This document shows positions 1-64,000 of a stretch of 64,000 nucleotides of DNA, one piece after another. The position numbers and the translations under genes are program-made. Each line of letters opens with the position of its first letter. Position 1 is the stretch's first letter. Origin of the DNA: Alistipes sp. (lineage in GTDB: Bacteria > Bacteroidota > Bacteroidia > Bacteroidales > Rikenellaceae); the NCBI GenBank assembly GCA_017555105.1, contig JAFZHB010000004.1, positions 1 through 64,000 of the forward strand. The letters run 5' to 3'. The notes under the pieces were generated by a model. That model made no database searches. It worked only from the letters and a program-made list of their open reading frames with translations, and had not been told where the DNA came from.

Positions 1-25
1 CATCGTAAAGGTCCTTATCAAAAAG

Positions 26-428
26 TGGAGGTGGCGGGAGTCGAACCCGCGTCCAAACAGGGAGCCCGAGGGCTTTCTACACGCTTAGTTACCGTTTCAT
101 CCTTCTCCGCACACCCGGCAGGCAACAGCCCAACATGCGGCCCAGCTTCCTAAAATTTAACCCAACGACCGAAGCGCTCCGTTGAGCGGTCTCCAAAGAG
201 ATGATACCCCATGTGAAAAGCGGTTAAGGAGCGGAATCGCCTTTCGGGATACTCGTCGCCGACGCAGCCTTGGCGTCAGTGATTAAGCCAATTTTCCTTG
301 AAAATTAGGCAGCGAGTGCGTAGCTATTATTGCCAATTAATTTTTGTGCCTCGGGATTTACGAGCCGCCACACAGCGCTCGGCGTGCTTACCGTCAAACC
401 CTGCCTGCTGTCAAAACCGGGCACCCCC
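26..428 (-). ncRNA. ssrA: tmRNA (transfer-messenger RNA)
   Basis: This RNA rescues stalled ribosomes: it is charged with alanine and then templates a degradation tag. On the minus strand the 5' end reads GGGGGTG (428-422) and pairs with CACCTCC (33-27) as a tRNA-like acceptor stem with one G-U pair. The discriminator A is at 26. The T arm GCGGGTTCGACTCCCGC lies just inside the 3' end. CCA is not encoded, so it must be added after transcription. A short reading frame in the middle (334-305) encodes the tag GNNSYALAA and a TAA stop. The 403-nt length and the ALAA tag ending fit one-piece bacterial tmRNA. The exact mature ends are inferred from stem pairing. Confidence 0.96.
305..334 (-). other. 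tmRNA proteolysis-tag reading frame
   Basis: Minus-strand codons GGC AAT AAT AGC TAC GCA CTC GCT GCC TAA give the tag GNNSYALAA. The resume codon is GGC (Gly) rather than the more common GCA (Ala). The hydrophobic ALAA end is the part recognised by ClpXP-type proteases in studied species. Confidence 0.9.
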
Positions 429-466
429 GTTTTCGTCAGCGCAAGTCTGAGCGAGTTGTTGCGCTG

Positions 467-498
467 CAAAGGTAGTGCAAAAAACAGAGTTCGCCAAA
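467..498 (-). promoter_or_regulatory. ssrA promoter
   Basis: The minus strand carries TACCTTTG (474-467), matching the Bacteroidetes -7 element TAnnTTTG, and TTTG (498-495) as -33 element with a 20-bp spacer. Transcription would begin about 30 nt before the mature tmRNA 5' end, leaving a leader to be trimmed. Confidence 0.75.
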
Positions 499-613
499 TT
501 CGCAGCCCAAAAAAGAGGGATGGTAAAAAGATAAGGATTGTGGCGAAAATAGATACTGTTTTGGGATAAACAATCGTTTATGCATATAAAATAGCGATTC
601 AATCGTATCATTT

Positions 614-645
614 TTTGCAATTTTATACAAAATTAATTATTTTTG
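614..645 (+). promoter_or_regulatory. pflBA promoter
   Basis: TTTG at 614-617 and TATTTTTG at 638-645 with a 20-bp spacer match the Bacteroidetes sigma consensus. Transcription should start near 652, about 20 nt before the chosen pflB start. This supports the ATG at 673 over an upstream alternative start at 643, which would lie inside the promoter. Confidence 0.75.
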
Positions 646-672
646 CGTCGGTTTAGACCGTTAGTTAGCATT

Positions 673-2901
673 ATGGATAATCAAATGAATTTCAAAGAGG
701 GTCTGTGGAGCCGCACGATCAATGTGGCGGACTTTGTGCAGACCAACATCACCCCCTATTATGGCGACGCTTCCTTCCTGGTAGGAGCTTCGGAGCGCAC
801 CTTGAAGGTGTGGAAGAAGTGCCTGGAGGCACTCGAGGAGGAGCGTGCACGAGGTGGTGTGCGTGCCCTGGATAACAAGACCGTCTCGACGATCACCTCG
901 CATGCTGCGGGTTACATCGATCGCGAGAACGAACTGATCGTCGGTTTGCAGACCGACGAGCTGCTCAAGCGTGCCATCAAGCCCTTTGGTGGTATCAATG
1001 TGGTGTCGCGTGCCTGCCGTGAGCAGGGCGTAGAGGTGGACGAGAAGGTGAAGGATATCTTCACCCACTACCGCAAGACGCACAACGACGGTGTCTTTGA
1101 TGTATACACCGAGGAGGTGCGTACTTTCCGTTCGTTGGGCTTCCTGACGGGTCTGCCCGATAACTATGCGCGTGGTCGCATCATCGGTGACTATCGTCGT
1201 CTGGCACTCTATGGTCTGGATCGTCTGATCGAGGCCAAGCAGGAGGATATGAAGAAGCTCCTCAGCCCGATGACTGACGCTACGATTCGCCTGCGCGAGG
1301 AGGTAGCCGAGCAGATCAAGGCGCTGAACGACATCCGCATCATGGGTGAGATGTACGGCTTGGATCTGAGCCGTCCGGCAACCTCGGCGCAGGAGGCTGT
1401 GCAGTGGGTTTACATGGCTTACCTGGCTGCTGTTAAGGAGCAGGATGGTGCTGCTATGTCGCTGGGTAATGTTTCGTCGTTCCTCGACATCTACATCCAG
1501 TACGATCTGGACAAGGGCCTCATCGATGAGACCTTCGCTCAGGAGCTGATCGACCAGTTCGTAATCAAGTTGCGCATGGTTCGCCACCTGCGTATGCAGT
1601 CGTACAACGACATCTTCGCCGGTGACCCGACCTGGATCACGGAGGCTATCGGTGGCCGTTTCAACGATGGTCGCACGAAGGTGACGAAGACCTCGTTCCG
1701 CTTCCTGCAGACGCTCTACAACCTCGGTCCTTCGCCCGAGCCGAACATGACCGTGCTCTGGAGCCCGGAGTTGCCCGAGGGCTTCAAGGAGTACTGCGCC
1801 AAGGTTTCGATCGACACCTCGTCGATCCAGTACGAGAACGACACGCTGATGCGTGAGGTGCGCTTCTCGGATGACTACGGTATCGCTTGCTGCGTATCGT
1901 ACCAGGCCATTGGTCAGCAGATCCAGTTCTTCGGTGCACGCTGCAACTTGGCTAAGGCGCTTCTGCTGGCCATCAACGGTGGTCGTTGCGAGAACACCGG
2001 TACGCTGGTTGTGAAGGGCATTCCGACGCTGATGGGTGAGCGCCTGAACTATGAGGAGGTGCTCTCGAACTACAAGAAGGTGCTGATCGAGGTGGCTCGT
2101 GTCTACAACGACGCGATGAACATCATCCACTACATGCACGACAAGTACTACTACGAGAAGGCTCAGATGGCATTCATCGATACGAACCCGCGCATCAACC
2201 TCGCTTATGGTGTTGCTGGTCTTTCGATTGCCCTCGACTCGCTCTCGGCTATTAAGTATGGTAAGGTGACTGTGAAGCGCAACGAGCTGGGCTTGACCGA
2301 GTCGTTCGAGATCGAGCAGGAGTTCCCCTGCTTCGGTAACAACGATGACCGCGTAGACCACCTGGGTGTTGACCTGATCTACTTCTTCAACGAGGAGCTC
2401 AAGAAGCACGCCGTATATAAGAATGCGCGTCCTACCCTCTCGCTGCTGACCATCACCTCGAATGTGATGTATGGTAAGAAGACGGGTGCTACGCCCGATG
2501 GCCGCGAGAAGGGCGTTGCCTTCGCACCGGGTGCTAACCCGATGCACGGCCGCGACAAGAACGGTGCTGTTGCATCGCTCAGCTCGGTGGCTAAGCTGCG
2601 CTACCGCGACTCGCAGGATGGTATCAGCAACACCTTCTCGATCGTGCCGAAGTCGCTCGGTGTAGACGATCCGACGCGTGTGGAGAACCTCGTGACGCTG
2701 ATCGACGCCTACTTCACGAAGGGTGCACACCACCTGAATGTGAATGTGCTGAACCGTGAGATGCTGCTCGACGCTATGGAGCACCCCGAGAACTATCCGC
2801 AGCTGACGATCCGTGTGTCGGGTTACGCTGTAAACTTCGTGAAGCTGAGCCGTGAGCACCAGCTGGAGGTAATCTCGCGCAGCTTCCACGAGCGCATGTA
2901 G
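673..2901 (+). CDS. pflB: Formate acetyltransferase (pyruvate formate-lyase)
   Basis: This cytoplasmic glycyl-radical enzyme converts pyruvate and CoA to acetyl-CoA and formate in anaerobic fermentation. The 742-residue length is normal for PFL. The paired active-site cysteines are visible in IACCVS (Cys406-Cys407), and the C-terminal glycyl-radical loop is RVSGYAV (Gly717). Other glycyl-radical lyases such as diol dehydratases lack the adjacent Cys-Cys pair, so the PFL assignment is firm. The start at 673 was chosen because the -7 element ends at 645. The activase gene follows after 16 bp, so the two form an operon. The oxygen-sensitive radical site implies an anaerobic lifestyle. Confidence 0.97.
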
Positions 2902-2917
2902 TAAGAGCTTTGCATCG

Positions 2918-3655
2918 ATGAAGGTTCGCGTACACTCCTACGAGTCGCTGGGCACTTACGACGGCCCGGGCATTCGCCTGGTGGTCTTCCTGCAGGGTTG
3001 CAACTTCCGTTGCCTCTACTGTGCCAACCCCGATACGATTGATCTGCGGGGTGAGGCGAAGGAGACGCCGATCGAGGAGATTGTCCAGATGGCCGTGAGT
3101 GAGAAGCCCTTCTTTGGGAAGCGTGGCGGCATCACCTTCAGTGGAGGTGAGCCGACCGTGCAGGCGGCAGCCTTGGTGCCTCTGTTTCGTCGCTTAAAGG
3201 AGCAGGGCATCCACATCTGCCTCGACACGAACGGTAGTGTTTGGAACGAGGCGGTCGAGGAGCTGCTTTTGCTCACCGATCTGGTATTGCTCGATGTGAA
3301 GGAGTTCGATGCAGAACACCACCGAGCCCTCACCGAGCGCAGCAACGAGCAGACGCTGCGCACGGCAGCCTGGCTGGAGGCGCATAATCGCCCCTTCTGG
3401 TTGCGTTATGTGCTGGTGCCGGGTCATAGCGACCACGAGGCCGACATGAGAGCTTTGGCGGCGCATTTTGCCCCCTTTACGCAGCTTGAACGGGTGGAGA
3501 TCCTCCCCTACCATACGCTGGGTGCCCATAAGTACGAGGCGATGGGGATGGAGTACCGACTGAAGGGCGTGAAGGAGAATACCCCCGAGCAGCTCGAGCG
3601 AGCCCGCAAACTCTTCGAGGAGTACATCGATGCGACAAAGATCTTTGTCAACTAA
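2918..3655 (+). CDS. pflA: Pyruvate formate-lyase activating enzyme (radical SAM)
   Basis: This radical SAM enzyme abstracts hydrogen from the PFL glycine to make the active radical. The 245-residue protein has the 4Fe-4S motif CNFRCLYC near residue 29 and the GGE-type SAM-binding stretch TFSGGEPT near residue 70. It lacks the extra ferredoxin domain of the larger glycyl-radical activases, which fits a dedicated PFL activase. It lies 16 bp after pflB and is followed at once by a terminator, so the operon is pflBA only. Confidence 0.96.
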   Translation: MKVRVHSYESLGTYDGPGIRLVVFLQGCNFRCLYCANPDTIDLRGEAKETPIEEIVQMAVSEKPFFGKRGGITFSGGEPTVQAAALVPLFRRLKEQGIHICLDTNGSVWNEAVEELLLLTDLVLLDVKEFDAEHHRALTERSNEQTLRTAAWLEAHNRPFWLRYVLVPGHSDHEADMRALAAHFAPFTQLERVEILPYHTLGAHKYEAMGMEYRLKGVKENTPEQLERARKLFEEYIDATKIFVN

Positions 3656-3660
3656 GAGAA

Positions 3661-3693
3661 AACGATCCGATTGAAAAATCGGGTCGTTTTTTT
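3661..3693 (+). terminator. Terminator of pflBA
   Basis: The arms AACGATCCGATT (3661-3672) and AATCGGGTCGTT (3677-3688) close a GAAA tetraloop with one G-T wobble, and a run of T follows. The hairpin begins 5 bp after the pflA stop. Confidence 0.9.
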
Positions 3694-3706
3694 CTTTTGG
3701 GGAGGA

Positions 3707-3735
3707 TTTGGTGTTGATTTTTTTTTGTACCTTTG
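3707..3735 (+). promoter_or_regulatory. Promoter of ftsE-like gene
   Basis: TACCTTTG at 3728-3735 is a good -7 element. The nearest TTTG (3707-3710) gives a 17-bp spacer, shorter than usual, so the -33 assignment is weak. Confidence 0.5.
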
Positions 3736-3747
3736 ACTATTCTATTC

Positions 3748-4491
3748 ATGGAGCAAAACACGATGGAGAAACGAGAGGTTATACGACTGAAGAAGGTATC
3801 GATCTATCACGCCGGCGGCTACCGTACGGAGAAGGCAATTCTGCGCGAGGGCGAGTTGGTGCTCTCGGATATCGACCTGCGGGTCGAGCGCGGTGAGTTT
3901 GTCTACCTGATTGGTCGAGTCGGCAGCGGTAAGTCGTCGCTTCTCAAGACGCTCTATGCCGAGGTGCCGCTCCTGACGGGCGAGGGCACGATTGCTGGTT
4001 TTAACCTGCGAAAACTGCCCCGCAGAGAGATCCCCTACCTGCGTCGTCGTATTGGTATCGTTTTTCAGGATTATCAGCTCCTGACCGATCGTAATGTCTT
4101 TATGAACCTCTACTATGTGATGAAGGCGACGGGCTGGAAGCGCGAGTCGGAGATCCGTGAGCGCATCGACCAGGTGCTCTCGCTGGTGGATCTCTCGGCC
4201 AAGAGCTATAAGATGCCCTACGAGCTCTCGGGTGGTGAGCAGCAGCGTCTGGTGATTGCTCGCGCACTGTTGAACGATCCCGAGGTGTTGCTGGCCGATG
4301 AGCCGACGGGAAATCTCGACCCGGTGACGGCTGACGGTATCATGCGCATCTTCCGTGAGGTAGCCGAGCGTGGCTGCGCCGTGGTGATGTCGACGCACAA
4401 TACGGCACTGATTGAAAATTACCCGGCACGCGCCGTTCTTTTTGCCCAGGGACGCATCCGCGAAGTGGACCTGAAGGAGCAGCTGGGATAG
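3748..4491 (+). CDS. ftsE: FtsE-like ABC transporter ATP-binding protein
   Basis: This ATPase should sit on the inner face of the membrane and, with FtsX, regulate peptidoglycan hydrolysis at division. It has Walker A GRVGSGKSS, signature LSGGEQQRL, Walker B VLLADEP, and the stretch SLLKTLYAEV that resembles Bacteroidetes FtsE. No ftsX or other permease gene adjoins it, so the partner must be encoded elsewhere. The TTG at 3733 overlaps the promoter and is unlikely. ATG at 3748 or 3763 are both possible, and I chose 3748. A different FtsE/LolD-type ATPase role cannot be excluded from sequence alone. Confidence 0.8.
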   Translation: MEQNTMEKREVIRLKKVSIYHAGGYRTEKAILREGELVLSDIDLRVERGEFVYLIGRVGSGKSSLLKTLYAEVPLLTGEGTIAGFNLRKLPRREIPYLRRRIGIVFQDYQLLTDRNVFMNLYYVMKATGWKRESEIRERIDQVLSLVDLSAKSYKMPYELSGGEQQRLVIARALLNDPEVLLADEPTGNLDPVTADGIMRIFREVAERGCAVVMSTHNTALIENYPARAVLFAQGRIREVDLKEQLG

Positions 4492-4528
4492 CAAGTTGTA
4501 GGCGGTTTGTTGTACCATGCCACCCACA

Positions 4529-4566
4529 CCTCTTTTTGCAAAAAAAAAGTGCAAAAAGAGGTTTTT
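4529..4566 (+). terminator. Terminator after ftsE
   Basis: The perfect 12-bp inverted repeat CCTCTTTTTGCA (4529-4540) and TGCAAAAAGAGG (4550-4561) encloses an A-rich loop and is followed by TTTTT. Confidence 0.85.
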
Positions 4567-4582
4567 CAATGCCCCTAAATCG

Positions 4583-4613
4583 TTGGAAAATCAGAAAATA
4601 ATCTGTATATTTG
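4583..4613 (+). promoter_or_regulatory. gyrB promoter
   Basis: TTGG (4583-4586) and TATATTTG (4606-4613) are separated by 19 bp. Transcription would begin near 4620, giving a leader of under 20 nt before gyrB. Confidence 0.7.
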
Positions 4614-4636
4614 TACATTCTATTCGATGATTGAAA

Positions 4637-6592
4637 ATGAGTACCGAACAAGAGAACATTAAAAAGCAGGAAGAGGAATATGGTGCCTCCAACATTCAGG
4701 TTTTGGAGGGACTGGAAGCTGTGCGCAAACGCCCCGCGATGTACATTGGCGACATTGGCGAGAAGGGTCTGCACCACTTGGTCTATGAGGTGGTCGACAA
4801 CTCGATCGACGAGGCGCTGGCCGGCTACTGCGATACGATTGATGTGACGATCGGCGAGGATAACTCGATTACCGTGCGCGACAATGGCCGCGGTATTCCG
4901 ACGGGCATGCACGAGAAGGAGAAGAAGTCGGCGCTGGAGGTCGTAATGACCGTCCTGCACGCCGGTGGTAAGTTCGACAAGGGCAGCTACAAGGTTTCGG
5001 GTGGTCTGCACGGTGTCGGTGTATCGTGTGTGAATGCGCTTTCGACGCTGCTCGTTGCGGAGATCCACCGCGAGGGTAAGATCTTCAAGCAGTCGTACAG
5101 CAAGGGTAAGCCCATCTCGCCCGTAGAGGTGATTGGCGAGTGCGAGGATCGTGGTACGCAGGTAACCTTCAACCCCGACCCCGAGATCTTTACCCACACG
5201 ACAGTCTACAACTATAACATCTTGGCCTCGCGTCTGCGCGAGTTGGCCTTCCTGAATAAGGGTATCCACTTGAACCTCTACGACCTCCGTCCGGATGAGA
5301 ACGGTAAGTTGCGTGAGGATCACTTCTACTCGGAGGAGGGTCTGAAGGAGTTTGTCAGCTACCTGGATGCTACGCGTGGTAACAAGATTATCGACGAGAT
5401 CATCTACCTCGACACCGAGTCGAAGGGTGTGCCCGTCGAGGTGGCCATGCAGTACAACGACTCCTTCTCGGAGAATGTACACTCGTATGTAAATAATATC
5501 AACACGATCGAGGGTGGTACGCACCTGACGGGTTTCCGCCGTGCGTTGACCCGCACCCTGAAGAAGTATGCCGATGAGTCGGGCATGCTGGCCAAGCTGA
5601 AGTTTGAGATCAGCGGTGACGACTTCCGCGAGGGTCTGACGGCTGTAGTCTCGGTGAAGGTATCCGAGCCGCAGTTCGAGGGTCAGACGAAGACCAAGCT
5701 CGGTAACGACGAGGTGTCGGCCGCAGTGGATCAGGCCATGAGCACGGCGTTGAGCCAGTACCTGGAGGAGAACCCGAAGGATGCTCGTGCCATTGTGCAG
5801 AAGGTGGTTTTGGCCGCTACGGCACGCCACGCAGCACGCCACGCGCGTGAGTTGGTGCAGCGCAAGACCGTGCTTTCGGGTGGCGGTCTGCCGGGTAAGC
5901 TGGCCGATTGTACGAGCCGCGACCGCTCGATTGCCGAGATCTTCTTCGTGGAGGGTGACTCGGCAGGTGGTACGGCCAAGACGGGTCGTGATCGTAACTT
6001 CCAGGCTATTATGCCGTTGCGTGGTAAGATCCTGAACATCGAGAAGGCTCAGGAGCACCGCATGTGGGAGAACGAGGAGATCAAGAACATGTTCATCGCC
6101 CTCGGCGTGAAGATTGGTACGGAGGAGGACTCGAAGGCACTCAACCTGGAGGGTCTGCGCTACGACAAGATCATCATCATGACCGATGCCGATGTCGATG
6201 GTAGCCACATCGCTACGCTGATGCTGACCTTCTTCTTCCGCAAGATGAAGGCGCTGATCGAGAACGGACATATCTACATCGCTACCCCGCCCCTCTACCT
6301 GGTGAAGAAGGGTAAGATGCAGCGCTACTGCTGGGACGATCAGCAGCGTGATGAGGCCACGGCCGAGTTTGGCAAGGGTGCCCATGTACAGCGCTACAAA
6401 GGTCTTGGTGAGATGAATGCCGAGCAGTTGTGGGATACGACGATGAATCCCGAGACGCGTACGCTGCGTCAGGTGACGATTGAGAATGCAGCCGAGGCCG
6501 ATCGCATCTTCTCGATGCTGATGGGTGACGAGGTGCCTCCCCGTCGTGAGTTCATCGAGCAGAATGCACACTACGCAAACATTGACGCATAG
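4637..6592 (+). CDS. gyrB: DNA gyrase subunit B
   Basis: GyrB is the ATPase half of gyrase, which introduces negative supercoils. At 651 residues it has the GHKL ATPase start (RPAMYIGDIG, then EVVDNSIDEAL), and Toprim motifs EGDSAGG near residue 440 and DADVDGSH near residue 515. The C-terminal PRREFIEQNA is GyrB-like rather than ParE-like. There is no large insertion of the kind found in proteobacterial GyrB. The start is taken as ATG 4637; a TTG two codons upstream is less likely. It is a single-gene unit between two terminators. No DnaA-box cluster is seen nearby, so it does not mark an origin. Confidence 0.96.
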   Translation: MSTEQENIKKQEEEYGASNIQVLEGLEAVRKRPAMYIGDIGEKGLHHLVYEVVDNSIDEALAGYCDTIDVTIGEDNSITVRDNGRGIPTGMHEKEKKSALEVVMTVLHAGGKFDKGSYKVSGGLHGVGVSCVNALSTLLVAEIHREGKIFKQSYSKGKPISPVEVIGECEDRGTQVTFNPDPEIFTHTTVYNYNILASRLRELAFLNKGIHLNLYDLRPDENGKLREDHFYSEEGLKEFVSYLDATRGNKIIDEIIYLDTESKGVPVEVAMQYNDSFSENVHSYVNNINTIEGGTHLTGFRRALTRTLKKYADESGMLAKLKFEISGDDFREGLTAVVSVKVSEPQFEGQTKTKLGNDEVSAAVDQAMSTALSQYLEENPKDARAIVQKVVLAATARHAARHARELVQRKTVLSGGGLPGKLADCTSRDRSIAEIFFVEGDSAGGTAKTGRDRNFQAIMPLRGKILNIEKAQEHRMWENEEIKNMFIALGVKIGTEEDSKALNLEGLRYDKIIIMTDADVDGSHIATLMLTFFFRKMKALIENGHIYIATPPLYLVKKGKMQRYCWDDQQRDEATAEFGKGAHVQRYKGLGEMNAEQLWDTTMNPETRTLRQVTIENAAEADRIFSMLMGDEVPPRREFIEQNAHYANIDA

Positions 6593-6603
6593 GAAAATGC
6601 AAG

Positions 6604-6637
6604 TTGCGCTCCGCTTTTGTGGGGCGCAATTTTTTTA
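6604..6637 (+). terminator. Terminator after gyrB
   Basis: TTGCGCTCC (6604-6612) pairs with GGGGCGCAA (6621-6629) with one wobble, and a run of T follows. Confidence 0.88.
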
Positions 6638-6668
6638 TTGAGAACAGTAAACAAACGAGTTTTAGGCT

Positions 6669-7286
6669 ATGAAAGTAACGGTAATCGGTGTGGCCGGTGG
6701 TACGGGATCGGGTAAGTCTACCCTTGTAAAACGCCTGCAGGAGGCATTCGTGGGGGCTGATGTGGTTACACTCTGCCACGACTACTACTACAAGGCACAT
6801 CCCGAACTGAGCTATGAGGAGCGCACGCAGCTGAACTATGATCATCCGCAGGCCTTCGATACGGATATGTTGGTTGAGCACATCAAGTCTTTGAAGAACA
6901 ATGAGCCGATCGAGCATCCGGTCTATTCGTTTGTCGACCATGATCGTACGCAGGAGACCGTGCCCGTGAAGCCCTCGAAGGTGATTGTGGTGGATGGCAT
7001 CCTGATCTTCGAGCACAAGGAGTTGCGCGAGCTGATGGATATTAAAGTCTTTGTTGATACGGACGCAGATATCCGCCTGGCCCGCAGAATTTTGCGCGAT
7101 GTGCGAGAGCGAGGTCGCTCGATGGAGTCGGTCATTGCGCAGTACACCACGACCGTGAAGCCGATGCACGAGCAGTTTGTCGAGCCGTCGAAAAAGTATG
7201 CCGATGTGATCATCCCTGAGGGTGGGTTTAATTCGGTGGCGGTGGCACTATTGATCCAGCATATTCGTTCTTTGGTGGAGGAGTAG
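6669..7286 (+). CDS. udk: Uridine kinase
   Basis: This enzyme phosphorylates uridine and cytidine for pyrimidine salvage. The 205-residue protein has P-loop GGTGSGKST near residue 10, the nucleoside-binding stretch CHDYYYK, NYDHPQAFD, and VVDGILIF as Walker B-like segment, all typical of Udk. Its length matches the family. No clear TAnnTTTG element is seen in the 76 bp upstream. The small lipoprotein gene begins 4 bp downstream, so the pair is probably co-transcribed. Confidence 0.95.
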   Translation: MKVTVIGVAGGTGSGKSTLVKRLQEAFVGADVVTLCHDYYYKAHPELSYEERTQLNYDHPQAFDTDMLVEHIKSLKNNEPIEHPVYSFVDHDRTQETVPVKPSKVIVVDGILIFEHKELRELMDIKVFVDTDADIRLARRILRDVRERGRSMESVIAQYTTTVKPMHEQFVEPSKKYADVIIPEGGFNSVAVALLIQHIRSLVEE

Positions 7287-7290
7287 TCTT

Positions 7291-7734
7291 ATGATGAAAA
7301 GATGGTTCTTGCTCTTGGCTTCGGTGGCCGTACTGACGGGCTGTGGTGGTCGTAAGGCTCCTGCTACGGCGCGTGCTGCCGTGGAGCAGACCTGCGAGCT
7401 GTTGATGGCCGGTGAGTATGATGCTGTGCTCGATCGCTTGCCGCTCTATCGTCGCACCACGGCCAAGGAGGGAGTGCGCGGCGTGGAGATGTGGGCCGAG
7501 CAGCAGTCGTCGGAGCTGGTGCGCGAGATGATGCGCAGTTATATTCAGGCCTTCTTTGAGCAGGAGGAGAATCCCGTGCAGGGGTATGAGATTGTGAGCG
7601 AGGAGTATTCGCCCGACCATACGCGCGCTGAACTGATCGTGGCCTTTCGCCTGCGAGATACGGCGCTCTACCACACCTTCTCGATGCGTCGCGGCGAGCG
7701 GGGAGGTTGGTACTCGAATCAGCAGATGGAGTAG
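7291..7734 (+). CDS. Small lipoprotein, DUF4878-like
   Basis: The function is unknown. The 147-residue protein has a lipoprotein signal ending in the lipobox LTGC (Cys18), so it should be anchored in the envelope. The mature part begins with two predicted helices containing AAVEQTCELLMAGEYDAVLD and ends in a strand-rich section, a layout like the DUF4878/SnoaL-type cone folds often seen in Bacteroidetes lipoproteins. That fold call is inference. It lies 4 bp after udk, but no functional link to uridine salvage is evident. The start may be either of two consecutive Met codons. Confidence 0.8.
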   Translation: MMKRWFLLLASVAVLTGCGGRKAPATARAAVEQTCELLMAGEYDAVLDRLPLYRRTTAKEGVRGVEMWAEQQSSELVREMMRSYIQAFFEQEENPVQGYEIVSEEYSPDHTRAELIVAFRLRDTALYHTFSMRRGERGGWYSNQQME

Positions 7735-7751
7735 GTGTTGATTCCGGATAG

Positions 7752-7803
7752 ATAAAAAAAAGGGCTGTCGCAACAGAGGTTGTTGGGCAGCCCTTCTTGT
7801 TTT
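7752..7803. terminator. Bidirectional terminator between udk unit and mutS
   Basis: AAGGGCTG (7760-7767) pairs with CAGCCCTT (7788-7795), with an inner CAAC/GTTG stem. A-rich sequence on the left and T-rich sequence on the right suit termination from both sides of this convergent junction. Confidence 0.85.
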
Positions 7804-7814
7804 ATGGGATCGGA

Positions 7815-10493
7815 TTACAATCCGGTGATCTTCTTGATCTCGTTGAGTTTGTTCAGCGCCTCGATCGGGGTGAGCGAGTTGATGTCCAAACCCTTGATCT
7901 GGTCGCGGATCTGCATCAACACGGGGTCGTCGAGCTGGAACATCGAGAGCTGCATCGATGGCATCTCGGGTTGCTCGGCAGCCTCACGAACGGCCTTTGC
8001 AGCCTGCTTGGTGCGCTCCTTGAGGCTCTTCGAGGGGACGATCTCGTTCTGACCATAGACCGTCTCGAGGTTGTGGAGAATCGTCTCGGCACGCTCTACG
8101 ATCGAGTGTGGCATGCCGGCCAGGCGTGCTACATGGATACCGAACGAGTGCTCTGTGCCACCCTTCTCAAGCTTGCGCAGGAAGACGATCTGGCCATTGA
8201 CCTCACGCACCGAGACATGGTAGTTCGTTACGCGCGGGCACATCTTCTCCATCTCGTTGAGTTCGTGGTAGTGTGTCGCAAAGAGCGTCTTGGCGTGCGC
8301 TGAGGGGTGGTTGTGCAGGTATTCGACCATCGCCCAGGCGATCGAGATGCCGTCGTAGGTGCTCGTGCCGCGACCGATCTCGTCGAGCAAAACAAGCGAG
8401 CGATCGGAGATGTTGTTCAGGATGCCTGCCGACTCGAGCATCTCGACCATGAAGGTCGATTCGCCCTGCGAGATGTTGTCCGAGGCGCCTACACGGGTGA
8501 AGATCTTATCCACCACGCCGATGTGTGCCTTGCGTGCCGGCACGAAAGCACCGATCTGTGCCATCAGCACGATGAGTGCCGTCTGGCGCAGTAGCGCTGA
8601 TTTACCCGACATATTGGGGCCGGTGATCATCATGATCTGTTGCTTCTCATCGTCGAGCAGTAGGTCGTTCGGGATGTACTCCTCCCCCACGGCCATTAGC
8701 GTTTCGAGTACCGGATGGCGTCCGGCCTTGATCTCGATGCGTTTTCCCTCGTCGAGCACGGGACGCGTGTAGCGACGCTCGCGTGCCAGGCGGGCAAACG
8801 ACTGCAGGCAGTCGAGGCGGGCAATGGCGGCCGCGTTGCGCAGCATGGGCTGCAACTGGCGGGCGATATGGCCGATCAGCGCGTTGTAGATGCGGAGCTC
8901 GATCTGCAACATCTTCTCCTCGGCGCCGAGGATCTTCTCCTCGTACTCCTTCAACTCCTCGGTGATGTAACGCTCGGCGTTGGTCAGCGTCTGTTTGCGG
9001 ATCCAACCCTCGGGCACCTTATCTTTGTGGGTGTGGGTTACCTCGATGTAGTATCCGAAGACATTGTTGTAGCCCAACTTCAGGGTCGAGATTCCCGTCT
9101 CTTCGCGTTCGCGCTGTTGGATCTGCACCAGGTAGTCCTTGCCGTGGAGGGCGATGCGACGCAGGTCGTCGAGCTCGGGATCGACGCCGTGGGCGATGAT
9201 GCCACCCTTCTGGATCTGGTTGCTCTCCGGGTCGGGGAAGATATCGTGTGCAATGCGGTCGCGGATCTCGGCCATCGGGTCGATCTCGGCGGCCAGGCGA
9301 TGGAGCGGCTCGCAGTCGGTCGATTCGAGTGCGGCCTTCACGGTCTCAACCGCCTGCAGCGAGTTTTTCAGCTGAATGAGCTCGCGCGGCAAGACGCGTC
9401 CTGCTGCGATGCGTGCACCGATGCGCTCCAGGTCACCCACCAGGCTGATCTCGTCGCGTACGGCCTCCATCAGGTCGATGTTCTGCGTGAGGGCCTCTAC
9501 CACATCGAGGCGCTCGTTGATCTGCTCCACGCTGCGCAGCGGCATGGCGATCCAACGCTTCAGCAGACGACCACCCATCGGGGTCTGCGTGCGGTCGATC
9601 ACCTCGGCAAAGGAGGTGCGACGCGAAGCCTCGCCGTTCGAGGAGAAGAGTTCGAGGTTGGCAATCGTGAACTTATCGATCCAAACCGAATCCTGCTGGT
9701 CGAGGCGGGCAATGGAGCGGATGTGGCTGATCTCGCGGTGCTCGGTCATCTCCAGGTAGTGGAGAATAGCGCCCGCAGCCGTCAGACCGCAGCTCAGATG
9801 GTCTACGCCGAATCCCTTCAGTGTGGGTGTGCCGAACTGCTTGCAGAGCTTCTCGCGGTTGACATCCTCCACAAAGACCCACTCATCGAGGCGGTAGGTG
9901 TAGAAGTTGGCGCCGAAGCAGCTCTTGAAGCGATCCTCGCAGCTGCGCTGATAGACCACCTCCTTCGGGCGGAGGTTCGAGAGCAGCTTGTCGATGTAGG
10001 CATCGCTACCCTCGGCCGTGTAGAACTCGCCCGTCGAAATATCGAGGAAGGCAGCTCCGGTAGCCTTGCGTCCAAAGTAGATCGAGGCGAGGTAGGTGTT
10101 CTCCTTGTGTGAAAGCATGTTGTCCTGCAAGACAACACCCGGTGTGATGAGCTCCGTGACGCCACGCTTGACCAGACCCTTCACGAGCTTCGGATCTTCC
10201 AGCTGCTCGCAGATGGCTACACGCTCACCGGCGCGTACCAGCTTCGGGAGGTAGGTGTCGACTGCGTGGTAGGGAAAGCCGGCCAACTCGACATGCGAGG
10301 CCGAGCCGTTGGCTCTGCGCGTGAGCGTGATGCCCAGGATGCGGCTCGTCTTGATGGCATCTTCGCCAAAGGTCTCATAGAAGTCACCTACGCGGAAGAG
10401 CATGATCGTGTCCGGGTAGTTGGCTTTGGCCGTATAGTATTGATCCATCAGGGGCGTTTTCGAACGCTTCTTCTTCTCGGTTTCGGCTTTCAC
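7815..10493 (-). CDS. mutS: DNA mismatch repair protein MutS
   Basis: MutS recognises mismatches and starts repair. The 892-residue protein has the N-terminal mismatch-binding segment with the Phe-X-Glu element in [12 protein letters not shown] near residue 37, a connector and lever/clamp region, and a C-terminal ATPase with Walker [14 protein letters not shown] and Walker [11 protein letters not shown]. The FxE motif and length mark MutS1 rather than MutS2. It is a single-gene unit with its own -7 element and a terminator shared with the udk unit. Confidence 0.97.
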
Positions 10494-10524
10494 GGTGGGT
10501 CGTTTGTTAAGCGTGATTAATTGA

Positions 10525-10532
10525 CAAAGATA
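10525..10532 (-). promoter_or_regulatory. mutS promoter -7 element
   Basis: TATCTTTG on the minus strand lies 32 bp before the mutS start. No clear TTTG is found 19-21 bp further upstream, so only the -7 half is supported. Confidence 0.55.
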
Positions 10533-10577
10533 CAGATTTTCGTGGAAAAATCTGCTATCTCGTGGCTGAAAAAAAAG

Positions 10578-10605
10578 AAAAAACCACCCTTTGGAGGCGG
10601 TTTTT
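10578..10605 (-). terminator. Terminator of the RecD-like helicase gene
   Basis: On the minus strand an A-rich run, CCGCC, a short loop, GGTGG and a run of T form a short hairpin with one mismatch, 20 bp after the helicase stop. Confidence 0.7.
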
Positions 10606-10624
10606 CGGTGTGGGTTGTGTGGCG

Positions 10625-12046
10625 TTACTTTTGGGCGAAGAACTCCTCATCGAAGTTCACCAGGTAGAGCTTCTCCGTGGCACGCGTCAGTGCCGTGTAG
10701 AGCCAACGCATCATGTCGTGGGTCATCGGCTCGTCGCCAAAAAGGCAGCGGTCGACAAAGACGGCACGCCACTGGCCACCCTGCGCCTTGTGGCAGGTGA
10801 CCGCATAGGCGAACTTCACCTGCACGGCGTTGAAGTGGGGATTCTCGCGGATCTCCTTGAAGCGCTTGATCTTACTCTTCAGATCGAGGTAGTCCTTCTC
10901 CACCTCGTAGAAGAGACGCTGCGACTCCTCGCGCGTGAGCGAGGGCGACTCCGAGGCGAGCGTGTCGAGCAGGATCTTGCACTCGATCTCGGCATCGTCG
11001 TAGTCGGGAAACTCCAACACGGCATTGGCAAAGCGGAAGCCGTAGAACTCCTCAAAACGGCGCAGGCGCTTCAGTCGAGCGATGTCGCCATTGGCCATGA
11101 AGTGCATCGGCGGCTCCTCCATACGCTCGGTGTAGTGGTAGTTGTTTTTGACCACCATCAGCCGATCGCCACTCTCGATCTCCTCCTCGGCACCTAACAC
11201 ATGGCGACGAATACCCTCGTTGTAGCGGTTGGCGCGCTTGTTCGAGCGGGTGATGACGATCACCTCGTCACGACCATATTTACAGTAGGCATCTTGCAGC
11301 GTCTCGAGGAACTCGCCACCCGAGAGCGATTCGATGTCGGGGAAATCCATCTCAAAGCGTGGTCTTTGGCAGAGTCCGCGCTCCAACATACAGCGTACGA
11401 GCGTGGCATTGAAGAGGATGCCCGACTCGGCCTCCTGACGCACCACCTCATCGAGCGAGGTGTACTCCACCCTGCCAAAACGCTCCATCACCACGGGGTC
11501 GAGAGCCGGGCTGTAGTCGGCACCTACGGGGGGCAGCTGGGCGCTGTCGCCTGCCAAAATCAGGCGACAACCGCGTCCGCTGCGCACATACGAGACGAGG
11601 TCTTCGAGCAGTGATCCACTGCCGAAAATAGCTCCGTCGCCGGCGTGATCGGGCAGCATCGAGGCCTCATCGACGATGAAGACAGCGCCCTGCTCGCGGT
11701 TTAGGTTGAGCGAGAACTTCGATTCGTAGTCGGCATTCGTGCGTTCGCGGTAGATGCGTTTGTGGATGGTGAGGGCTTTTTCGCCCGAGTAGCGAGCCAA
11801 GACCTTTGCAGCACGACCCGTGGGAGCCAGCAGCACGGTGCGGATACCGAGCTCCTTCAAGGCCGCCACAGTGGCTGCTATCAGGGTTGTTTTGCCGGTA
11901 CCTGCATAACCATTGAGTACAAAAATTTTAGAAAAATCGTCGTCGACCAAGAACTCAGACAACTTTTCTATGATTTTTTTTTGTCCAAAGGTTGTTTTAA
12001 AACAAATTTTAGCGTAAATTTGGGCTGCAATATGTGTGCTATCCAT
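10625..12046 (-). CDS. RecD-like SF1 DNA helicase
   Basis: This is an ATP-dependent 5'-3' helicase of superfamily 1B, probably used in recombination or replication repair. The 473-residue protein has Walker [10 protein letters not shown] near residue 48, motif Ia [12 protein letters not shown], Walker B FIVDEASM, motif [15 protein letters not shown], and the C-terminal UvrD_C_2 motif [11 protein letters not shown]. It is much shorter than RecD2 and lacks its N-terminal helix-hairpin-helix region, so it is a minimal RecD/Pif1-like helicase. No recB or recC gene adjoins it. Its first 60 bp overlap the promoter of the divergent gene at 12097. Confidence 0.9.
11991..12022 (+). promoter_or_regulatory. 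Promoter of the 12097 operon, inside helicase coding sequence
   Basis: GTTG (11991-11994) and TAAATTTG (12015-12022) have a 20-bp spacer. The whole element lies within the first codons of the divergent helicase gene, so the two genes overlap in control. The leader to 12097 would be about 65 nt. Confidence 0.6.
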
Positions 12047-12066
12047 CGTGCATGCTTTTGATAGGA

Positions 12067-12074
12067 CAAAATTA
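12067..12074 (-). promoter_or_regulatory. Helicase gene promoter -7 element
   Basis: TAATTTTG on the minus strand lies 20 bp before the helicase start. The -33 half is not clear. It sits within the leader of the divergent 12097 transcript, so the two transcripts overlap at their 5' ends. Confidence 0.5.
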
Positions 12075-12096
12075 ATAACAAAAACCTAAATAAAAA

Positions 12097-12735
12097 ATGA
12101 AAAAAATTGCTCAATTTCTTCTTGCAGTAGTCATCGTAGCATTTGTCTATGTGATCTATCAGCAGATTTCGACTCCCCTCCGCTTTGAGCAGGAGTTGAA
12201 GGTAAAGCGCGCTCAGGTGATCGAGCGTATTAAGGACATCCGTACCGCACAGCGCGCCTACAAGTCGAAGTACCACAAGTTCACGGCCGACTTCGATACG
12301 CTGGCGAATTTCATCCTGAACGAGAAACTCGAGATGGAGCGCAAGCTCGTCGATGAGGATGACTCGGTGGGTATGGCTATGCTGAAGCGTCTGCGCAAGA
12401 AGAATGTAGAGAAGTTCCAGATCGCTGTTATCGACACGATCTTCTCGCCCAAGAAGCTCACGGCTGAGGATGTACACAACCTGCGCTACATCCCCGGTAC
12501 GAACAACAAGGCTGAGTTCATCATGGAGGCCGGTATCATCACGACCGAGTCGAAGGTGGTGATCCCCGTAGTTGAGTGCCGCGCTCCCTACAAGGCGTTC
12601 CTCGACACGGTAACCTTCCGTCAGGAGATCATTAATAAGATCGACGACGATGTAAACAACTTCAACCGTTACCCGGGCATCAAGTTCGGTTCGATGGAGG
12701 GTGGTAACAATGAGGCTGGTAACTGGGAGGACTAA
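12097..12735 (+). CDS. Conserved membrane-anchored protein of unknown function
   Basis: I do not recognise a named family. The 212-residue protein starts with a transmembrane helix (about residues 5-22), followed by a charged helix (RFEQELKVKRAQVIERIKDI) and then AQRAYKSKYHKF, which resembles the helix and turn after the N-terminal anchor of pseudopilins. No prepilin-peptidase cleavage motif is visible and no secretion genes adjoin it, so a pilin role is not claimed. The rest is predicted to be globular and periplasmic. It heads a unit with DUF3822 and rsmD, and its 3' end overlaps the next gene. Confidence 0.8.
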   Translation: MKKIAQFLLAVVIVAFVYVIYQQISTPLRFEQELKVKRAQVIERIKDIRTAQRAYKSKYHKFTADFDTLANFILNEKLEMERKLVDEDDSVGMAMLKRLRKKNVEKFQIAVIDTIFSPKKLTAEDVHNLRYIPGTNNKAEFIMEAGIITTESKVVIPVVECRAPYKAFLDTVTFRQEIINKIDDDVNNFNRYPGIKFGSMEGGNNEAGNWED

Positions 12736-13291
12736 TCGTCCAACTCTTCAAAAAAAGGTGTCCATCCGATTGTCGGGTGGACACTCTTTTTCCGTGCCGG
12801 AGGGTATCGACGCTGCGTCGATAGAGGAGGTCGAGTGGCTCACGGAGTACACCGTATTGGTGCCCAAGGAGTTCTTCTCGCCCGACAAGGCTGCCTCCTA
12901 CTTTGCGGCGAGCGGCATCACCATCCCCGAGTACGGCGTGGTTTGGAGCGATGAACACGAACCCTATGTGGCGGTGATGGCCATTGCGAACGACGGGCGC
13001 AACGCCTTCCCTGCTCTGCAGCGTCACACCTCTCCGTTGCTCCATATTCCGACCGTGCTGCAACCTACGGTGTGGATCTGCGATGCGGGAAGCCTTATAT
13101 ATATTAAGGTATACGATCCGGCATTGCAGTTTGCCGAGGTGGTGCCCGTCAGTGGTGAGGCCGATCGCAGCTACCTCATCAGCCGTCTCCTCCAGCGCAT
13201 CGACGCAGAGCGCTTCGTGTTGATGCTCGACGATCGGGATAAACAGATCAATTTCTACAAGCGACACTTCAAAACGGTGATATGCGAATAA
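12710..13291 (+). CDS. DUF3822 family protein, short form
   Basis: The function is unknown. The sequence has the family hallmarks VSIRLSGGHSFSV near the start and FVLMLDDRDKQINFYKRHF-like ending, and it sits directly before rsmD, as is usual for DUF3822 in Bacteroidetes. At about 193 residues it is shorter than I expect for the family, with material missing from the middle. The start is uncertain: ATG 12710 overlaps the preceding gene by 26 bp, GTG 12701 is also open, and GTG 12758 would begin after that gene ends. An intrinsic-terminator-like hairpin lies in its first codons. It overlaps rsmD by 10 bp. Confidence 0.75.
   Translation: MRLVTGRTNRPTLQKKVSIRLSGGHSFSVPEGIDAASIEEVEWLTEYTVLVPKEFFSPDKAASYFAASGITIPEYGVVWSDEHEPYVAVMAIANDGRNAFPALQRHTSPLLHIPTVLQPTVWICDAGSLIYIKVYDPALQFAEVVPVSGEADRSYLISRLLQRIDAERFVLMLDDRDKQINFYKRHFKTVICE
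12758..12791 (+). terminator. Terminator-like hairpin inside the DUF3822 coding start
   Basis: GTGTCCATCCGA (12758-12769) pairs with TCGGGTGGACAC (12773-12784) with a single wobble and a 3-nt loop, then TCTTTTT. The shape is a textbook intrinsic terminator, yet the same bases encode the conserved VSIRLSGGHSF. It begins 22 bp after the stop of the preceding gene. It could reduce readthrough into DUF3822-rsmD unless ribosomes cover it. Confidence 0.65.
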
Positions 13292-13815
13292 TCAGCGGAC
13301 AATACAAGGGGCGTGCGATCAATCCGCCCCGCAACCTGCGTGCACGACCCACGACCGACTTTGCGAAGGAGAACCTCTTCAATGTGCTGCAGAACCTCGT
13401 CGAGTTTGAGGAGCTCGATGTGCTCGACCTCTTTGCTGGTACGGGCTCGATCAGCTATGAGTTTGCCTCGCGCGGCGTGAAGAGCGTCACCTCGGTCGAG
13501 ATCAATGCGGTGCACCACAACTTCATTCGCCGCACGGCGCAGGAGCTCGGAATTAAGAACCTCTATGCCGTTAAAGCGAACGCTTTTCTCTATTTGAAGA
13601 GCTGCACGAAGCAGTTTGATATGATTTTTTCCGATGCGCCCTACGACTTGGAGCATAGCGAGGAGATCATTTCGCTCGTCTTCGAACACGACCTGCTCGC
13701 CGAGGATGGAATTTTCATTTTTGAGCACTCAAAAGACAAGAAATTCGAGGATCATCCTTTCTTCTGGCAGTCAAGAAGTTACGGAAGTGTTCAATTTTCG
13801 TTCTTTAAAAAATAG
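13282..13815 (+). CDS. rsmD: 16S rRNA (guanine(966)-N(2))-methyltransferase
   Basis: RsmD methylates G966 of 16S rRNA in the 30S subunit. The 177-residue protein opens with the family signature MRIISGQYKGR, then RPTTDFAKENLFNVL, the SAM-binding DLFAGTGSISYEFASRG near residue 49, and the catalytic segment FSDAPYD near residue 118. The usual motif is DPPY; here Ala replaces the first Pro. It overlaps DUF3822 by 10 bp. Confidence 0.93.
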   Translation: MRIISGQYKGRAINPPRNLRARPTTDFAKENLFNVLQNLVEFEELDVLDLFAGTGSISYEFASRGVKSVTSVEINAVHHNFIRRTAQELGIKNLYAVKANAFLYLKSCTKQFDMIFSDAPYDLEHSEEIISLVFEHDLLAEDGIFIFEHSKDKKFEDHPFFWQSRSYGSVQFSFFKK

Positions 13816-13844
13816 AAAAAAATCGAAAAAAAATTAAAAAAACG

Positions 13845-13875
13845 CTTGCAGGTTCGAAAATTTGTACTACCTTTG
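13845..13875 (+). promoter_or_regulatory. tRNA-Asp promoter
   Basis: CTTG (13845-13848) and TACCTTTG (13868-13875) are spaced 19 bp apart. Transcription should begin near 13882, about 40 nt before the tRNA. Confidence 0.7.
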
Positions 13876-13921
13876 CAATCGCAATCAGGGAACAACACCA
13901 CGGTTGCAAGGTTCTAAATCT

Positions 13922-13998
13922 GGTGCGTTAGTTCAGCTGGTTAGAATACGTGCCTGTCACGCACGGGGTCAGGGGTTCGAGTCCCCTACGCACCGCCA
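13922..13998 (+). tRNA. tRNA-Asp (anticodon GTC)
   Basis: The acceptor stem GGTGCGT pairs with ACGCACC, the anticodon stem CGTGC/GCACG encloses CTGTCAC with GTC at 13956-13958, and the T arm is GGGGTTCGAGTCCCC. Discriminator G is at 13995 and CCA is encoded at 13996-13998. Confidence 0.97.
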
Positions 13999-14001
13999 GA
14001 G

Positions 14002-14032
14002 AGGATGATCTGAAAAGGTCATCCTTTTTTTG
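14002..14032 (+). terminator. Terminator after tRNA-Asp
   Basis: AGGATGA (14002-14008) pairs with TCATCCT (14019-14025) and a run of T follows. It begins 3 bp after the tRNA. Confidence 0.85.
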
Positions 14033-14112
14033 TGTTTTTGGGTGTTCTAGGTTTTTCTAGGTTTTTCTGGGTTTACTTGGGTTTTTCTGGGTTTACTTGG
14101 GTTGATTTAGGA
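14033..14112. repeat. 10-bp period array, family A copy 1
   Basis: Six to seven near-tandem 10-bp units of the form CTAGGTTTTT / CTGGGTTTAC / TTGGGTTTTT follow one another without phase change. It sits between the tRNA-Asp terminator and the GH28 terminator, so both neighbours already have their own terminators. Unlike the other four copies it runs in one orientation only. Confidence 0.85.
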
Positions 14113-14122
14113 GGGGGATATC

Positions 14123-14155
14123 AAAAAAACCGCCCACCAAATCTTGGCAGGCGGT
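14123..14155 (-). terminator. Terminator of the GH28 gene
   Basis: On the minus strand ACCGCC (14155-14150) pairs with GGCGGT (14134-14129), with an inner CCAA/TTGG stem, then a T run at 14128-14123. Confidence 0.85.
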
Positions 14156-14176
14156 GATAGTCTATCGGGTTCTACC

Positions 14177-15472
14177 CTACTTCAGCACTACATTCTTCCA
14201 CTTGAAGCGATCGATCTGCGAGCGGTCGCACTCCTGCTGCTCGGCCGTGATCTCCAAGTTCTCGAACAGGAAGTCCGAGAGTTGATATTGGTCGTCGGCG
14301 CGCTTCACATTGAAGAAGGTCTTGCAGTCGACTTTGATGTTGCGCATCGTGATGTGGCGACCGTACGACAAGGGCATATCTTTGCGTCCTTTCAGGTCGA
14401 AAAACTGCGTCCAGGGGCGCACATAGAGGAACGAACCGATATTTCCCTCGATCTCCTCTACGGTGATGTATTCGTAGTTTTGCGGGGTGTCGGGGCGCAT
14501 CTTGAGCCACAGCAGACGCGTAGCCTGATCCACGCGGATGCGGCGCAGGATGATGTTGCGGTTATGGATCGACTCCGAGCCGCAAGTCAGGCAGCTGTGG
14601 CAGAAGCCGAAGGTGCAATCCTCGATGATGATGCGCTCGTTCGAGCCGTTGTTGGGATCTTGGTCGGCCCAGGGGCCCTTGCCGCCCTTCAGGGCGATGG
14701 CGTCGTCGTTGACCGAGAGGTAGCAGTTTTTCACCAGCACATCGCGGCAGACATCCAGGTCGATGGCATCCGAGCTGGGAGCCTTCACCGGTGCTGCCGG
14801 GGCAAAGAGGCGCACGCCCAGGATGCGGAGGCGATTCACATTGTAGTAGTGGCTCGTCCAAAAGGGCGAGTTTTGCAGCGTCACGCCCTCGATCTGCACA
14901 TCGCGCGAGTTGGAGATGTAGAGCAGACGCGGACGCATCTCGTCCATATTCGTGCATTTGGGATTGACCTTGCGACGCAGCCAGAAGGAGCGCCAGTAGC
15001 GCAATCCGTTGCCGTCGATCGTGCCCTTACCCGTGATGGTGAAGTGGGCTACATTGTCGGCATTGACCAGCGCAGCGAAGTAGTTGAGCGTCTGCCCCTC
15101 GATGCGGGTCTTGACGATCTCGAAGTCGGCGATGTCGTCGCTGCCCTTCAACACAGCACCCTCCTCCAGGTGCAGGTGCGTGCCCTGCTTGAAGAAGAGC
15201 GAGCCGCTCAGAAAGACACCCTTCGGGATCACCACCACACCACCCTGCTCGGCGGCACGGTCGATGACCGCTTGCAGGGCAGCCGTCTGCAGCAGCGTGC
15301 TATCCTGCTGCACTCCATACTCCGTCACCACAAAGCGCTCGCCCAGCGTCGTGAGATCGATCGGTTGTGCCTCGTAGAACCACGAGCCGATCTTCGTGCC
15401 ATCGGGGAAGCGCTCCCCGGCCTGCGTGCTGCCACAGATCAGGAGCAGCACAGCGATCAAAAATCGTTTCAT
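14177..15472 (-). CDS. Glycoside hydrolase family 28 (polygalacturonase-type)
   Basis: GH28 enzymes hydrolyse galacturonic-acid linkages in pectin or rhamnogalacturonan. The 431-residue protein starts with a signal peptide (MKRFLIAVLLLICGSTQAG), so it is exported to the periplasm or beyond. It has right-handed beta-helix repeats and the GH28 acids in SSDAIDLD and NDDAIALKGG, followed by FCHSCLTCGSE, where His is in the expected place. The last segment is unusual in having two Cys, and the usual RIK triad reads LLWLKMR. Substrate is therefore uncertain. It lies next to the rhamnose operon but has its own promoter, operator-like repeat and terminator. The start at 15472 was chosen for the signal peptide; an ATG 27 bp upstream is also open. 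Confidence 0.88.
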   Translation of the reverse strand: MKRFLIAVLLLICGSTQAGERFPDGTKIGSWFYEAQPIDLTTLGERFVVTEYGVQQDSTLLQTAALQAVIDRAAEQGGVVVIPKGVFLSGSLFFKQGTHLHLEEGAVLKGSDDIADFEIVKTRIEGQTLNYFAALVNADNVAHFTITGKGTIDGNGLRYWRSFWLRRKVNPKCTNMDEMRPRLLYISNSRDVQIEGVTLQNSPFWTSHYYNVNRLRILGVRLFAPAAPVKAPSSDAIDLDVCRDVLVKNCYLSVNDDAIALKGGKGPWADQDPNNGSNERIIIEDCTFGFCHSCLTCGSESIHNRNIILRRIRVDQATRLLWLKMRPDTPQNYEYITVEEIEGNIGSFLYVRPWTQFFDLKGRKDMPLSYGRHITMRNIKVDCKTFFNVKRADDQYQLSDFLFENLEITAEQQECDRSQIDRFKWKNVVLK

Positions 15473-15485
15473 TTGCAATGCTATC

Positions 15486-15525
15486 GGTTGTTTCAACAAA
15501 TATACATAAAAAGGTTGAAACGACC
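15486..15525 (-). promoter_or_regulatory. GH28 promoter with flanking 12-bp inverted repeat (operator candidate)
   Basis: GGTTGTTTCAAC (15486-15497) and GTTGAAACGACC (15514-15525) form an inverted repeat matching at 11 of 12 positions across a 16-bp gap. The minus-strand -7 element TATATTTG (15504-15497) lies within the gap, and no strong -33 is visible. A dimeric regulator bound here would directly control the GH28 promoter. Confidence 0.7.
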
Positions 15526-15540
15526 TCTATCCTTGCCCAC

Positions 15541-15576
15541 AAAAAAAGAGCCTGCCCCTCGTGGAGGCAAGCCCTT
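15541..15576 (-). terminator. Terminator of the rhamnose operon
   Basis: On the minus strand GCTTGCC (15571-15565) pairs with GGCAGGC (15556-15550) with one wobble, and a T run follows to 15541. It lies 23 bp after the rhaD stop. Confidence 0.8.
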
Positions 15577-15598
15577 TCGTTTGGCTTCGCAGTGCGAT

Positions 15599-16405
15599 TT
15601 AGAGGTTGAAGGCGCGCTGCAACTCGTCCATCTGCTCCTGCGTCGTACCCGTAGGCTCGTAGCCCATCGACTTGGCAGCGATGTAGATCTGCGTAGCCTT
15701 CGAGAGTACATCGACCTGGTCGAAGGCCTCCATGATGTCGGGACCTACGGCGCATACACCGTGCTTCTCCCACATCACCACATCGTACTCCTTCAGCGAC
15801 TCGATCGTGGCATCAGCCAGCTCTACCGACGAGGGCATCTTGTAGGGAACGATACCCAGACCCTTCGGGCAGAAGGCGCGCGTCTCGGGGATCATGCTCC
15901 ACAGCAGGTTCGTCAGCACATCCTTCTTCAGGAACTCGGGGTTGTGCGTCAGCGCCACGAGGTCGATCGGGTGCGTGTGCAGAGCAGCCTTGTAGCCCTT
16001 GCCGTTCTCGATCATCTGGTTGTGCATCGAGAGGTGGGCTGCCAGCTCCGAGGTGGGCTTCACGGCCTGATCGGCGATGATCACATACGAAGCGCAATCC
16101 TCCTGGATGCGGATGATCGAGCCATTCTCCATCGGCCAGCGAGCCAGGTCGCGCATGCGGCGGTTCGTGCCCTTGCAGTAGAAGTAGCAACCCTTGAGCG
16201 ACGGCAGCGTCGTGCCAATCGGATATACGGGCGAGATAGCCGGCATCTGACGGATCTCGTCGTCCACATACTCCGTGACATTGATCGTGATGTTGCCACC
16301 ATTACGCTCTGCCCAGCCCTTCTGCCAGAGATAACCGGCCACTTCGGCCACCTTGTAGATCTCGGCTTTCAGCGCGGGACGATTTTCCAAAATAGATTTT
16401 ACCAT
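15599..16405 (-). CDS. rhaD: Rhamnulose-1-phosphate aldolase
   Basis: This zinc aldolase splits L-rhamnulose 1-phosphate into dihydroxyacetone phosphate and L-lactaldehyde. The 268-residue class II aldolase/adducin-fold protein has the metal-binding HTHPIDLVAL near residue 147 and downstream MWEKHGVCAVG, the third His. Length matches E. coli RhaD. It is the last gene of the operon, 27 bp after rhaT. Confidence 0.93.
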   Translation of the reverse strand: MVKSILENRPALKAEIYKVAEVAGYLWQKGWAERNGGNITINVTEYVDDEIRQMPAISPVYPIGTTLPSLKGCYFYCKGTNRRMRDLARWPMENGSIIRIQEDCASYVIIADQAVKPTSELAAHLSMHNQMIENGKGYKAALHTHPIDLVALTHNPEFLKKDVLTNLLWSMIPETRAFCPKGLGIVPYKMPSSVELADATIESLKEYDVVMWEKHGVCAVGPDIMEAFDQVDVLSKATQIYIAAKSMGYEPTGTTQEQMDELQRAFNL

Positions 16406-16432
16406 AACTGTTTGCTTTTCTCTGTTGTTAGT

Positions 16433-17467
16433 TTATTTCAGCAATTCGGGAATGAAGGTCGAGGCGATCAGCACCAGGATGCCCGCTACGAGCACCGCGA
16501 TCGTCTTCTTCGAGCAGCCCTTCCACTCCTTGAGCAGGATGCCCCACACATTCGAGAAGGTCACATTGAGTGCCATCAGGATGCAGAAGGCGAAGGTCGT
16601 CAGTGCAGGCGACTCGGTCAGGAAGCCCTTGCCCAGGCTCAGACCGAAGAACTGCGAGTACCACAGACCACCGGCCAGGGCGCAGAAGAGGATGTTGTTT
16701 ACCCACAACGAACGCTTGCCGTAGTCGCTCCAGCTCTTATTCTTGGCGTTCTGCCAAAGGCAGTAGACCGCATTCGTGCAGAAACCACCCAGCGTCACGA
16801 ACATCGTGCCGGGAAGCGATTTGAACATATCACCCGTCTCGGCGAAGTGGAGCGAACCACCAAACTCCAAACCCATGTTGAAGCAGGCGCTCATGAAACC
16901 GGCCAGGAGGGCGATAGCCAGACCCTTCGGGAAGTTGAAGTCCTTCACAGCCTTCTGCTTCTCCTCCTCCGAGAGCGATGCGGCCTTCATGCCACCCGCT
17001 ACGCCGATGATGGCGATGCCCAGGAGCGTTACAGCCACACCAATGAGCACGGCGGCCGTAAGCTTCTCCAGATGCCCCGCCTCGGGATAGAACAGGTGAA
17101 GCATCACGGGCCCCATGATCGTACCCAGACCGGCACAGGTGCCGAGCGAGATCGACTGACCGAGTGCGACGCCCAGGTAGCGCATCGAGAGACCGAAGGT
17201 CAGACCTCCGACACCCCACAGCACGCCAAAAAGGATCGTCATCCAGATCTTGAAGGCGTTATCCGCCGTGATCAACTCGCCCAGCGAGTGGCCTGCCGGC
17301 ACAGCCAGCAGGGCACCCAGCACGGGGAATACGAGCCACGCAAAGACTCCTTGCGTCAGCCAGAAGCTCTCCCACGACCACTCGCGTACCTTCTTAATGG
17401 GTACATACGAGCTCGACTGGCAGAAGCTGCCGACTGCGATGATCAATAAACCGATCAATACTTCCAT
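16433..17467 (-). CDS. rhaT: L-rhamnose/proton symporter
   Basis: RhaT imports L-rhamnose with protons across the inner membrane. The 344-residue protein shows about ten hydrophobic segments, and the N-terminal SSYVPIKKVREWSWESFWL and SLGTCAGLGTIMGP match the RhaT family. It lies between fucO (11 bp upstream) and rhaD. Uptake by a dedicated symporter and not by a SusCD pair implies that this operon handles the free monosaccharide. Confidence 0.93.
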   Translation of the reverse strand: MEVLIGLLIIAVGSFCQSSSYVPIKKVREWSWESFWLTQGVFAWLVFPVLGALLAVPAGHSLGELITADNAFKIWMTILFGVLWGVGGLTFGLSMRYLGVALGQSISLGTCAGLGTIMGPVMLHLFYPEAGHLEKLTAAVLIGVAVTLLGIAIIGVAGGMKAASLSEEEKQKAVKDFNFPKGLAIALLAGFMSACFNMGLEFGGSLHFAETGDMFKSLPGTMFVTLGGFCTNAVYCLWQNAKNKSWSDYGKRSLWVNNILFCALAGGLWYSQFFGLSLGKGFLTESPALTTFAFCILMALNVTFSNVWGILLKEWKGCSKKTIAVLVAGILVLIASTFIPELLK

Positions 17468-17478
17468 CGGTCGCGGTT

Positions 17479-18633
17479 TTAGTAGGCGATGTTGTAGATG
17501 GCCTCAATCTCCTCTACCGAGGTCGGACGCGGGTTACCACCCGTGCAGACATCGTTGAAGGCGGCTACGGCCAGATCGTGCAGATCCTCCTTCTTTACGC
17601 CGATCTCCGACAGACGCTGCGGGATGTTGATGCTGATCGAGAGAGCCTTCACGGCGTCGATAGCAGCCTTTACACCCTCGTCAACCGACATGCCCTCCGT
17701 GTTTACACCCATAGCCTTGGCGATGCCGAGGTACTTCGGGCGAGCCGGCGAGTCGGCGTTGTACTCCATTACATAGGGCAGGAGCAACGCGTTGGCTACA
17801 CCGTGCGGCGTGTCGTAGAAGGCGCCCAGCGGGTGAGCCATCGAGTGTACGATACCCAGACCTACATTCGAGAAGCCCATACCGGCAATGTACTGCGCCT
17901 CGGCCATACCCTCGCGGGCAACTACATCCTGACCATTCTGCACAGCGTTGTAGAGGTGCTCGTGGATCAACTCGATGGCCTTCGCCTCGAACATATCGCT
18001 CATGGTCCAAGCACCCGGCGTGATGTAGCTCTCGATGGCGTGCGTCAGGGCGTCCATACCCGTAGCAGCGGTCAGACCCTTCGGCATCGACATCATCAGC
18101 TCGCAGTCGATCACCGCGCACATCGGAATGTCGTTCGGGTCAACGCATACCATCTTCTTCTTGTTCTCCTCGTCGGTGATCACATAGTTGATCGTCACCT
18201 CGGCAGCCGTACCGGCCGTCGTCGGGAGTGCGAAGGTGGGAACGGCGCGGTTCTTCGTGGGGGCTACACCCTCCAGCGAGCGCACATCCTTATACTCGGG
18301 GTTCGTGTGGATGATACCCACAGCCTTAGCCGTGTCGATCGACGAACCACCACCCAGGGCTACGATGCAGTCGGCACCCGAAGCCTGGAAGGCTGCCAGT
18401 GCGTCGAGCACATTCTTGATCGTCGGGTTGGGCTTGATGTCCGAGAAGATCTCGTAGGGAATCTCAGCGCCCTTGAACACCTCTTCCACCTTGGCTGCTA
18501 CGCCAAACTTAACGAGGTCGTTATCCGTGATCAGCATCACCTTCTTATAGCCGCGCTTCTTGATCTCGTCGGCAATCACCGAGCGGCAACCTGCTCCGAA
18601 GTAGGAGGTCTCATTCAATACAATACGATGCAT
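17479..18633 (-). CDS. fucO: Lactaldehyde reductase (iron-containing alcohol dehydrogenase)
   Basis: FucO reduces L-lactaldehyde, the RhaD product, to L-1,2-propanediol with NADH under anaerobic conditions. The 384-residue group III alcohol dehydrogenase has GGGSSIDTAKAVG near residue 96 for NAD and metal ligands in MDALTHAIESY and HSMAHPLGAFYDTPHG. The position between rhaA and rhaT supports the lactaldehyde role over other Fe-ADH substrates. No propanediol dehydratase is seen nearby, so propanediol is probably excreted. Confidence 0.9.
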   Translation of the reverse strand: MHRIVLNETSYFGAGCRSVIADEIKKRGYKKVMLITDNDLVKFGVAAKVEEVFKGAEIPYEIFSDIKPNPTIKNVLDALAAFQASGADCIVALGGGSSIDTAKAVGIIHTNPEYKDVRSLEGVAPTKNRAVPTFALPTTAGTAAEVTINYVITDEENKKKMVCVDPNDIPMCAVIDCELMMSMPKGLTAATGMDALTHAIESYITPGAWTMSDMFEAKAIELIHEHLYNAVQNGQDVVAREGMAEAQYIAGMGFSNVGLGIVHSMAHPLGAFYDTPHGVANALLLPYVMEYNADSPARPKYLGIAKAMGVNTEGMSVDEGVKAAIDAVKALSISINIPQRLSEIGVKKEDLHDLAVAAFNDVCTGGNPRPTSVEEIEAIYNIAY

Positions 18634-18689
18634 AGTGTTGTTCGTTTGTTAAGTTTTAAGGATCTTGTTTTCTTTGGTTTTCGTGTGGT

Positions 18690-19943
18690 TTAGCGCTTCG
18701 AGGTTACTTCCTGCTCGTACTTCTGTACATCGAGGATGAACTCCTCGCCTACCGGTACATCGTTCTTCAAGCAGAACATATCCCATACAGCCGTCCAGGG
18801 CAGCGACTTGCACTCCTCCAAGAGAGCCAAACGCTCGAAGCCCTTGCCCGAAAGCTCGTACTCACGCAGCGTCGAGATCGGCTCCAAGAGGGCCTGCAGC
18901 ATACACTTCTGCGTAGCGCGCGAACCGATCACATAAGCACCGATGCGGTTGATCGAGGCGTCGAAGTAGTCCAGACCGATGTGTACCTTGTCCAGGGCGT
19001 TGCAACGCGTGATCTCCTTGCAGAGCTCGAGCGTCTCGTCGTTGATGATCGTCACATGGTCCGAGTCCCAGCGTACGGGGCGCGATACATGGAGCATCAC
19101 CTCCGGCGTGTAGAGCAAGAGCGACGAGATCTTGTCGGCGATGCTCTCTGTCGGGTGGAAGTGACCCGTGTCGAGCGTCACGATCTTGCCGCGCGATGCG
19201 CCATAACCGATGTAGAAGTCGTTCGAACCTACCGTATAGCTCTCCAGACCGATACCGAATACCTTCGACTCGATGCAGTCCTTCATATTCTTGTACTCCG
19301 TAGCGAAGATCTGGTCGAGCGAGTCCTTCAGCAACTCACGATAGAGCATACGGTTTACGGTCAGGTCCTTCGAACCGTCGTGTACCCATACATTCATAAT
19401 ACAGGGGTCGCCCTGTGCCTTACCCATCTCCTCGGCCACGGCGCGGCAGCGCTTCGTGTGCTCGATCCAGAAGTTGCGGATCTCGGGATTGGGGTTCGAG
19501 AGTGAGAGGTCACCCGACTTCGGGTGCGAGAACGACGACGAGTTGAAGTCGAGCTTCATGTCGTTGGCCTTGGCCCACTCGATCCAGCTCTGGAAGTGGC
19601 AGGGCTCTACCTGGTCACGATCTACAAACTTATCACCGAAGTCACCGTAGATCTCGTGGAGGTTCAGACGGTGCTTACCGGGGATGAGCGAAGCGGCCTT
19701 CAGCACATCCTGACGCAGCTCGTCGATGTTGCGGGCACGACCCGGGTAGTTACCCGTAGCCTGGATACCGCCCGAGAGGGCACCGGCCTTCGGCTCGAAG
19801 CCTACTACATCGTCCGCCTGCCAGCAGTGCAGCGAGAGCTGTACCTTCTGCAGGGTGTCGAGCACGGCGTCCGTGTCCACGCCGATGGCGGCATAACGCT
19901 CCTTGGCGATCTCATACGCCTTCTGAATCAATTCTGTCTTCAT
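18690..19943 (-). CDS. rhaA: L-rhamnose isomerase
   Basis: RhaA converts L-rhamnose to L-rhamnulose with Mn or Zn. The 417-residue TIM-barrel protein matches the family in length. It shows HCWQADDVVGFE near residue 38 and the metal-site region with TLDTGHFHPTES and HVSRPVRWDSDHV. It is the second gene of the operon, 37 bp after rhaB. Confidence 0.95.
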   Translation of the reverse strand: MKTELIQKAYEIAKERYAAIGVDTDAVLDTLQKVQLSLHCWQADDVVGFEPKAGALSGGIQATGNYPGRARNIDELRQDVLKAASLIPGKHRLNLHEIYGDFGDKFVDRDQVEPCHFQSWIEWAKANDMKLDFNSSSFSHPKSGDLSLSNPNPEIRNFWIEHTKRCRAVAEEMGKAQGDPCIMNVWVHDGSKDLTVNRMLYRELLKDSLDQIFATEYKNMKDCIESKVFGIGLESYTVGSNDFYIGYGASRGKIVTLDTGHFHPTESIADKISSLLLYTPEVMLHVSRPVRWDSDHVTIINDETLELCKEITRCNALDKVHIGLDYFDASINRIGAYVIGSRATQKCMLQALLEPISTLREYELSGKGFERLALLEECKSLPWTAVWDMFCLKNDVPVGEEFILDVQKYEQEVTSKR

Positions 19944-19980
19944 AGTTGTTTTAGTTTATTTTGGTTGTTAGATTTTTTGC

Positions 19981-21405
19981 TTATTTCTCGGGATTGTAGC
20001 GTTTCGTTTCAATCGAGCGGGCGATGTAGGTGCGCATCTCTTGCAACGAACCTACCAACCCTGCGGCACGCGCCTGCACCATCACATTACCCAGTGCCGT
20101 AGCCTCCGACGGACCGGCAACCACCGGAATACCACACGCCGTGGCGGTCATCTGGTTCAGCAGGTCGTTCTGTGCACCGCCACCAATGACATGGAGCGTG
20201 CGGATCTCGAACGGAGCTACACCGCGCAGCTTCTCGAGTACCTCGGCATACTTCGCTGCCAGCGAGTCGAAGATCAGGCGGATCATCGTGGCATCATCCG
20301 TCGGTACGGCCTTGCCCTGTGCCTCGCAGTAGCGACGGATCGCCTCCGGCATGTTGGTCGGGGCGGCAAACTCGGCAGCATCGGGATCGAGCAGGTCAAC
20401 CGACGGTGAGGTCGTCTTGACCATCTGCATAATCTCGGGATAGGAGTAGTCCTTGCCCTCCTTCTTCCACGCGACGCGGCACTGCTCCAAGAGCCACATA
20501 CCCGTAATGTTTTTCAGGAAGCGGGTCGTACCATCTACACCACCCTCGTTCGTGAAGTTCATCGTAAACGACTCCTCGGTGATCTCGGGCTCCTGGAGCT
20601 CGACACCCATCAGCGACCAGGTACCCGACGAGAGGTAGGCAAAGCCCTCATCCGTGGCGGGCACGGCAGCTACGGCCGAACCCGTGTCGTGGCCGGCTAC
20701 GGCGATGACGGGGATCTCGTCCAGACCCGTCTGGCGAGCCAGCTCGGCGGTGAGCGTGCCGACCTGCGTGCCGGGCATCACCACCTCGGGGAAGAGCTTC
20801 TTGTCCACACCGGCCGTGGCGAGCAGTTTCTCGTCCACCTGCTTCGTGCGGGGGTTCATAAACTGCGAGGTCGAGAGGATCGTATACTCGCACACCTTCT
20901 TGCCCGTCAAGAGATATGAGAGGGCGTCGGGCATGAAGAGGATCGTCTCGGCGTGCTTCAGGGCCGAAGCTCCCTCCTTATGCTGGGCGTAGAGCTGGAA
21001 GAGCGAGTTGAAGTTCATGATCTGGATACCCGTGCGCTCATAGACCTCCTTGCGGGGGCAGAGCTCGAAGAAGGCCTCGGGAGCACCATTCGTGTAGGGG
21101 TCGCGGTAGGCGCGCGGCAGGCCGCAGAGCGTGCCATCCTCGGCTACGGCTACGAAGTCCACACCCCAGGTGTCGATACCGATCGAGTGGATCGGGAGCT
21201 TGCGCTTGCCGGCCTCCGTAAGACCCAGCAGGATCTCCTCGTAGAGGGCGTAGATGTTCCAGAAATACTTGCCTCCAACCTCGATCAGACGGTTCGGAAA
21301 GCGGTGCATCACCTCCAGATCGATCTTCTCGTCGGAGAGCGTGGCCAGAATCACACGACCGCTGGTTGCACCCAGATCGATCGCCAAAAAGTGTTGCGGT
21401 TTCAT
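19981..21405 (-). CDS. rhaB: Rhamnulokinase
   Basis: RhaB phosphorylates L-rhamnulose at C1. The 474-residue FGGY kinase has the N-terminal phosphate loop LAIDLGATSGRV, SIGIDTWGVDF near residue 76 with the catalytic Asp, and the adenosine-binding HVIGGGAQNDLLNQM near residue 410. It is the first gene of the operon, downstream of an activator-type promoter. Confidence 0.95.
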   Translation of the reverse strand: MKPQHFLAIDLGATSGRVILATLSDEKIDLEVMHRFPNRLIEVGGKYFWNIYALYEEILLGLTEAGKRKLPIHSIGIDTWGVDFVAVAEDGTLCGLPRAYRDPYTNGAPEAFFELCPRKEVYERTGIQIMNFNSLFQLYAQHKEGASALKHAETILFMPDALSYLLTGKKVCEYTILSTSQFMNPRTKQVDEKLLATAGVDKKLFPEVVMPGTQVGTLTAELARQTGLDEIPVIAVAGHDTGSAVAAVPATDEGFAYLSSGTWSLMGVELQEPEITEESFTMNFTNEGGVDGTTRFLKNITGMWLLEQCRVAWKKEGKDYSYPEIMQMVKTTSPSVDLLDPDAAEFAAPTNMPEAIRRYCEAQGKAVPTDDATMIRLIFDSLAAKYAEVLEKLRGVAPFEIRTLHVIGGGAQNDLLNQMTATACGIPVVAGPSEATALGNVMVQARAAGLVGSLQEMRTYIARSIETKRYNPEK

Positions 21406-21492
21406 ACGCGTTTTCAGGTTCTGTTATCGGTTTTCGTTGATGGTTATTTTCGTTGCTTGCAAAGGGGGTTCGTGAGTCCACACTTTGCCTAA

Positions 21493-21500
21493 CAAAATTA
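21493..21500 (-). promoter_or_regulatory. rha operon promoter -7 element
   Basis: TAATTTTG on the minus strand lies 88 bp before rhaB. The -33 position reads GCTG instead of TTTG, and an inverted repeat covers it. This fits a promoter that needs an activator. Confidence 0.55.
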
Positions 21501-21511
21501 TAAAAAAAGCG

Positions 21512-21543
21512 CTGTTTTCAGCTTGTTGATTTTGCTAAAACAG
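21512..21543. promoter_or_regulatory. Inverted repeat, likely operator for the rhamnose regulator
   Basis: CTGTTTTCAGC (21512-21522) and GCTAAAACAG (21534-21543) are inverted copies apart from one extra base. They sit just upstream of the rha -7 element, where an AraC-type activator would contact RNA polymerase. Binding by the adjacent regulator is inference. Confidence 0.55.
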
Positions 21544-21626
21544 TTTTGAATAATGCCAAAAAGAGCGTCGTTAAATGGGCTTGGAGGTCACGGAGAGGCG
21601 TTTTCTGTCAAAAATAGCAATTCAGG

Positions 21627-21658
21627 TTTGGAAGAGTGGGGAATTATTACTAATTTTG
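21627..21658 (+). promoter_or_regulatory. Promoter of the AraC-type regulator gene
   Basis: TTTG (21627-21630) and TAATTTTG (21651-21658) have a 20-bp spacer. This places the start of transcription near 21665 and rules out the far-upstream in-frame start at 21553. Confidence 0.75.
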
Positions 21659-21690
21659 CTAACGAAAACGAAATTGACGGTATTCGCGAA

Positions 21691-22590
21691 ATGAACACAA
21701 AAGGAAACTATTTGAAATACCCCGCCTACACGGCGCAGGATGAGCGTTGGGGTCTTGTTTGCACGACGGTTGGCTATCAGCAGGTCGATCCCCATGCTCC
21801 CTATCCGGTGGCGGACCACCCGACCGATTACAACTTTACGAACAATGGCCGTGTGCTCGATGAGTACCAGCTGGTCTATATCACCGAGGGCGAGGGAGTC
21901 TTCCAGTCCGAGTCGTGCCCCGAGCAGCAGATCGAGGCGGGTACGATCCTGATGATCTTCCCCGGTGAGCGCCACCTCTACTACCCCAATCCCGAGACGG
22001 GCTGGAGCGAGATGTGGATCGGTTTCCGTGGCGACCAGATGAAGCGCATGGCTGAGGAGTTCTTCGATCGGAAAGAGCCGCTCCTCAAGGTGGGTGTTCG
22101 CGAGTCGATTGTCGAGCTCTATAACAAGGTGATAGAGTTCTCGAAGGAGGATATGCGCGGTGCACAGCAGGTGGTTTCGGGTGCGATTACCTACCTCTTG
22201 GGGCGCATCTACTACGAGCAGGTGAACTACCCCTTCCGTGGCAACAAGAACTCCGACAAGATCAACCAGGCACAGATGATGCTGCGCGAACACATCAGCT
22301 CGCGCCTCTCGCCGGCCGACATTGCCGTGGAGCTCAACATGAGCTACTCGCTCCTGCGCAGCCTCTTCAAGAGCTTCACGGGAGTCTCGATGTCGACCTA
22401 TCAGCAGCAGCTCAAGCTCAACCTGGCGAAGGAGCTGCTGACCACCTCGTCGAAGAATATTTCGGAGATCGCCTACGAGACGGGCTTCGAGTCGGTGAGC
22501 CGCTTCTGCTGCTTCTTCAAACAGCACATGAACATCACGGCGACCGACTTTCGCCTCAAAAACGGGGTGTTGCACAAAAAGAGTCGTTAG
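21691..22590 (+). CDS. AraC-family regulator of the rhamnose operon
   Basis: This 299-residue protein has an N-terminal cupin-like sensor domain (GEGVFQSESCPEQQIEAG, FPGERHLYYPNPETGW) and a C-terminal AraC double helix-turn-helix (ISSRLSPADIAVELNMSYS, then ISEIAYETGFESVSRFCCFF). It is divergent from rhaB, so it most likely senses rhamnose and activates rhaB-rhaA-fucO-rhaT-rhaD, like RhaR/RhaS. That role comes from context, not from sequence alone. The start ATG 21691 is about 25 nt after the predicted transcription start. Confidence 0.88.
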   Translation: MNTKGNYLKYPAYTAQDERWGLVCTTVGYQQVDPHAPYPVADHPTDYNFTNNGRVLDEYQLVYITEGEGVFQSESCPEQQIEAGTILMIFPGERHLYYPNPETGWSEMWIGFRGDQMKRMAEEFFDRKEPLLKVGVRESIVELYNKVIEFSKEDMRGAQQVVSGAITYLLGRIYYEQVNYPFRGNKNSDKINQAQMMLREHISSRLSPADIAVELNMSYSLLRSLFKSFTGVSMSTYQQQLKLNLAKELLTTSSKNISEIAYETGFESVSRFCCFFKQHMNITATDFRLKNGVLHKKSR

Positions 22591-22613
22591 GGGCGCGAAT
22601 TGCACTTTTTGCC

Positions 22614-22650
22614 AAAAACGGGGAGGATCGAAAGGTCCTTCCCGTTTTCT
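22614..22650 (+). terminator. Terminator after the rhamnose regulator gene
   Basis: AAAACGGGGAGGA (22615-22627) pairs with TCCTTCCCGTTTT (22636-22648), with one bulged or wobble pair, around a GAAA-containing loop, followed by further T-rich sequence. Confidence 0.8.
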
Positions 22651-22775
22651 GTTTTTGCCAAACAGCCTCTCGTGCGAGGGCGCAGCGCGGGGATGTGGGG
22701 CGCGTGCGCTCTTCCGCAGGAATCTGCCATTCGTCGCCTAAAATTGACCATTCGGCGAAAATCGTGGGCAAAAGC

Positions 22776-22806
22776 GTTGTGTGGAACGGGAAATTTTGTA
22801 TATTTG
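22776..22806 (+). promoter_or_regulatory. malQ promoter
   Basis: GTTG (22776-22779) and TATATTTG (22799-22806) are spaced 19 bp apart. The leader to the ATG at 22839 would be about 25 nt. Confidence 0.7.
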
Positions 22807-22838
22807 TTAGTAGAGAAACCAATAAAAACAACTACTAT

Positions 22839-25298
22839 ATGACGATTCAATTCCGTATCACCTACCGCACCGCCTTTGGAGAGAACCTCTTCCTGGTGGT
22901 CGAGGGTGCTCGAAGCAACGCCCATCCGATGCACTACATCGGGGAGGATCGCTGGAGCTGTTCGATCAAATCGACGGCCGCACAGCTGACCTACCACTAT
23001 GAGGTGCGTTGTGGCGAGGAGACGCTCCGCCGCGAGTATGGAGCATCCCACAGCTTGACGATCGATGCAAAGAGCAAGTCGCTGCGCATCTTCGATGCCT
23101 GGCACTCGCTGCCGCACGACCGTTCGTTCCGTTCGACGATGTTCACCGAGGGCGTCTTTGCCCGTGCGCGTGCCAAGAAGGTGCTCACGGCAGCAGCCGA
23201 CGAGGTGCTGATCCGTGCCGAGATCCCCATGGTACGCTCCACGCAGCGCGTGGTGCTGGTGGGCGATCAGAAGGTGCTCGGTGGGTGGAATCCCGCCGAG
23301 GGTGTGGCGATGAACGATGCCGAGTTCCCGCTCTGGGCCGCTTCGATCAAGGCCTCGCGCCTCAAGGGTGCTTTCTCCTTTAAGTTTGTCATCGTAGATG
23401 CTGCCTCGGGTGAGGCGGTGGCCTGGGAGCAGGGCGAGAACCACTACTTCGGCGAGGCGCTCGAGGCGGGTGGCTCGGTGGTGGTCGACTCGCTGCGTCC
23501 GCAGTTTGCGCAGGCCGCTTGGCGCGGTGCCGGTGTGGCCATTCCGGTCTTTGCCCTCCGCTCGGAGGAGAGCTTCGGTGTGGGTGAGTTCCACGACCTG
23601 AAAAAGATGGTCGATTGGGCTGCTTTGACCGGTCAGTCGATCATCCAGATCCTTCCGGTGAACGACACCACGATGACGGGCACCTGGCAGGACTCCTACC
23701 CCTACAACGCCAACTCGACCTTTGCCCTCCACCCGCAGTACCTCCACCTGCCCGATGTCGGCACGCTGAAGGATAAGGAGCAGGCGGCGCGTTTCGAGCA
23801 GTTGGGGCGTGAGCTCAACACGCTCGCCGAGATCGACTACGAACTGGTGAACAACACCAAGAACGAGTACCTCCGCGCGATCTACGCCCAGGAGGGTAAG
23901 AAAACCCTCGCCTCGAAGGCCTTCAAGGAGTTTATGTCGAAGAACGAGCACTGGCTGCGTCCCTACGCGATCTTCTGCGCCCTGCGCGACCAGCATCACA
24001 CGCCCGACTTCACGCAGTGGGGCAAGATGGCCAAGTACACCACGGCGAAGGCCGCCAAGTATGAGTCGGAGCACGCCGAGGCGGTGGCCTACCACCACTT
24101 TGTGCAGTACCACCTCGACCGTCAGCTGCGTGCCGTACGCGACTATGCACACGCCCACGGCGTGGTACTGAAGGGTGACATCCCGATCGGTATCAGTCGC
24201 ACGAGCGTCGATGCCTGGGTCTATCCCGAGCTCTTCAACATGGATTCGTCGGCGGGTGCGCCGCCCGATGACTTCTCGGTAATGGGTCAGAACTGGGGCT
24301 TCCCGACCTACAACTGGGCGAAGATGGCTGAGGATGGCTACGCCTGGTGGAAGGCTCGCTTCGTGAAGATGGCCGAGTACTTCGACGCCTACCGCATCGA
24401 CCACATCCTGGGCTTCTTCCGCATCTGGGAGATTCCGCTCACGGCCGTGAACGCCCTCCTGGGTCGCTTCAACCCGGCACTCCCCTTCTCGGTGGAGGAG
24501 ATCGAGCAGTATGGCTTCTGGTTCAACAAGGATTGGCACACGGCGCCCATCGAGGCGACGGACAATGTGCTCTTCGTGGAGGATAAGCTCCAGAAGGGCC
24601 ACTACCACCCCCGCATCTCGGCCCACTCGACCGAGTGCTACCGCAACCTGATGGAGGATCAGAAGGAGGCCTACAACCGCCTCTACAACGACTTCTTCTA
24701 CTACCGCCACAACGACTTCTGGTACCACGAGGCGATGCGCAAGCTCCCCGTGCTGATCGAGGCTACGGGTATGCTGGTGTGTGGTGAGGACCTCGGTATG
24801 ATCCCCCACTGCGTGCCCGCGGTGATGAGCGGTGAGCAGATCCTCTCGCTCGAGATCCAGCGTATGCCGAAGGATCCGAAGGTGGAGTTTGCCGCTACGG
24901 AGATCTACCCCTACCTCTCGGTTTGCACCACCTCGACCCACGATATGAACCCCGTGCGTGCTTGGTGGGAGGAGGATCGTGCCGTCTCGCAGCGCTTCTA
25001 CAACCATGTGTTGGGCGCGTGGGGCGAGGCACCCTACTACTGCGAGCCGTGGATCTGTGAGCTGGTGGTGGCCAAGCACCTCGAGTCGCCCGCCATGCTG
25101 ACCATTTTGCCGTGGCAGGATTGGGTGGCGATGGACGGTGAGTTGCGTCGCGAGAACCCCAACGAGGAGCGCATCAATGTGCCGGCGAACTCACGCCACT
25201 ACTGGCGCTATCGTATGCACATCACGCTCGAAGAGCTGCTCAAAGCCGAGAAGCTCAATCTGATGATCCGTAAGAAGATCAAGGAGAGCGGAAGATAG
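22839..25298 (+). CDS. malQ: 4-alpha-glucanotransferase, DPE2-like with starch-binding domains
   Basis: This GH77 enzyme transfers alpha-1,4-glucan segments and handles maltose and maltodextrins in the cytoplasm. Of 819 residues, roughly the first 240 hold two CBM20-like domains (FRITYRTAFGENLFLVV; then RAEIPMVRSTQRVVLVGDQ with LGGWNP). The GH77 barrel follows, with YRIDHILGFFRIWE, VCGEDLGMIP and TSTHDMNPVRAWW. No signal peptide is seen. The layout is that of plant DPE2 and its Bacteroidetes relatives, unlike the roughly 500-residue MalQ without such domains. The start at 22839 fits the promoter. The stop codon overlaps the start of a 10-bp-period array. No other maltose genes adjoin it. Confidence 0.94.
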   Translation: MTIQFRITYRTAFGENLFLVVEGARSNAHPMHYIGEDRWSCSIKSTAAQLTYHYEVRCGEETLRREYGASHSLTIDAKSKSLRIFDAWHSLPHDRSFRSTMFTEGVFARARAKKVLTAAADEVLIRAEIPMVRSTQRVVLVGDQKVLGGWNPAEGVAMNDAEFPLWAASIKASRLKGAFSFKFVIVDAASGEAVAWEQGENHYFGEALEAGGSVVVDSLRPQFAQAAWRGAGVAIPVFALRSEESFGVGEFHDLKKMVDWAALTGQSIIQILPVNDTTMTGTWQDSYPYNANSTFALHPQYLHLPDVGTLKDKEQAARFEQLGRELNTLAEIDYELVNNTKNEYLRAIYAQEGKKTLASKAFKEFMSKNEHWLRPYAIFCALRDQHHTPDFTQWGKMAKYTTAKAAKYESEHAEAVAYHHFVQYHLDRQLRAVRDYAHAHGVVLKGDIPIGISRTSVDAWVYPELFNMDSSAGAPPDDFSVMGQNWGFPTYNWAKMAEDGYAWWKARFVKMAEYFDAYRIDHILGFFRIWEIPLTAVNALLGRFNPALPFSVEEIEQYGFWFNKDWHTAPIEATDNVLFVEDKLQKGHYHPRISAHSTECYRNLMEDQKEAYNRLYNDFFYYRHNDFWYHEAMRKLPVLIEATGMLVCGEDLGMIPHCVPAVMSGEQILSLEIQRMPKDPKVEFAATEIYPYLSVCTTSTHDMNPVRAWWEEDRAVSQRFYNHVLGAWGEAPYYCEPWICELVVAKHLESPAMLTILPWQDWVAMDGELRRENPNEERINVPANSRHYWRYRMHITLEELLKAEKLNLMIRKKIKESGR

Positions 25299-25370
25299 GT
25301 TGTAATAGGTTTAATGAGGTTTCTTAAGTCTACCTAGAAAAACCTAAATAAACCCAGAAAAACCCAGAAG
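25297..25370. repeat. 10-bp period palindromic array, family A copy 2
   Basis: Seven 10-bp units keep strict phase: the left ones end in AGGTT or AGGTTT, the right ones are their inverse (GAAAAACCTA, AATAAACCCA, GAAAAACCCA), with the centre at CTTAAG. The malQ stop codon overlaps the first unit. A separate bidirectional terminator follows, so the array itself need not be the terminator. Confidence 0.85.
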
Positions 25371-25373
25371 ACG

Positions 25374-25412
25374 AAAAAAAGAGCCTGACGATTAGTCAGG
25401 CTCTTTTTTTTT
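25374..25412. terminator. Bidirectional terminator, malQ / MFS gene
   Basis: GAGCCTGAC (25381-25389) and GTCAGGCTC (25395-25403) form a perfect 9-bp stem with GATTA loop, flanked by seven A on the left and nine T on the right. The MFS stop codon overlaps its right edge. Confidence 0.92.
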
Positions 25413-26601
25413 AGCGCAACTTATTGCGCAAAAAATGCCCTTTTGTATGTACGAAGTAGGTCACTACGGCGGCGGCGTTGGCCGTAGCGGCGAACCAGAA
25501 GGCGGCGTTGTAGCCCAGGTGCTCGGAGAGTGAGCCGCCGAGGATGATGCCCAGGCCGATGCCGATGTCCCACGAGACGAGGAAGGTGGAGTTGGCCGTG
25601 CCGCGCTGGGCGTTGGTGGCCAGGTTGAGAAACATCGTCTGGAAGGCGGGGAAGAGATGTCCGTTGCCGAGTCCGATGATGAGGGCTGCGCCGTAGAAGC
25701 CCCACGGGTTGTGGAGCAGGGCGAAGAGCAGGTAGCCGCAGAGGGCGATCGAGACCCCCACGCCGGCATTCTGCAGAATCAGGCCGCGCTGCAGCGTGCG
25801 GCTGCCGACCAGGCGCGAGAGAATCAGTCCGAGCGATAGGAGCAGGAAGAAGAGTCCCGACCCCTCGGTGATGCCGAGCTCCTCCTTGCCGTAGATGGCC
25901 AGGTAGGTCGAGAGCACGCCGTACGAGATGGCGAAGCCCACCATACAGAGCCCCAGGCTCCAGCCTTTGAGTAGCAGGAAGCGGTCGAGCGACACGGGTG
26001 CCTTGCGCTCCACGCGGGGGCGCTCCTCGAGGTGGAGCGTGTAGTTGATCGCGTAGCCGATGAAGGCCACCACGAGGGCGATCCAGAAGAGCACCTTGTA
26101 GCTGTGGCAGGCGCCGTAGATCAGGAGGGCCACCGTAGGACCGATCGCCGTGGCGATGTTGTTCGAGAGTCCGTAGTAACCGATACCCTCGGCACGCCGC
26201 TTCGGGTGGAGGACATCGATGGCGACGGTGCTGTTGGCCACGGTCGTAGCCCCGAAGGGTGCTCCGTGGAGCGTGCGTACGATGGCAAAGAGCACTAGCG
26301 AGCCTGCCGCAAGGTAGCCCGCAAAGAGCGCTGCGAAGAGGAAGAAGCTGACCAGTAGCACGGTGCGTCGTGGGAAGGTGTCGACCAGGTAGCCGCTGAA
26401 GGGGCGGATCAGCAGGGTCGTGAGCGTGTAGCCCGAGAGCACGAAGCCGATCATCTCCTTGTCGGCGTGGAAGGTGTCGGCGAGGTAGAGCGGCAGGAGC
26501 GGCGTGAGGAGCATGAAGGAGAAGAAGGTGGTGAAGTTGGCACTCCACACCTTCAGGTAGTTGCTGTTCCACAGCGCGACTTGCTTCTCCGATGCTTTCA
26601 T
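25411..26601 (-). CDS. MFS transporter
   Basis: This inner-membrane protein of 396 residues has about twelve hydrophobic segments and the major-facilitator signature between helices 2 and 3 (GYLVDTFPRRTVLLVS). The substrate is not evident. Overall it resembles the sugar-efflux/drug-efflux branch (YfcJ/AraJ-like). It has its own -7 element and is separated from the O-methyltransferase gene by a palindromic array, so it is probably transcribed alone. Confidence 0.85.
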   Translation of the reverse strand: MKASEKQVALWNSNYLKVWSANFTTFFSFMLLTPLLPLYLADTFHADKEMIGFVLSGYTLTTLLIRPFSGYLVDTFPRRTVLLVSFFLFAALFAGYLAAGSLVLFAIVRTLHGAPFGATTVANSTVAIDVLHPKRRAEGIGYYGLSNNIATAIGPTVALLIYGACHSYKVLFWIALVVAFIGYAINYTLHLEERPRVERKAPVSLDRFLLLKGWSLGLCMVGFAISYGVLSTYLAIYGKEELGITEGSGLFFLLLSLGLILSRLVGSRTLQRGLILQNAGVGVSIALCGYLLFALLHNPWGFYGAALIIGLGNGHLFPAFQTMFLNLATNAQRGTANSTFLVSWDIGIGLGIILGGSLSEHLGYNAAFWFAATANAAAVVTYFVHTKGHFLRNKLR

Positions 26602-26611
26602 ATCTTGGTTG

Positions 26612-26619
26612 CAAAGGTA
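26612..26619 (-). promoter_or_regulatory. MFS gene promoter -7 element
   Basis: TACCTTTG on the minus strand lies 11 bp before the start codon, so the leader would be only a few nucleotides. No clear -33 element is found. Confidence 0.55.
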
Positions 26620-26660
26620 TGCAAAAAGCGGGCTCGTTGTACTGCGAAATTGGGAAAAGA

Positions 26661-26747
26661 CGATTAAAGGCCATTAAGGGCAATTAAAGGAACAGAAAAC
26701 CAAGTTGCCCCTAATTGCCCTTAATCTCCCTTATTAGCCCTTATAAG
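26661..26747. repeat. 10-bp period palindromic array, family B copy 1
   Basis: Left units ATTAAAGGCC, ATTAAGGGCA, ATTAAAGGAA are mirrored by right units AATTGCCCTT, AATCTCCCTT, ATTAGCCCTT across a short centre, all in one unbroken 10-bp phase. It fills the space between the O-methyltransferase stop and the MFS promoter region. No other terminator is seen here. Confidence 0.85.
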
Positions 26748-26748
26748 A

Positions 26749-27396
26749 TTACTTTACTCGGATGAGGTTCAGTCCATCGCGCAGCGGCACGATGACATTC
26801 TCCACGCGCTCATCCTCGAGCACCATGCGGTTGAACTCGATGAGTGCCTGCGTGTGGCGGTCGCGTGCCACGACGGGCTCTACCACCTTGCCCGACCAGA
26901 GGATGTTGTCGGCGATGATCACCGAGCCGCTTCGGACGAGGGCGGGTGTCGCCCCGTCACCCATCAGCATGCGGTAGTAGTCCGGATACTCGCGCTTGTC
27001 GCCATCCATGAAGACCAGGTCGTAGCAGGTCGCCAGCGTGGGGGCAATCTCGAGCGCCGAACCGATGTGGAGGCGGATCTTCGAGCCGTGCTCCGAGCGG
27101 TCGAAGAAAGATTGGGCGAGCGACTCCAATTCGTCGACCACCTCGATCGTGTCGAGCCGCGCATCAGCCTCAAGTCCTGCGGCAAGTGACAGCGCTGAAT
27201 AGCCTGTGAATGTGCCGATTTCGAGCACACGCTTCGGGCGCATCATCTGCACGAGCATCGTGAGGAGGCGTCCCTGCAGGTGACCCGAGAGCATACGCGG
27301 GGCAACCATGCGGTGGTGGGTTTCGCGATCCAATTCGCGCAGCAGAGCCGCTTCGGGCTCGGTGTGGTCGTAGATGTATTGGTCGAGTGCGTTCAT
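26749..27396 (-). CDS. Class I SAM-dependent O-methyltransferase
   Basis: The 215-residue protein belongs to the caffeoyl-CoA/catechol O-methyltransferase-like family (Methyltransf_3). It has SAM motif I VLEIGTFTGYSALSLA near residue 57 and a metal-site region FMDGDKREYPDYY near residue 132, with ADNILWSGKV further on. The physiological substrate is unknown. The start codon overlaps the M16 protease stop by 4 bp (ATGA), so the two genes are translationally coupled. An upstream in-frame extension lies within the protease gene and is rejected. Confidence 0.9.
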   Translation of the reverse strand: MNALDQYIYDHTEPEAALLRELDRETHHRMVAPRMLSGHLQGRLLTMLVQMMRPKRVLEIGTFTGYSALSLAAGLEADARLDTIEVVDELESLAQSFFDRSEHGSKIRLHIGSALEIAPTLATCYDLVFMDGDKREYPDYYRMLMGDGATPALVRSGSVIIADNILWSGKVVEPVVARDRHTQALIEFNRMVLEDERVENVIVPLRDGLNLIRVK

Positions 27397-28613
27397 CGTT
27401 CTTTGAAGGTGAGGCGTGAGAGGTTCGTAAAGCTTTCCGAGGCGACGCGCATCAGGTCGTCGGAGGTGAGGGAGCGGATCTTCGCGTAGAGCTCCTCCAT
27501 CGTGTCGATGCCGTCGTGCACCAGGAGGCTCTTGCCCGCCGAGAGCATATAGCTCTCCTTGTTCTCGCCCGCAATGGCCAGCTGGGCGATGAATTGGCGC
27601 TTGGCCATCGAGAGGCGGCGCGTGGTGAGCGGCTCGGAGGCGAGGCGGTGGAGCTGTTCCTCGATCAGCTCGACGCAAGCGGCGTGGTTGGCCGCATCGG
27701 AGCTGAAGTAGATCGCCACGACGCCCGTGTCGCTGTAGGGGGTGTAGTTCGCTTCGATGTTGTAGCTCAGGCCGCGCTTCTCGCGCAGCTCGACATTCAG
27801 CAGCGAGTTGGCCGAAGGACCACCCAGGAGGTTGATGAGGAGCGAGAGGATGAGTCGGTTGTCGTCCGAGAGGTCGAAGGCACGCGTGCCCACGATGCAG
27901 TGGGTCTGGTGCGTGCGCTTGGCGATGCTCTGCTCGAAGGGGGTGTAGAGCCCCGTCTTGGTGCGGGTATAGGTGCGGGTGCGGGGGGCGATGTCGCCCA
28001 GGTAGCGGCGTGCCACCTGCTCGGCTGTGCGTGCCGAGAAGCTGCCGATCGACGAGAAGACGATCTGGTCGGTGGTGTAGGTGCGCTCTGTGAAGCGGTG
28101 TATCGACTCGCCCGTGAGCCCTTTGAGTGAGGCCTTGCTGCCGAGGATGTTGTGCCCAAGCTCCGAGCCCTCGAAGAGGAGCTCCTCGAAGGTGTCGTAG
28201 ATCAGCTCCGCAGGGGCATCCTTGTAGGTGTTGATCTCGTCGTAGATCACCTCCTTCTCGCGTTCGATCTCCCGATCGGGGAAGGTCGAGTGGAAGAGCA
28301 CATCCGAGATCAGCTCCACAGCCTTCTGGAAGTCACCCCGCAGCACTGTGGCGTGGAGCGTGGTGTCCTCCTTCGTGGTGAAGGCGTTCAGCTCGCCACC
28401 GAGGTTCTCGAGGCGGCAGTTCACCTGCCACGCCTTGCGCCGCTGCGTACCCTTGAAGAGGGCGTGCTCGGTGAGGTGCGCCAGGCCATACTCGCCCCGC
28501 AGCTCATCGCGTGTGCCGGCACCCACCACCAAACCACAATGCGCCACTACCCCCGCCGTCTGACGGTGGATGCAGCGTATGCCGTTCGGAAGTGTATAGG
28601 TGGTAAATTCCAT
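27393..28613 (-). CDS. M16 family zinc peptidase
   Basis: This 406-residue protein has the inverted zinc motif HLTEH in HLTEHALFKGT near residue 46, with a downstream Glu in the expected helix. The C-terminal half has the second, non-catalytic M16 domain (RGLSYNIEANYTPYSDTG). It resembles mitochondrial-processing-peptidase-like bacterial proteases. No signal peptide is seen, so it is probably cytoplasmic. It is coupled to the O-methyltransferase gene downstream, and its upstream region is filled by a family A array. Confidence 0.92.
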   Translation of the reverse strand: MEFTTYTLPNGIRCIHRQTAGVVAHCGLVVGAGTRDELRGEYGLAHLTEHALFKGTQRRKAWQVNCRLENLGGELNAFTTKEDTTLHATVLRGDFQKAVELISDVLFHSTFPDREIEREKEVIYDEINTYKDAPAELIYDTFEELLFEGSELGHNILGSKASLKGLTGESIHRFTERTYTTDQIVFSSIGSFSARTAEQVARRYLGDIAPRTRTYTRTKTGLYTPFEQSIAKRTHQTHCIVGTRAFDLSDDNRLILSLLINLLGGPSANSLLNVELREKRGLSYNIEANYTPYSDTGVVAIYFSSDAANHAACVELIEEQLHRLASEPLTTRRLSMAKRQFIAQLAIAGENKESYMLSAGKSLLVHDGIDTMEELYAKIRSLTSDDLMRVASESFTNLSRLTFKER

Positions 28614-28626
28614 TTGTTTTTTTTCT

Positions 28627-28730
28627 GCTGGGGTTTTCTGGGTTTATTTAGGTTTTTCTAGGTTTATTTAGGTAGACTTAAGAGACCTAATTAAACCTAC
28701 TCAAACCTAGTCAAACTTAGAAAAATCTAA
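28627..28730. repeat. 10-bp period palindromic array, family A copy 3
   Basis: About ten 10-bp units run without phase break: CTGGGTTTAT, TTAGGTTTTT, CTAGGTTTAT, TTAGGTAGAC on the left and TAATTAAACC, TACTCAAACC, TAGTCAAACT, TAGAAAAATC on the right, mirrored about CTTAAG. Its left half is the reverse complement of copy 2 apart from one extra 10-bp unit. It lies between uvrA and the M16 gene. Confidence 0.88.
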
Positions 28731-28746
28731 TTTTGAATTTTGCATT

Positions 28747-31524
28747 CTAAATTTTGCATTTGAGAAACGCTCCTGTGTGGCTTTTCGCCTTCGCCAGCTC
28801 CTCGGGTGTGCCTTCAAAGACCACCTCACCGCCCTGCGAGCCTGCTTCGGGTCCCAGGTCGATGACCCAGTCGGCGCACTTGATGATCTCCATGTTGTGC
28901 TCCACGATCACCACCGTGTGTCCCTGCGCCAGGAGCGCATGGAAGGCTGCCAGCAGGCGTTTGATGTCGTGGAAGTGGAGTCCCGTGGTCGGCTCGTCGA
29001 AGACGAAGAGCACCTGTCCGCGCTCATCCTCCTTCGTGAGGAACGAGGCGAGCTTCACGCGCTGGCTCTCACCGCCCGAGAGGGTCGAGGAGCTCTGCCC
29101 GAGCTTCACATACCCCAAGCCTACATCCTGCAACGGACGCAGACGATTCACGATGCGGCGGCAGGTGGTCGACTTATCCTCGCCGAAGAACTCGATCGCC
29201 TCATCGACATTCATCTCCAGCACATCGTGGATCGACTTGCCGCGGTAGCGGATCTCCAGCACCTCGTCGCGGAAGCGCTTGCCGCCACACGCCTCGCAGA
29301 CCAGCTCCACATCGGCCATGAACTGCATCGAGACCTTGATCACGCCCTCGCCCTGACACTCCTCGCAGCGTCCTCCCGCCACATTGAACGAGAAGGAGGA
29401 GGCCGTGAGTCCCGTGTGCTTGGCCTGCGGCTGCTCGGCAAAGAGCTGACGGATCTCGTCGTAGGCCTTCAGGTAGGTCACGGGGTTCGAGCGGGTCGAT
29501 TTACCGATCGGGTTCTGGTCGACCATCTCCACCGAGCGCAACAGTGAGTAGTCCCCCTTCACGCCGTCGAAGTCGCCCGGCTTGTCGCCCGACTCACTCA
29601 CCAGGCGGCGCAGTGCGGGATAGATGATCCCCTTGGCGAGCGACGACTTACCCGAGCCACTCACGCCCGTGATGCAGGTCATCACCCCCAGCGGGATGCG
29701 TACATCGATGTTGCGCAGGTTGTTCTCTCGGCAACCCTCGAAGAGGATCGAGCGATTCCACCCACGCACCGACGCGGGCAGGGCGATCTCCTTGCGCCCC
29801 AAGAGGTAGTCGGCCGTGAGGCTTCGGGTGCAGTTTTTGAGCTCCTCGGGTGTGCCGCTGAAGACCACCTCACCGCCGTGGATGCCCGCCTCGGGCCCGA
29901 TGTCGATCAGGTAGTCGGCTGCACGGATCACCTCCTCCTCGTGCTCGACGACGATCACCGTATTGCCCAGGTCGCGCAGCTGCTTGAGGACCTTCACCAG
30001 GCGGTGCGTGTCGCGCGGATGGAGTCCGATCGAGGGCTCGTCGAGGATGTAGAGCGACCCCGTGAGGTTGCTTCCGAGCGAGGTCGAGAGGTTGATGCGC
30101 TGGCTCTCACCACCCGAAAGCGTGGCCGAGAGTCGGTCGAGGGTCAGGTAGCCCAACCCTACATCCGAGAGGTACTGCAGGCGGTTGCGGATCTCGGTGA
30201 GGATGCGCTCGGCAATGGTGCGGTCGTGCTCATCGAGCTCCAGCCCCCCGAAGAAGGCGATCAGCTGATCCACCGGCATGGCCACCAGCTCGGCGATGTT
30301 CTTGCCACCCACACGGACATAGAGCGCCTCCTTGCGCAGGCGTCCTCCCCCACACTCGGGACAGGTCGTCTTGCCCGTGTAGCGAGCCTTCATCACGCGG
30401 AATTGGATCTTGTAACGCTCCTTGTCGATGTAGCGGAAGAAGTCGTCCAAGCCATAGAAGTATTCGTTGCCCCGCCAGAGGAGGAGCTTCTGCTCCTGCG
30501 TCAGTTCGTGGTAGGGCGTGTGAATCGGGAAGTTGAACAGGTGGGCGTGCTGCACGAGTGCCTCCTTCCAGCGGCGCATCGTCTCGCCACGCCAGCAGGC
30601 CACCGCATCGTCGTAGATCGTGCGGCTCTTGTCGGGGATCACCAACTCCTCGTCGATGCCCGTCACCTTGCCGTAGCCCTCACAGCGGGGGCAGGCACCA
30701 ATCGGGTTGTTGAAGCTGAAGAGGTGCTCGGTCGGCTGCTCAAACTCCAAGCCGTCGGCCTCGAAGCGCGAAGAGAAGGATCGCGGCTCATTCGAGCCGA
30801 TGATCACCGTGCAGTGTCCCTCGCCAAACGAGTAGGCGCGACCAATCGAGTCGCGCAGGCGCGTGGCGCACTCCTCGTCGCTCGTGATGCGCAGGCGATC
30901 GACCACCATCCCCACCTCCTCGGTGCGGGTGTGCTCGGTCATCGTTGGCAGGAACTCCTCGATCAGCACCGCCTGACCCTCCGTGTAGAGGCGTGTGATG
31001 CCGTCGGCCATCAGCTGCATCAAGCGCTCGATGAAGCCCTCCTCCCCCCGCAGGCGAATCGGAGCTGTGATCACGCAGCGCTCCTCGGCGTGCTGCTGCA
31101 CCCAGGCGGCCACCTCATCCACGCTGTCGCACCGCACCTCACACCCCGAGATGGGCGAGAAGGTGTGTCCCACGCGGGCAAAGAGCAGCTGCAGGTAGTC
31201 GTAGATCTCGGTCGAAGTGCCCACCGTCGAACGGGGGTTGCGCGTGTTGACCTTCTGCTCGATGGCAATGGCAGGCGCAATGCCCGAGATGATGTCCACA
31301 TCGGGCTTTGAGATCTTGCCCAGGAACTGACGCGCATAGGCCGAGAGGCTCTCCACATAGCGGCGTTGTCCCTCAGCAAAGATCGTATCGAAGGCCAGGG
31401 TCGATTTGCCCGAACCCGACAGACCCGTCACCACAACGAGCTTGTTGTGTGGGATCTCGACCTCGATGTTGCGCAGGTTGTGTACCCGTGCTCCCTTGAT
31501 ATAGATTGCTCCTTCGTGTGCCAT
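28747..31524 (-). CDS. uvrA: UvrABC system protein A
   Basis: UvrA is the damage-recognition ATPase of nucleotide excision repair. The 925-residue protein has two ABC ATPase halves, Walker [10 protein letters not shown] near residue 34 and GVSGSGKSS near residue 620, each with an LSGGESQR signature, and zinc-finger cysteine pairs ([30 protein letters not shown]). Length is normal. It lies 4 bp after yigZ as the last gene of the dapB-lepB-yigZ-uvrA run. A short duplicated stretch of TGCAAAATT-like sequence spans its stop codon. Confidence 0.97.
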
Positions 31525-31528
31525 AAAG

Positions 31529-32128
31529 TTACTCTTCGAGAATGGATGCTCCGGCCTTCTTGAGCCGTTCGATCAGCTTTTCCGCCTGGCTTTCGCGGAT
31601 CGTGAGGTGCATCGTGCAGAGGTTGTCGAACTCCTGCCCCGAGATGCGGGGCTGCTCCTCCTTGATGATGCGCATCACATCGTTCATCGAGAGGTACGGG
31701 AAGTGTGCCGTGATCGAGCGATCGACCGTCTTTTCGATCACCTCCGCCGCCTCGATCGCCTGCTGCGCCGACTCCTTGTAGGCGGCAATCAGCCCCGGAA
31801 CACCGAGCTTCGTGCCACCGAAGTAGCGCACCACCACCACCAGACAGTCCGTCAGCTCGTGCGAGAGCAGCTGCCCGAGGATCGGCTTGCCGGCCGTACC
31901 CGAAGGCTCGCCGTCGTCGTTTGCACGGTACTGCTCGCCATGAGGCCCCAAACGCCAGGCGTAGCAGTAGTGCGTAGCGTCGAAGAAGCGCTTGCGCAGG
32001 GCATCGAGTGCCTCGCGGATCTGCTCCTCGCTCTGCACCGGGTAGATGTAGGAGAGAAACTTGCTGCTTCGCTCCCGCATAGCCACCTCCACCGGGGCTG
32101 CAATCGTCTTATAGAGATCCTCTGCCAC
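31529..32128 (-). CDS. yigZ: YigZ/IMPACT family protein
   Basis: The 199-residue protein has the N-terminal UPF0029 domain (SKFLSYIYPV; CYAWRLG; DDGEPSGTAGKPIL; VVVRYFGGTKLG) and a C-terminal DUF1949-like domain. The family relates to eukaryotic IMPACT and has proposed ribosome- or nucleic-acid-related roles, but its bacterial function is unsettled. The start is assigned to GTG 32128, because a strong GGAGG lies 6 bp before it and it begins 11 bp after the lepB stop. An ATG at 32170 would overlap lepB. A real Shine-Dalgarno is uncommon in this window. Confidence 0.9.
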   Translation of the reverse strand: MAEDLYKTIAAPVEVAMRERSSKFLSYIYPVQSEEQIREALDALRKRFFDATHYCYAWRLGPHGEQYRANDDGEPSGTAGKPILGQLLSHELTDCLVVVVRYFGGTKLGVPGLIAAYKESAQQAIEAAEVIEKTVDRSITAHFPYLSMNDVMRIIKEEQPRISGQEFDNLCTMHLTIRESQAEKLIERLKKAGASILEE

Positions 32129-32139
32129 CCTGCTTCCTC

Positions 32140-33495
32140 CTATTTGATTTTGGTAAACATACGCTCCCAACGGATATTCGCGGGGAACGATTCGCTCTTG
32201 TCGAGTGAGAGCCAGATGAACGACGCCTTGCCCACGATGTGGTCCTCGGGCACAAAGCCCCAGAATCGCGAGTCGAGCGAGTTGTGGCGGTTGTCGCCCA
32301 TCATCCAGTAGTAGTCCATCGCAAAGGTGTACTCCCTCGTCGGCACGCCGTCGATTCGGATCACACCCTCCTCTACCTCCAACGAGTGCCCCTCATAGAC
32401 CTCGATGATGCGGCGGTAGATGGGGAGGTTCTCCTCCGTGAGCGTCAGCGTAGCCCCACGCTGCGGTACCCAGATCGGGCCGTAGTTGTCCTGGCTCCAC
32501 TGTGCCTCCACCGTGTGGGGGAAGAGCTCCGTGCTCGGAGCGTAGATGTAGCGACGCAGCGAGATGACCGTATTGAGCGCCTTGAGCTTCGCGGCTGCCT
32601 CCTCGGTCATGTAGAGGTAGTAGATCGAGCCATTGCCCGAAAACTCCGTCACGCCCAGGCGGTGGAGCACCTGCTGCGAGAGCGGTGCCGAGGTCTGCGC
32701 CACATAGGTGTGCTGCAACCCCGCGATCGGCTCCTGCTCCTCGCCGTTGATCAGCACGCGCCCCTCGACCACCTGCAACGAATCGCCCGCAATGGCCACA
32801 CAACGCTTGATGTAGTTCTCGCGTTTGTCCACCGGACGGCTCGTGATCGTGTACTCGCTGTAGAGCTTCTTGCGCCCCTCCTCACGGCCAAAGGCCTCCT
32901 CGTAGCTGCGCAGCGCGTCGTAGTAAGAGAGTGCCTGGTTCTCCAGCAGCACGGTGTCGCCCGTCGGGTAGTTGAAGACCACCACATCGTTGCGTTCGAT
33001 CTGCTTCAAGCCCTTCAGTCGCTTATAGGGCCACTTCACGCACTCCGAGAAGGAGCGCTTCTGCTGCGAGAAGGGCATCGTGTGGTGCACGAAGGGGAAG
33101 GCTACGGGGGTGTTCGGCATCTTCGGACCGTAGGTCACCTTGCTCACATAGAGGTAGTCGCCCACCAGGAGTGAGTGCTCCATCGAGGAGGTAGGAATGA
33201 CATACATTTGGAAGATGTAGATGTGTACGAGCGAGGCTACGACCGTGGCAAAGACGATCGCATTGATCCACTCGTAGACCTTGCGGTAGAGCACAAAGCG
33301 CTCACAAAGACGCTTGTTGTGGTGCCACACGGTGCGGTAGAACCACTTGGAAATATAGCAGTCGTAGATCGCCACCAAGCCCACGAGAGCCCACCAACAT
33401 CCGGTCCAGACCACAAACCAGAGGATGTAGAGCAGCGAGGCGCAGGTGAAGCCCACCCAGCGGTTGGCGAAGAGTGCTTTCAGTCGATTGATCAT
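32140..33495 (-). CDS. lepB: Signal peptidase I
   Basis: LepB cleaves signal peptides from exported proteins at the outer face of the inner membrane. The 451-residue protein has hydrophobic segments near residues 17-46 and 79-97, then [16 protein letters not shown] with the catalytic Ser104, the Lys box [12 protein letters not shown] near residue 230, and the C-terminal box [12 protein letters not shown]. It is longer than classical LepB because of insertions between the boxes, as is usual in Bacteroidetes. It follows dapB by 20 bp. Confidence 0.95.
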
Positions 33496-33515
33496 AACGG
33501 TGTGTTTGCTTTGTG

Positions 33516-34274
33516 TTATTGCAGCAGGTCGTCCATCGTGTAGATGCCCTCCTTGCCACAGAGGAACTCAGCCGCCACAACAGCACCCATGGCCAGCGTG
33601 CGGCGGTTCTTGATCGTGTGCTTGAGCTCGAGGGCGTCGTCCACGCTCTCGTAGCGTACGGTGTGGATACCCGGGGTCATCCCCTCGCGCACCGAACGGA
33701 TCACCAGATCCTCCTCGCCCACCGTGCGGGGCGCACGCTCCGTGTAGTCGGCCACATCGAAGATCGGAGCGAAGTTGATCCACTGCTGCTTCTGCGAGAG
33801 ATGCTCGATGATCCCCTCGGCCAGCGTGATGGCCGTGCCGCTCGGAGCATCCTTCTTCTGGGTGTGGTGCACCTCCTCGATCTCCACCTCATAGTGTGCC
33901 CCCGAACGCTCCACGAGCTCGGCCAGACGACGCGAGATGCGGAACAGCAGGTTGACACCCAACGAGTAGTTCGAGGCGTAGAAGAGTGCGCCGTGCTGCT
34001 CCTGGCAGTAGGCCTTCAACTCCTCGTAGCGTGCCAGCCAGCCGGTCGTGCCGCTCACCACAGGCACGCCGCAGGCGATGCAGCGACGCAGGTTGTCGTA
34101 GGCCGTCGCAGGCGTCGTAAATTCGAGCGCCACATCCACCCCTTTCAGGTGCTCGGCGTCGAGTTCGTGGGTGTTCTCCAGGTCGATAATGAGGGCCACC
34201 TCGTGGCCACGCTCGCGCAGGATCTGCTCGATCTCGCGCCCCATCTTTCCATATCCGATAATAGCAGTCTTCAT
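33516..34274 (-). CDS. dapB: 4-hydroxy-tetrahydrodipicolinate reductase
   Basis: DapB makes tetrahydrodipicolinate for lysine and meso-diaminopimelate synthesis. The 252-residue protein has the Rossmann start [20 protein letters not shown], and the substrate-binding [14 protein letters not shown]. It is the first gene of the dapB-lepB-yigZ-uvrA run and has a strong promoter just upstream. An ATG two codons earlier (34280) is also possible. Confidence 0.95.
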
Positions 34275-34292
34275 ACGCATTGATTGATCCTA

Positions 34293-34324
34293 CAAAGGTA
34301 ATAAAACTCAGTCGATTCGCCAAA
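34293..34324 (-). promoter_or_regulatory. dapB operon promoter
   Basis: TACCTTTG (34300-34293) and TTTG (34324-34321) on the minus strand have a 20-bp spacer. Transcription should begin only about 12 nt before the dapB start. Confidence 0.75.
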
Positions 34325-34382
34325 TTTTCTCCTCCGTGGGTAAAAACATCCCGACTAAGAACGGCGAATCGAAAAATAATCG

Positions 34383-34390
34383 TATCTTTG
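34383..34390 (+). promoter_or_regulatory. truA promoter -7 element
   Basis: TATCTTTG lies 27 bp before the truA ATG. The -33 half is not clear. It supports the start at 34418 over an upstream in-frame extension that would cross this element and the dapB promoter. Confidence 0.55.
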
Positions 34391-34417
34391 TGTGAGAAAA
34401 AAGGGAGAGAAACGACG

Positions 34418-35182
34418 ATGCGCTACTTCATCGAATTGCGATACAACGGAGCCGCCTACTGCGGTTGGCAGCGCCAACAGGGGCAACCCTCGGTGCAGCA
34501 GACCCTCGAGCAGGCGCTCTCGACCTACCTCCGCCGCCCGATCGAGGTGGTGGGTGCCGGTCGCACCGATACGGGAGTGCACGCCGCCTACTATGTGGCA
34601 CACTTCGACCTCGAGGAGACGATCTCCGACCTCCAGCAGACGGTTTACAAGGTCAACCGCATCCTACCCGACGACCTGGTGGTCGACACGCTGACACCCG
34701 TGGATGCAGAGGCCCACGCCCGCTTCGACGCCGTGGAGCGTGCCTACTGCTACTACATCGAGCCGCGCAAGAACCCCTTCACGCGAGCCACCACCTGGCA
34801 ATACGCTGTGGCGCTCGACCTCGAGGCGATGAACCGTGCCGCCGAGCTGCTCCTCACCGAGCGCGATTTTACGACCTTTGCCAAGCTCAATTCGAACAAT
34901 AAGACGAACATCTGCCGCGTGGTGCATGCCCGCTGGGAGAAGGATGAGCACGGCGTGCTCTGCTTCACGATCCGTGCCGATCGCTTCTTGCGCAACATGG
35001 TGCGAGCCATCGTCGGTACGCTGGTCGATGTGGGACGCGGACGCTACACCGTGGAGCAGTTTGCCGAGATCCTCCGCAGCCGCGACCTCTCGCGCTCCAG
35101 CAGCGGTGCTCCTGCCCAGGGACTCTTTCTGAGCGATGTGCGCTACCGTCCCGAGTGCTTTGAACGAAAAACCTATTACTAA
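34418..35182 (+). CDS. truA: tRNA pseudouridine(38-40) synthase
   Basis: TruA makes pseudouridine at positions 38-40 of tRNA anticodon arms. The 254-residue protein has the N-terminal RYNGAAYCGWQRQ, the catalytic GAGRTDTGVHA with Asp near residue 52, and RFLRNMVRAIVGTLVDVGRG near residue 200. Length is normal. A small membrane-protein gene follows 18 bp later. Confidence 0.95.
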   Translation: MRYFIELRYNGAAYCGWQRQQGQPSVQQTLEQALSTYLRRPIEVVGAGRTDTGVHAAYYVAHFDLEETISDLQQTVYKVNRILPDDLVVDTLTPVDAEAHARFDAVERAYCYYIEPRKNPFTRATTWQYAVALDLEAMNRAAELLLTERDFTTFAKLNSNNKTNICRVVHARWEKDEHGVLCFTIRADRFLRNMVRAIVGTLVDVGRGRYTVEQFAEILRSRDLSRSSSGAPAQGLFLSDVRYRPECFERKTYY

Positions 35183-35200
35183 CAATTAAACTTTACAACT

Positions 35201-35389
35201 ATGATTTTGTGGATTATCTGCCTGGTGATTCAGGTGATTCTCGCCCTCGAAGTGTGGCGTCGCAACGACCTCGACATGGTGGCCAAGCTGATCATGATTT
35301 TGGTGATCGTACTCGTACCCTATATGCTGGGTGCTGCGTTCTACTACTTCTACGCCAAAGACAAAGTAGCCGGATGGTTCAAAAAATAA
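35201..35389 (+). CDS. Small membrane protein of unknown function
   Basis: The 62-residue protein has two hydrophobic helices (about residues 1-17 and 29-49) around the charged turn EVWRRNDLDMVAK. The second helix ends in aromatic residues AAFYYFYAKDK. It loosely resembles the two-helix PLDc_N segment before phospholipase D-type enzymes, but stands alone here. Co-transcription with truA is likely from the 18-bp gap and the shared terminator. No function can be assigned. Confidence 0.7.
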   Translation: MILWIICLVIQVILALEVWRRNDLDMVAKLIMILVIVLVPYMLGAAFYYFYAKDKVAGWFKK

Positions 35390-35406
35390 CCACCCCGCTG
35401 CTTGAA

Positions 35407-35450
35407 AAGAAAAACCTGCTTAACCCTTCGGTTAGGCAGGTTTTCTTCTC
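35407..35450. terminator. Bidirectional terminator, truA unit / lpdA
   Basis: CCTGCTTAACC (35415-35425) pairs with GGTTAGGCAGG (35430-35440) around a CTTC loop with a near-perfect 11-bp stem, flanked by A-rich and T-rich runs. The junction is convergent. Confidence 0.9.
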
Positions 35451-35465
35451 TTTGTTGTTCGTTGG

Positions 35466-36839
35466 TTACAGGTGTATGGCGCACCCCAGGGCGTTCTCTG
35501 CCGCCTCCATCATCGCCTCGTTCATCGAGGGATGAGCATGGATCGTGCGGGCAAGCTGATGTGCCGTTGCCCCCAAAGCCTTGGCCAGCGTAGGCTCTGC
35601 CAGCAACTCAGTCACCGAGCCACCCACCAGGTGTGCTCCAATCAGGCGCTCCTCCTCGTCGAAGATCAGCTTCACGAAGCCGTCACGCTCGCCTGCAGCC
35701 GTCGCCTTGCCCGATGCCGTGAAGGGGAAGCGTCCCACCTTGATCGTGATCCCCTGCTCCACTGCCTGCTGCTCGGTCAGACCCACCGAAGCCACTTCGG
35801 GCGAGGTGAAGATGCACGATGGAATGGTCGTGTAGTCAATGGGTGCAGGATTCAGGCCGCAGATCGCCTCCACACAACAGATCGCTTCGGCCGAGGCTAC
35901 ATGAGCCAATGCAGGGCCCTTGACGATGTCGCCAATGGCATAGACCCCCTCGACATTTGTGCGGTAGAACTGATCCACCACCACCTTGCCGCGCTCGGTC
36001 TCCACGCCCAGCTCCTCCAGACCGATCCCCTCGGTGTTGGGTACAATACCCACTGCCGAGAGCACCACATCGGCCGTCAGCAGCTCCGTGCCCTTCTTGC
36101 CTTCGATCTCGACCTCGCACTGCTCGCCCACCACGCGGGCACCCTTGACCGCTGTGCCGGTCATCACCGTCACGCGCAGCTTGCGAAAGGCGCGCTCCAT
36201 GGCCTTCGACACCTCCTCATCTTCGAGGGGCATCAGGCGCGGCAGGTACTCCACGAGGGTCACCTTCACGCCTAGCGCTGCATAGAACCACGCTAGCTCA
36301 CTGCCGATGGCTCCCGAACCGACGACGATCATCGTCTCGGGCAGCTTCTCCAAAAGCAATGCCTCCTTCGAGGAGAGGATCCGCTCGCCGTCGATTGGCA
36401 TGCAGGGCATCTGACGCGGACGCGCACCCGTAGCCAGGATGATGTGGTCGGCCTCATACACCTCCCCCGCCACATCGAGCGTGTGGGGAGCTGTCAGGCG
36501 ACCGTGACCCTGAATCAGGTCGATGGCATTCTTCTTCAGCAAAAACTGAATACCCTTCGACATGGTCTCCGCCACCGTGCGCGAGCGCTTGACAATGGCC
36601 GCGAGGTCGGCTTTCACCTCCCCCTCGACCGTAAGGCCATACTGCGCCGCCTCCTTGCAGTGGCGATAGACCGAAGCACTCTTCAGGAGCGCCTTGGTCG
36701 GGATGCAGCCCCAATTCAGGCAGACACCACCCACCTCGGCACGCTCCACGAGCGCCACCTTCTTGCCCAGCTGTGCGGCGCGAATGGCAGCCACATAGCC
36801 GCCCGGGCCGCTGCCGACGACGATCAGATCGTAACGCAT
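35466..36839 (-). CDS. lpdA: Dihydrolipoyl dehydrogenase
   Basis: This flavoprotein reoxidises dihydrolipoamide in 2-oxoacid dehydrogenase or glycine-cleavage complexes. The 457-residue protein has FAD-binding VVGSGPGGYVAAI, redox disulfide GGVCLNWGCIPTKAL near residue 40, the NAD-binding VVGSGAIGSELAWF near residue 173, and the C-terminal His-Glu pair in HAHPSMNEAMMEA. No E1, E2 or glycine-cleavage genes adjoin it, so the partner complex is unknown. Its start overlaps the stop of the C69 peptidase by 1 bp (TAATG), which couples two functionally unrelated genes. Confidence 0.94.
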   Translation of the reverse strand: MRYDLIVVGSGPGGYVAAIRAAQLGKKVALVERAEVGGVCLNWGCIPTKALLKSASVYRHCKEAAQYGLTVEGEVKADLAAIVKRSRTVAETMSKGIQFLLKKNAIDLIQGHGRLTAPHTLDVAGEVYEADHIILATGARPRQMPCMPIDGERILSSKEALLLEKLPETMIVVGSGAIGSELAWFYAALGVKVTLVEYLPRLMPLEDEEVSKAMERAFRKLRVTVMTGTAVKGARVVGEQCEVEIEGKKGTELLTADVVLSAVGIVPNTEGIGLEELGVETERGKVVVDQFYRTNVEGVYAIGDIVKGPALAHVASAEAICCVEAICGLNPAPIDYTTIPSCIFTSPEVASVGLTEQQAVEQGITIKVGRFPFTASGKATAAGERDGFVKLIFDEEERLIGAHLVGGSVTELLAEPTLAKALGATAHQLARTIHAHPSMNEAMMEAAENALGCAIHL

Positions 36840-38461
36840 TACTCTACTACCTTCAAGATCTCACCCTTGTCCTGTGCCACGGCACGCTTCCACATCTCCG
36901 TGTAGCCCGGCTGCTCGATCTTGCCCGGGATATTCACGCCGTTGCCGTTGTCGATGAAGCCGTTGGCGTCCTCACCCTTCACGTTGCCGTCGATGTACTT
37001 CACCATCAGATACTTATCCAGCGAAGCCCACTTCGTGAAGAGCTCCTGTGCCGTCTCCACGCTGAAGGTCGTGGCGATCTTCTTCATCTTCTTCTCGCTG
37101 TAGTCGACATTGCCCATCAGGATGTCGATCTTCTTCACCTTCTCGATCATGGCATTCTCCCACTGATCGATCTCCGAGCGGATGTGCTTACCGACGATGT
37201 TGTAGCGCAGGTAGGCAAATTGGGCGATGCGGTTCGTGATCCAGAACATCGAGCTGTCCGAATACTCGAGCATCGATCCGTTACCCTCCTTCAAACACTC
37301 GGGAACCTCCTGCGAGGTGACATAGATGGGCGTCAGAGGCGATGTGGCGGCATCATCCGTGCCGAACCACAGGATGCCCACCTTCTCGGGACGAGCCTGT
37401 CCTACAAGCCAGAAACCGGTCTGCTGCGTAGCGATCGCACGCTCGTTGCAGTACTCTACGCCATCTACCTTCCAATACATCGGACGCCAACGGTAGGGGC
37501 AAGCCTCGCCACCGGCACCAATATCGGTCGTCATATCCATCTTCGTACCCTCATAGTGGTCGCGCATGCAGTCCATCACCACCTTCGGCGTGAGCTTCGT
37601 GTGGGGCTTCACCCACAGCGGCATGCGGTTCTCTTTGTTGTGACCCAGGGCATAGTCCTCATACTGATCCATATCGTCGGCAATCGTGCGGAAGAAGGCC
37701 CATACACGCGCCTCGCAACCACGCATCGCACCGAAATCGAGCGGAGCGTAAGCATCAGCAAAACTGAAATCCTTGTTCTCGCCCTCGAACCAACCGAACT
37801 TGCGGGCTACATCCGCTACATCGGGAGCGTAGAGGCAGTTCTCGGGATCATCCCACGGGAAGGTGGTGATGCGAGCCTGGTTGGCGTGTGCCGAGACATA
37901 ACCGTCGGGAATGCGACGAGCCACCCAAACGATACCCTTATCCTCGGGACCCTTGCCGATGAGCTCCATGATCCAAGCCTCCTCCTGGTCGATGAGCGAG
38001 AAGCTCTCGCCCGACGAGGCGTAGCCGTAGGTGTTGGCCAGATCAACGATCGTCGCGATCGCCTCACGAGCCGTCTTTGCGCGTTGCAGCGTGATGTAGA
38101 TCAGCGAGCCGTAGTCGATGCCGCCCTTCGGATCGTCCAACTCGTGACGGCCGCCAAAGGTGGTCTCGGTGATGAAGAGCGAGTGCTCGTTCGAGTTACC
38201 CAGCGTGCGGTAGGTGGTCGGAACCTGGGCAATCGGCCCCAGCAGACGACCCGTATCCCACTCGCGTACCTGCATCGTGGGGGTATATTTGCCAGGAACA
38301 TGCTGATAGAGCACACCGTAAAGCGCGTGCGAGTCGGCAGCGTAGGTCACCATGTTCGACCCGTCGGCCGAAGCCCCACGCGTGATGATAAAGTTTGTGC
38401 AGGCCGAAACGGTCGTGTAAGCCGCCAGCGCCAGCACGGTGAGTAAAAAGGTTTTCTTCAT
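36839..38461 (-). CDS. C69 family dipeptidase
   Basis: C69 enzymes are N-terminal-nucleophile dipeptidases. The 540-residue protein has a signal sequence ending at about Ala20, which would expose Cys21 (in SACTNFIITRGAS) as the mature N-terminal nucleophile. Further family stretches include SLIDQEEAWIMELIGKGP and VSAHANQARITTFP. The enzyme should be periplasmic and act on short peptides, a preferred carbon source of asaccharolytic Bacteroidales. It is co-transcribed with lpdA from a clear promoter. Confidence 0.92.
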   Translation of the reverse strand: MKKTFLLTVLALAAYTTVSACTNFIITRGASADGSNMVTYAADSHALYGVLYQHVPGKYTPTMQVREWDTGRLLGPIAQVPTTYRTLGNSNEHSLFITETTFGGRHELDDPKGGIDYGSLIYITLQRAKTAREAIATIVDLANTYGYASSGESFSLIDQEEAWIMELIGKGPEDKGIVWVARRIPDGYVSAHANQARITTFPWDDPENCLYAPDVADVARKFGWFEGENKDFSFADAYAPLDFGAMRGCEARVWAFFRTIADDMDQYEDYALGHNKENRMPLWVKPHTKLTPKVVMDCMRDHYEGTKMDMTTDIGAGGEACPYRWRPMYWKVDGVEYCNERAIATQQTGFWLVGQARPEKVGILWFGTDDAATSPLTPIYVTSQEVPECLKEGNGSMLEYSDSSMFWITNRIAQFAYLRYNIVGKHIRSEIDQWENAMIEKVKKIDILMGNVDYSEKKMKKIATTFSVETAQELFTKWASLDKYLMVKYIDGNVKGEDANGFIDNGNGVNIPGKIEQPGYTEMWKRAVAQDKGEILKVVE

Positions 38462-38486
38462 AGTTCTTGTAATATTGATTGAGAGT

Positions 38487-38518
38487 CAAATGTACGAAAC
38501 AAATCCGAAATGAGCAAC
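38487..38518 (-). promoter_or_regulatory. Promoter of the C69 peptidase-lpdA unit
   Basis: TACATTTG (38494-38487) and GTTG (38518-38515) on the minus strand have a 20-bp spacer. Divergent from the yggS promoter 20 bp away. Confidence 0.7.
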
Positions 38519-38535
38519 AATCGCAAAATTTTTGT

Positions 38536-38543
38536 TACTTTTG
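38536..38543 (+). promoter_or_regulatory. yggS-family gene promoter -7 element
   Basis: TACTTTTG lies 22 bp before the start codon. No convincing -33 element is seen. Confidence 0.5.
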
Positions 38544-38565
38544 AGGGCACAAAAAGACCCGTAGT

Positions 38566-39231
38566 ATGTCAATAGCAAGCCAATTGGAACGCGTGAGAGC
38601 CACCCTCCCCGAGGGGGTAAAGCTGGTGGCCGTCTCGAAGACCCACCCTACGGAGGTGATCGAGGAAGCTTACCGTGCCGGACAGCGCTGTTTCGGCGAG
38701 AGTCGTCCCCAGGAGATGAAACAGAAGCAGGAGGCGCTGCCGAAGGATATCGCCTGGCACATGATCGGCCACCTGCAGACAAACAAGATTAAATACATCG
38801 CCCCCTTTGTCGCGCTCATCGAGTCGGTCGACAGCGAGCGTCTCTGCGAGGCGTTGCAGCGCGAGGCGGTCAAATGCCACCGCGTGCTCGACCTGCTCTT
38901 CGAGGTTCATGTGGCACGCGAGGAGACCAAGAGCGGTTGGGTTGCCGCCGAGCTGATCGCCTTTGTCGAGGCGGGAGCGATGGATCGTTACCCGAACTTG
39001 CGTGTGCGAGGGGTGATGGGTATCGCCTCCAATACGGAGGACGAGGCGGTCGTGAAGGGTGATTTTGAGGCGCTGCGTGCTGTTTTTGAGGTGCTCAAGC
39101 CCCACTTTGGAGAGGCGTTTGATACGCTCTCGATGGGCATGTCCGACGACTACCCGCTGGCCATCGCCTGCGGATCGACCTCTGTGAGGGTCGGATCGCT
39201 GATCTTCGGCGAACGAGATTACAGCAAATAG
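38566..39231 (+). CDS. YggS family PLP-binding protein
   Basis: This is a pyridoxal-phosphate homeostasis protein without known catalytic activity in the family. The 221-residue protein has KLVAVSKTHP near residue 20 with the PLP lysine, FGESRPQE, WHMIGHLQTNK near residue 66, and the phosphate-binding SMGMSDDYPLAIACGSTSVRVG near the C-terminus. Length is typical. It stands alone; its stop codon directly abuts a family B array. Confidence 0.93.
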   Translation: MSIASQLERVRATLPEGVKLVAVSKTHPTEVIEEAYRAGQRCFGESRPQEMKQKQEALPKDIAWHMIGHLQTNKIKYIAPFVALIESVDSERLCEALQREAVKCHRVLDLLFEVHVAREETKSGWVAAELIAFVEAGAMDRYPNLRVRGVMGIASNTEDEAVVKGDFEALRAVFEVLKPHFGEAFDTLSMGMSDDYPLAIACGSTSVRVGSLIFGERDYSK

Positions 39232-39318
39232 AAAAGGCTATTAAGGGAAACAAAGGGCGACTAAGGAGTAAAACCTTAATCGCCCTTAATTGCTTTTAAT
39301 GGCCCTCATTAGCCCCTC
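39232..39318. repeat. 10-bp period palindromic array, family B copy 2
   Basis: Left units (ATTAAGGGAA, ACAAAGGGCG, ACTAAGGAGT) are mirrored by right units (TCGCCCTTAA, TTGCTTTTAA, TGGCCCTCAT) around TAAAACC, in strict 10-bp phase. It fills the whole convergent junction between the yggS-family and M23 genes, and no separate terminator is present, so here it may stop transcription from both sides. Confidence 0.85.
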
Positions 39319-39321
39319 CTG

Positions 39322-40512
39322 CTACCTTACGCGCAGCGTGCGACCGATCCTTAAGATCGTGGTAGGCTTGATGCCGTTCAGGCGGCAGATGTTGTTCACC
39401 GTCGTGCCGTACTTGCGGGCAATCGCACCCAGCGTATCGCCTGAGCGGATCTTGTGGTAGCGCATCGCCTCACGCTCGGCCTGCTCCTTCTTGTCCTGCT
39501 CCTCGTTGGCAATCTCCTCCTCGAAGTCCTGTCCTGCGCGCGAATAGATACTGAAGTAGCTGCGCTTGAGCAGGAAGTACTCGCGGTTGAGTATGCCCGA
39601 CTTGAAGTCGATCAAACGCTCCGGATCGAACGACTGACCATAGTAGCGCGTCTCAAAGTGGAGGTGCGGACCCGTCGAACGACCCGTCGATCCACCCAGA
39701 CCGATCACCTGACCTGCCTCCACCCACTGGTTGGCTTGTACCATGCGCTCCGAGAGGTGGCCGTAGTAGGTCTCCAGGCCGTTGTCGTGGCGGATAATTA
39801 CCAGGTTTCCATAACCGCCTCGGTTGTACTCCGAGATGCGTACACGGCCGCTAAAGGTGGCGTAGATCGGCTCTCCGGCCTTCAAGGCCAGGTCGACACC
39901 CTGATGGGCACGACCGCGACGCGGGCCATAGCGGCTGCGAACCGGTGCGGGCTTGTAGGGGGTGTGGTAGCCGTTGGTCGAATCCACCAGCTGGATCACC
40001 GTGGCACGCGGCAGCGAAGCGTACTCCACATCGCGGTACGGGAAGAGTTTCGTGGTGTCCCAATAGCGATCGAAGATCGTGCTGTCCTTCTCGATTTCGC
40101 GGTTGCGGACATAGCGCCAGGTGTTGTTGGCATAGAGAATCACCTGCACGGCGTCGTGTCCCGAGGGGAGCGTGTCGAGCACCGCCAGGCTGTCGGTCGA
40201 GATGCAGGAGGCAATCTGCTTGCGCTGCAGACGCAGACGCATCGCAACGATCGAATCGACCGTGGCGGCCTGTGCCGGCGTGAGCAGCTTCGAGAGCGAG
40301 TCGATCTTGGCCTGCTCGGCAGCCAGCTCGGCACGCTGTCGAGCTTCGGCCGAGGCGTCGATCACCTCCTCAATGTCGTGCGAGGCAGCCTCCTGTGCCG
40401 ACGGCTGCTTCTCCAGAAGCGCCTCGGCAGCAGCCACCGCTGCGGCATTGTTCTGGGCGTGAAGCGCACCCAACGAAAGGAGTGCGCAGAGTAAAACGAG
40501 GTATTGTTTCAT
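39322..40512 (-). CDS. M23 family metallopeptidase with C-terminal LysM
   Basis: This is a periplasmic cell-wall hydrolase or its regulator. The 396-residue protein has a signal peptide (MKQYLVLLCALLSLGALHAQ), a charged helical region, then a LytM/M23 domain with the zinc ligands in HQGVDLALKAGEPI and HLHFETRYYG, and a C-terminal LysM domain (IRSGDTLGAIARKYGTTVN) that should bind peptidoglycan. Both zinc motifs are intact, so it may be an active endopeptidase. Start ATG 40512 fits the signal peptide; 40527 is an alternative. It is the last gene of the yicC cluster. Confidence 0.93.
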   Translation of the reverse strand: MKQYLVLLCALLSLGALHAQNNAAAVAAAEALLEKQPSAQEAASHDIEEVIDASAEARQRAELAAEQAKIDSLSKLLTPAQAATVDSIVAMRLRLQRKQIASCISTDSLAVLDTLPSGHDAVQVILYANNTWRYVRNREIEKDSTIFDRYWDTTKLFPYRDVEYASLPRATVIQLVDSTNGYHTPYKPAPVRSRYGPRRGRAHQGVDLALKAGEPIYATFSGRVRISEYNRGGYGNLVIIRHDNGLETYYGHLSERMVQANQWVEAGQVIGLGGSTGRSTGPHLHFETRYYGQSFDPERLIDFKSGILNREYFLLKRSYFSIYSRAGQDFEEEIANEEQDKKEQAEREAMRYHKIRSGDTLGAIARKYGTTVNNICRLNGIKPTTILRIGRTLRVR

Positions 40513-40530
40513 GGGTTTTGTCAGCATGTT

Positions 40531-41103
40531 TTATTGGTTCTTGAGCAACTCGGCAGCCGCCTCCAGTTGGGCGTAGAACTCCTCTCCAAAGCGACGAATG
40601 ATCGCCTCGCGCAGCGACTTGTAGACCGGCACACCGGCCGCCTTGCCACAACGACGGGCGCAGTCGCAGACCGTCCAACGGTGGTAGTTCAGCCCGACCG
40701 AGCCGTTCGAGAAGTTGACCAGACGGATCGGATAGAGGTGGCACGAGATCGGCTTGCGGAACGAGCACTTGCCCTCCATCCATGCCTTCTCGATGGCGCA
40801 GAGCGTTACGCCCCCCTCCTGATAGGTGTAAGCGCACTCGGCATCGTTTACGAGTGGTGTGGTGTAGTCGCCATCCTCGTCTACCACCATAAAACCTTGA
40901 GCCTCAACGGCCGCAATGCCCTCGGGGGTCATGTAGGGCTTGTAGTTCGGGTACTCCTCCTCGAGGATATCTACCTCCTCGATCTCCAGCGGAGCGCCTG
41001 CATTGCCCTCCACACAGCAGATGCCCTTGCACTGCGAAAGGTCGCACAAGAACCCCTCGCGCAGCAGATCTGCACTGATGATTTTGTCGTCTATCTCAAT
41101 CAT
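40531..41103 (-). CDS. DUF3109 family cysteine-rich protein
   Basis: The function is unknown. The 190-residue protein carries cysteines in patterns CDLSQCKGICC, CAYTY, CAIEKAWMEGKC, ISCHLYPIRL and CDCARRC, which resemble the metal-binding YkgJ/UPF0153 type and suggest a zinc or iron-sulfur site. No signal peptide is present. Its start overlaps the ddl stop by 4 bp (ATGA). Confidence 0.88.
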   Translation of the reverse strand: MIEIDDKIISADLLREGFLCDLSQCKGICCVEGNAGAPLEIEEVDILEEEYPNYKPYMTPEGIAAVEAQGFMVVDEDGDYTTPLVNDAECAYTYQEGGVTLCAIEKAWMEGKCSFRKPISCHLYPIRLVNFSNGSVGLNYHRWTVCDCARRCGKAAGVPVYKSLREAIIRRFGEEFYAQLEAAAELLKNQ

Positions 41104-42086
41104 TTGCGTCGTGTATCTTCAATAATTAGTTCATAAAGTTCGCCCAACGACATGCCCATCTCGCGGGCCTGCTTCGGCACGATGCTGCCGCCACTCATAC
41201 CCGGAATCGAGTTCAGCTCGATGAAGTAGGGCTTGCCCTCCTCCGTAACGATGAAATCGACACGCACCACACCCGAACAACGGCACACCTTGTAGGCGTC
41301 GAGCGTCATGCGGTTCAGCTCGGCCTTCACCTCCTCGCTGATCGCAGCCGGGGTGATCTCGTCGGACATACCCTCGGTGTATTTGGCCTCGTAGTCGAAA
41401 AACTCCTTCTTGGCGATGATCTCCGTCACGGGGAAGATATACTCCTTGCCCCCGACGATCATCACGCCGCAGCCCATCTCGCGACCCGTGATGCACTCCT
41501 CGATGAGCACCTCATCGCTCTCGCTCAGAGCCAGGTCGATCGCTGCGGGAAGCTCCTCCACGCGCTGCACCTTCGTCACGCCAAACGATGAACCGCTGGC
41601 GTTGGGCTTCACAAAGAGCGGAAGACCGAGCTCGGCGGTAATCGCGTCTGCATCGTACTCCTCGTGGCGACGCAGGAAGACCTCCCGCGCCAGGTTCACA
41701 CGACCGGCCAGCGTGCGCTTCGTGGTGGCCTTGTCGAAGGTGATCACCGACGAAGTCATCGAGCACGACGAGTAGGGAATCTCCATCAGATCGAGGTATC
41801 CCTGCAGACGACCATCCTCGCCCGGGGTGCCGTGAATCAGAATCAGGGCGTAGTCGAAGCACTTCTTCGTGCCGTCGATCGTGATCGAGAAGTCGTTTTT
41901 GTCGACCTCCCACTTTCTACCGTCAGGCGTGGTGTGCGACCAGCTGCGACCATTCAGGTCGATCAGTGTCACGTCGTATTTTGTGGTGTCGAGTGCTGCG
42001 TAGATCTGTGCGGCACTCTGCAGGGCGATCTCTCTCTCCGAGGAGTTGCCGCCTGCCATCAAGGCTATCTTCAATTGGTTATTCAT
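41100..42086 (-). CDS. ddl: D-alanine--D-alanine ligase
   Basis: Ddl makes D-Ala-D-Ala for peptidoglycan precursors. The 328-residue ATP-grasp protein has LMAGGNSSEREIAL, LILIHGTPGEDGRLQGYL near residue 82, KPNASGSSFGV and the C-terminal FIELNSIPGMSGGS with metal-binding Glu and Asn. The start is ATG 42086, which overlaps nadD by 8 bp; a longer in-frame extension lies inside nadD and is rejected. Confidence 0.96.
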   Translation of the reverse strand: MNNQLKIALMAGGNSSEREIALQSAAQIYAALDTTKYDVTLIDLNGRSWSHTTPDGRKWEVDKNDFSITIDGTKKCFDYALILIHGTPGEDGRLQGYLDLMEIPYSSCSMTSSVITFDKATTKRTLAGRVNLAREVFLRRHEEYDADAITAELGLPLFVKPNASGSSFGVTKVQRVEELPAAIDLALSESDEVLIEECITGREMGCGVMIVGGKEYIFPVTEIIAKKEFFDYEAKYTEGMSDEITPAAISEEVKAELNRMTLDAYKVCRCSGVVRVDFIVTEEGKPYFIELNSIPGMSGGSIVPKQAREMGMSLGELYELIIEDTRRK

Positions 42087-42675
42087 CTTTCTCGGTTTTA
42101 TACAATCCTTTGGATTGAATGTGCCACGCCACCTTCGGGTGGAGCAGCTCGTTGGTCTTCTCACCTTCAGCGATGCGACGACGGATCTCCGTGGCCGAAA
42201 CAGCGTGGAGCGGAGCTCCCTCCAGGAGCGTCATCCCCGCATACGGAAGCGCACACGCCTCCTCGCCTCGCGGGTAGACATAGATCGGTCGCTTGACGAT
42301 CTCCTCCCACTCGCGCCATCCTTTGAGCCCCTCGATCTGGTCGGCACCCATCAGGATCGAGAACTCCATCGTGCCGCCACTGATCTGCTCCAGATAACGC
42401 AGCGTCTCAATCGTGTAGGAGGGCTTCGGAAGCAGGAACTCCACCACCGAAGGTTTGATTTGGTCGGGGTACTTCGAACCGGCACACGCCAACTCGGCCA
42501 TCTCAAAGCGGTCGAGCTCGGGAGCCAGCTCTGCGGGCGATTTGTAGGGGCTTTGCGGCGAAACGATCAGCGTCACGAGGTCACACAGACCCTGCTCAAC
42601 CACATATTCAGCCAGGGCAATGTGTCCCTTGTGGATCGGGTTGAACGATCCGAAGTAGAGCATCACGCGCTGCAT
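42079..42675 (-). CDS. nadD: Nicotinate-nucleotide adenylyltransferase
   Basis: NadD adenylates nicotinate mononucleotide in NAD synthesis. The 198-residue protein has the nucleotidyltransferase GSFNPIHKGHIALAEY near residue 9, SPQSPYK, and the C-terminal VSATEIRRRIAEG, which is the ISSTxIR-type motif. It sits 2 bp after gmk. Confidence 0.95.
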   Translation of the reverse strand: MQRVMLYFGSFNPIHKGHIALAEYVVEQGLCDLVTLIVSPQSPYKSPAELAPELDRFEMAELACAGSKYPDQIKPSVVEFLLPKPSYTIETLRYLEQISGGTMEFSILMGADQIEGLKGWREWEEIVKRPIYVYPRGEEACALPYAGMTLLEGAPLHAVSATEIRRRIAEGEKTNELLHPKVAWHIQSKGLYKTEKDE

Positions 42676-42677
42676 GG

Positions 42678-43241
42678 CTATCGGCTCAGGAAGTTGTCCA
42701 ACAGGGCACAGGTGGCCTCCACGGCCTCCTCCAACGAATCGTTGATGACCGTATGGTCGAACTGCGGCGCCTTCTCGATCTCGAAGGCGGCCTTGGCAAT
42801 GCGCTTCTCGATCACCTCCGGAGCATCCGTACCGCGACCCTCCAGGCGACGGCGCAGCTCCTCGATCGAGGGGGGCATGACGAAGATCGAGCAGGCCTCG
42901 TCACCAAAGATCTTCTTGATGTTGATGCCACCCATCACATCCACATCGAAGAGGATCACATGACCCTTGGCCCAGATGCGCTCGATCTCGCTCTTCAGCG
43001 TGCCGTAGCTCGTGCCGGCATAGACCTCCTCCCACTCGATGAAGGCGTCGGCTGCCACCTTGGCGGCAAACTCATCCTGCGTGAGGAAATAGTAGTCGAT
43101 CCCGTGCTGCTCGACCCCGCGCGGCGCACGGCTTGTGGCCGAGATCGAGAACTCAAACTCGGGATAGCGCGTCAAGAGCTGCTTGACAATCGTGGTCTTG
43201 CCCGATCCGCTCGGAGCAGAGAAAATAACAACCTTGCCCAT
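42678..43241 (-). CDS. gmk: Guanylate kinase
   Basis: Gmk phosphorylates GMP to GDP. The 187-residue protein has the P-loop FSAPSGSGKTTIV near residue 7, SATSRAPRGVEQHGIDYYF near residue 35 for GMP binding, and LFDVDVMGGINIKK. It lies 3 bp after yicC, the usual order in many bacteria. Confidence 0.96.
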   Translation of the reverse strand: MGKVVIFSAPSGSGKTTIVKQLLTRYPEFEFSISATSRAPRGVEQHGIDYYFLTQDEFAAKVAADAFIEWEEVYAGTSYGTLKSEIERIWAKGHVILFDVDVMGGINIKKIFGDEACSIFVMPPSIEELRRRLEGRGTDAPEVIEKRIAKAAFEIEKAPQFDHTVINDSLEEAVEATCALLDNFLSR

Positions 43242-43244
43242 CTG

Positions 43245-44120
43245 TTATAAGATATTGAGAACCTGCTCTTTGATCTTCTCGAGCTCGTCCTTCATTTTAA
43301 CTACCAAAATCTGAATATTCGTCTCGTTGGCCTTCGAGCCCATGGTGTTGATCTCGCGACCCAACTCCTGGGCGATGAAGCCCAGCTTGCGACCGACACC
43401 CTCCTCGCCTGCTGCCACCTCGCGGAAGTAGTTGCAGTGGTTCTTCAGGCGCACCTTCTCCTCCGTGATATCGAGCTTCTCGAGGTAGAAGATCATCTCC
43501 TGCTCGAAGCGGTTCGAATCCACCTCCACGGGGATCTTGGCCAGGTTCTCCAGAATGCGGCGACGGATCGTCTCGCAGCGCTGCTCCTCGAAGGGAATGA
43601 CCTCCTCCTTGTACTGCTCGATCAGGTCGATGCGGTGCAGCAGGTCCGTGATCAGGATCTTACCCTCCTGCTCACGGAAGGCGTCCATCCCGTCGCAAGC
43701 CTGCTCTACGGCAGCCAGCAGGGCCTTCGACTCCTCCTCGCTGAGGCTCTCCTCCTCACTCGATACCACCTCCGGTAGACGCATGACGGCCGGCACAATG
43801 GCGTCGAACGATGCCTCGATGCCCGAGAAGGTGAGCGCATCGGTCACCTGACGCAGGTAGGCACGAAAGAGCTCGTGGTTGATCTTCGCGGGGCTCTTCG
43901 TCTGCTGGCTCTCGACAGTGATGAAGGCGTCGACCTTACCGCGCTGCAAACGGCGCGTGATGATGGAGCGCACCTCGTGCTCCGAGGCGCGATAGATTGC
44001 CGGAAGGCGCAGGTTGAGATCGAGCTGCTTCGAGTTGAGCGAACGGATCTCCACCGTGATTTTCTTCTGATCGCCTATGAGTGCTTCGCCCTTGCCGAAG
44101 CCGGTCATTGATTTTACCAT
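43245..44120 (-). CDS. yicC: YicC family endoribonuclease
   Basis: The YicC family has been reported to be endoribonucleases in enterobacteria. The 291-residue protein opens with the hallmark MVKSMTGFGKGEA, has VEIRSLNSKQLDLNLRLP near residue 20 and ends with the conserved GRKLGFIAQELGREINTMGSKAN. It is the first gene of the yicC-gmk-nadD-ddl-DUF3109-M23 run. The start is ATG 44120; an upstream in-frame extension crosses the -7 element. Confidence 0.94.
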   Translation of the reverse strand: MVKSMTGFGKGEALIGDQKKITVEIRSLNSKQLDLNLRLPAIYRASEHEVRSIITRRLQRGKVDAFITVESQQTKSPAKINHELFRAYLRQVTDALTFSGIEASFDAIVPAVMRLPEVVSSEEESLSEEESKALLAAVEQACDGMDAFREQEGKILITDLLHRIDLIEQYKEEVIPFEEQRCETIRRRILENLAKIPVEVDSNRFEQEMIFYLEKLDITEEKVRLKNHCNYFREVAAGEEGVGRKLGFIAQELGREINTMGSKANETNIQILVVKMKDELEKIKEQVLNIL

Positions 44121-44148
44121 AATCGTCTGCTGGGTGTGAAAATTTGAG

Positions 44149-44156
44149 CAAAGATA
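44149..44156 (-). promoter_or_regulatory. yicC operon promoter -7 element
   Basis: TATCTTTG on the minus strand lies 28 bp before yicC. A partial -33 (ATTG, 44182-44179) is 22 bp away, slightly too far. Confidence 0.55.
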
Positions 44157-44238
44157 CAAAAAACTCTTAAAAAGGCGTCAATTTGGGTCGAGGAATAAAA
44201 TATTTCCTGCAAGGTGTCGCCAATCAGGAAAAAATGTT

Positions 44239-44246
44239 TAAATTTG
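44239..44246 (+). promoter_or_regulatory. fbp promoter -7 element
   Basis: TAAATTTG lies 45 bp before fbp and gives a start near 44253, just before a leader hairpin. The -33 half is weak. Confidence 0.55.
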
Positions 44247-44256
44247 TATGTATGTA

Positions 44257-44272
44257 GGCGCGCACAAGCGCC
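44257..44272 (+). promoter_or_regulatory. fbp leader hairpin
   Basis: GGCGC (44257-44261) pairs with GCGCC (44268-44272) around GCACAA, a few bases after the predicted transcription start. Sequence and position resemble the hairpin before serC. Confidence 0.5.
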
Positions 44273-44291
44273 GCGATTTAAGCAGAGAACT

Positions 44292-46277
44292 ATGGCAAAT
44301 GAGCTGACAAAACGCGATGTGAAGGAGGATTTGCGCTATCTGAAACTCCTCTCACGCGACTTTCCGACCGTCTCGAGCGTAACGGCCGAGATTATTAATT
44401 TGGAGGCGATTCTCCACCTCCCGAAGCCTACCGAGCACTTCCTGGCCGATCTGCACGGTGAGAACGACGCCTTTCAGCATGTCATTCGCAATGCCTCGGG
44501 TAACATCAAGCGCAAGGTGAAGGAGCTCTTCGGAGGGCAGCTCACCCACGACCAGATCAAGGAGCTCTGCACGCTGATCTACTACCCCGAGCAGAAGCTC
44601 AAACTCGTACGCCGTACGGAGACGAATCTCGACGAGTTCTACGCCGCGACGCTCAATCGCCTGATCATCCTCTGTCGCGATGTTTCGTCGAAATATACCC
44701 GCTCGAAGGTGCGCAAGAGCCTCCCCGAGGAGTATGCCTATATCATCGAGGAGCTGCTGCACGAGACCTCCGATGTGAGCAACAAGCAGGCCTACCTGAA
44801 TGTGATCGTGCAGACGATCATCTCCACGCGCCGTGCTGCCGACTTCATCGTGGCGCTCTGCTACCTGATTCAGCGCCTCTCGATCGACCGACTCCATATT
44901 CTGGGCGATATCTTCGATCGCGGCTCGGGTGCGCACCTGATCCTCGATATGCTCTGCAACTACCCCCATTTCGATATTCAGTGGGGCAACCACGATGTGC
45001 TCTGGATGGGTGCTGCCGCAGGAAATATGTGCTGTATTGCCAGCGTGCTGCGTCTCTCGCTGCGCTACGCCAATACGCTCACGATCGAGGATGGCTATGC
45101 GATCAACATGGTTCCGCTGGCTACTTTCGCCATGGAGACCTACGCCGACGACGACTGCCGCATCTTTGCACCCCATGTCGAGGAGAACCGCCCCGATCTG
45201 AACGAGAAGACGCTCCGCCTGATTGCCCAGATGCACAAGGCGATCACGGTGATCAACTTTAAGTTGGAGGGTGCGATGTGCAAGGCCTACCCCGAGTGGG
45301 GCATGGAGCACCGCTGCGTGCTGGAGCACATCGACAAGGAGGCGGGCACGATCACGCTCGACGGAGTTACCTACCCGCTCATCGACAGCAACTTCCCGAC
45401 GCTCGATCCCGAGAATCCCTATGCGCTGACGCCGGAGGAGGCCGATCTGATGGAACGCCTCAAGCACTCGTTCATGATCAGCGAACGCCTGCGTACGCAT
45501 GTCGGCTGCCTGCTCTCGCACGGTGGTATGTATGAGATCTACAACTCGAACCTCTTGTTCCACGCTTCGGTACCGCTCAATGCCGACGGTACGCTGCGTG
45601 AGGTGCTGATCGACCGCACGAAGGTCAAGGGCAAGGAGCTGATGCAACGCGTCGATCAGGTGGTGCGTACAGCCTTCGACCTGGGCGCCGACCACGACGA
45701 GCGCAAATTTGCTACGGACTACTTCTGGTACCTCTGGAGCGGAGCCGACTCGCCCCTCTTCGGTAAGTCGAAGATGGCGACCTTCGAACGCTACTTCATC
45801 GCCGATCCGACCACCCACAAGGAGGAGAAGGGCTGGTACTATACGCTGCGCGATTCGGCCGAGGTGTGTGAGCGCATCCTCGACGAGTTTGGCGTGACGG
45901 GCTCGCATCGCCACATTATCAACGGTCATGTCCCGGTGCGTGCCGGCAAGGGTGAGAACCCGATCAAGGCCGATGGTCGCCTGATGGTGATCGACGGTGG
46001 TTTTGCCAAAGCCTACCACAACAAGACGGGTATCGCGGGCTATACGCTGGTCTACCACAGCCGTGGCTTCCAGCTCGTGCAACACGAACCCTTCAAGTCG
46101 GCCGAGGAGGCGATCCTGAACGGTACGGATATCCACAGTACGACGCAGATCGTGGAGATGATGGGTCGTCGCGAGATGGTGAGCGATACGGATATTGGTC
46201 GCGAGCTGCGCGAGCAGATCGAGGATCTCAAGCGCCTCTTGCGCGCTTATCGTCGTGGTTACATCAAGGAGCGGTAG
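44292..46277 (+). CDS. fbp: Fructose-1,6-bisphosphatase, class III
   Basis: This enzyme removes the 1-phosphate of fructose 1,6-bisphosphate in gluconeogenesis. The 661-residue protein belongs to the metallophosphatase-fold class III type known from Firmicutes and Bacteroidetes, with metal-site motifs FLADLHGENDAF near residue 48, ILGDIFDRGS near residue 209 and WGNHDVLWMG near residue 235, and late HIINGHVPV. It is unrelated to class I FBPase. It has a short structured leader. serC follows 93 bp later with its own promoter. Confidence 0.95.
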   Translation: MANELTKRDVKEDLRYLKLLSRDFPTVSSVTAEIINLEAILHLPKPTEHFLADLHGENDAFQHVIRNASGNIKRKVKELFGGQLTHDQIKELCTLIYYPEQKLKLVRRTETNLDEFYAATLNRLIILCRDVSSKYTRSKVRKSLPEEYAYIIEELLHETSDVSNKQAYLNVIVQTIISTRRAADFIVALCYLIQRLSIDRLHILGDIFDRGSGAHLILDMLCNYPHFDIQWGNHDVLWMGAAAGNMCCIASVLRLSLRYANTLTIEDGYAINMVPLATFAMETYADDDCRIFAPHVEENRPDLNEKTLRLIAQMHKAITVINFKLEGAMCKAYPEWGMEHRCVLEHIDKEAGTITLDGVTYPLIDSNFPTLDPENPYALTPEEADLMERLKHSFMISERLRTHVGCLLSHGGMYEIYNSNLLFHASVPLNADGTLREVLIDRTKVKGKELMQRVDQVVRTAFDLGADHDERKFATDYFWYLWSGADSPLFGKSKMATFERYFIADPTTHKEEKGWYYTLRDSAEVCERILDEFGVTGSHRHIINGHVPVRAGKGENPIKADGRLMVIDGGFAKAYHNKTGIAGYTLVYHSRGFQLVQHEPFKSAEEAILNGTDIHSTTQIVEMMGRREMVSDTDIGRELREQIEDLKRLLRAYRRGYIKER

Positions 46278-46295
46278 ATTTCCCCGTTTTTTGAT

Positions 46296-46303
46296 TATAT
46301 TTG
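46296..46303 (+). promoter_or_regulatory. serC promoter -7 element
   Basis: TATATTTG gives a start near 46310. No clear -33 element is visible. It would drive serC-serA-DUF1015. Confidence 0.6.
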
Positions 46304-46315
46304 CCAAGCATAACA

Positions 46316-46331
46316 GGACGCGCAAGCGTCC
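46316..46331 (+). promoter_or_regulatory. serC leader hairpin
   Basis: GGACGC (46316-46321) and GCGTCC (46326-46331) close a GCAA tetraloop of the stable GNRA type, immediately after the predicted transcription start. CCGAT follows, as CGCGAT follows the fbp hairpin. Confidence 0.55.
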
Positions 46332-46370
46332 CGATGCGATAACAGAAGTTTTTTAGTAAAACAATAGACT

Positions 46371-47444
46371 ATGAAAAAACATGTTTTCAACGCAGGCCCG
46401 TCGCTCTTGGCGAAGGAGGTCTATGAGAGTGCCGTGCAGGCAATTATGGATTTCAACGGATCGGGTGTTTCGATCCTCTCGATCTCGCACCGCACGCCCG
46501 ATTTCGATGCCGTGATGGCAGAGGCCGATGCACTCTTCCGTGAGCTGTTGCAGATTCCCGATAACTATAAGATTTTCTACATTGGTGGTGGTGCCAGCAC
46601 CTTCTTCTACGAGATTCCGGCCAACTTCCTCGGCTCGAAGGCCGCCTACATCAACACGGGCGTCTGGTCGAAGAAGGCGATCAAGGAGGCAAAGCGCTAC
46701 GGCGAGGTGGAGGTGATTGCCACTTCGGAGGATAAGAACTTCAACTACATCCCGAAGGGCTTCACGATCCCGACCGATGCCGACTACCTCCACATCACCT
46801 CGAACAACACGATCTATGGTACGGAGTTCCACGAGGACCTCGACTCCCCTATTCCGGTGATTGCCGACATGAGTTCGAACATCCTCTCGCGTCCGATCGA
46901 TGTGACGAAGTATGCGATGATTTACGGTGGTGCGCAGAAGAACCTCGCTCCGGCAGGTGTTGCCTTCGCCATCATTCGCGAGGATATGCTCGATCGCGTG
47001 GTGCGCGACTTGCCCTCGATGGTGCAGTTCAAGACCCATGTCGAGAACAACTCGATGTTCAACACCCCGCCCGTATTCCCGATCTATGTGCTGAAGGAGT
47101 CGCTCAAGTGGCTTAAGTCGATCGGTGGTGTCGAGGCGATTTACAAACGCAACCTCGAGAAGGCCGAGCTGCTCTACAACGAGATCGACCGCAACCCGTT
47201 GTTCCGTGGTACGGTGGAGAAGGAGTCGCGCTCGCTGATGAACATCTGCTTTGTGATGGAGGAGGGCTACGAGGATCTCGCAGCCGAGTTTATGGCCTAC
47301 ACCAAGGAGCAGGGCATCGTGGGTATCAAGGGACACCGTCTGGTGGGCGGCTTCCGCGCTTCGTGCTACAATGCGCTTGAGAAGGAGAGCGTCGAGGTTC
47401 TCGTGAAGTGCATGCAGGATTTCGCTGCCAAGCACGCGAAGTAA
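46371..47444 (+). CDS. serC: Phosphoserine aminotransferase
   Basis: SerC transaminates 3-phosphohydroxypyruvate to phosphoserine. The 357-residue class V aminotransferase has [13 protein letters not shown] at the start, [14 protein letters not shown] near residue 65, and the PLP-lysine segment [13 protein letters not shown] near residue 184. serA follows, so the first two serine steps are encoded together, in reverse pathway order. Confidence 0.96.
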
Positions 47445-47525
47445 ACAACCATGGCAACCATTATCCCCTTCCTCTATGAGAAGCGTGAGGAGAAGGCTGT
47501 CTATTTCACCTCATTATTGAAGCAT

Positions 47526-48449
47526 ATGAAAATTCTGGTAGCAACCGAAAAACCCTTTGCTCGCGAGGCGGTCGAGGGTATTCGTCAGATTGTGGAGCAG
47601 GCCGGTCAGGAGCTGGCACTGCTCGAGAAATATACCGAGAAGGCCGAGTTGTTGGCCGCTGTAGCCGATGCCGATGCCCTGATTGTCCGCAGCGATAAGG
47701 TGACGGCCGAGGTGATCGAGGCTGCCAAGCAGCTCAAGATCGTGGTGCGCGCCGGTGCAGGCTACGACAATGTCGACCTGCAGGCCGCTACGCAGCGTGG
47801 CGTCGTGGTGATGAACACGCCGGGTCAGAACTCAAATGCGGTGGCTGAGCTGGCGCTCGGCATGATGCTCTACATGGCACGCAACCGCTTTACGCCCGGT
47901 ACGGGATCCGAGTTGCAGGGCAAGACCCTCGCCATCCACGCCTACGGCAATGTGGGTAAGTTGGTGGCCAAGAAGGGCAAGGCGCTGGGTATGCGCGTGG
48001 TGGCTTACGACCCCTTTATTACGGATGCCTATGTGTATGACAACGACGGCGTTGAGAAGGTGGATTCGGTCGAGGAGCTCTACGCAATGGCCGATTACCT
48101 CTCGTTGCATATTCCCTCGAATGCCGAGACGAAGGCATCGATCGGCTACGAGAAGCTGATTTCGATGCCGAAGGGCGCTACGCTGGTGAATACAGCGCGC
48201 AAGGAGGTGATCGACGAGGAGGGTCTCGTGGCTGCTATGACCGAGCGTGAGGATCTGAAGTATGTCACCGACATTGCTCCGACCAATGCCGCCGAGATGG
48301 AGGAGCGTTTCGGCAAGCGTTTCTTCGCCACCCCCAAGAAACAGGGAGCTGAAACGGCCGAGGCGAATATCAACGCCGGTTTGGCTGCTGCTCGTCAGGT
48401 GATCGACTACCTCTTGAACGGCAACACGCGCTTCCAGGTAAATAAGTAA
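47526..48449 (+). CDS. serA: D-3-phosphoglycerate dehydrogenase, ACT-less with active-site Lys
   Basis: SerA oxidises 3-phosphoglycerate to start serine synthesis. The 307-residue protein has only the catalytic and NAD-binding domains, without a C-terminal ACT regulatory domain. The NAD loop is HAYGNVGKLVA and NTARKEV is intact, but where most PGDHs have the catalytic His in TPHxG this protein has TPKKQGAETAEAN, with Lys at residues 271-272. That pattern fits the Lys-type short PGDH described from Entamoeba. I chose ATG 47526 because homologous proteins begin at MKILVATEKPF. An in-frame ATG at 47451, 6 bp after serC, would add 25 residues and cannot be excluded. Confidence 0.9.
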   Translation: MKILVATEKPFAREAVEGIRQIVEQAGQELALLEKYTEKAELLAAVADADALIVRSDKVTAEVIEAAKQLKIVVRAGAGYDNVDLQAATQRGVVVMNTPGQNSNAVAELALGMMLYMARNRFTPGTGSELQGKTLAIHAYGNVGKLVAKKGKALGMRVVAYDPFITDAYVYDNDGVEKVDSVEELYAMADYLSLHIPSNAETKASIGYEKLISMPKGATLVNTARKEVIDEEGLVAAMTEREDLKYVTDIAPTNAAEMEERFGKRFFATPKKQGAETAEANINAGLAAARQVIDYLLNGNTRFQVNK

Positions 48450-48477
48450 TCGAAGAGTAACCTTAACACACGAAACG

Positions 48478-49719
48478 ATGGTAAAGATCAAACCTTTCTG
48501 CGGCATTCGTCCGCCGAAGGAATATGCAGCCGAGGTGGCATCGCGTCCCTACGATGTGCTGAACTCGGTCGAGGCCAAGGAGGAGGCTACCGAACGCTCG
48601 CTCCTGCACATTATCAAACCCGAGATCGACTTCGATCCGATCGCCGATGAGCACTCGGAGGAGGTCTATCAGAAGGCAGTTGAGAACTTCAAACGCTGGC
48701 AGGCTGAAGGTTGGTTGCAGCAGGACGAGGAGGAGTACTACTATGTCTATGCGCAGACGATGGATGGTCGCACGCAGTATGGCTTGGCGATGTGCTGCCA
48801 CTACGAGGACTACCTCTCGGGCGCAATCAAGAAGCACGAGCTGACGCGTACGGATAAGGAGGAGGATCGTATGATTCATGTCCGCAACCAGCAGGCCAAC
48901 ATCGAGCCGGTCTTCTTCGCCTACCCTGATGATGAGGAGGTGAACCGCATCGTCAGCGAGGTGATCCAGGGTGAGCCGGAGTATGCTTTCACGGCGGCAG
49001 ATGGCTTTGGTCACCAGTTGTGGGTGATCCGTGACCGTAAGACGAACGATCGCCTGACGGAGTTGTTTGCTGCTATCCCCGCCCTCTATGTGGCCGATGG
49101 CCACCACCGCACGGCCGCTGCGGCTCGTGTGGGTGTGGAGTGCCAGTCGAAAAACCCGAATCACACGGGCGAGGAGGAGTACTGCTACTTCCTGGCGGTC
49201 ACCTTCCCCGCATCGCAGCTCAAGATCATCGACTACAACCGCGTGGTGAAGGATCTCAATGGTCTGACGCCCGATGAACTGATTGAGAGGCTCGGTGAGT
49301 CGTTTGTGGTGGAGAAGATGGGCGCGGAGGAGTATCGCCCCGCGGCTCTGCACAACTTTGCCATGTACCTCGAGGGTGCGTGGTACAGCCTCACGGCCAA
49401 GGAGGGTACCTACAACGACGCCGACCCGATTGGTGTGCTCGATGTGACGGTGCTCTCGGATCTGGTGCTGGATAAGATTTTCGACATCAAGGATTTGCGC
49501 ACCTCGAAGCGTATCGACTTCGTGGGCGGTATCCGCGGCTTGGGTGAGTTGAAGCGTCGTGTCGATAGCGGTGAGATGCAGGTTGCATTCGCCCTCTACC
49601 CCGTCTCGATGCAACAGCTGATCAACATTGCCGACACGGGCAACATCATGCCGCCGAAGACCACTTGGTTCGAGCCGAAACTGCGCTCGGGTGTGGTGAT
49701 TCACTCCTTTGCCGAGTAG
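48478..49719 (+). CDS. DUF1015 family protein linked to serine genes
   Basis: The family function is not established. The 413-residue protein starts with IKPFCGIRPPKEYAAEVASRP-like sequence, typical of DUF1015, and carries YVADGHHRTAAA near residue 200. The DGHHR motif is reminiscent of the ParB/sulfiredoxin-like serine kinases (SbnI/SerK), which phosphorylate free serine. With serC and serA directly upstream (28-bp gap), a role in serine or phosphoserine metabolism is a reasonable inference, not a demonstrated one. A strong bidirectional terminator follows. Confidence 0.85.
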   Translation: MVKIKPFCGIRPPKEYAAEVASRPYDVLNSVEAKEEATERSLLHIIKPEIDFDPIADEHSEEVYQKAVENFKRWQAEGWLQQDEEEYYYVYAQTMDGRTQYGLAMCCHYEDYLSGAIKKHELTRTDKEEDRMIHVRNQQANIEPVFFAYPDDEEVNRIVSEVIQGEPEYAFTAADGFGHQLWVIRDRKTNDRLTELFAAIPALYVADGHHRTAAAARVGVECQSKNPNHTGEEEYCYFLAVTFPASQLKIIDYNRVVKDLNGLTPDELIERLGESFVVEKMGAEEYRPAALHNFAMYLEGAWYSLTAKEGTYNDADPIGVLDVTVLSDLVLDKIFDIKDLRTSKRIDFVGGIRGLGELKRRVDSGEMQVAFALYPVSMQQLINIADTGNIMPPKTTWFEPKLRSGVVIHSFAE

Positions 49720-49736
49720 GCGCGGAAGGATCGAAC

Positions 49737-49775
49737 GAAAAAGGTGCCGCTTGCGTTTGCAGGCGGCACCTTTGT
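49737..49775. terminator. Bidirectional terminator, DUF1015 / fmt
   Basis: AAGGTGCCGC (49741-49750) and GCGGCACCTT (49763-49772) form a perfect 10-bp stem, with A-rich sequence before and T after. Confidence 0.92.
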
Positions 49776-49797
49776 TATATAAGTGTCAAACGACTCG

Positions 49798-50763
49798 CTA
49801 TTGGAAACGGTAGCGCTCGATCTCGCGGAAACCCAAAAGCAGATCGTGCGCCTTCATGCGGCGCTTTCCGGCAATCTGCAGCTCCTCGATGCGGATTACA
49901 CCCCCACCGCAAGCAACCTCGATCCGATCGCGATGGTCGGTCGTGATCGTGCCGTAGGGGCGCTCATGCTTCTCGGCGTGGAACGAGGCGGTGAAGATCT
50001 TGGCCGAGAGCGGCGCGCCATCCTCCTTCTGGAGCTCGCTCCAGGCGGCCGGATAGGGCGAAAGACCGCGTACGAAGTTGATGATCTCCTCGCCCGATTT
50101 CGACCAGTCGATGCGGCAATCCTCCTTGAAGATCTTCGGAGCGGGTTTCAGGGTCGACTCGTCGATGTGCTGCTGCTCAATCGGGTTGATCTCACCCGCT
50201 GCGAGTTGCTCCACCGTTTCGAGCACGAGCCCCGTGCCCTTGTGCATCAGGCGATCGTAGAGCGTGCCGATCGTATCGTCGGCTGCAATCGGCTCACGCA
50301 GCTGACCGATGATCGCACCCTTGTCGATCTCGTGGTTCAGCAGGAAGGTTGTGACGCCCGTCTCCTGCTCGCCGTTGATGATCGCCCAGTTGATGGGCGC
50401 AGCACCGCGATACTGGGGCAGGAGCGAGGCGTGGAGGTTGAAGGTACCCAGGCGCGGCATGGCCCAGATCACCTCGGGTAACATACGGAAAGCAATGACG
50501 ATGCCCAGGTCGGGCTTCAGTGCGCGCATCGCCTCCACAAAGGCCTCGTCGCGCAGCTTCTCGGGTTGCAGAATCGGTAGACCCAGCTCGCGGGCAGCCA
50601 CCTTGACATCACTCTCGCGCAGCTGCTGACCGCGACCGGCCGGTTTGTCGGGCGTGGTGACGACGGCTACCACCTGATAGCCACCCTCCACCAGCGCACG
50701 CAGCGAGGGCACGGCAAACTCGGGCGTGCCCATAAAGACAATGCGTAGATCCTTGGCGTTCAT
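49798..50763 (-). CDS. fmt: Methionyl-tRNA formyltransferase
   Basis: Fmt formylates Met-tRNA for initiation. The 321-residue protein has VFMGTPEFAVPSL near the start, the catalytic HASLLPQYRGAAPINWAI near residue 110 with Asn-His-Asp typical of formyltransferases, and a C-terminal OB-like domain. It is the last gene of the znuB-like, lptF/G, ribBA, fmt run and lies 9 bp after ribBA. No def gene adjoins it. Confidence 0.95.
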   Translation of the reverse strand: MNAKDLRIVFMGTPEFAVPSLRALVEGGYQVVAVVTTPDKPAGRGQQLRESDVKVAARELGLPILQPEKLRDEAFVEAMRALKPDLGIVIAFRMLPEVIWAMPRLGTFNLHASLLPQYRGAAPINWAIINGEQETGVTTFLLNHEIDKGAIIGQLREPIAADDTIGTLYDRLMHKGTGLVLETVEQLAAGEINPIEQQHIDESTLKPAPKIFKEDCRIDWSKSGEEIINFVRGLSPYPAAWSELQKEDGAPLSAKIFTASFHAEKHERPYGTITTDHRDRIEVACGGGVIRIEELQIAGKRRMKAHDLLLGFREIERYRFQ

Positions 50764-50772
50764 CCCTCTACC

Positions 50773-51996
50773 CTATTTTTTCTCCAGACCCAGCGTGTGA
50801 TTCATGCGCTCCTGCTTCGTCGAGAGGTAGCGCTCGTTGTAGGAGTTGGGCTTGATCACGATCGGCACAATCTCGTCGATCGTCAGGCCGTAGCCCTCCA
50901 ATCCCACCTTCTTCGAGGGATTGTTGGTCATCAGACGCATCTTGCGGATGCCCAGCTCACGGATGATGCTTGCACCCACGCCGTAGTCGCGCTCGTCGGC
51001 CTTGAAGCCGAGCTGCAGGTTGGCATCCACCGTGTCCAGACCCTGATCCTGCAATTTGTAGGCGTGGATCTTGTTGCAGAGGCCGATGCCACGACCCTCC
51101 TGATTGAGGTAGATCACCGCACCTTTGCCCTCACGCTCGATCATCTGCATCGCCTGGTGCAGTTGGTCGCCGCAGTCGCAACGATACGAACCAAAGATAT
51201 CGCCCGTGGCGCACGACGAGTGTACGCGGATCAAGACCGGCTCATCCTCGCTCCAGGTGCCCTTCGTCAGGGCTACATGCTCCACGCCGTTCGACTTCTG
51301 GCGGAAGGGCGTGATCTGGAACTCACCCCACTCGGTCGGCAGGGGTACGGTTACGCCGCGCTCGATGAGCGACTCCTCCTGCAGGCGGTAGGCAATGAGC
51401 TGCGCAATCGAGATGAGCTTCAAGTCGTGCTTCTTGGCGATCTCCACCAGCTGGGGCAGGCGCGCCATCGTGCCATCCTCATTCATCACCTCGATCAGCA
51501 CACCGGCAGGCTGCAAGCCGGCCAGACGCGCCAGGTCAATAGCGGCCTCTGTGTGCCCCGGACGGCGCAATACGCCACGGTCGCGAGCACGCAGGGGGTT
51601 GATGTGACCCGGACGACCCAGGTCGGTGGGCAAAGTCTCGGGGTTGGCCAATGCGCGCAGCGTGGCGGCACGGTCAGCAGCCGAAACACCCGTGGTGCAG
51701 CCGTGACCCAGCAGGTCGCACGAAACGGTGAAGGGGGTGCCGAGCAGCGAGGTGTTGTTCTCCTCCATCATCTGCAGCCCCAGCTCGTCGCAACGCTTCT
51801 CCGAGAGCGGTGCGCAGAGCACACCACGACCCTCGTGCAGCATGAAATTTACCACCTCGGGGGTGACAAGCTCGGCTGCTACGATGAAGTCGCCCTCGTT
51901 TTCGCGATCCTCATCATCGACTACGATGACTACCTTGCCTTGGCGGAAATCCTCGATAGCCTCTTCGATGCTATTTAATACACTCTGTTGTTCCAT
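50773..51996 (-). CDS. ribBA: Bifunctional DHBP synthase / GTP cyclohydrolase II
   Basis: This fusion makes the two riboflavin precursors. Of 407 residues, the N-terminal half is RibB ([13 protein letters not shown] near residue 27, [29 protein letters not shown]). The C-terminal half is RibA with the zinc cysteines in [19 protein letters not shown] and [10 protein letters not shown]. Both halves keep their key residues. Its start overlaps the LptF/G stop by 1 bp. No riboflavin riboswitch is seen, as expected for an internal operon position. Confidence 0.95.
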
Positions 51997-53495
51997 TATT
52001 TCTTATGCTTGATATTGATCTTGAATTTGTTTTTGCACCACGCCGTGTAGGGCTCGATGCGCTCCTGGATGGCCTTGATGCGGCCGGCATACCAATCCGT
52101 ATCGAGCAGTGTCGAGTCGTTCGTGGCCTTATAGGTCAGGTAGACGGCAATGGGCGAAAGCACGATGGTAGAGATCCACATGCCGAGTACAGCGTCCCAG
52201 TTACCCTCTTTGGTGGCCTTTTCACCCGTGAGCGAGATCATGTAGTAGATCACGAAGAAGAGCACCGAAATAACCACCGGCATACCCAAACCACCCTTGC
52301 GGATAATTGCTCCGAGCGGCGCGCCGATCAGGAAGAAGATCAAGATCGAGACGGGCAGCGAGAGCTTCTTGTGCCACTCCACTTTCGAACGGTAGAGCTG
52401 CGTGAGGGCCTGCTTGGCGTTCGACTCGTCGAACGAGAAGAGGTTACGCGAGTTCTTGGCCGAGGCGCGGGCTGCGTCCCAAACACGCTCTTTGTCGCGC
52501 GTCGAGAGCTGTGCGATCGAGTCGAGCAACAGGGCGTCGTAGTAGTCCGTGTGGTCGATGCGCAGGCTGTCGGGGAGCTTCAACACCGAGTGGTCCTTGG
52601 CGAAGATGCGCTCCTTGAGCAGCGGCTCGTAGGAGCGGTTGGTCGATGTGTTGACCAGCATCTCGAGCGAATCGATGTCGTGCTGCAGGGCACGCACATC
52701 CTTCGTCTGGCTGTTGGAGAACTGATTTGAATCCGAACGACCCAGGTCGAAGCCCGTCATCGGAATAACTTGCTCCTGATGCTCGAAGATGTGGTGGCGC
52801 ATCGAACTCTTGATGTACCAGTTGCTGCCGGCTGTCGAGCGCGTCTGCTCATACATCTCGCCGTTGTAGAGCGTGACGAGCAGGAAACGCTTATCGTCCG
52901 AGAGGCGGATGTAGCCCGAGTCGGCTACAATCGTATTCATGTTGCCGCTCGCCGAGCGGTTGTCGTAGATAAGCACATCGGTCAGCAGGTGCGTCGTGGG
53001 GTCTTGGTGGCCTACGCGGATCGACATATCGTCAATGCCGTTGAAGAAGAGGCCGTCCTGGAACTCGAGGTTCTGTTTCTGTTGTCGGATGTCGTAGAGG
53101 ATGCTGAGGACCTTCTTGTTGGCGTACGGCACCAGGTCGTTGCCGATGAAGAAGCTGCCGACCGAGATCAGCCCCACGAGGATGATCAGCGGCTTGGTGA
53201 TCTGCACGAGCGACATGCCGGCCGACTTCATAGCCAGCAACTCGTAGTTCTCGCCCAGGTTACCCAGCGTCATAATAGCTGCCAACAGCACAGCCAATGG
53301 CAGACCGAGCGGCAGCATATTGGCCATAAAGTAGGTCATCAGCTCGATGATGATGCCTGCGCTGAGGCCCTTACCGACCAGCTCGTCGATGTAGCGCCAC
53401 ACGATGTTCATCATCAAGACAAACATGACGATGAAGAAGGTGAGAATCATGGGGCCCAAATAGGATTTGAGCACGAGTTTATGGATCGTTTTCAT
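51996..53495 (-). CDS. LptF/LptG family permease
   Basis: This inner-membrane component of the LptBFG lipopolysaccharide extractor has 499 residues. Three membrane helices lie in the first 120 residues ([37 protein letters not shown]), a large periplasmic domain follows, and three helices lie near residues 375-455. The sequence [10 protein letters not shown] after helix 2 is the family coupling region. LptF and LptG cannot be told apart here. It overlaps the upstream permease gene by 4 bp. Confidence 0.92.
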
Positions 53496-54325
53496 GCCGC
53501 AGCTTTCAATTTATTTCGACACAAAGTTAATAGTTTTACCGCAATTAACCCAACGGTGAGGGTAAATATGATCGAAGTTCCGGGAGGCACCTCCCACGAG
53601 TAGCTCAAAATGAGTCCCGTGAGGTTGCCGACAATACCCACGAGCGGTGCTACGAGGGCGATGGTGCGGAACGAACGAAAGAGCGTGTTAGCAATCACTA
53701 CGGGCATGGTAATGAGCGAGATGAGTAGCACGATGCCCATCATGCGGATCGCCAGCACAATCGTGACGGCCATCAGCGCCGCCATCAGGTAGCTGACCCC
53801 CGCGACCGCCATGCCGCGTGTCCGGGCGAAGGAGCGATCGAAGGCGATGTACATGATCGGTCGCAACCACAGCAGCGCTCCGACCACCAAAACAAGCGTC
53901 AGCAGCGCCAGGGCTCGGATATCCTCGTCGGTGACCGTCACGATCGAACCGAAGAGGTAGGCTGACAGATCGCCCGAGGCGTAGCCCGGTGTGAGGTAGA
54001 GAAAGAGCGCTCCCAGCGCCATGCCGATCGACCAAATGATGCCGATGGCCGAGTCCTCGCGGATGCGCCCGTGCTGGCCAGCCCACTCGATGCCGAGTGC
54101 CGAAAAGAGCGCAAAGAGCATCGCACCGCCGATGGGATTGACCCCCAAGTAGAGGGCGAGACCCAATCCGCCAAATGAGGCGTGGGTCACACCACCGGCC
54201 AGAAAGACCAGTCTGCGGCTGACGATGTAGGTGCCGATGAGCGAGCAGGTGATCCCCGAAAGGATCGCCGCCCAAAAGGCGTTGGCAAGGTAGCCGTATT
54301 GGATCAAGTCTGCGAAAAACTCCAT
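53492..54325 (-). CDS. Metal ABC transporter permease, ZnuB family
   Basis: This 277-residue inner-membrane protein has about eight hydrophobic segments and the ABC-3 family stretch SRRLVFLAGGVTHASFGGLG near residue 37, which contacts the ATPase. Zinc or manganese is the usual substrate. No ATPase or binding-protein gene adjoins it, so its partners must lie elsewhere. It is first in the operon leading to lptF/G, ribBA and fmt. Confidence 0.9.
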   Translation of the reverse strand: MEFFADLIQYGYLANAFWAAILSGITCSLIGTYIVSRRLVFLAGGVTHASFGGLGLALYLGVNPIGGAMLFALFSALGIEWAGQHGRIREDSAIGIIWSIGMALGALFLYLTPGYASGDLSAYLFGSIVTVTDEDIRALALLTLVLVVGALLWLRPIMYIAFDRSFARTRGMAVAGVSYLMAALMAVTIVLAIRMMGIVLLISLITMPVVIANTLFRSFRTIALVAPLVGIVGNLTGLILSYSWEVPPGTSIIFTLTVGLIAVKLLTLCRNKLKAAA

Positions 54326-54344
54326 GATTCCCTTAAAAAGCGCG

Positions 54345-54352
54345 CAAATTTA
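54345..54352 (-). promoter_or_regulatory. Promoter -7 element of the znuB-like operon
   Basis: TAAATTTG on the minus strand lies 19 bp before the start codon. The -33 half is not evident, and no zinc-regulator palindrome was recognised. Confidence 0.5.
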
Positions 54353-54436
54353 CATTTTTTTATTGGAAAAGCCCTCCTCTTTCGCGTAAGATTTCGTATT
54401 TTCGCAACGGAAAAAGCGTAAAGAAACATTTTTTTG

Positions 54437-55735
54437 ATGCAACCTCGCAGAGTCAATTTTCATACTTTAGGCTGCAAACTCAACTTTGCAGAGTCTTCGA
54501 CCCTCGCACGCCAGTTTGTCGAGGGTGGTTTTGTGCGTGTCGCTCCGAATGAGGCGGCCGATATTTGTGTGATCAACAGCTGCTCGGTGACCGAGCATGC
54601 CGACAAGAAATGTCGCAATCTGATCCGTAAACTCCACCGCCGAAATCCCGATGCAATCATCGCTGTAACGGGCTGTTATGCGCAGCTCAAACCCTACGAT
54701 ATTGCGCAGATTGAGGGTGTTGATATTGTGTTGAGCAACAACGATAAGGGAGATTTATATCAACGCGTGCTTGAACTCTCAAAACAGGGCTCTGCGGAGG
54801 TAACCGCCTGCTCCGTGGCCGAGCTGACGCGCTTCTTTGCCGCCTTCTCGTCCGGCGACCGTACTCGCGCCTATCTCAAGGTGCAGGATGGGTGCGATTA
54901 CAAGTGCTCCTACTGCACGATTCACTATGCCCGAGGCAGCAGCCGCAATATGCCGATTGCCGACCTGGTGCGCGAAGCGGAGCAGATTGCCGCAGCCGGT
55001 CAGCAGGAGATTGTGATCACGGGTATCAATACGGGCGATTTCGGCCGCACAACGGGCGAGTCGTTCCTCGACCTGCTGCGCGCCTTGGATGCTGTGGAGG
55101 GGATCGAGCGCTATCGCATCTCCTCGATCGAACCGAACCTCTTGACCGACGAGATCATCGACTTCTGCGCCTCGTCGCCCAAGTTCCAGCACCATTTCCA
55201 CATCCCGATCCAGAGCGGATCGGATAAGATTCTCGCCTTGATGCGTCGTCGTTACACGCAGGCGAAGTTCGAGGAGCGCATCGCGGCGGTGCGGCGTCGT
55301 ATGCCCGACGCCTTCATCGGCATCGATGTCATTGTCGGCTTCCCGGGTGAAACGGAGGAGGAGTTCCGCACGACCTATGATTTCTTGGAGCACATCGCTC
55401 CCGCCTTTCTCCACATCTTCCCCTTCTCGGAGCGACCGGGTACGCCCGCCGTTGAGTTGCCCGGCAAGGTGCAGTCGTCGGTAGCTACGCGCCGAGTGGC
55501 CGAGTTGGAGGCTCTGTGCGCCCGTCTGCACCGCGATTTCTGTGCGCAAGCGGTGGGTCGCGAGGAGGAGGTGCTCTTCGAGAGTACGATGAAGGGCGGC
55601 ATGATGTTTGGCTTCACGGGAGCTTACCGCCGCGTCAAAGCACCCTACGATAAGAGTCGTATCAACACGATTTGCCGTGTAAAACTGCACGGGATCGATG
55701 AAAACGATGATTTGTTGGGTGAGATTATCGAATAA
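54437..55735 (+). CDS. mtaB: tRNA t6A(37) methylthiotransferase
   Basis: MtaB converts t6A37 to ms2t6A37 in tRNA. The 432-residue protein has the N-terminal UPF0004 domain with three cluster cysteines (LGCKLN, INSCSV, TGCYAQ), the radical SAM motif CDYKCSYC near residue 153, and a C-terminal TRAM-like domain. The TLGCKLN start and overall length mark MtaB rather than MiaB or RimO. ATG 54437 is preferred over TTG 54434. The best upstream -7 candidate, TATTTTCG at 54397, has one mismatch. Confidence 0.93.
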   Translation: MQPRRVNFHTLGCKLNFAESSTLARQFVEGGFVRVAPNEAADICVINSCSVTEHADKKCRNLIRKLHRRNPDAIIAVTGCYAQLKPYDIAQIEGVDIVLSNNDKGDLYQRVLELSKQGSAEVTACSVAELTRFFAAFSSGDRTRAYLKVQDGCDYKCSYCTIHYARGSSRNMPIADLVREAEQIAAAGQQEIVITGINTGDFGRTTGESFLDLLRALDAVEGIERYRISSIEPNLLTDEIIDFCASSPKFQHHFHIPIQSGSDKILALMRRRYTQAKFEERIAAVRRRMPDAFIGIDVIVGFPGETEEEFRTTYDFLEHIAPAFLHIFPFSERPGTPAVELPGKVQSSVATRRVAELEALCARLHRDFCAQAVGREEEVLFESTMKGGMMFGFTGAYRRVKAPYDKSRINTICRVKLHGIDENDDLLGEIIE

Positions 55736-55739
55736 TTAC

Positions 55740-55747
55740 TATATTTG
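55740..55747 (+). promoter_or_regulatory. Promoter -7 element of the sensor-trkH unit
   Basis: TATATTTG begins 5 bp after the mtaB stop. TTGG at 55715-55718 could serve as -33 with a 21-bp spacer. The leader to 55786 would be about 30 nt. Confidence 0.6.
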
Positions 55748-55785
55748 CACATAATATAGTCATCTTAACGATACGGAGTACCACT

Positions 55786-56643
55786 ATGACCGGTATGCGC
55801 AAACGAATTACGGTGAGTTTTCTGAGCATCGCCTGCCTGCTTTTCATCTCGGGCATGCTCTCCTTTGTTGAACTCAACCGCCTGAGCCGAGGCACGGGTG
55901 ATATCCTGGCTGCCAGCCGTCGCAACATCGAGCTGGCGAAGGAGATGCTCGATGCCGCCCACGAACTGAATGTGGCCCTGATCCACCGCTCGGTTCTCTC
56001 TGACAGGGGCTACGACAGCCTCTGCCGTGCTGCGATGGCACGCCTCGAGAATGTTCACCTGACAGCGCGCCACGAGGCGCTCGACCGCTCGTTCCTGGAC
56101 TCGTTGTCCTTCGCTACGACCGAGATGAAGGTGCTGGTCGATGGCTACCTCACGCGCAGTGCCCGCCGAGCCGAGCAGGAGGCCGCTGCCGCTATTCTGG
56201 CCGATACACTCCCCCACGATGATTCGCTCTGGATTGCGCAGGTGGAGCCGATGCTCCATCCCGAGGAGCACGCCCGCCCCGACGGGTGGTATACCGAGGA
56301 GTTTGAGGCTTCGTACAACCGCCTGACGGCCGCCGTGAAGGCCTATATGACCTCGACGCAGAGCTCGCTCGCGCCGCGTACCGAGCAGATGAAGAAGAAT
56401 GCCTATCGCGCCGTGACGCCGGTGCTGATCTCGCTGGCAGTGATGATCGCCATCGTGTTGATGTTCTACTACTTCATGACCATCTATTGCGTCAATCCGG
56501 TGCTCGGTATCAATAAGAGTCTGGGAAACTACCTCGCCTTCAAAGTGCCCTTTGTGGTCAAGGAGGAGTGCAAGGATGAGTTGCTCGAACTGAAAGAGAA
56601 GATCGAGCAGCTGATCAACCAGGCACGCCAGGCCAAATCCTAA
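55786..56643 (+). CDS. Two-helix membrane protein ending in a HAMP-like segment
   Basis: I recognise no named family beyond a resemblance to chemoreceptor or sensor-kinase input modules. The 285-residue protein has a membrane helix at about residues 8-28, a long helical periplasmic part of about 175 residues resembling a four-helix-bundle sensor, a second membrane helix at about 209-232, then a HAMP-like stretch (NPVLGINKSLGNYLAFKVP, and EECKDELLELKEKIEQLI). It stops there: no kinase, methyl-accepting or cyclase domain follows. It is 12 bp upstream of trkH, so it may signal to or modulate that transporter. Confidence 0.8.
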   Translation: MTGMRKRITVSFLSIACLLFISGMLSFVELNRLSRGTGDILAASRRNIELAKEMLDAAHELNVALIHRSVLSDRGYDSLCRAAMARLENVHLTARHEALDRSFLDSLSFATTEMKVLVDGYLTRSARRAEQEAAAAILADTLPHDDSLWIAQVEPMLHPEEHARPDGWYTEEFEASYNRLTAAVKAYMTSTQSSLAPRTEQMKKNAYRAVTPVLISLAVMIAIVLMFYYFMTIYCVNPVLGINKSLGNYLAFKVPFVVKEECKDELLELKEKIEQLINQARQAKS

Positions 56644-56655
56644 AACCTCGACACG

Positions 56656-58101
56656 ATGCGTTTTGATGTAGTATTGCGATATGTAGGCGTGGTGATGTTG
56701 TTCATCGCCTCGTTCATGCTGATCTCGGTAGGAGTATCCTACTACAACGGCATGGACTCAGCCTTCTATCCCCTGCTGCTCTCTGCGCTGCTGACAGCAC
56801 TGCTGGGCGCTTTCCCGCAGATCTTCGTCAGCAAGAAGGGGCAACTCTCGATGAAGGAGGGTTTTGCCGTGGTGGTTGGCTCGTGGCTCGTGGCTTGTGT
56901 GGTGGGTACCTTCCCCTACCTGATCTGGGGAGGCGAGTTCTCCCCCATCAACGCCTGGTTTGAGAGCGTTTCGGGCTTCACGACTACCGGTGCTACGGTG
57001 CTTGAAGATATCGAGTCGCTGCCGCGCGGTCTGCAGTTCTGGCGCTTCTCGTCGACTTGGATTGGCGGTATGGGTGTCGTGATGTTCGCCCTGGTGATTC
57101 TCCCTTCGATGGGTCGCAGTAGGATGATGCTCTCGAATGTGGAGATGTCAACCCTGGCGCGTGATAACTTCCGCTACCGTACGCAGGTCATCGTGCAGAT
57201 CCTCATGGTGGTCTATCTGGGTTTGACGGCGCTTTCGCTCCTCTCGCTCAAGCTGGCCGGTATGAATTGGTTCGATGCACTCTGCCACGCCATGTCGGCA
57301 GCCGCTACAAGCGGATTCTCGACCAAGAACCTCAGCATCGCCTTCTACAACAACCCGCTCATCGAGTTCATTTTGATCGTGACCATGGCCACCTCGGGTA
57401 TCCACTTCGGTCTGATCTACGCTACGGTGACGGGTAAGCACAACAACCTCTTCCGCTCGGAGGTGACACGACACTACCTGGCGATCATCCTCGGTGCGTC
57501 GCTCTTGATCGCCATCAGCCTCTTTGCAGCGGGTAACTACCATACGCTCCTGGCTTCGTTCCGTCACGCCATCTTCCAGGTGACCTCGCTTATCACGACG
57601 AGTGGCTTCGCTACAGCCGATACGAACCTTTGGACGCCGTTTGCCATCATCATCCTGATCTTCTGTTCGATCATCTGCTCCTGCTCGGGATCAACCTCGG
57701 GTGGTGTGAAGGTGAACCGCCTGTTGCTGGCTATCAAGATGCTGAAGGCAAAATTGCAGCAGCAGCGCCACCCGAATGCCGTGGTGCGTGTGCGTCTGGA
57801 TGGTATGGTGCAGGATAATGAGATGCTCTACGCGGTGATGGTCTTCATTGTGGCCTACCTGATGCTGATTCTCCTCGGTGCGCTGATTGGAACGCTCTTC
57901 GGGCTCGATATGACTACGGCCTTCACGGGTGCCGTCTCCTGCATGGGTAATGTGGGCCCGGGCTTTGGTGAGGTGGGATCGATGAACAACTTTGCCTCGA
58001 TGCCCGTGGTGATGAAGTGGGTCGATTCGCTCTTGATGCTCTTTGGCCGTTTGGAGATTTTCGGCTTGTTGCAACTCTTCATGATTAAATGGTGGAAATA
58101 G
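56656..58101 (+). CDS. trkH: TrkH family potassium uptake protein
   Basis: TrkH is the membrane pore of Trk-type potassium uptake. The 481-residue protein has four pore-loop repeats: SGFTTTGATV near residue 107, AAATSGFSTKN near residue 217, ITTSGFATAD near residue 316, and SCMGNVGPGFGEVG near residue 430, each with the selectivity glycine. The regulatory partner TrkA is not adjacent. The gene is sandwiched between the HAMP-ended protein (12 bp) and a SPOR-like protein (3 bp). Confidence 0.93.
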   Translation: MRFDVVLRYVGVVMLFIASFMLISVGVSYYNGMDSAFYPLLLSALLTALLGAFPQIFVSKKGQLSMKEGFAVVVGSWLVACVVGTFPYLIWGGEFSPINAWFESVSGFTTTGATVLEDIESLPRGLQFWRFSSTWIGGMGVVMFALVILPSMGRSRMMLSNVEMSTLARDNFRYRTQVIVQILMVVYLGLTALSLLSLKLAGMNWFDALCHAMSAAATSGFSTKNLSIAFYNNPLIEFILIVTMATSGIHFGLIYATVTGKHNNLFRSEVTRHYLAIILGASLLIAISLFAAGNYHTLLASFRHAIFQVTSLITTSGFATADTNLWTPFAIIILIFCSIICSCSGSTSGGVKVNRLLLAIKMLKAKLQQQRHPNAVVRVRLDGMVQDNEMLYAVMVFIVAYLMLILLGALIGTLFGLDMTTAFTGAVSCMGNVGPGFGEVGSMNNFASMPVVMKWVDSLLMLFGRLEIFGLLQLFMIKWWK

Positions 58102-58104
58102 ACG

Positions 58105-59649
58105 ATGAATATGCGTAAATTATATGTGACTTTTTCGTTGATGCTCTTCGCTGTGGCTACGGCTGCCGCGCAGCAGCGTGTGCAGGCTCGTATCGCAGGC
58201 CTGGAGGAGCACTCCGAGTATATGACTCTTTTGCAGGAGGATGCGGTGCTGCAGATGCGTGAGGATTCGATCTCGGCCGCAATCATCCGCATCCGCAAAC
58301 AGTTGCGTGAGGATCCCGCGAACCGCCAGCAGTATGCACAGGAGATCCTTCAAGCCGAGAACCACATCTTCGAGGTGCGCAACGCCAAGGGGCGTGTGGG
58401 TAACCGCATCGGCGCCATCGAGCAGGAGTGGGTTTTGGCCAACCTAAATACCACAGCTGCACAGCAGGAGGCCGAACAGCGCCTGCAGGGAGGTATTCCC
58501 GATTCGCTCAAGCGTCGCAACCTGATCGAGAACCGCCCCTTCGCACAGCACCTGACGCGCCAGGATTACGCCTCCTTGCGCCGTGCGCAGCAGTATGAGA
58601 TGCGTGTGGTGGAGCTTGTCAACGGATACCTGGCCAACTACCTCTCGATGAGCGAGCAGGCAGCCGCCTATGCTGAGGTGCCGACCGAAGCTGAGGCGCT
58701 CGCTTTGCAGCAGGGGGTCGACTCGTTGCAGCGTCTGAACACTACCCTTTCGGATCAGTTGGCCGAGGCTTGGAACTACATCTACGACAACAAGTGCTAC
58801 GCCTACGACTACCTGATGGAGGCGCTGCGCAAGGAGCAGGTGCTCGATAAGCAGCAGGAGCGTCATGCCCGCACGATGCGCGAGGTGCGTGCTCTGCAGG
58901 GCGAGACGGCCTCCGATGAGTTGGTCGACTACTTCTTGCGCAAGCAGGCGTTGGTTGATTACGAAACGGCGGTTGCCGGGGAACTCTTCCTCGCCGAGGC
59001 GGTGGATTCGCTGCGTGGAATTCGTGAGCAACTCTCGACGATCGATTATCGCCTGCCGCGCATCAAGCTGCAGGAGCGCTACTTCATCGACTACGACACG
59101 TTGAGCTTCGCTCCGCGTCCGCAGTATACGACCCAGAACCCCATTCCCGAGTGTAAGATCTACCAGCGCGGTACGATCTATCGTATCCTGCTCGGTGAGT
59201 TTACGGCGAAGCGCCCGGTGACGATCTTCCGTGGTACGGCACCGATCTACTACCAGGTGAACGATGCGGGTAAATGGTGCTACTATGCAGGAGGCTTTGC
59301 TACCTATGATGAGGCACTCACAGCGCAGGATCGCCTCAAGAAGCGCGGCTTTGTGCGCCCGGAGGTGGTTGTTTGGATCGATGGCGAGTATCGCAACCTG
59401 AGCACCGACCCGATGCCCACAGCAACTGTATCGGGCTTCCGCCTCGAGATCACGGGTGTCGCGGCGCTGGGTGATGAGGTACTCACGGCACTTCGCACGG
59501 CCCATCCGACGGCCGAGGTGTCGCGCATCGGTGCTTCGCGCTATGTGATTGGCACCTTCGATAGCCGCTCCAAGGCGGAGGATACGGCGGCACAGATGCA
59601 GGCTGCCAATGCTGCGTTGGAGATCAAGGTGGTTGAGCTGAATCAATAA
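58105..59649 (+). CDS. Periplasmic coiled-coil protein with SPOR-like C-terminus
   Basis: The function is unknown. The 514-residue protein has a signal peptide (KLYVTFSLMLFAVATAAA), a long helix-rich section to about residue 330 with coiled-coil character, and two C-terminal segments that look SPOR-like: YRILLGEFTAKRP to CYYAGGFATYDEALTAQDRL (about 355-415), and YVIGTFDSRSKAEDTAAQM (about 475-495). SPOR domains bind denuded glycan strands at division sites, so a cell-wall role is suggested. It is 3 bp after trkH. Confidence 0.8.
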   Translation: MNMRKLYVTFSLMLFAVATAAAQQRVQARIAGLEEHSEYMTLLQEDAVLQMREDSISAAIIRIRKQLREDPANRQQYAQEILQAENHIFEVRNAKGRVGNRIGAIEQEWVLANLNTTAAQQEAEQRLQGGIPDSLKRRNLIENRPFAQHLTRQDYASLRRAQQYEMRVVELVNGYLANYLSMSEQAAAYAEVPTEAEALALQQGVDSLQRLNTTLSDQLAEAWNYIYDNKCYAYDYLMEALRKEQVLDKQQERHARTMREVRALQGETASDELVDYFLRKQALVDYETAVAGELFLAEAVDSLRGIREQLSTIDYRLPRIKLQERYFIDYDTLSFAPRPQYTTQNPIPECKIYQRGTIYRILLGEFTAKRPVTIFRGTAPIYYQVNDAGKWCYYAGGFATYDEALTAQDRLKKRGFVRPEVVVWIDGEYRNLSTDPMPTATVSGFRLEITGVAALGDEVLTALRTAHPTAEVSRIGASRYVIGTFDSRSKAEDTAAQMQAANAALEIKVVELNQ

Positions 59650-59677
59650 GAACGAACCTAAAAACAGATAGATAAGT

Positions 59678-60139
59678 ATGTGGTACATTGCACTTTTGGT
59701 CCTGCTGGGACTGCTCTTCTTGGTGGTGGAAATTGTGCTGCTGCCCGGAGTCTCGATCGGTGCACTCTTGGCTTTGGTCTGCGACGGTAGTGCCATCTAT
59801 TTGGCCTTTACGAAGCTGGGGACAACAGCAGGCATCGCAACGCTTGTCGTAGTGCTGGTGATCTCGCTCGTGGCTGTGGTGATCTCGTTGCGTGCCAAGA
59901 CCTGGCAGCGCCTCTCGCTCGAGCAGGAGCTCAAGTCGTCGAGCATGCCCACCCCGGCCGAGGAGTTGAAGATCGGCGAGCGTGGTCGCACGATCTCGCG
60001 CCTGGCACCGATGGGCAAGGTGGAGATTGGCGGTAAGAGCTACGAGGCCAAGTCGACCGATGTCTACATCGACCCCAAGCAGGAGGTCGAGGTCGTAGGC
60101 TTCGAGAATTTCAATGTGATTGTCAAGAAAACCAACTAA
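59678..60139 (+). CDS. NfeD family membrane protein
   Basis: The 153-residue protein is a short-form NfeD with hydrophobic segments near residues 3-20, 24-44 and 52-74 and a C-terminal OB-fold segment (GERGRTISRLAPMGKVEIGG). NfeD proteins partner with flotillins or stomatins in membrane organisation. The flotillin gene follows 12 bp later, which supports that pairing. Confidence 0.9.
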   Translation: MWYIALLVLLGLLFLVVEIVLLPGVSIGALLALVCDGSAIYLAFTKLGTTAGIATLVVVLVISLVAVVISLRAKTWQRLSLEQELKSSSMPTPAEELKIGERGRTISRLAPMGKVEIGGKSYEAKSTDVYIDPKQEVEVVGFENFNVIVKKTN

Positions 60140-60151
60140 AACTAAACCGTT

Positions 60152-61129
60152 ATGAATATGGATATGGATATGGGAATTGTTGCCTTGTTGGCATTCGTTT
60201 CGCTGGTCGCCATTTGGCTGATCTTTTACTTTATTCCGGTAGGTCTGTGGTTCTCGGCGCTGGTGTCGGGTGTGCGCATCAGCCTGCTGCAACTGATCCT
60301 GATGCGTTGGCGCAAGGTGCCCCCCTCGACGATCGTCTCGTCGATGATCGAGAGCACGAAGGCCGGCCTGCATCTCAATCCGAACGAGTTGGAGGCACAC
60401 TACTTGGCCGGTGGTAATGTGACGAATGTCGTACATGCGCTCGTGTCGGCCCAGAAGGCCAACATCAACCTCGACTTCAAGATGGCCACGGCAATCGATC
60501 TAGCCGGTCGCGATGTTTTTGAGGCGGTGCAGATGTCGGTAAACCCGAAGGTGATCAACACGCCTCCCGTGGCTGCCGTGGCGAAGGATGGTATTCAGCT
60601 CATCGCCAAGGCGCGCGTGACGGTGCGTGCCAACATCAAGCAGCTCGTGGGTGGTGCCGGCGAGGAGACCGTCCTGGCGCGTGTCGGTGAGGGTATCGTC
60701 TCGTCGATCGGTTCGGCAGCTTCGCATAAGATCGTGCTCGAGAATCCCGATTCGATCTCGCGTGTGGTGCTCGAGAAGGGTCTCGATGCGGGTACGGCCT
60801 TCGAGATTCTCTCGATCGATATTGCCGACATCGATGTGGGTAAGAATATTGGTGCGCAGTTGCAGATGGACCAGGCGGAGGCCGACAAGAACATTGCACA
60901 GGCCAAGGCCGAGGAGCGTCGCGCGATGGCGGTAGCGCTCGAGCAGGAGAATAAGGCCAAGGCTCAGGAGGCGCGCGCCAAGGTGATTTTGGCCGAGGCC
61001 GAGGTGCCGATGGCGATGGCTGAGGCGTTCCGCAACGGCAACCTGGGCATTATGGACTACTACAAGATGAAGAACATCATGGCCGATACGCAGATGCGAG
61101 AGACAATCGGCAAACCAGAGAAGAAATAG
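60152..61129 (+). CDS. floA: Flotillin-like protein FloA
   Basis: FloA forms membrane microdomain assemblies. The 325-residue protein has an N-terminal hydrophobic hairpin (about residues 7-45), the UPF0365/FloA signature [23 protein letters not shown] near residue 51, an SPFH-like domain, and a charged helix [20 protein letters not shown] near residue 244. Length matches the Bacillus FloA (YqfA) family. It closes the sensor-trkH-SPOR-nfeD-floA run, in which gaps are 12, 3, 28 and 12 bp. Confidence 0.94.
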
Positions 61130-61156
61130 CTTTAAGTAATCAATCCTACAATTTTG

Positions 61157-61194
61157 AATAATAGGAGTTTGGCTTCGGCTTTACTCCTATTATT
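61157..61194 (+). terminator. Terminator-like hairpin after floA
   Basis: AATAATAGGAGT (61157-61168) and ACTCCTATTATT (61183-61194) form a perfect 12-bp stem with a 14-nt loop that could form a small inner stem around TTCG. The T tail is short. Confidence 0.75.
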
Positions 61195-61218
61195 TGCATA
61201 GAAAACTACCCTTTTCGC

Positions 61219-62502
61219 ATGAAAAAACTACTGCTATTGGCTGCGTTGCTGGGCACGCTTTCGGCTACGGCACAGGTCGAGTTCGATCGCTACTTCTTCG
61301 ATCGCACGATGCGCTTCGACTACCAGCACGCCGGCAACGCCACGAGCGAACACTACTACTACAACGGCTTGAAGGCCGAGCCCTATTGGGCGGGGTCGAA
61401 ACGCTCCCTCTGCGACACGACAAATCTGGGCAACCAGCGCTTCCGCATCGTCGATTTGGAGGAGGGGCGCGAGATCTACTCGCGTGGCTACTGTACGCTC
61501 TTCAACGAGTGGCAGGCTACCGAGGAGGCGCAATCGGTCGAGCGTGCCTATGCCGAAGCTGTGGTCTTCCCCTACCCGAAGCGTCCCTGTCGCATCGAGT
61601 TCTACGGGCGCAATCGCAAGGGTGAGTTTGAGTTGCGTTACAGCCAAAAGATCGACCCCGAGAGCTATTGGGTCGAGCAGATGCGTCCGCGCTTTGAGAC
61701 TTTCGATGTGGTCTACCACGGTGCTCCCGAGCATCGCGTCGATATTGTGGTTCTGCCCGAGGGCTACAGCCGTGAGGAGCGTGCCAAGTTTGAGGAGGCG
61801 TGTCGAGCCTTTGCCGAGGCGATGTTCGCCTATGCCCCCTACACGGAGCTGAAGGAGCGCTTCAACATCCGCGCCGTGTGGGCCCCCTCTGAGGAGTCGG
61901 GCGTGACGATCCCTGCCGAGCATATCTGGCGTGAGACGGCGTGCGATGCCAACTTCACGACCTTCGATTCGGAACGCTACCAGACGGTTGCCGATCAGCA
62001 GCGTCTGCGCGACCTGGCGGCACATGTTCCCTATGAGTACATCTATGTCCTCTCCAATACACAGAAGTATGGCGGTGGCGGTATCTTCAACTTCTACGGC
62101 ATCAGCGCGGCGCACAATCCGGGCTTTACGGGCAAGATCTACATCCATGAGTTCGGTCACCTGCTGATGGGGCTTGGTGACGAGTATGTGGGAACGACTG
62201 CCTACGATGAGTCGATGTACAACAAGCGCCTCGAGCCCTGGGAGCCGAACCTCACGACGCTGGTCGATTTTGAGCAGAAGGAACTCTGGCGTGCCCTGCT
62301 CGATCAGCAGACGCCGATCCCTACCCCCGTCGCGGAGCAGTACCGCGACTGCGTGGGCGTTTATGAGGGTGGCGGCTATGTCTCGAAGGGAATCTACCGT
62401 CCGGCGCAACACTGCCTGATGAATAGTTTTCGGGGTGTGGAGGCCTTCTGCCCGGTGTGTCAGGCGGCTATAAAATCCTACATTGAATTTCTCTGCCAAT
62501 AA
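61219..62502 (+). CDS. M64 family zinc metallopeptidase
   Basis: M64 includes the IgA peptidase of Clostridium ramosum. The 427-residue protein has a signal peptide (MKKLLLLAALLGTLSATAQ), an N-terminal beta-rich domain, VDIVVLPEGYSREE near residue 175, and the zinc motif IHEFGHLLMGLGDEY near residue 311 with HExxH and a downstream acidic ligand. The C-terminal CLMNSF and CPVC fit the family. It should be periplasmic or surface-exposed. Its actual substrate cannot be read from sequence, and IgA cleavage is only a family precedent. Confidence 0.92.
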   Translation: MKKLLLLAALLGTLSATAQVEFDRYFFDRTMRFDYQHAGNATSEHYYYNGLKAEPYWAGSKRSLCDTTNLGNQRFRIVDLEEGREIYSRGYCTLFNEWQATEEAQSVERAYAEAVVFPYPKRPCRIEFYGRNRKGEFELRYSQKIDPESYWVEQMRPRFETFDVVYHGAPEHRVDIVVLPEGYSREERAKFEEACRAFAEAMFAYAPYTELKERFNIRAVWAPSEESGVTIPAEHIWRETACDANFTTFDSERYQTVADQQRLRDLAAHVPYEYIYVLSNTQKYGGGGIFNFYGISAAHNPGFTGKIYIHEFGHLLMGLGDEYVGTTAYDESMYNKRLEPWEPNLTTLVDFEQKELWRALLDQQTPIPTPVAEQYRDCVGVYEGGGYVSKGIYRPAQHCLMNSFRGVEAFCPVCQAAIKSYIEFLCQ

Positions 62503-62583
62503 TAAATTCGATTTTTTTGCGTTCGTAGAGGGTAAAGCGTGAATTTTTGCACATTTCCGACTGCTTATTTGGAGGTTTTGTGC

Positions 62584-62591
62584 TATCTTTG
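62584..62591 (+). promoter_or_regulatory. Promoter -7 element of the 62617 lipoprotein gene
   Basis: TATCTTTG lies 25 bp before the start codon. The nearby TTTG copies are too close to serve as -33. Confidence 0.55.
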
Positions 62592-62616
62592 CCAAGATTT
62601 TAACTAAAACGAAGCT

Positions 62617-64000
62617 ATGCAATTTATGAAAGAGATATTTAAATGGAGCCTCCTGGCCTTTGCGGTGCTCTTTGTTGCAGCTTGCAGCAATGATGACGAT
62701 AATGACGGAGAGGTGAAACTCAACCCGACGGCCCTCTTCCTCGATTGGGGCGAGACGGCTACGGTTTCGTTCTCGGGTGTGAACATCAAGACCTACTCGC
62801 TGGGCTCCTACCCTGAGGGTTGGCCCGAGCCGGTGATCAACATGGCAAACCGCACGCTGACGGTGACCGCTCCCGAGCAGAACGACGAGCTTGCGACGAT
62901 CGGTTCGGTGCGTCTGAACGGCGTGACAAAGGGCGGTGAGTTGATCGGTGCCTCGCTCTATGTGGCGCTGAATGTCGAGGAGGTGGACTTCTCGGAGCAG
63001 CCCGCTAACTGCTACCTGACCCCGACGCCCAACACCCACTACACCTTCGACGCTACGATCAAGGGCAACGGTCAGGGTACGATCAACCCCGACCACCTAG
63101 CCGTGATCTGGCAGACGGGTCGCAACCTGGTGCAGTACCTGAACTACGAGGATGGCAAGTGTTCGTTCTACATCTCGTCCGATAACGATGAGAAGAAGTA
63201 TCTCGTACCGGGCAACGCGCTGATCGGTGCTTACGATGCGGATAATAACCTGCTGTGGAGCTGGCACATCTGGATGGCCGACTACAACCCCGCCGAGGAT
63301 GCGTTGAACTACGGCAACTACACGGTGATGAGCCGTCAGCTGGGTGCGCTGCTCAACAACACGAAGGATCAGGATTCGACGCTGAAATCCTATGGCCTCT
63401 ACTACCAGTGGGGTCGCAAGGATCCCTTCCCGGGTCCGGCATCCTATAATGCAGCCTCGAGCTTCACGACCACGCTCTACGATGGTAATTACAAGACGGT
63501 GACCCTCTCTGTCATTTCGTCGGAGGAGGGCGGCTCGTATGAGTATGCACATGCCAACCCGACCCACTTCATCACCACCGAGCAGAAGGATGCCGATTGG
63601 TGCCGTACGATCACCAACGAGGTGAAGGGCTGGAGCGCGACGACCAAGACGATCAACGACCCCTGCCCCTACGGCTGGCGTGTAGCCCCCGTTTCGGCCT
63701 TTGCCAATCTGACGATTGCCGACGACCTGACGCTCGACGGACAGCACTATGCGAACCAGTACGGTTGGACGCTGACCGATGGCACGACCTCGTCGTTCTA
63801 CTTCGCTGCCGGTCGCCGCATCTACCTCGACGGTACGATCCAAAACCTCTACGACGACTCGCTCGTGCGCAATGTTGCTATGGAGGCGCAGCCCTGGGTG
63901 GGTTACAATTGGACGGCCGACGGCAAGGCTTTCGTCTACTGGATGAAGAAGGATGAGGTGTCGAAGAGCGGCCTGCGTACCGACTTTGCGCTGGGTCGCG
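62617..64000 (+). CDS. Surface lipoprotein with FISUMP-like domain (partial)
   Basis: The frame is open from ATG 62617 to the window end, giving at least 461 residues without a stop. The signal ends in a lipobox (FVAAC, Cys23), followed at once by SNDDDNDGE, which matches the acidic lipoprotein export signal that sends Bacteroidetes lipoproteins to the cell surface. After a beta-rich section come YYQWGRKDPFPGPASYN near residue 265 and NDPCPYGWRVAPVSAF near residue 347, typical of the fib_succ_major (FISUMP) domain. Binding partner or function is unknown. ATG 62626 is an alternative start. The C-terminus is beyond the window. Confidence 0.88.
   Translation, partial: MQFMKEIFKWSLLAFAVLFVAACSNDDDNDGEVKLNPTALFLDWGETATVSFSGVNIKTYSLGSYPEGWPEPVINMANRTLTVTAPEQNDELATIGSVRLNGVTKGGELIGASLYVALNVEEVDFSEQPANCYLTPTPNTHYTFDATIKGNGQGTINPDHLAVIWQTGRNLVQYLNYEDGKCSFYISSDNDEKKYLVPGNALIGAYDADNNLLWSWHIWMADYNPAEDALNYGNYTVMSRQLGALLNNTKDQDSTLKSYGLYYQWGRKDPFPGPASYNAASSFTTTLYDGNYKTVTLSVISSEEGGSYEYAHANPTHFITTEQKDADWCRTITNEVKGWSATTKTINDPCPYGWRVAPVSAFANLTIADDLTLDGQHYANQYGWTLTDGTTSSFYFAAGRRIYLDGTIQNLYDDSLVRNVAMEAQPWVGYNWTADGKAFVYWMKKDEVSKSGLRTDFALGR

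Follow-up and report, generated by a model that had tools for sequence, protein, structure and literature searches.

Oriented 10-bp Repeat Arrays in the Gene Spacers of Alistipes and Related Bacteroidales

Five gene spacers within the window, a stretch of 64,000 nucleotides of Alistipes sp. DNA, hold arrays of near-tandem 10-bp units, and the question arises what such arrays do. The preliminary description offered DNA curvature, RNA hairpins, protein-binding arrays and a REP-like mobile element as possible roles. The arrays were compared with their counterparts in the rest of the genome and in related genomes. Among the roles offered, protein-binding arrays provide the best fit, the binding itself being proposed from the geometry of the sites.

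The arrays of the window and their copies elsewhere

The positions, form and neighbours of the arrays are presented in Table 1. The identity at a lag of 10 bp (0.74, 0.66, 0.65, 0.68 and 0.53 for arrays 1-5) was matched by none of 1000 dinucleotide shuffles in each case. All five arrays lie between genes, as had been stated, with arrays 1, 2 and 5 in convergent contexts (a tRNA being located on one side of array 1) and arrays 3 and 4 between tandem genes. The excess of inverted repeats was equalled by none of 300 shuffles at each of the five spots and is least at array 1; the description of four of the five as palindromes is borne out by the two arms of arrays 2-5. The unit consists of a 7-bp core and a 3-bp linker. 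The two unit families described earlier were recovered as A (about YTAGGTTNNN) and B (about YTAARGGNNN), and calling their sequences unrelated was too strong, since both contain YTAR and a GG and have identical facing. Inspection by eye shows a T-run hairpin at the array 2 junction in array-less relatives as well. The 7-bp-type repeats abutting array 4 extend into the final codons of the uvrA-like gene, and none were seen by eye at the corresponding place in relatives.

Table 1. Repeat arrays of the window and features adjoining them
Feature	Positions	Strand	Type	Surroundings and remarks
Array 1	14033..14112	+	family A, one-armed	periodic stretch extends 14017-14116; tRNA-Asp terminator on one side, terminator of opposing GH28-like gene on the other
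Open frame	14144-17449	+	1101 aa, probably spurious	opposite GH28-like and next genes
Array 2	25297..25370	.	family A, two-armed inward	GH77 stop, then array, then terminator; convergent with MFS gene
Terminator-like hairpin	25374..25412	.		adjoins array 2 (from sequence)
Array 3	26661..26747	.	family B, two-armed inward	3' of O-methyltransferase gene, 5' of MFS gene (tandem)
Array 4	28627..28730	.	family A, two-armed inward	3' of uvrA-like gene, 5' of M16 peptidase gene (tandem)
7-bp-type repeats	28731..28760	.	TTTTGAA/TTTTGCA	abut array 4, by eye
Array 5	39232..39318	.	family B, two-armed inward	convergent pair, alanine racemase-like and M23/LysM genes

Further copies, on which the preliminary description had staked its case, are present in the same genome (22 contigs totalling 1.77 Mb; completeness 86%). 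Family A gave 15 pattern matches and family B 26, with no match of the reversed control for either. Grouped by position, the matches form 18 sites, 6 of A and 12 of B. In 405 kb of this genome, the commonest lag in noncoding DNA is 10 bp (with its double, 20), and 7 bp is second.

Within the genus, the B pattern, allowing up to one mismatch, was found in 11 of 61 genomes, own genome included (reversed control, 2 matches in 1 genome), and that of A in 4, again including the own genome (reversed control, one match each in 2 genomes). A three-unit pattern with one mismatch gave 342 matches in G046, 216 in G074, 157 in G077 and 8 in G000, while G002 and G004 gave none; in all 15 genomes the reversed control was zero. 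These matches overlap, and the counts of arrays are lower: G046 has 34 in 400 kb and G074 has 9 in 213 kb. Three genomes are taken to carry two labels each (G037 = G082, G039 = G074 and G036 = G084). Many relatives are without such an array; the arrays are therefore dispensable, which counts against the binding-protein reading.

An exact match was found in 2 of 247 genomes of an order-wide sample, the own genome being one of the two. Among the matches listed in a scan of named genomes, most belong to 'Alistipes sp.' and Rikenellaceae MAGs from herbivore guts, and others to some other Bacteroidales and to scattered unrelated species; several of the listed matches in unrelated species resemble plain tandem repeats. 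In Gardnerella vaginalis (L103) and Saprospiraceae (L111), both unrelated bacteria, a similar 10-bp unit makes up long tandem arrays with a single arm, which are probably independent. A phage origin was considered and rejected: seven viral contigs match a four-unit pattern and are by eye mostly plain tandem repeats. The window arrays and four array-rich loci drew no match from Rfam, and among the open-access PubMed Central papers listed none describes these arrays in its title or the start of its abstract.

Spacing, facing and pairing of the arms

In 400 kb of G046, the core-to-core distances of 4-16 bp comprise 132 of 10 bp, 4 of 11 bp and one each of 8, 9 and 13 bp, and the two-armed clusters of the same sequence have the order left-then-right in 15 of 15 cases. 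Among 166 arrays from six pools 62 are two-armed, and 60 of these face inward (AAGG> <CCTT), one faces outward and one is mixed. An overlapping set gave 51 inward, 1 outward and 1 mixed, with 0 of 123 arrays in genes; L112, its outward case, is taken to be two elements side by side. Since either facing would be open to an inverted repeat, the 60 inward cases of 62 count in favour of sites read by a protein in double-stranded DNA.

The exact 10-bp period reported for the window is the rule for this core and not for every array of the genus. Arrays of similar look with a period of 9 bp exist in G046, G004 and other genomes, and with a period of 11 bp in G004. In the latter (L256, L258, L260), 11-bp arrays like CTACTCTTTTG and 9-bp arrays like TTAGGGAG replace the 10-bp core, and one 9-bp array is by eye inward-facing. 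The period may be species-specific. Tandem 7-bp arrays (AATTAAG-like and others) outnumber 10-bp arrays in the spacers of G046 (L226-L235), G003 (L216-L225), G039 (L266-L270), G059 (L261-L265) and G069 (L271-L275), and do not outnumber them in the own genome, G001 and G004. At times they abut 10-bp arrays.

It had also been claimed that the phase is kept through the centre. This is supported for G046 and G074, in which exactly 10 bp separate the innermost cores of the two arms in 8 of 23 and 3 of 13 arrays, respectively, counting from the last left to the first right core. The centre phase modulo 10 is non-uniform (p = 1.7e-6) for 38 arrays from three of the six groups, namely G046, G074 and the own genome, which contributes the two arrays that passed the filter. 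By inspection, the nine arrays of G003 are evenly distributed, six of the nine JAFULF arrays share one residue, and the mixed group (22 arrays) has a slight peak only. A motif-free test of phase heterogeneity gave p = 8e-5 over 16 pooled arrays and p = 0.91 for its four window arrays. The centre is longer in G003 (43-52 bp) and JAFULF (57-89 bp). Selection on the architecture, as argued in the preliminary description, gains support, short of proof, from the uniform facing, the spacing and the centre phase in two relatives.

Inward arms might also form an RNA hairpin in 3' UTRs, serving as a terminator, mRNA stabiliser or processing site. The five window arrays fold with z from -2.3 to -5.0, and the location of arrays in gene spacers described below, few in divergent and many in convergent gaps, would suit such a role. 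However, a good fold on paper is expected of any inverted arrays, and compensatory pairing between the arms was not found: over 51 arrays, the linkers match in 158/450 (shuffled, 0.36) and the variable core positions in 158/300 (shuffled, 0.54), so that covariation does not exceed chance. The inter-arm linker test was significant in none of seven groups. Of 500 shuffles each, the observed match was reached by 53 for the own genome, 116 for G046, 338 for G074, 39 for G003, 456 for JAFULF, 309 for other Rikenellaceae and 417 for JAFROL/DBXB; the own arrays, with a weak match of 29/45, and those of G003 lean toward matching, both non-significantly. In tandem gaps, 67 of 105 arrays have a single arm only, and these show no strand preference (30 sense and 37 antisense, p = 0.46). 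The absence of register match and of sense-strand bias argues against an RNA stem and suggests that the motif is read in double-stranded DNA. In addition, separate terminator-like hairpins exist at several arrays, the Rfam search mentioned above was negative, and hairpins do not need an inward orientation. We consider the RNA hairpin very improbable.

The correction of palindromes by template switching was also rejected on the lack of register match between arms. Telomerase-like templated addition with fusion of ends, which would yield inward arms with no register match, was rejected, as RVT_1 was not found in the array-rich genomes G046, G074, G075, G077, G078 and G079; among 24 genomes grouped by the analyst, 5 of the 11 array-rich and 3 of the 13 array-poor genomes have RVT_1. 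Position 5 of the core in G046 is A in 63%. A G-quadruplex was considered only, and it is disfavoured by the presence of GG rather than GGG in many units.

The predicted curvature, calculated from a set of wedge values, is 82, 62 and 85 degrees for the arrays of family A compared with null means of 36-44, while the values for family B, 26 and 30 degrees, fall below null means of 38. A bend is thus predicted for one family and not for every member. Curvature cannot be the common role of the arrays.

Location between genes and turnover among relatives

None of the 166 arrays, pooled from several genomes, is located inside a called gene. They occupy 47 convergent, 105 tandem and 14 divergent gaps, while the array-free gaps of 60-1000 bp comprise 80, 300 and 113, respectively (n = 493). 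Divergent gaps are under-used (14/166 vs 113/493, p = 2e-5) and convergent gaps enriched (47/166 vs 80/493, p = 9e-4), relative to a baseline pool that excludes G074 and other Bacteroidales present in the array pool; in a matched comparison the deficit in divergent gaps is weaker (7/64 arrays vs 113/493, p = 0.034). The preference for gene ends suggests a possible role as a boundary or in supercoiling. It is important to note that the avoidance of promoters is equally expected of a harmless insert. The stop codon was rejected as a seed of the arrays, the distance from the upstream stop to the first core being flat modulo 10 (47 arrays).

The comparison of syntenic junctions, proposed in the preliminary description, revealed presence and absence of arrays. 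For the window it covered arrays 2 and 4; at array 3, none of 14 loci tried in relatives extended across the array. Array 4 is absent at the M16-uvrA junction in 11 of 11 relatives, where the gap is 11-73 bp compared with 133 bp here. The GH77-MFS gap, which contains array 2, is array-free in G036, G124 and G032, and in G046 it contains an array of other units on the opposite side of a terminator-like hairpin. Sixteen arrays of G046 have a syntenic place in G074, where the array is shared for 5, present without being alignable for 3 and absent by rule for 8. Of these 8, one retains a degenerate remnant by eye, and for the three matched to segments of 865-1379 bp the verdict is loose. In G084, 1 of the G046 arrays is shared and 8 of 9 are absent, and in G073, 5 of 5 are absent; the arrays left out for want of synteny number 30 (G074), 37 (G084) and 41 (G073). 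In the opposite direction, 6 arrays of G074 are shared with G046 and 2 are absent (12 without synteny), while 3 of 3 are absent in G084 (17 without synteny). At L232:6268-6404 in G046, 7-bp and 10-bp repeats have seemingly taken the place of the final codons of the gene upstream, as compared with G084 and G073.

In eight shared arrays, de-duplicated by hand, differences were found in 33/399 of core and 34/171 of linker positions (p = 1.8e-4; 52/602 and 53/258 in the raw table, in which some arrays are counted twice), a conservation of the core that is partly built in, as arrays were found by core, and likeness of the core was part of the rule by which they were called shared. Identity extends to 80/80 unit positions, core and linker, in two shared arrays, whose flanking anchors are 79-94% identical. 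Selection on the core alone does not predict such identity in the linkers too. The array at L332:13342-13428 (G046) and L366:5753-5839 (G074), with 80/80 unit positions the same and anchors of 90% and 82%, is missing in G084.

Gain and loss of this kind might be due to a mobile element. MITEs are short, inverted and dispersed, with presence and absence between relatives, and the arrays resemble them in all these respects. The arms of a MITE-like non-autonomous element would be inverted tandem transposase sites, inserted between genes by a transposase acting in trans. Inverted sets of sites suit transposon ends, and the absence of array 4 from all 11 relatives, the 8 of 16 syntenic G046 arrays with none in G074 and the similar copies, roughly 150-200 bp long, that are dispersed in G003 and JAFULF all speak for such an element. 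However, the G046 arrays are mostly not mutual copies or copies of a master: 18 of 1223 arm pairs have at least two consecutive identical units, although the shuffled expectation is about 4. One possible CTTA target duplication was seen by eye, at L232:3582, and no other, the remaining array junctions not being alignable base by base. The Y1/RAYT transposase, the one family searched for, was found in 0 of 61 genomes, and no autonomous copy came to light incidentally. Unlike MITEs, the arrays have yielded neither a firm target duplication nor a partner transposase. We regard the MITE-like origin as rather unlikely. The dispersed copies in G003 (L067, L077, L089, L136, L150, L164) and JAFULF (L105, L112, L116, L144, L145, L153) are about 150-200 bp long, with a long centre and arms bracketed by GCGCAA boxes, and look like a composite repeat family.

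The arrays might also have arisen neutrally, as by-products of replication slippage in spacers combined with local repair, given a bias in sequence towards this unit. Other short-period arrays (7, 9 and 11 bp) occur in the same spacers, and by eye units are locally homogenised or replaced in shared arrays. Adjacent linkers in G046 are identical in 30 of 132 cases, a likeness within arms of 0.23 compared with 0.065 at random and with no decay over distance. Young arrays should, however, have near-identical linkers, and 102 of 132 differ. Slippage also leaves unexplained the inward facing and the recurrence of the same core at unrelated sites, and template-switch correction between arms predicts register-matched arms, which are not seen. 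We hold the neutral origin to be quite unlikely. It should be noted that the arrays could have a binding function even if they arose by mobility or by slippage.

A putative binding protein and comparison with known systems

The facing of the cores, their spacing, the centre phase, the lack of strand bias and the lack of matching between arms are together best matched by a putative DNA-binding protein that would pack in 10-bp steps, coming from both sides where an array has two arms. We propose that the tandem 7-bp sites (YTAARGG in B and YTAGGTT in A), repeated every 10 bp, form a double-stranded DNA element in which successive sites would be presented on nearly one helical face. The two halves of a two-armed array aim at a common centre. 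A putative protein would bind the sites side by side and cooperatively, and the oriented complex would arise close to the ends of genes and only rarely at divergent promoters. Such a complex could serve as a boundary for transcription or supercoiling, or as a chromosome-organising site. That the arrays are double-stranded DNA sites packed cooperatively by such a protein, and are tolerated or selected near gene 3' ends, is our preferred reading, held tentatively and with somewhat less than even confidence. A fuller version is unlikely to hold in all its parts: lineage-restricted, helically phased and oriented sites on which the protein would assemble from both sides toward the centre into boundary complexes between genes, with anything from a few motif runs to hundreds in a genome and a turnover so rapid as to make sister species unlike each other at many junctions.

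Iteron and transposon-end arrays likewise present repeated, oriented sites in helical phase to a single protein; their units are about 20 bp long and are confined to an origin or to the ends of an element. The arrays described here may be compared with these and differ in their 10-bp units and many chromosomal locations.

Another similar system is the TAACTGA heptamer, whose direct repeats, according to the published account (MacGregor 2015, PMC4679880), are 7-bp units, mostly forward, just 5' of start codons, with 169 direct sets and one indirect repeat, in scattered taxa including five Bacteroidetes, and with stops in all three frames. Both are short tandem motifs, mostly intergenic and in many sets per genome, with the binder unnamed in both, and TAA every 10 bp likewise gives stops in three frames here. 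The arrays differ in their 10-bp units, variable linkers, inward pairs and bias to gene ends, so that neither the unit nor the location is that of the TAACTGA repeats.

The REP-like identity suggested in the preliminary description can be compared with REP sequences as described in one report (PMC3733652), namely 20-40 bp elements with a GTAG or CGTC tag, the GTAG/CGTC families having RAYT transposases. By this description the arrays are, like REP and BIME palindromes, dispersed, extragenic and palindromic; they are mostly longer, consist of 10-bp tandem units, and on inspection no constant GTAG/CGTC tag was seen. The Y1 (PF01797) RAYT transposase was found in none of the 61 genus genomes, some of them incomplete, at E <= 0.001, while 5 of 14 control genomes were positive. 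The arrays are not tagged palindromes of 20-40 bp, and membership in the REP/RAYT group was rejected, although arrays have clearly been gained or lost at syntenic sites.

The orientation rule, the exact spacing and the centre phase lead to a clean prediction of one binder with a fixed geometry. If the arrays are mobile instead, they would represent an element bounded at each end by tandem 10-bp sites and acted on by an enzyme still to be assigned. If the protein is found, the arrays would constitute a system of DNA architecture or gene boundaries in these Bacteroidales, with natural variants of presence and absence at syntenic junctions.
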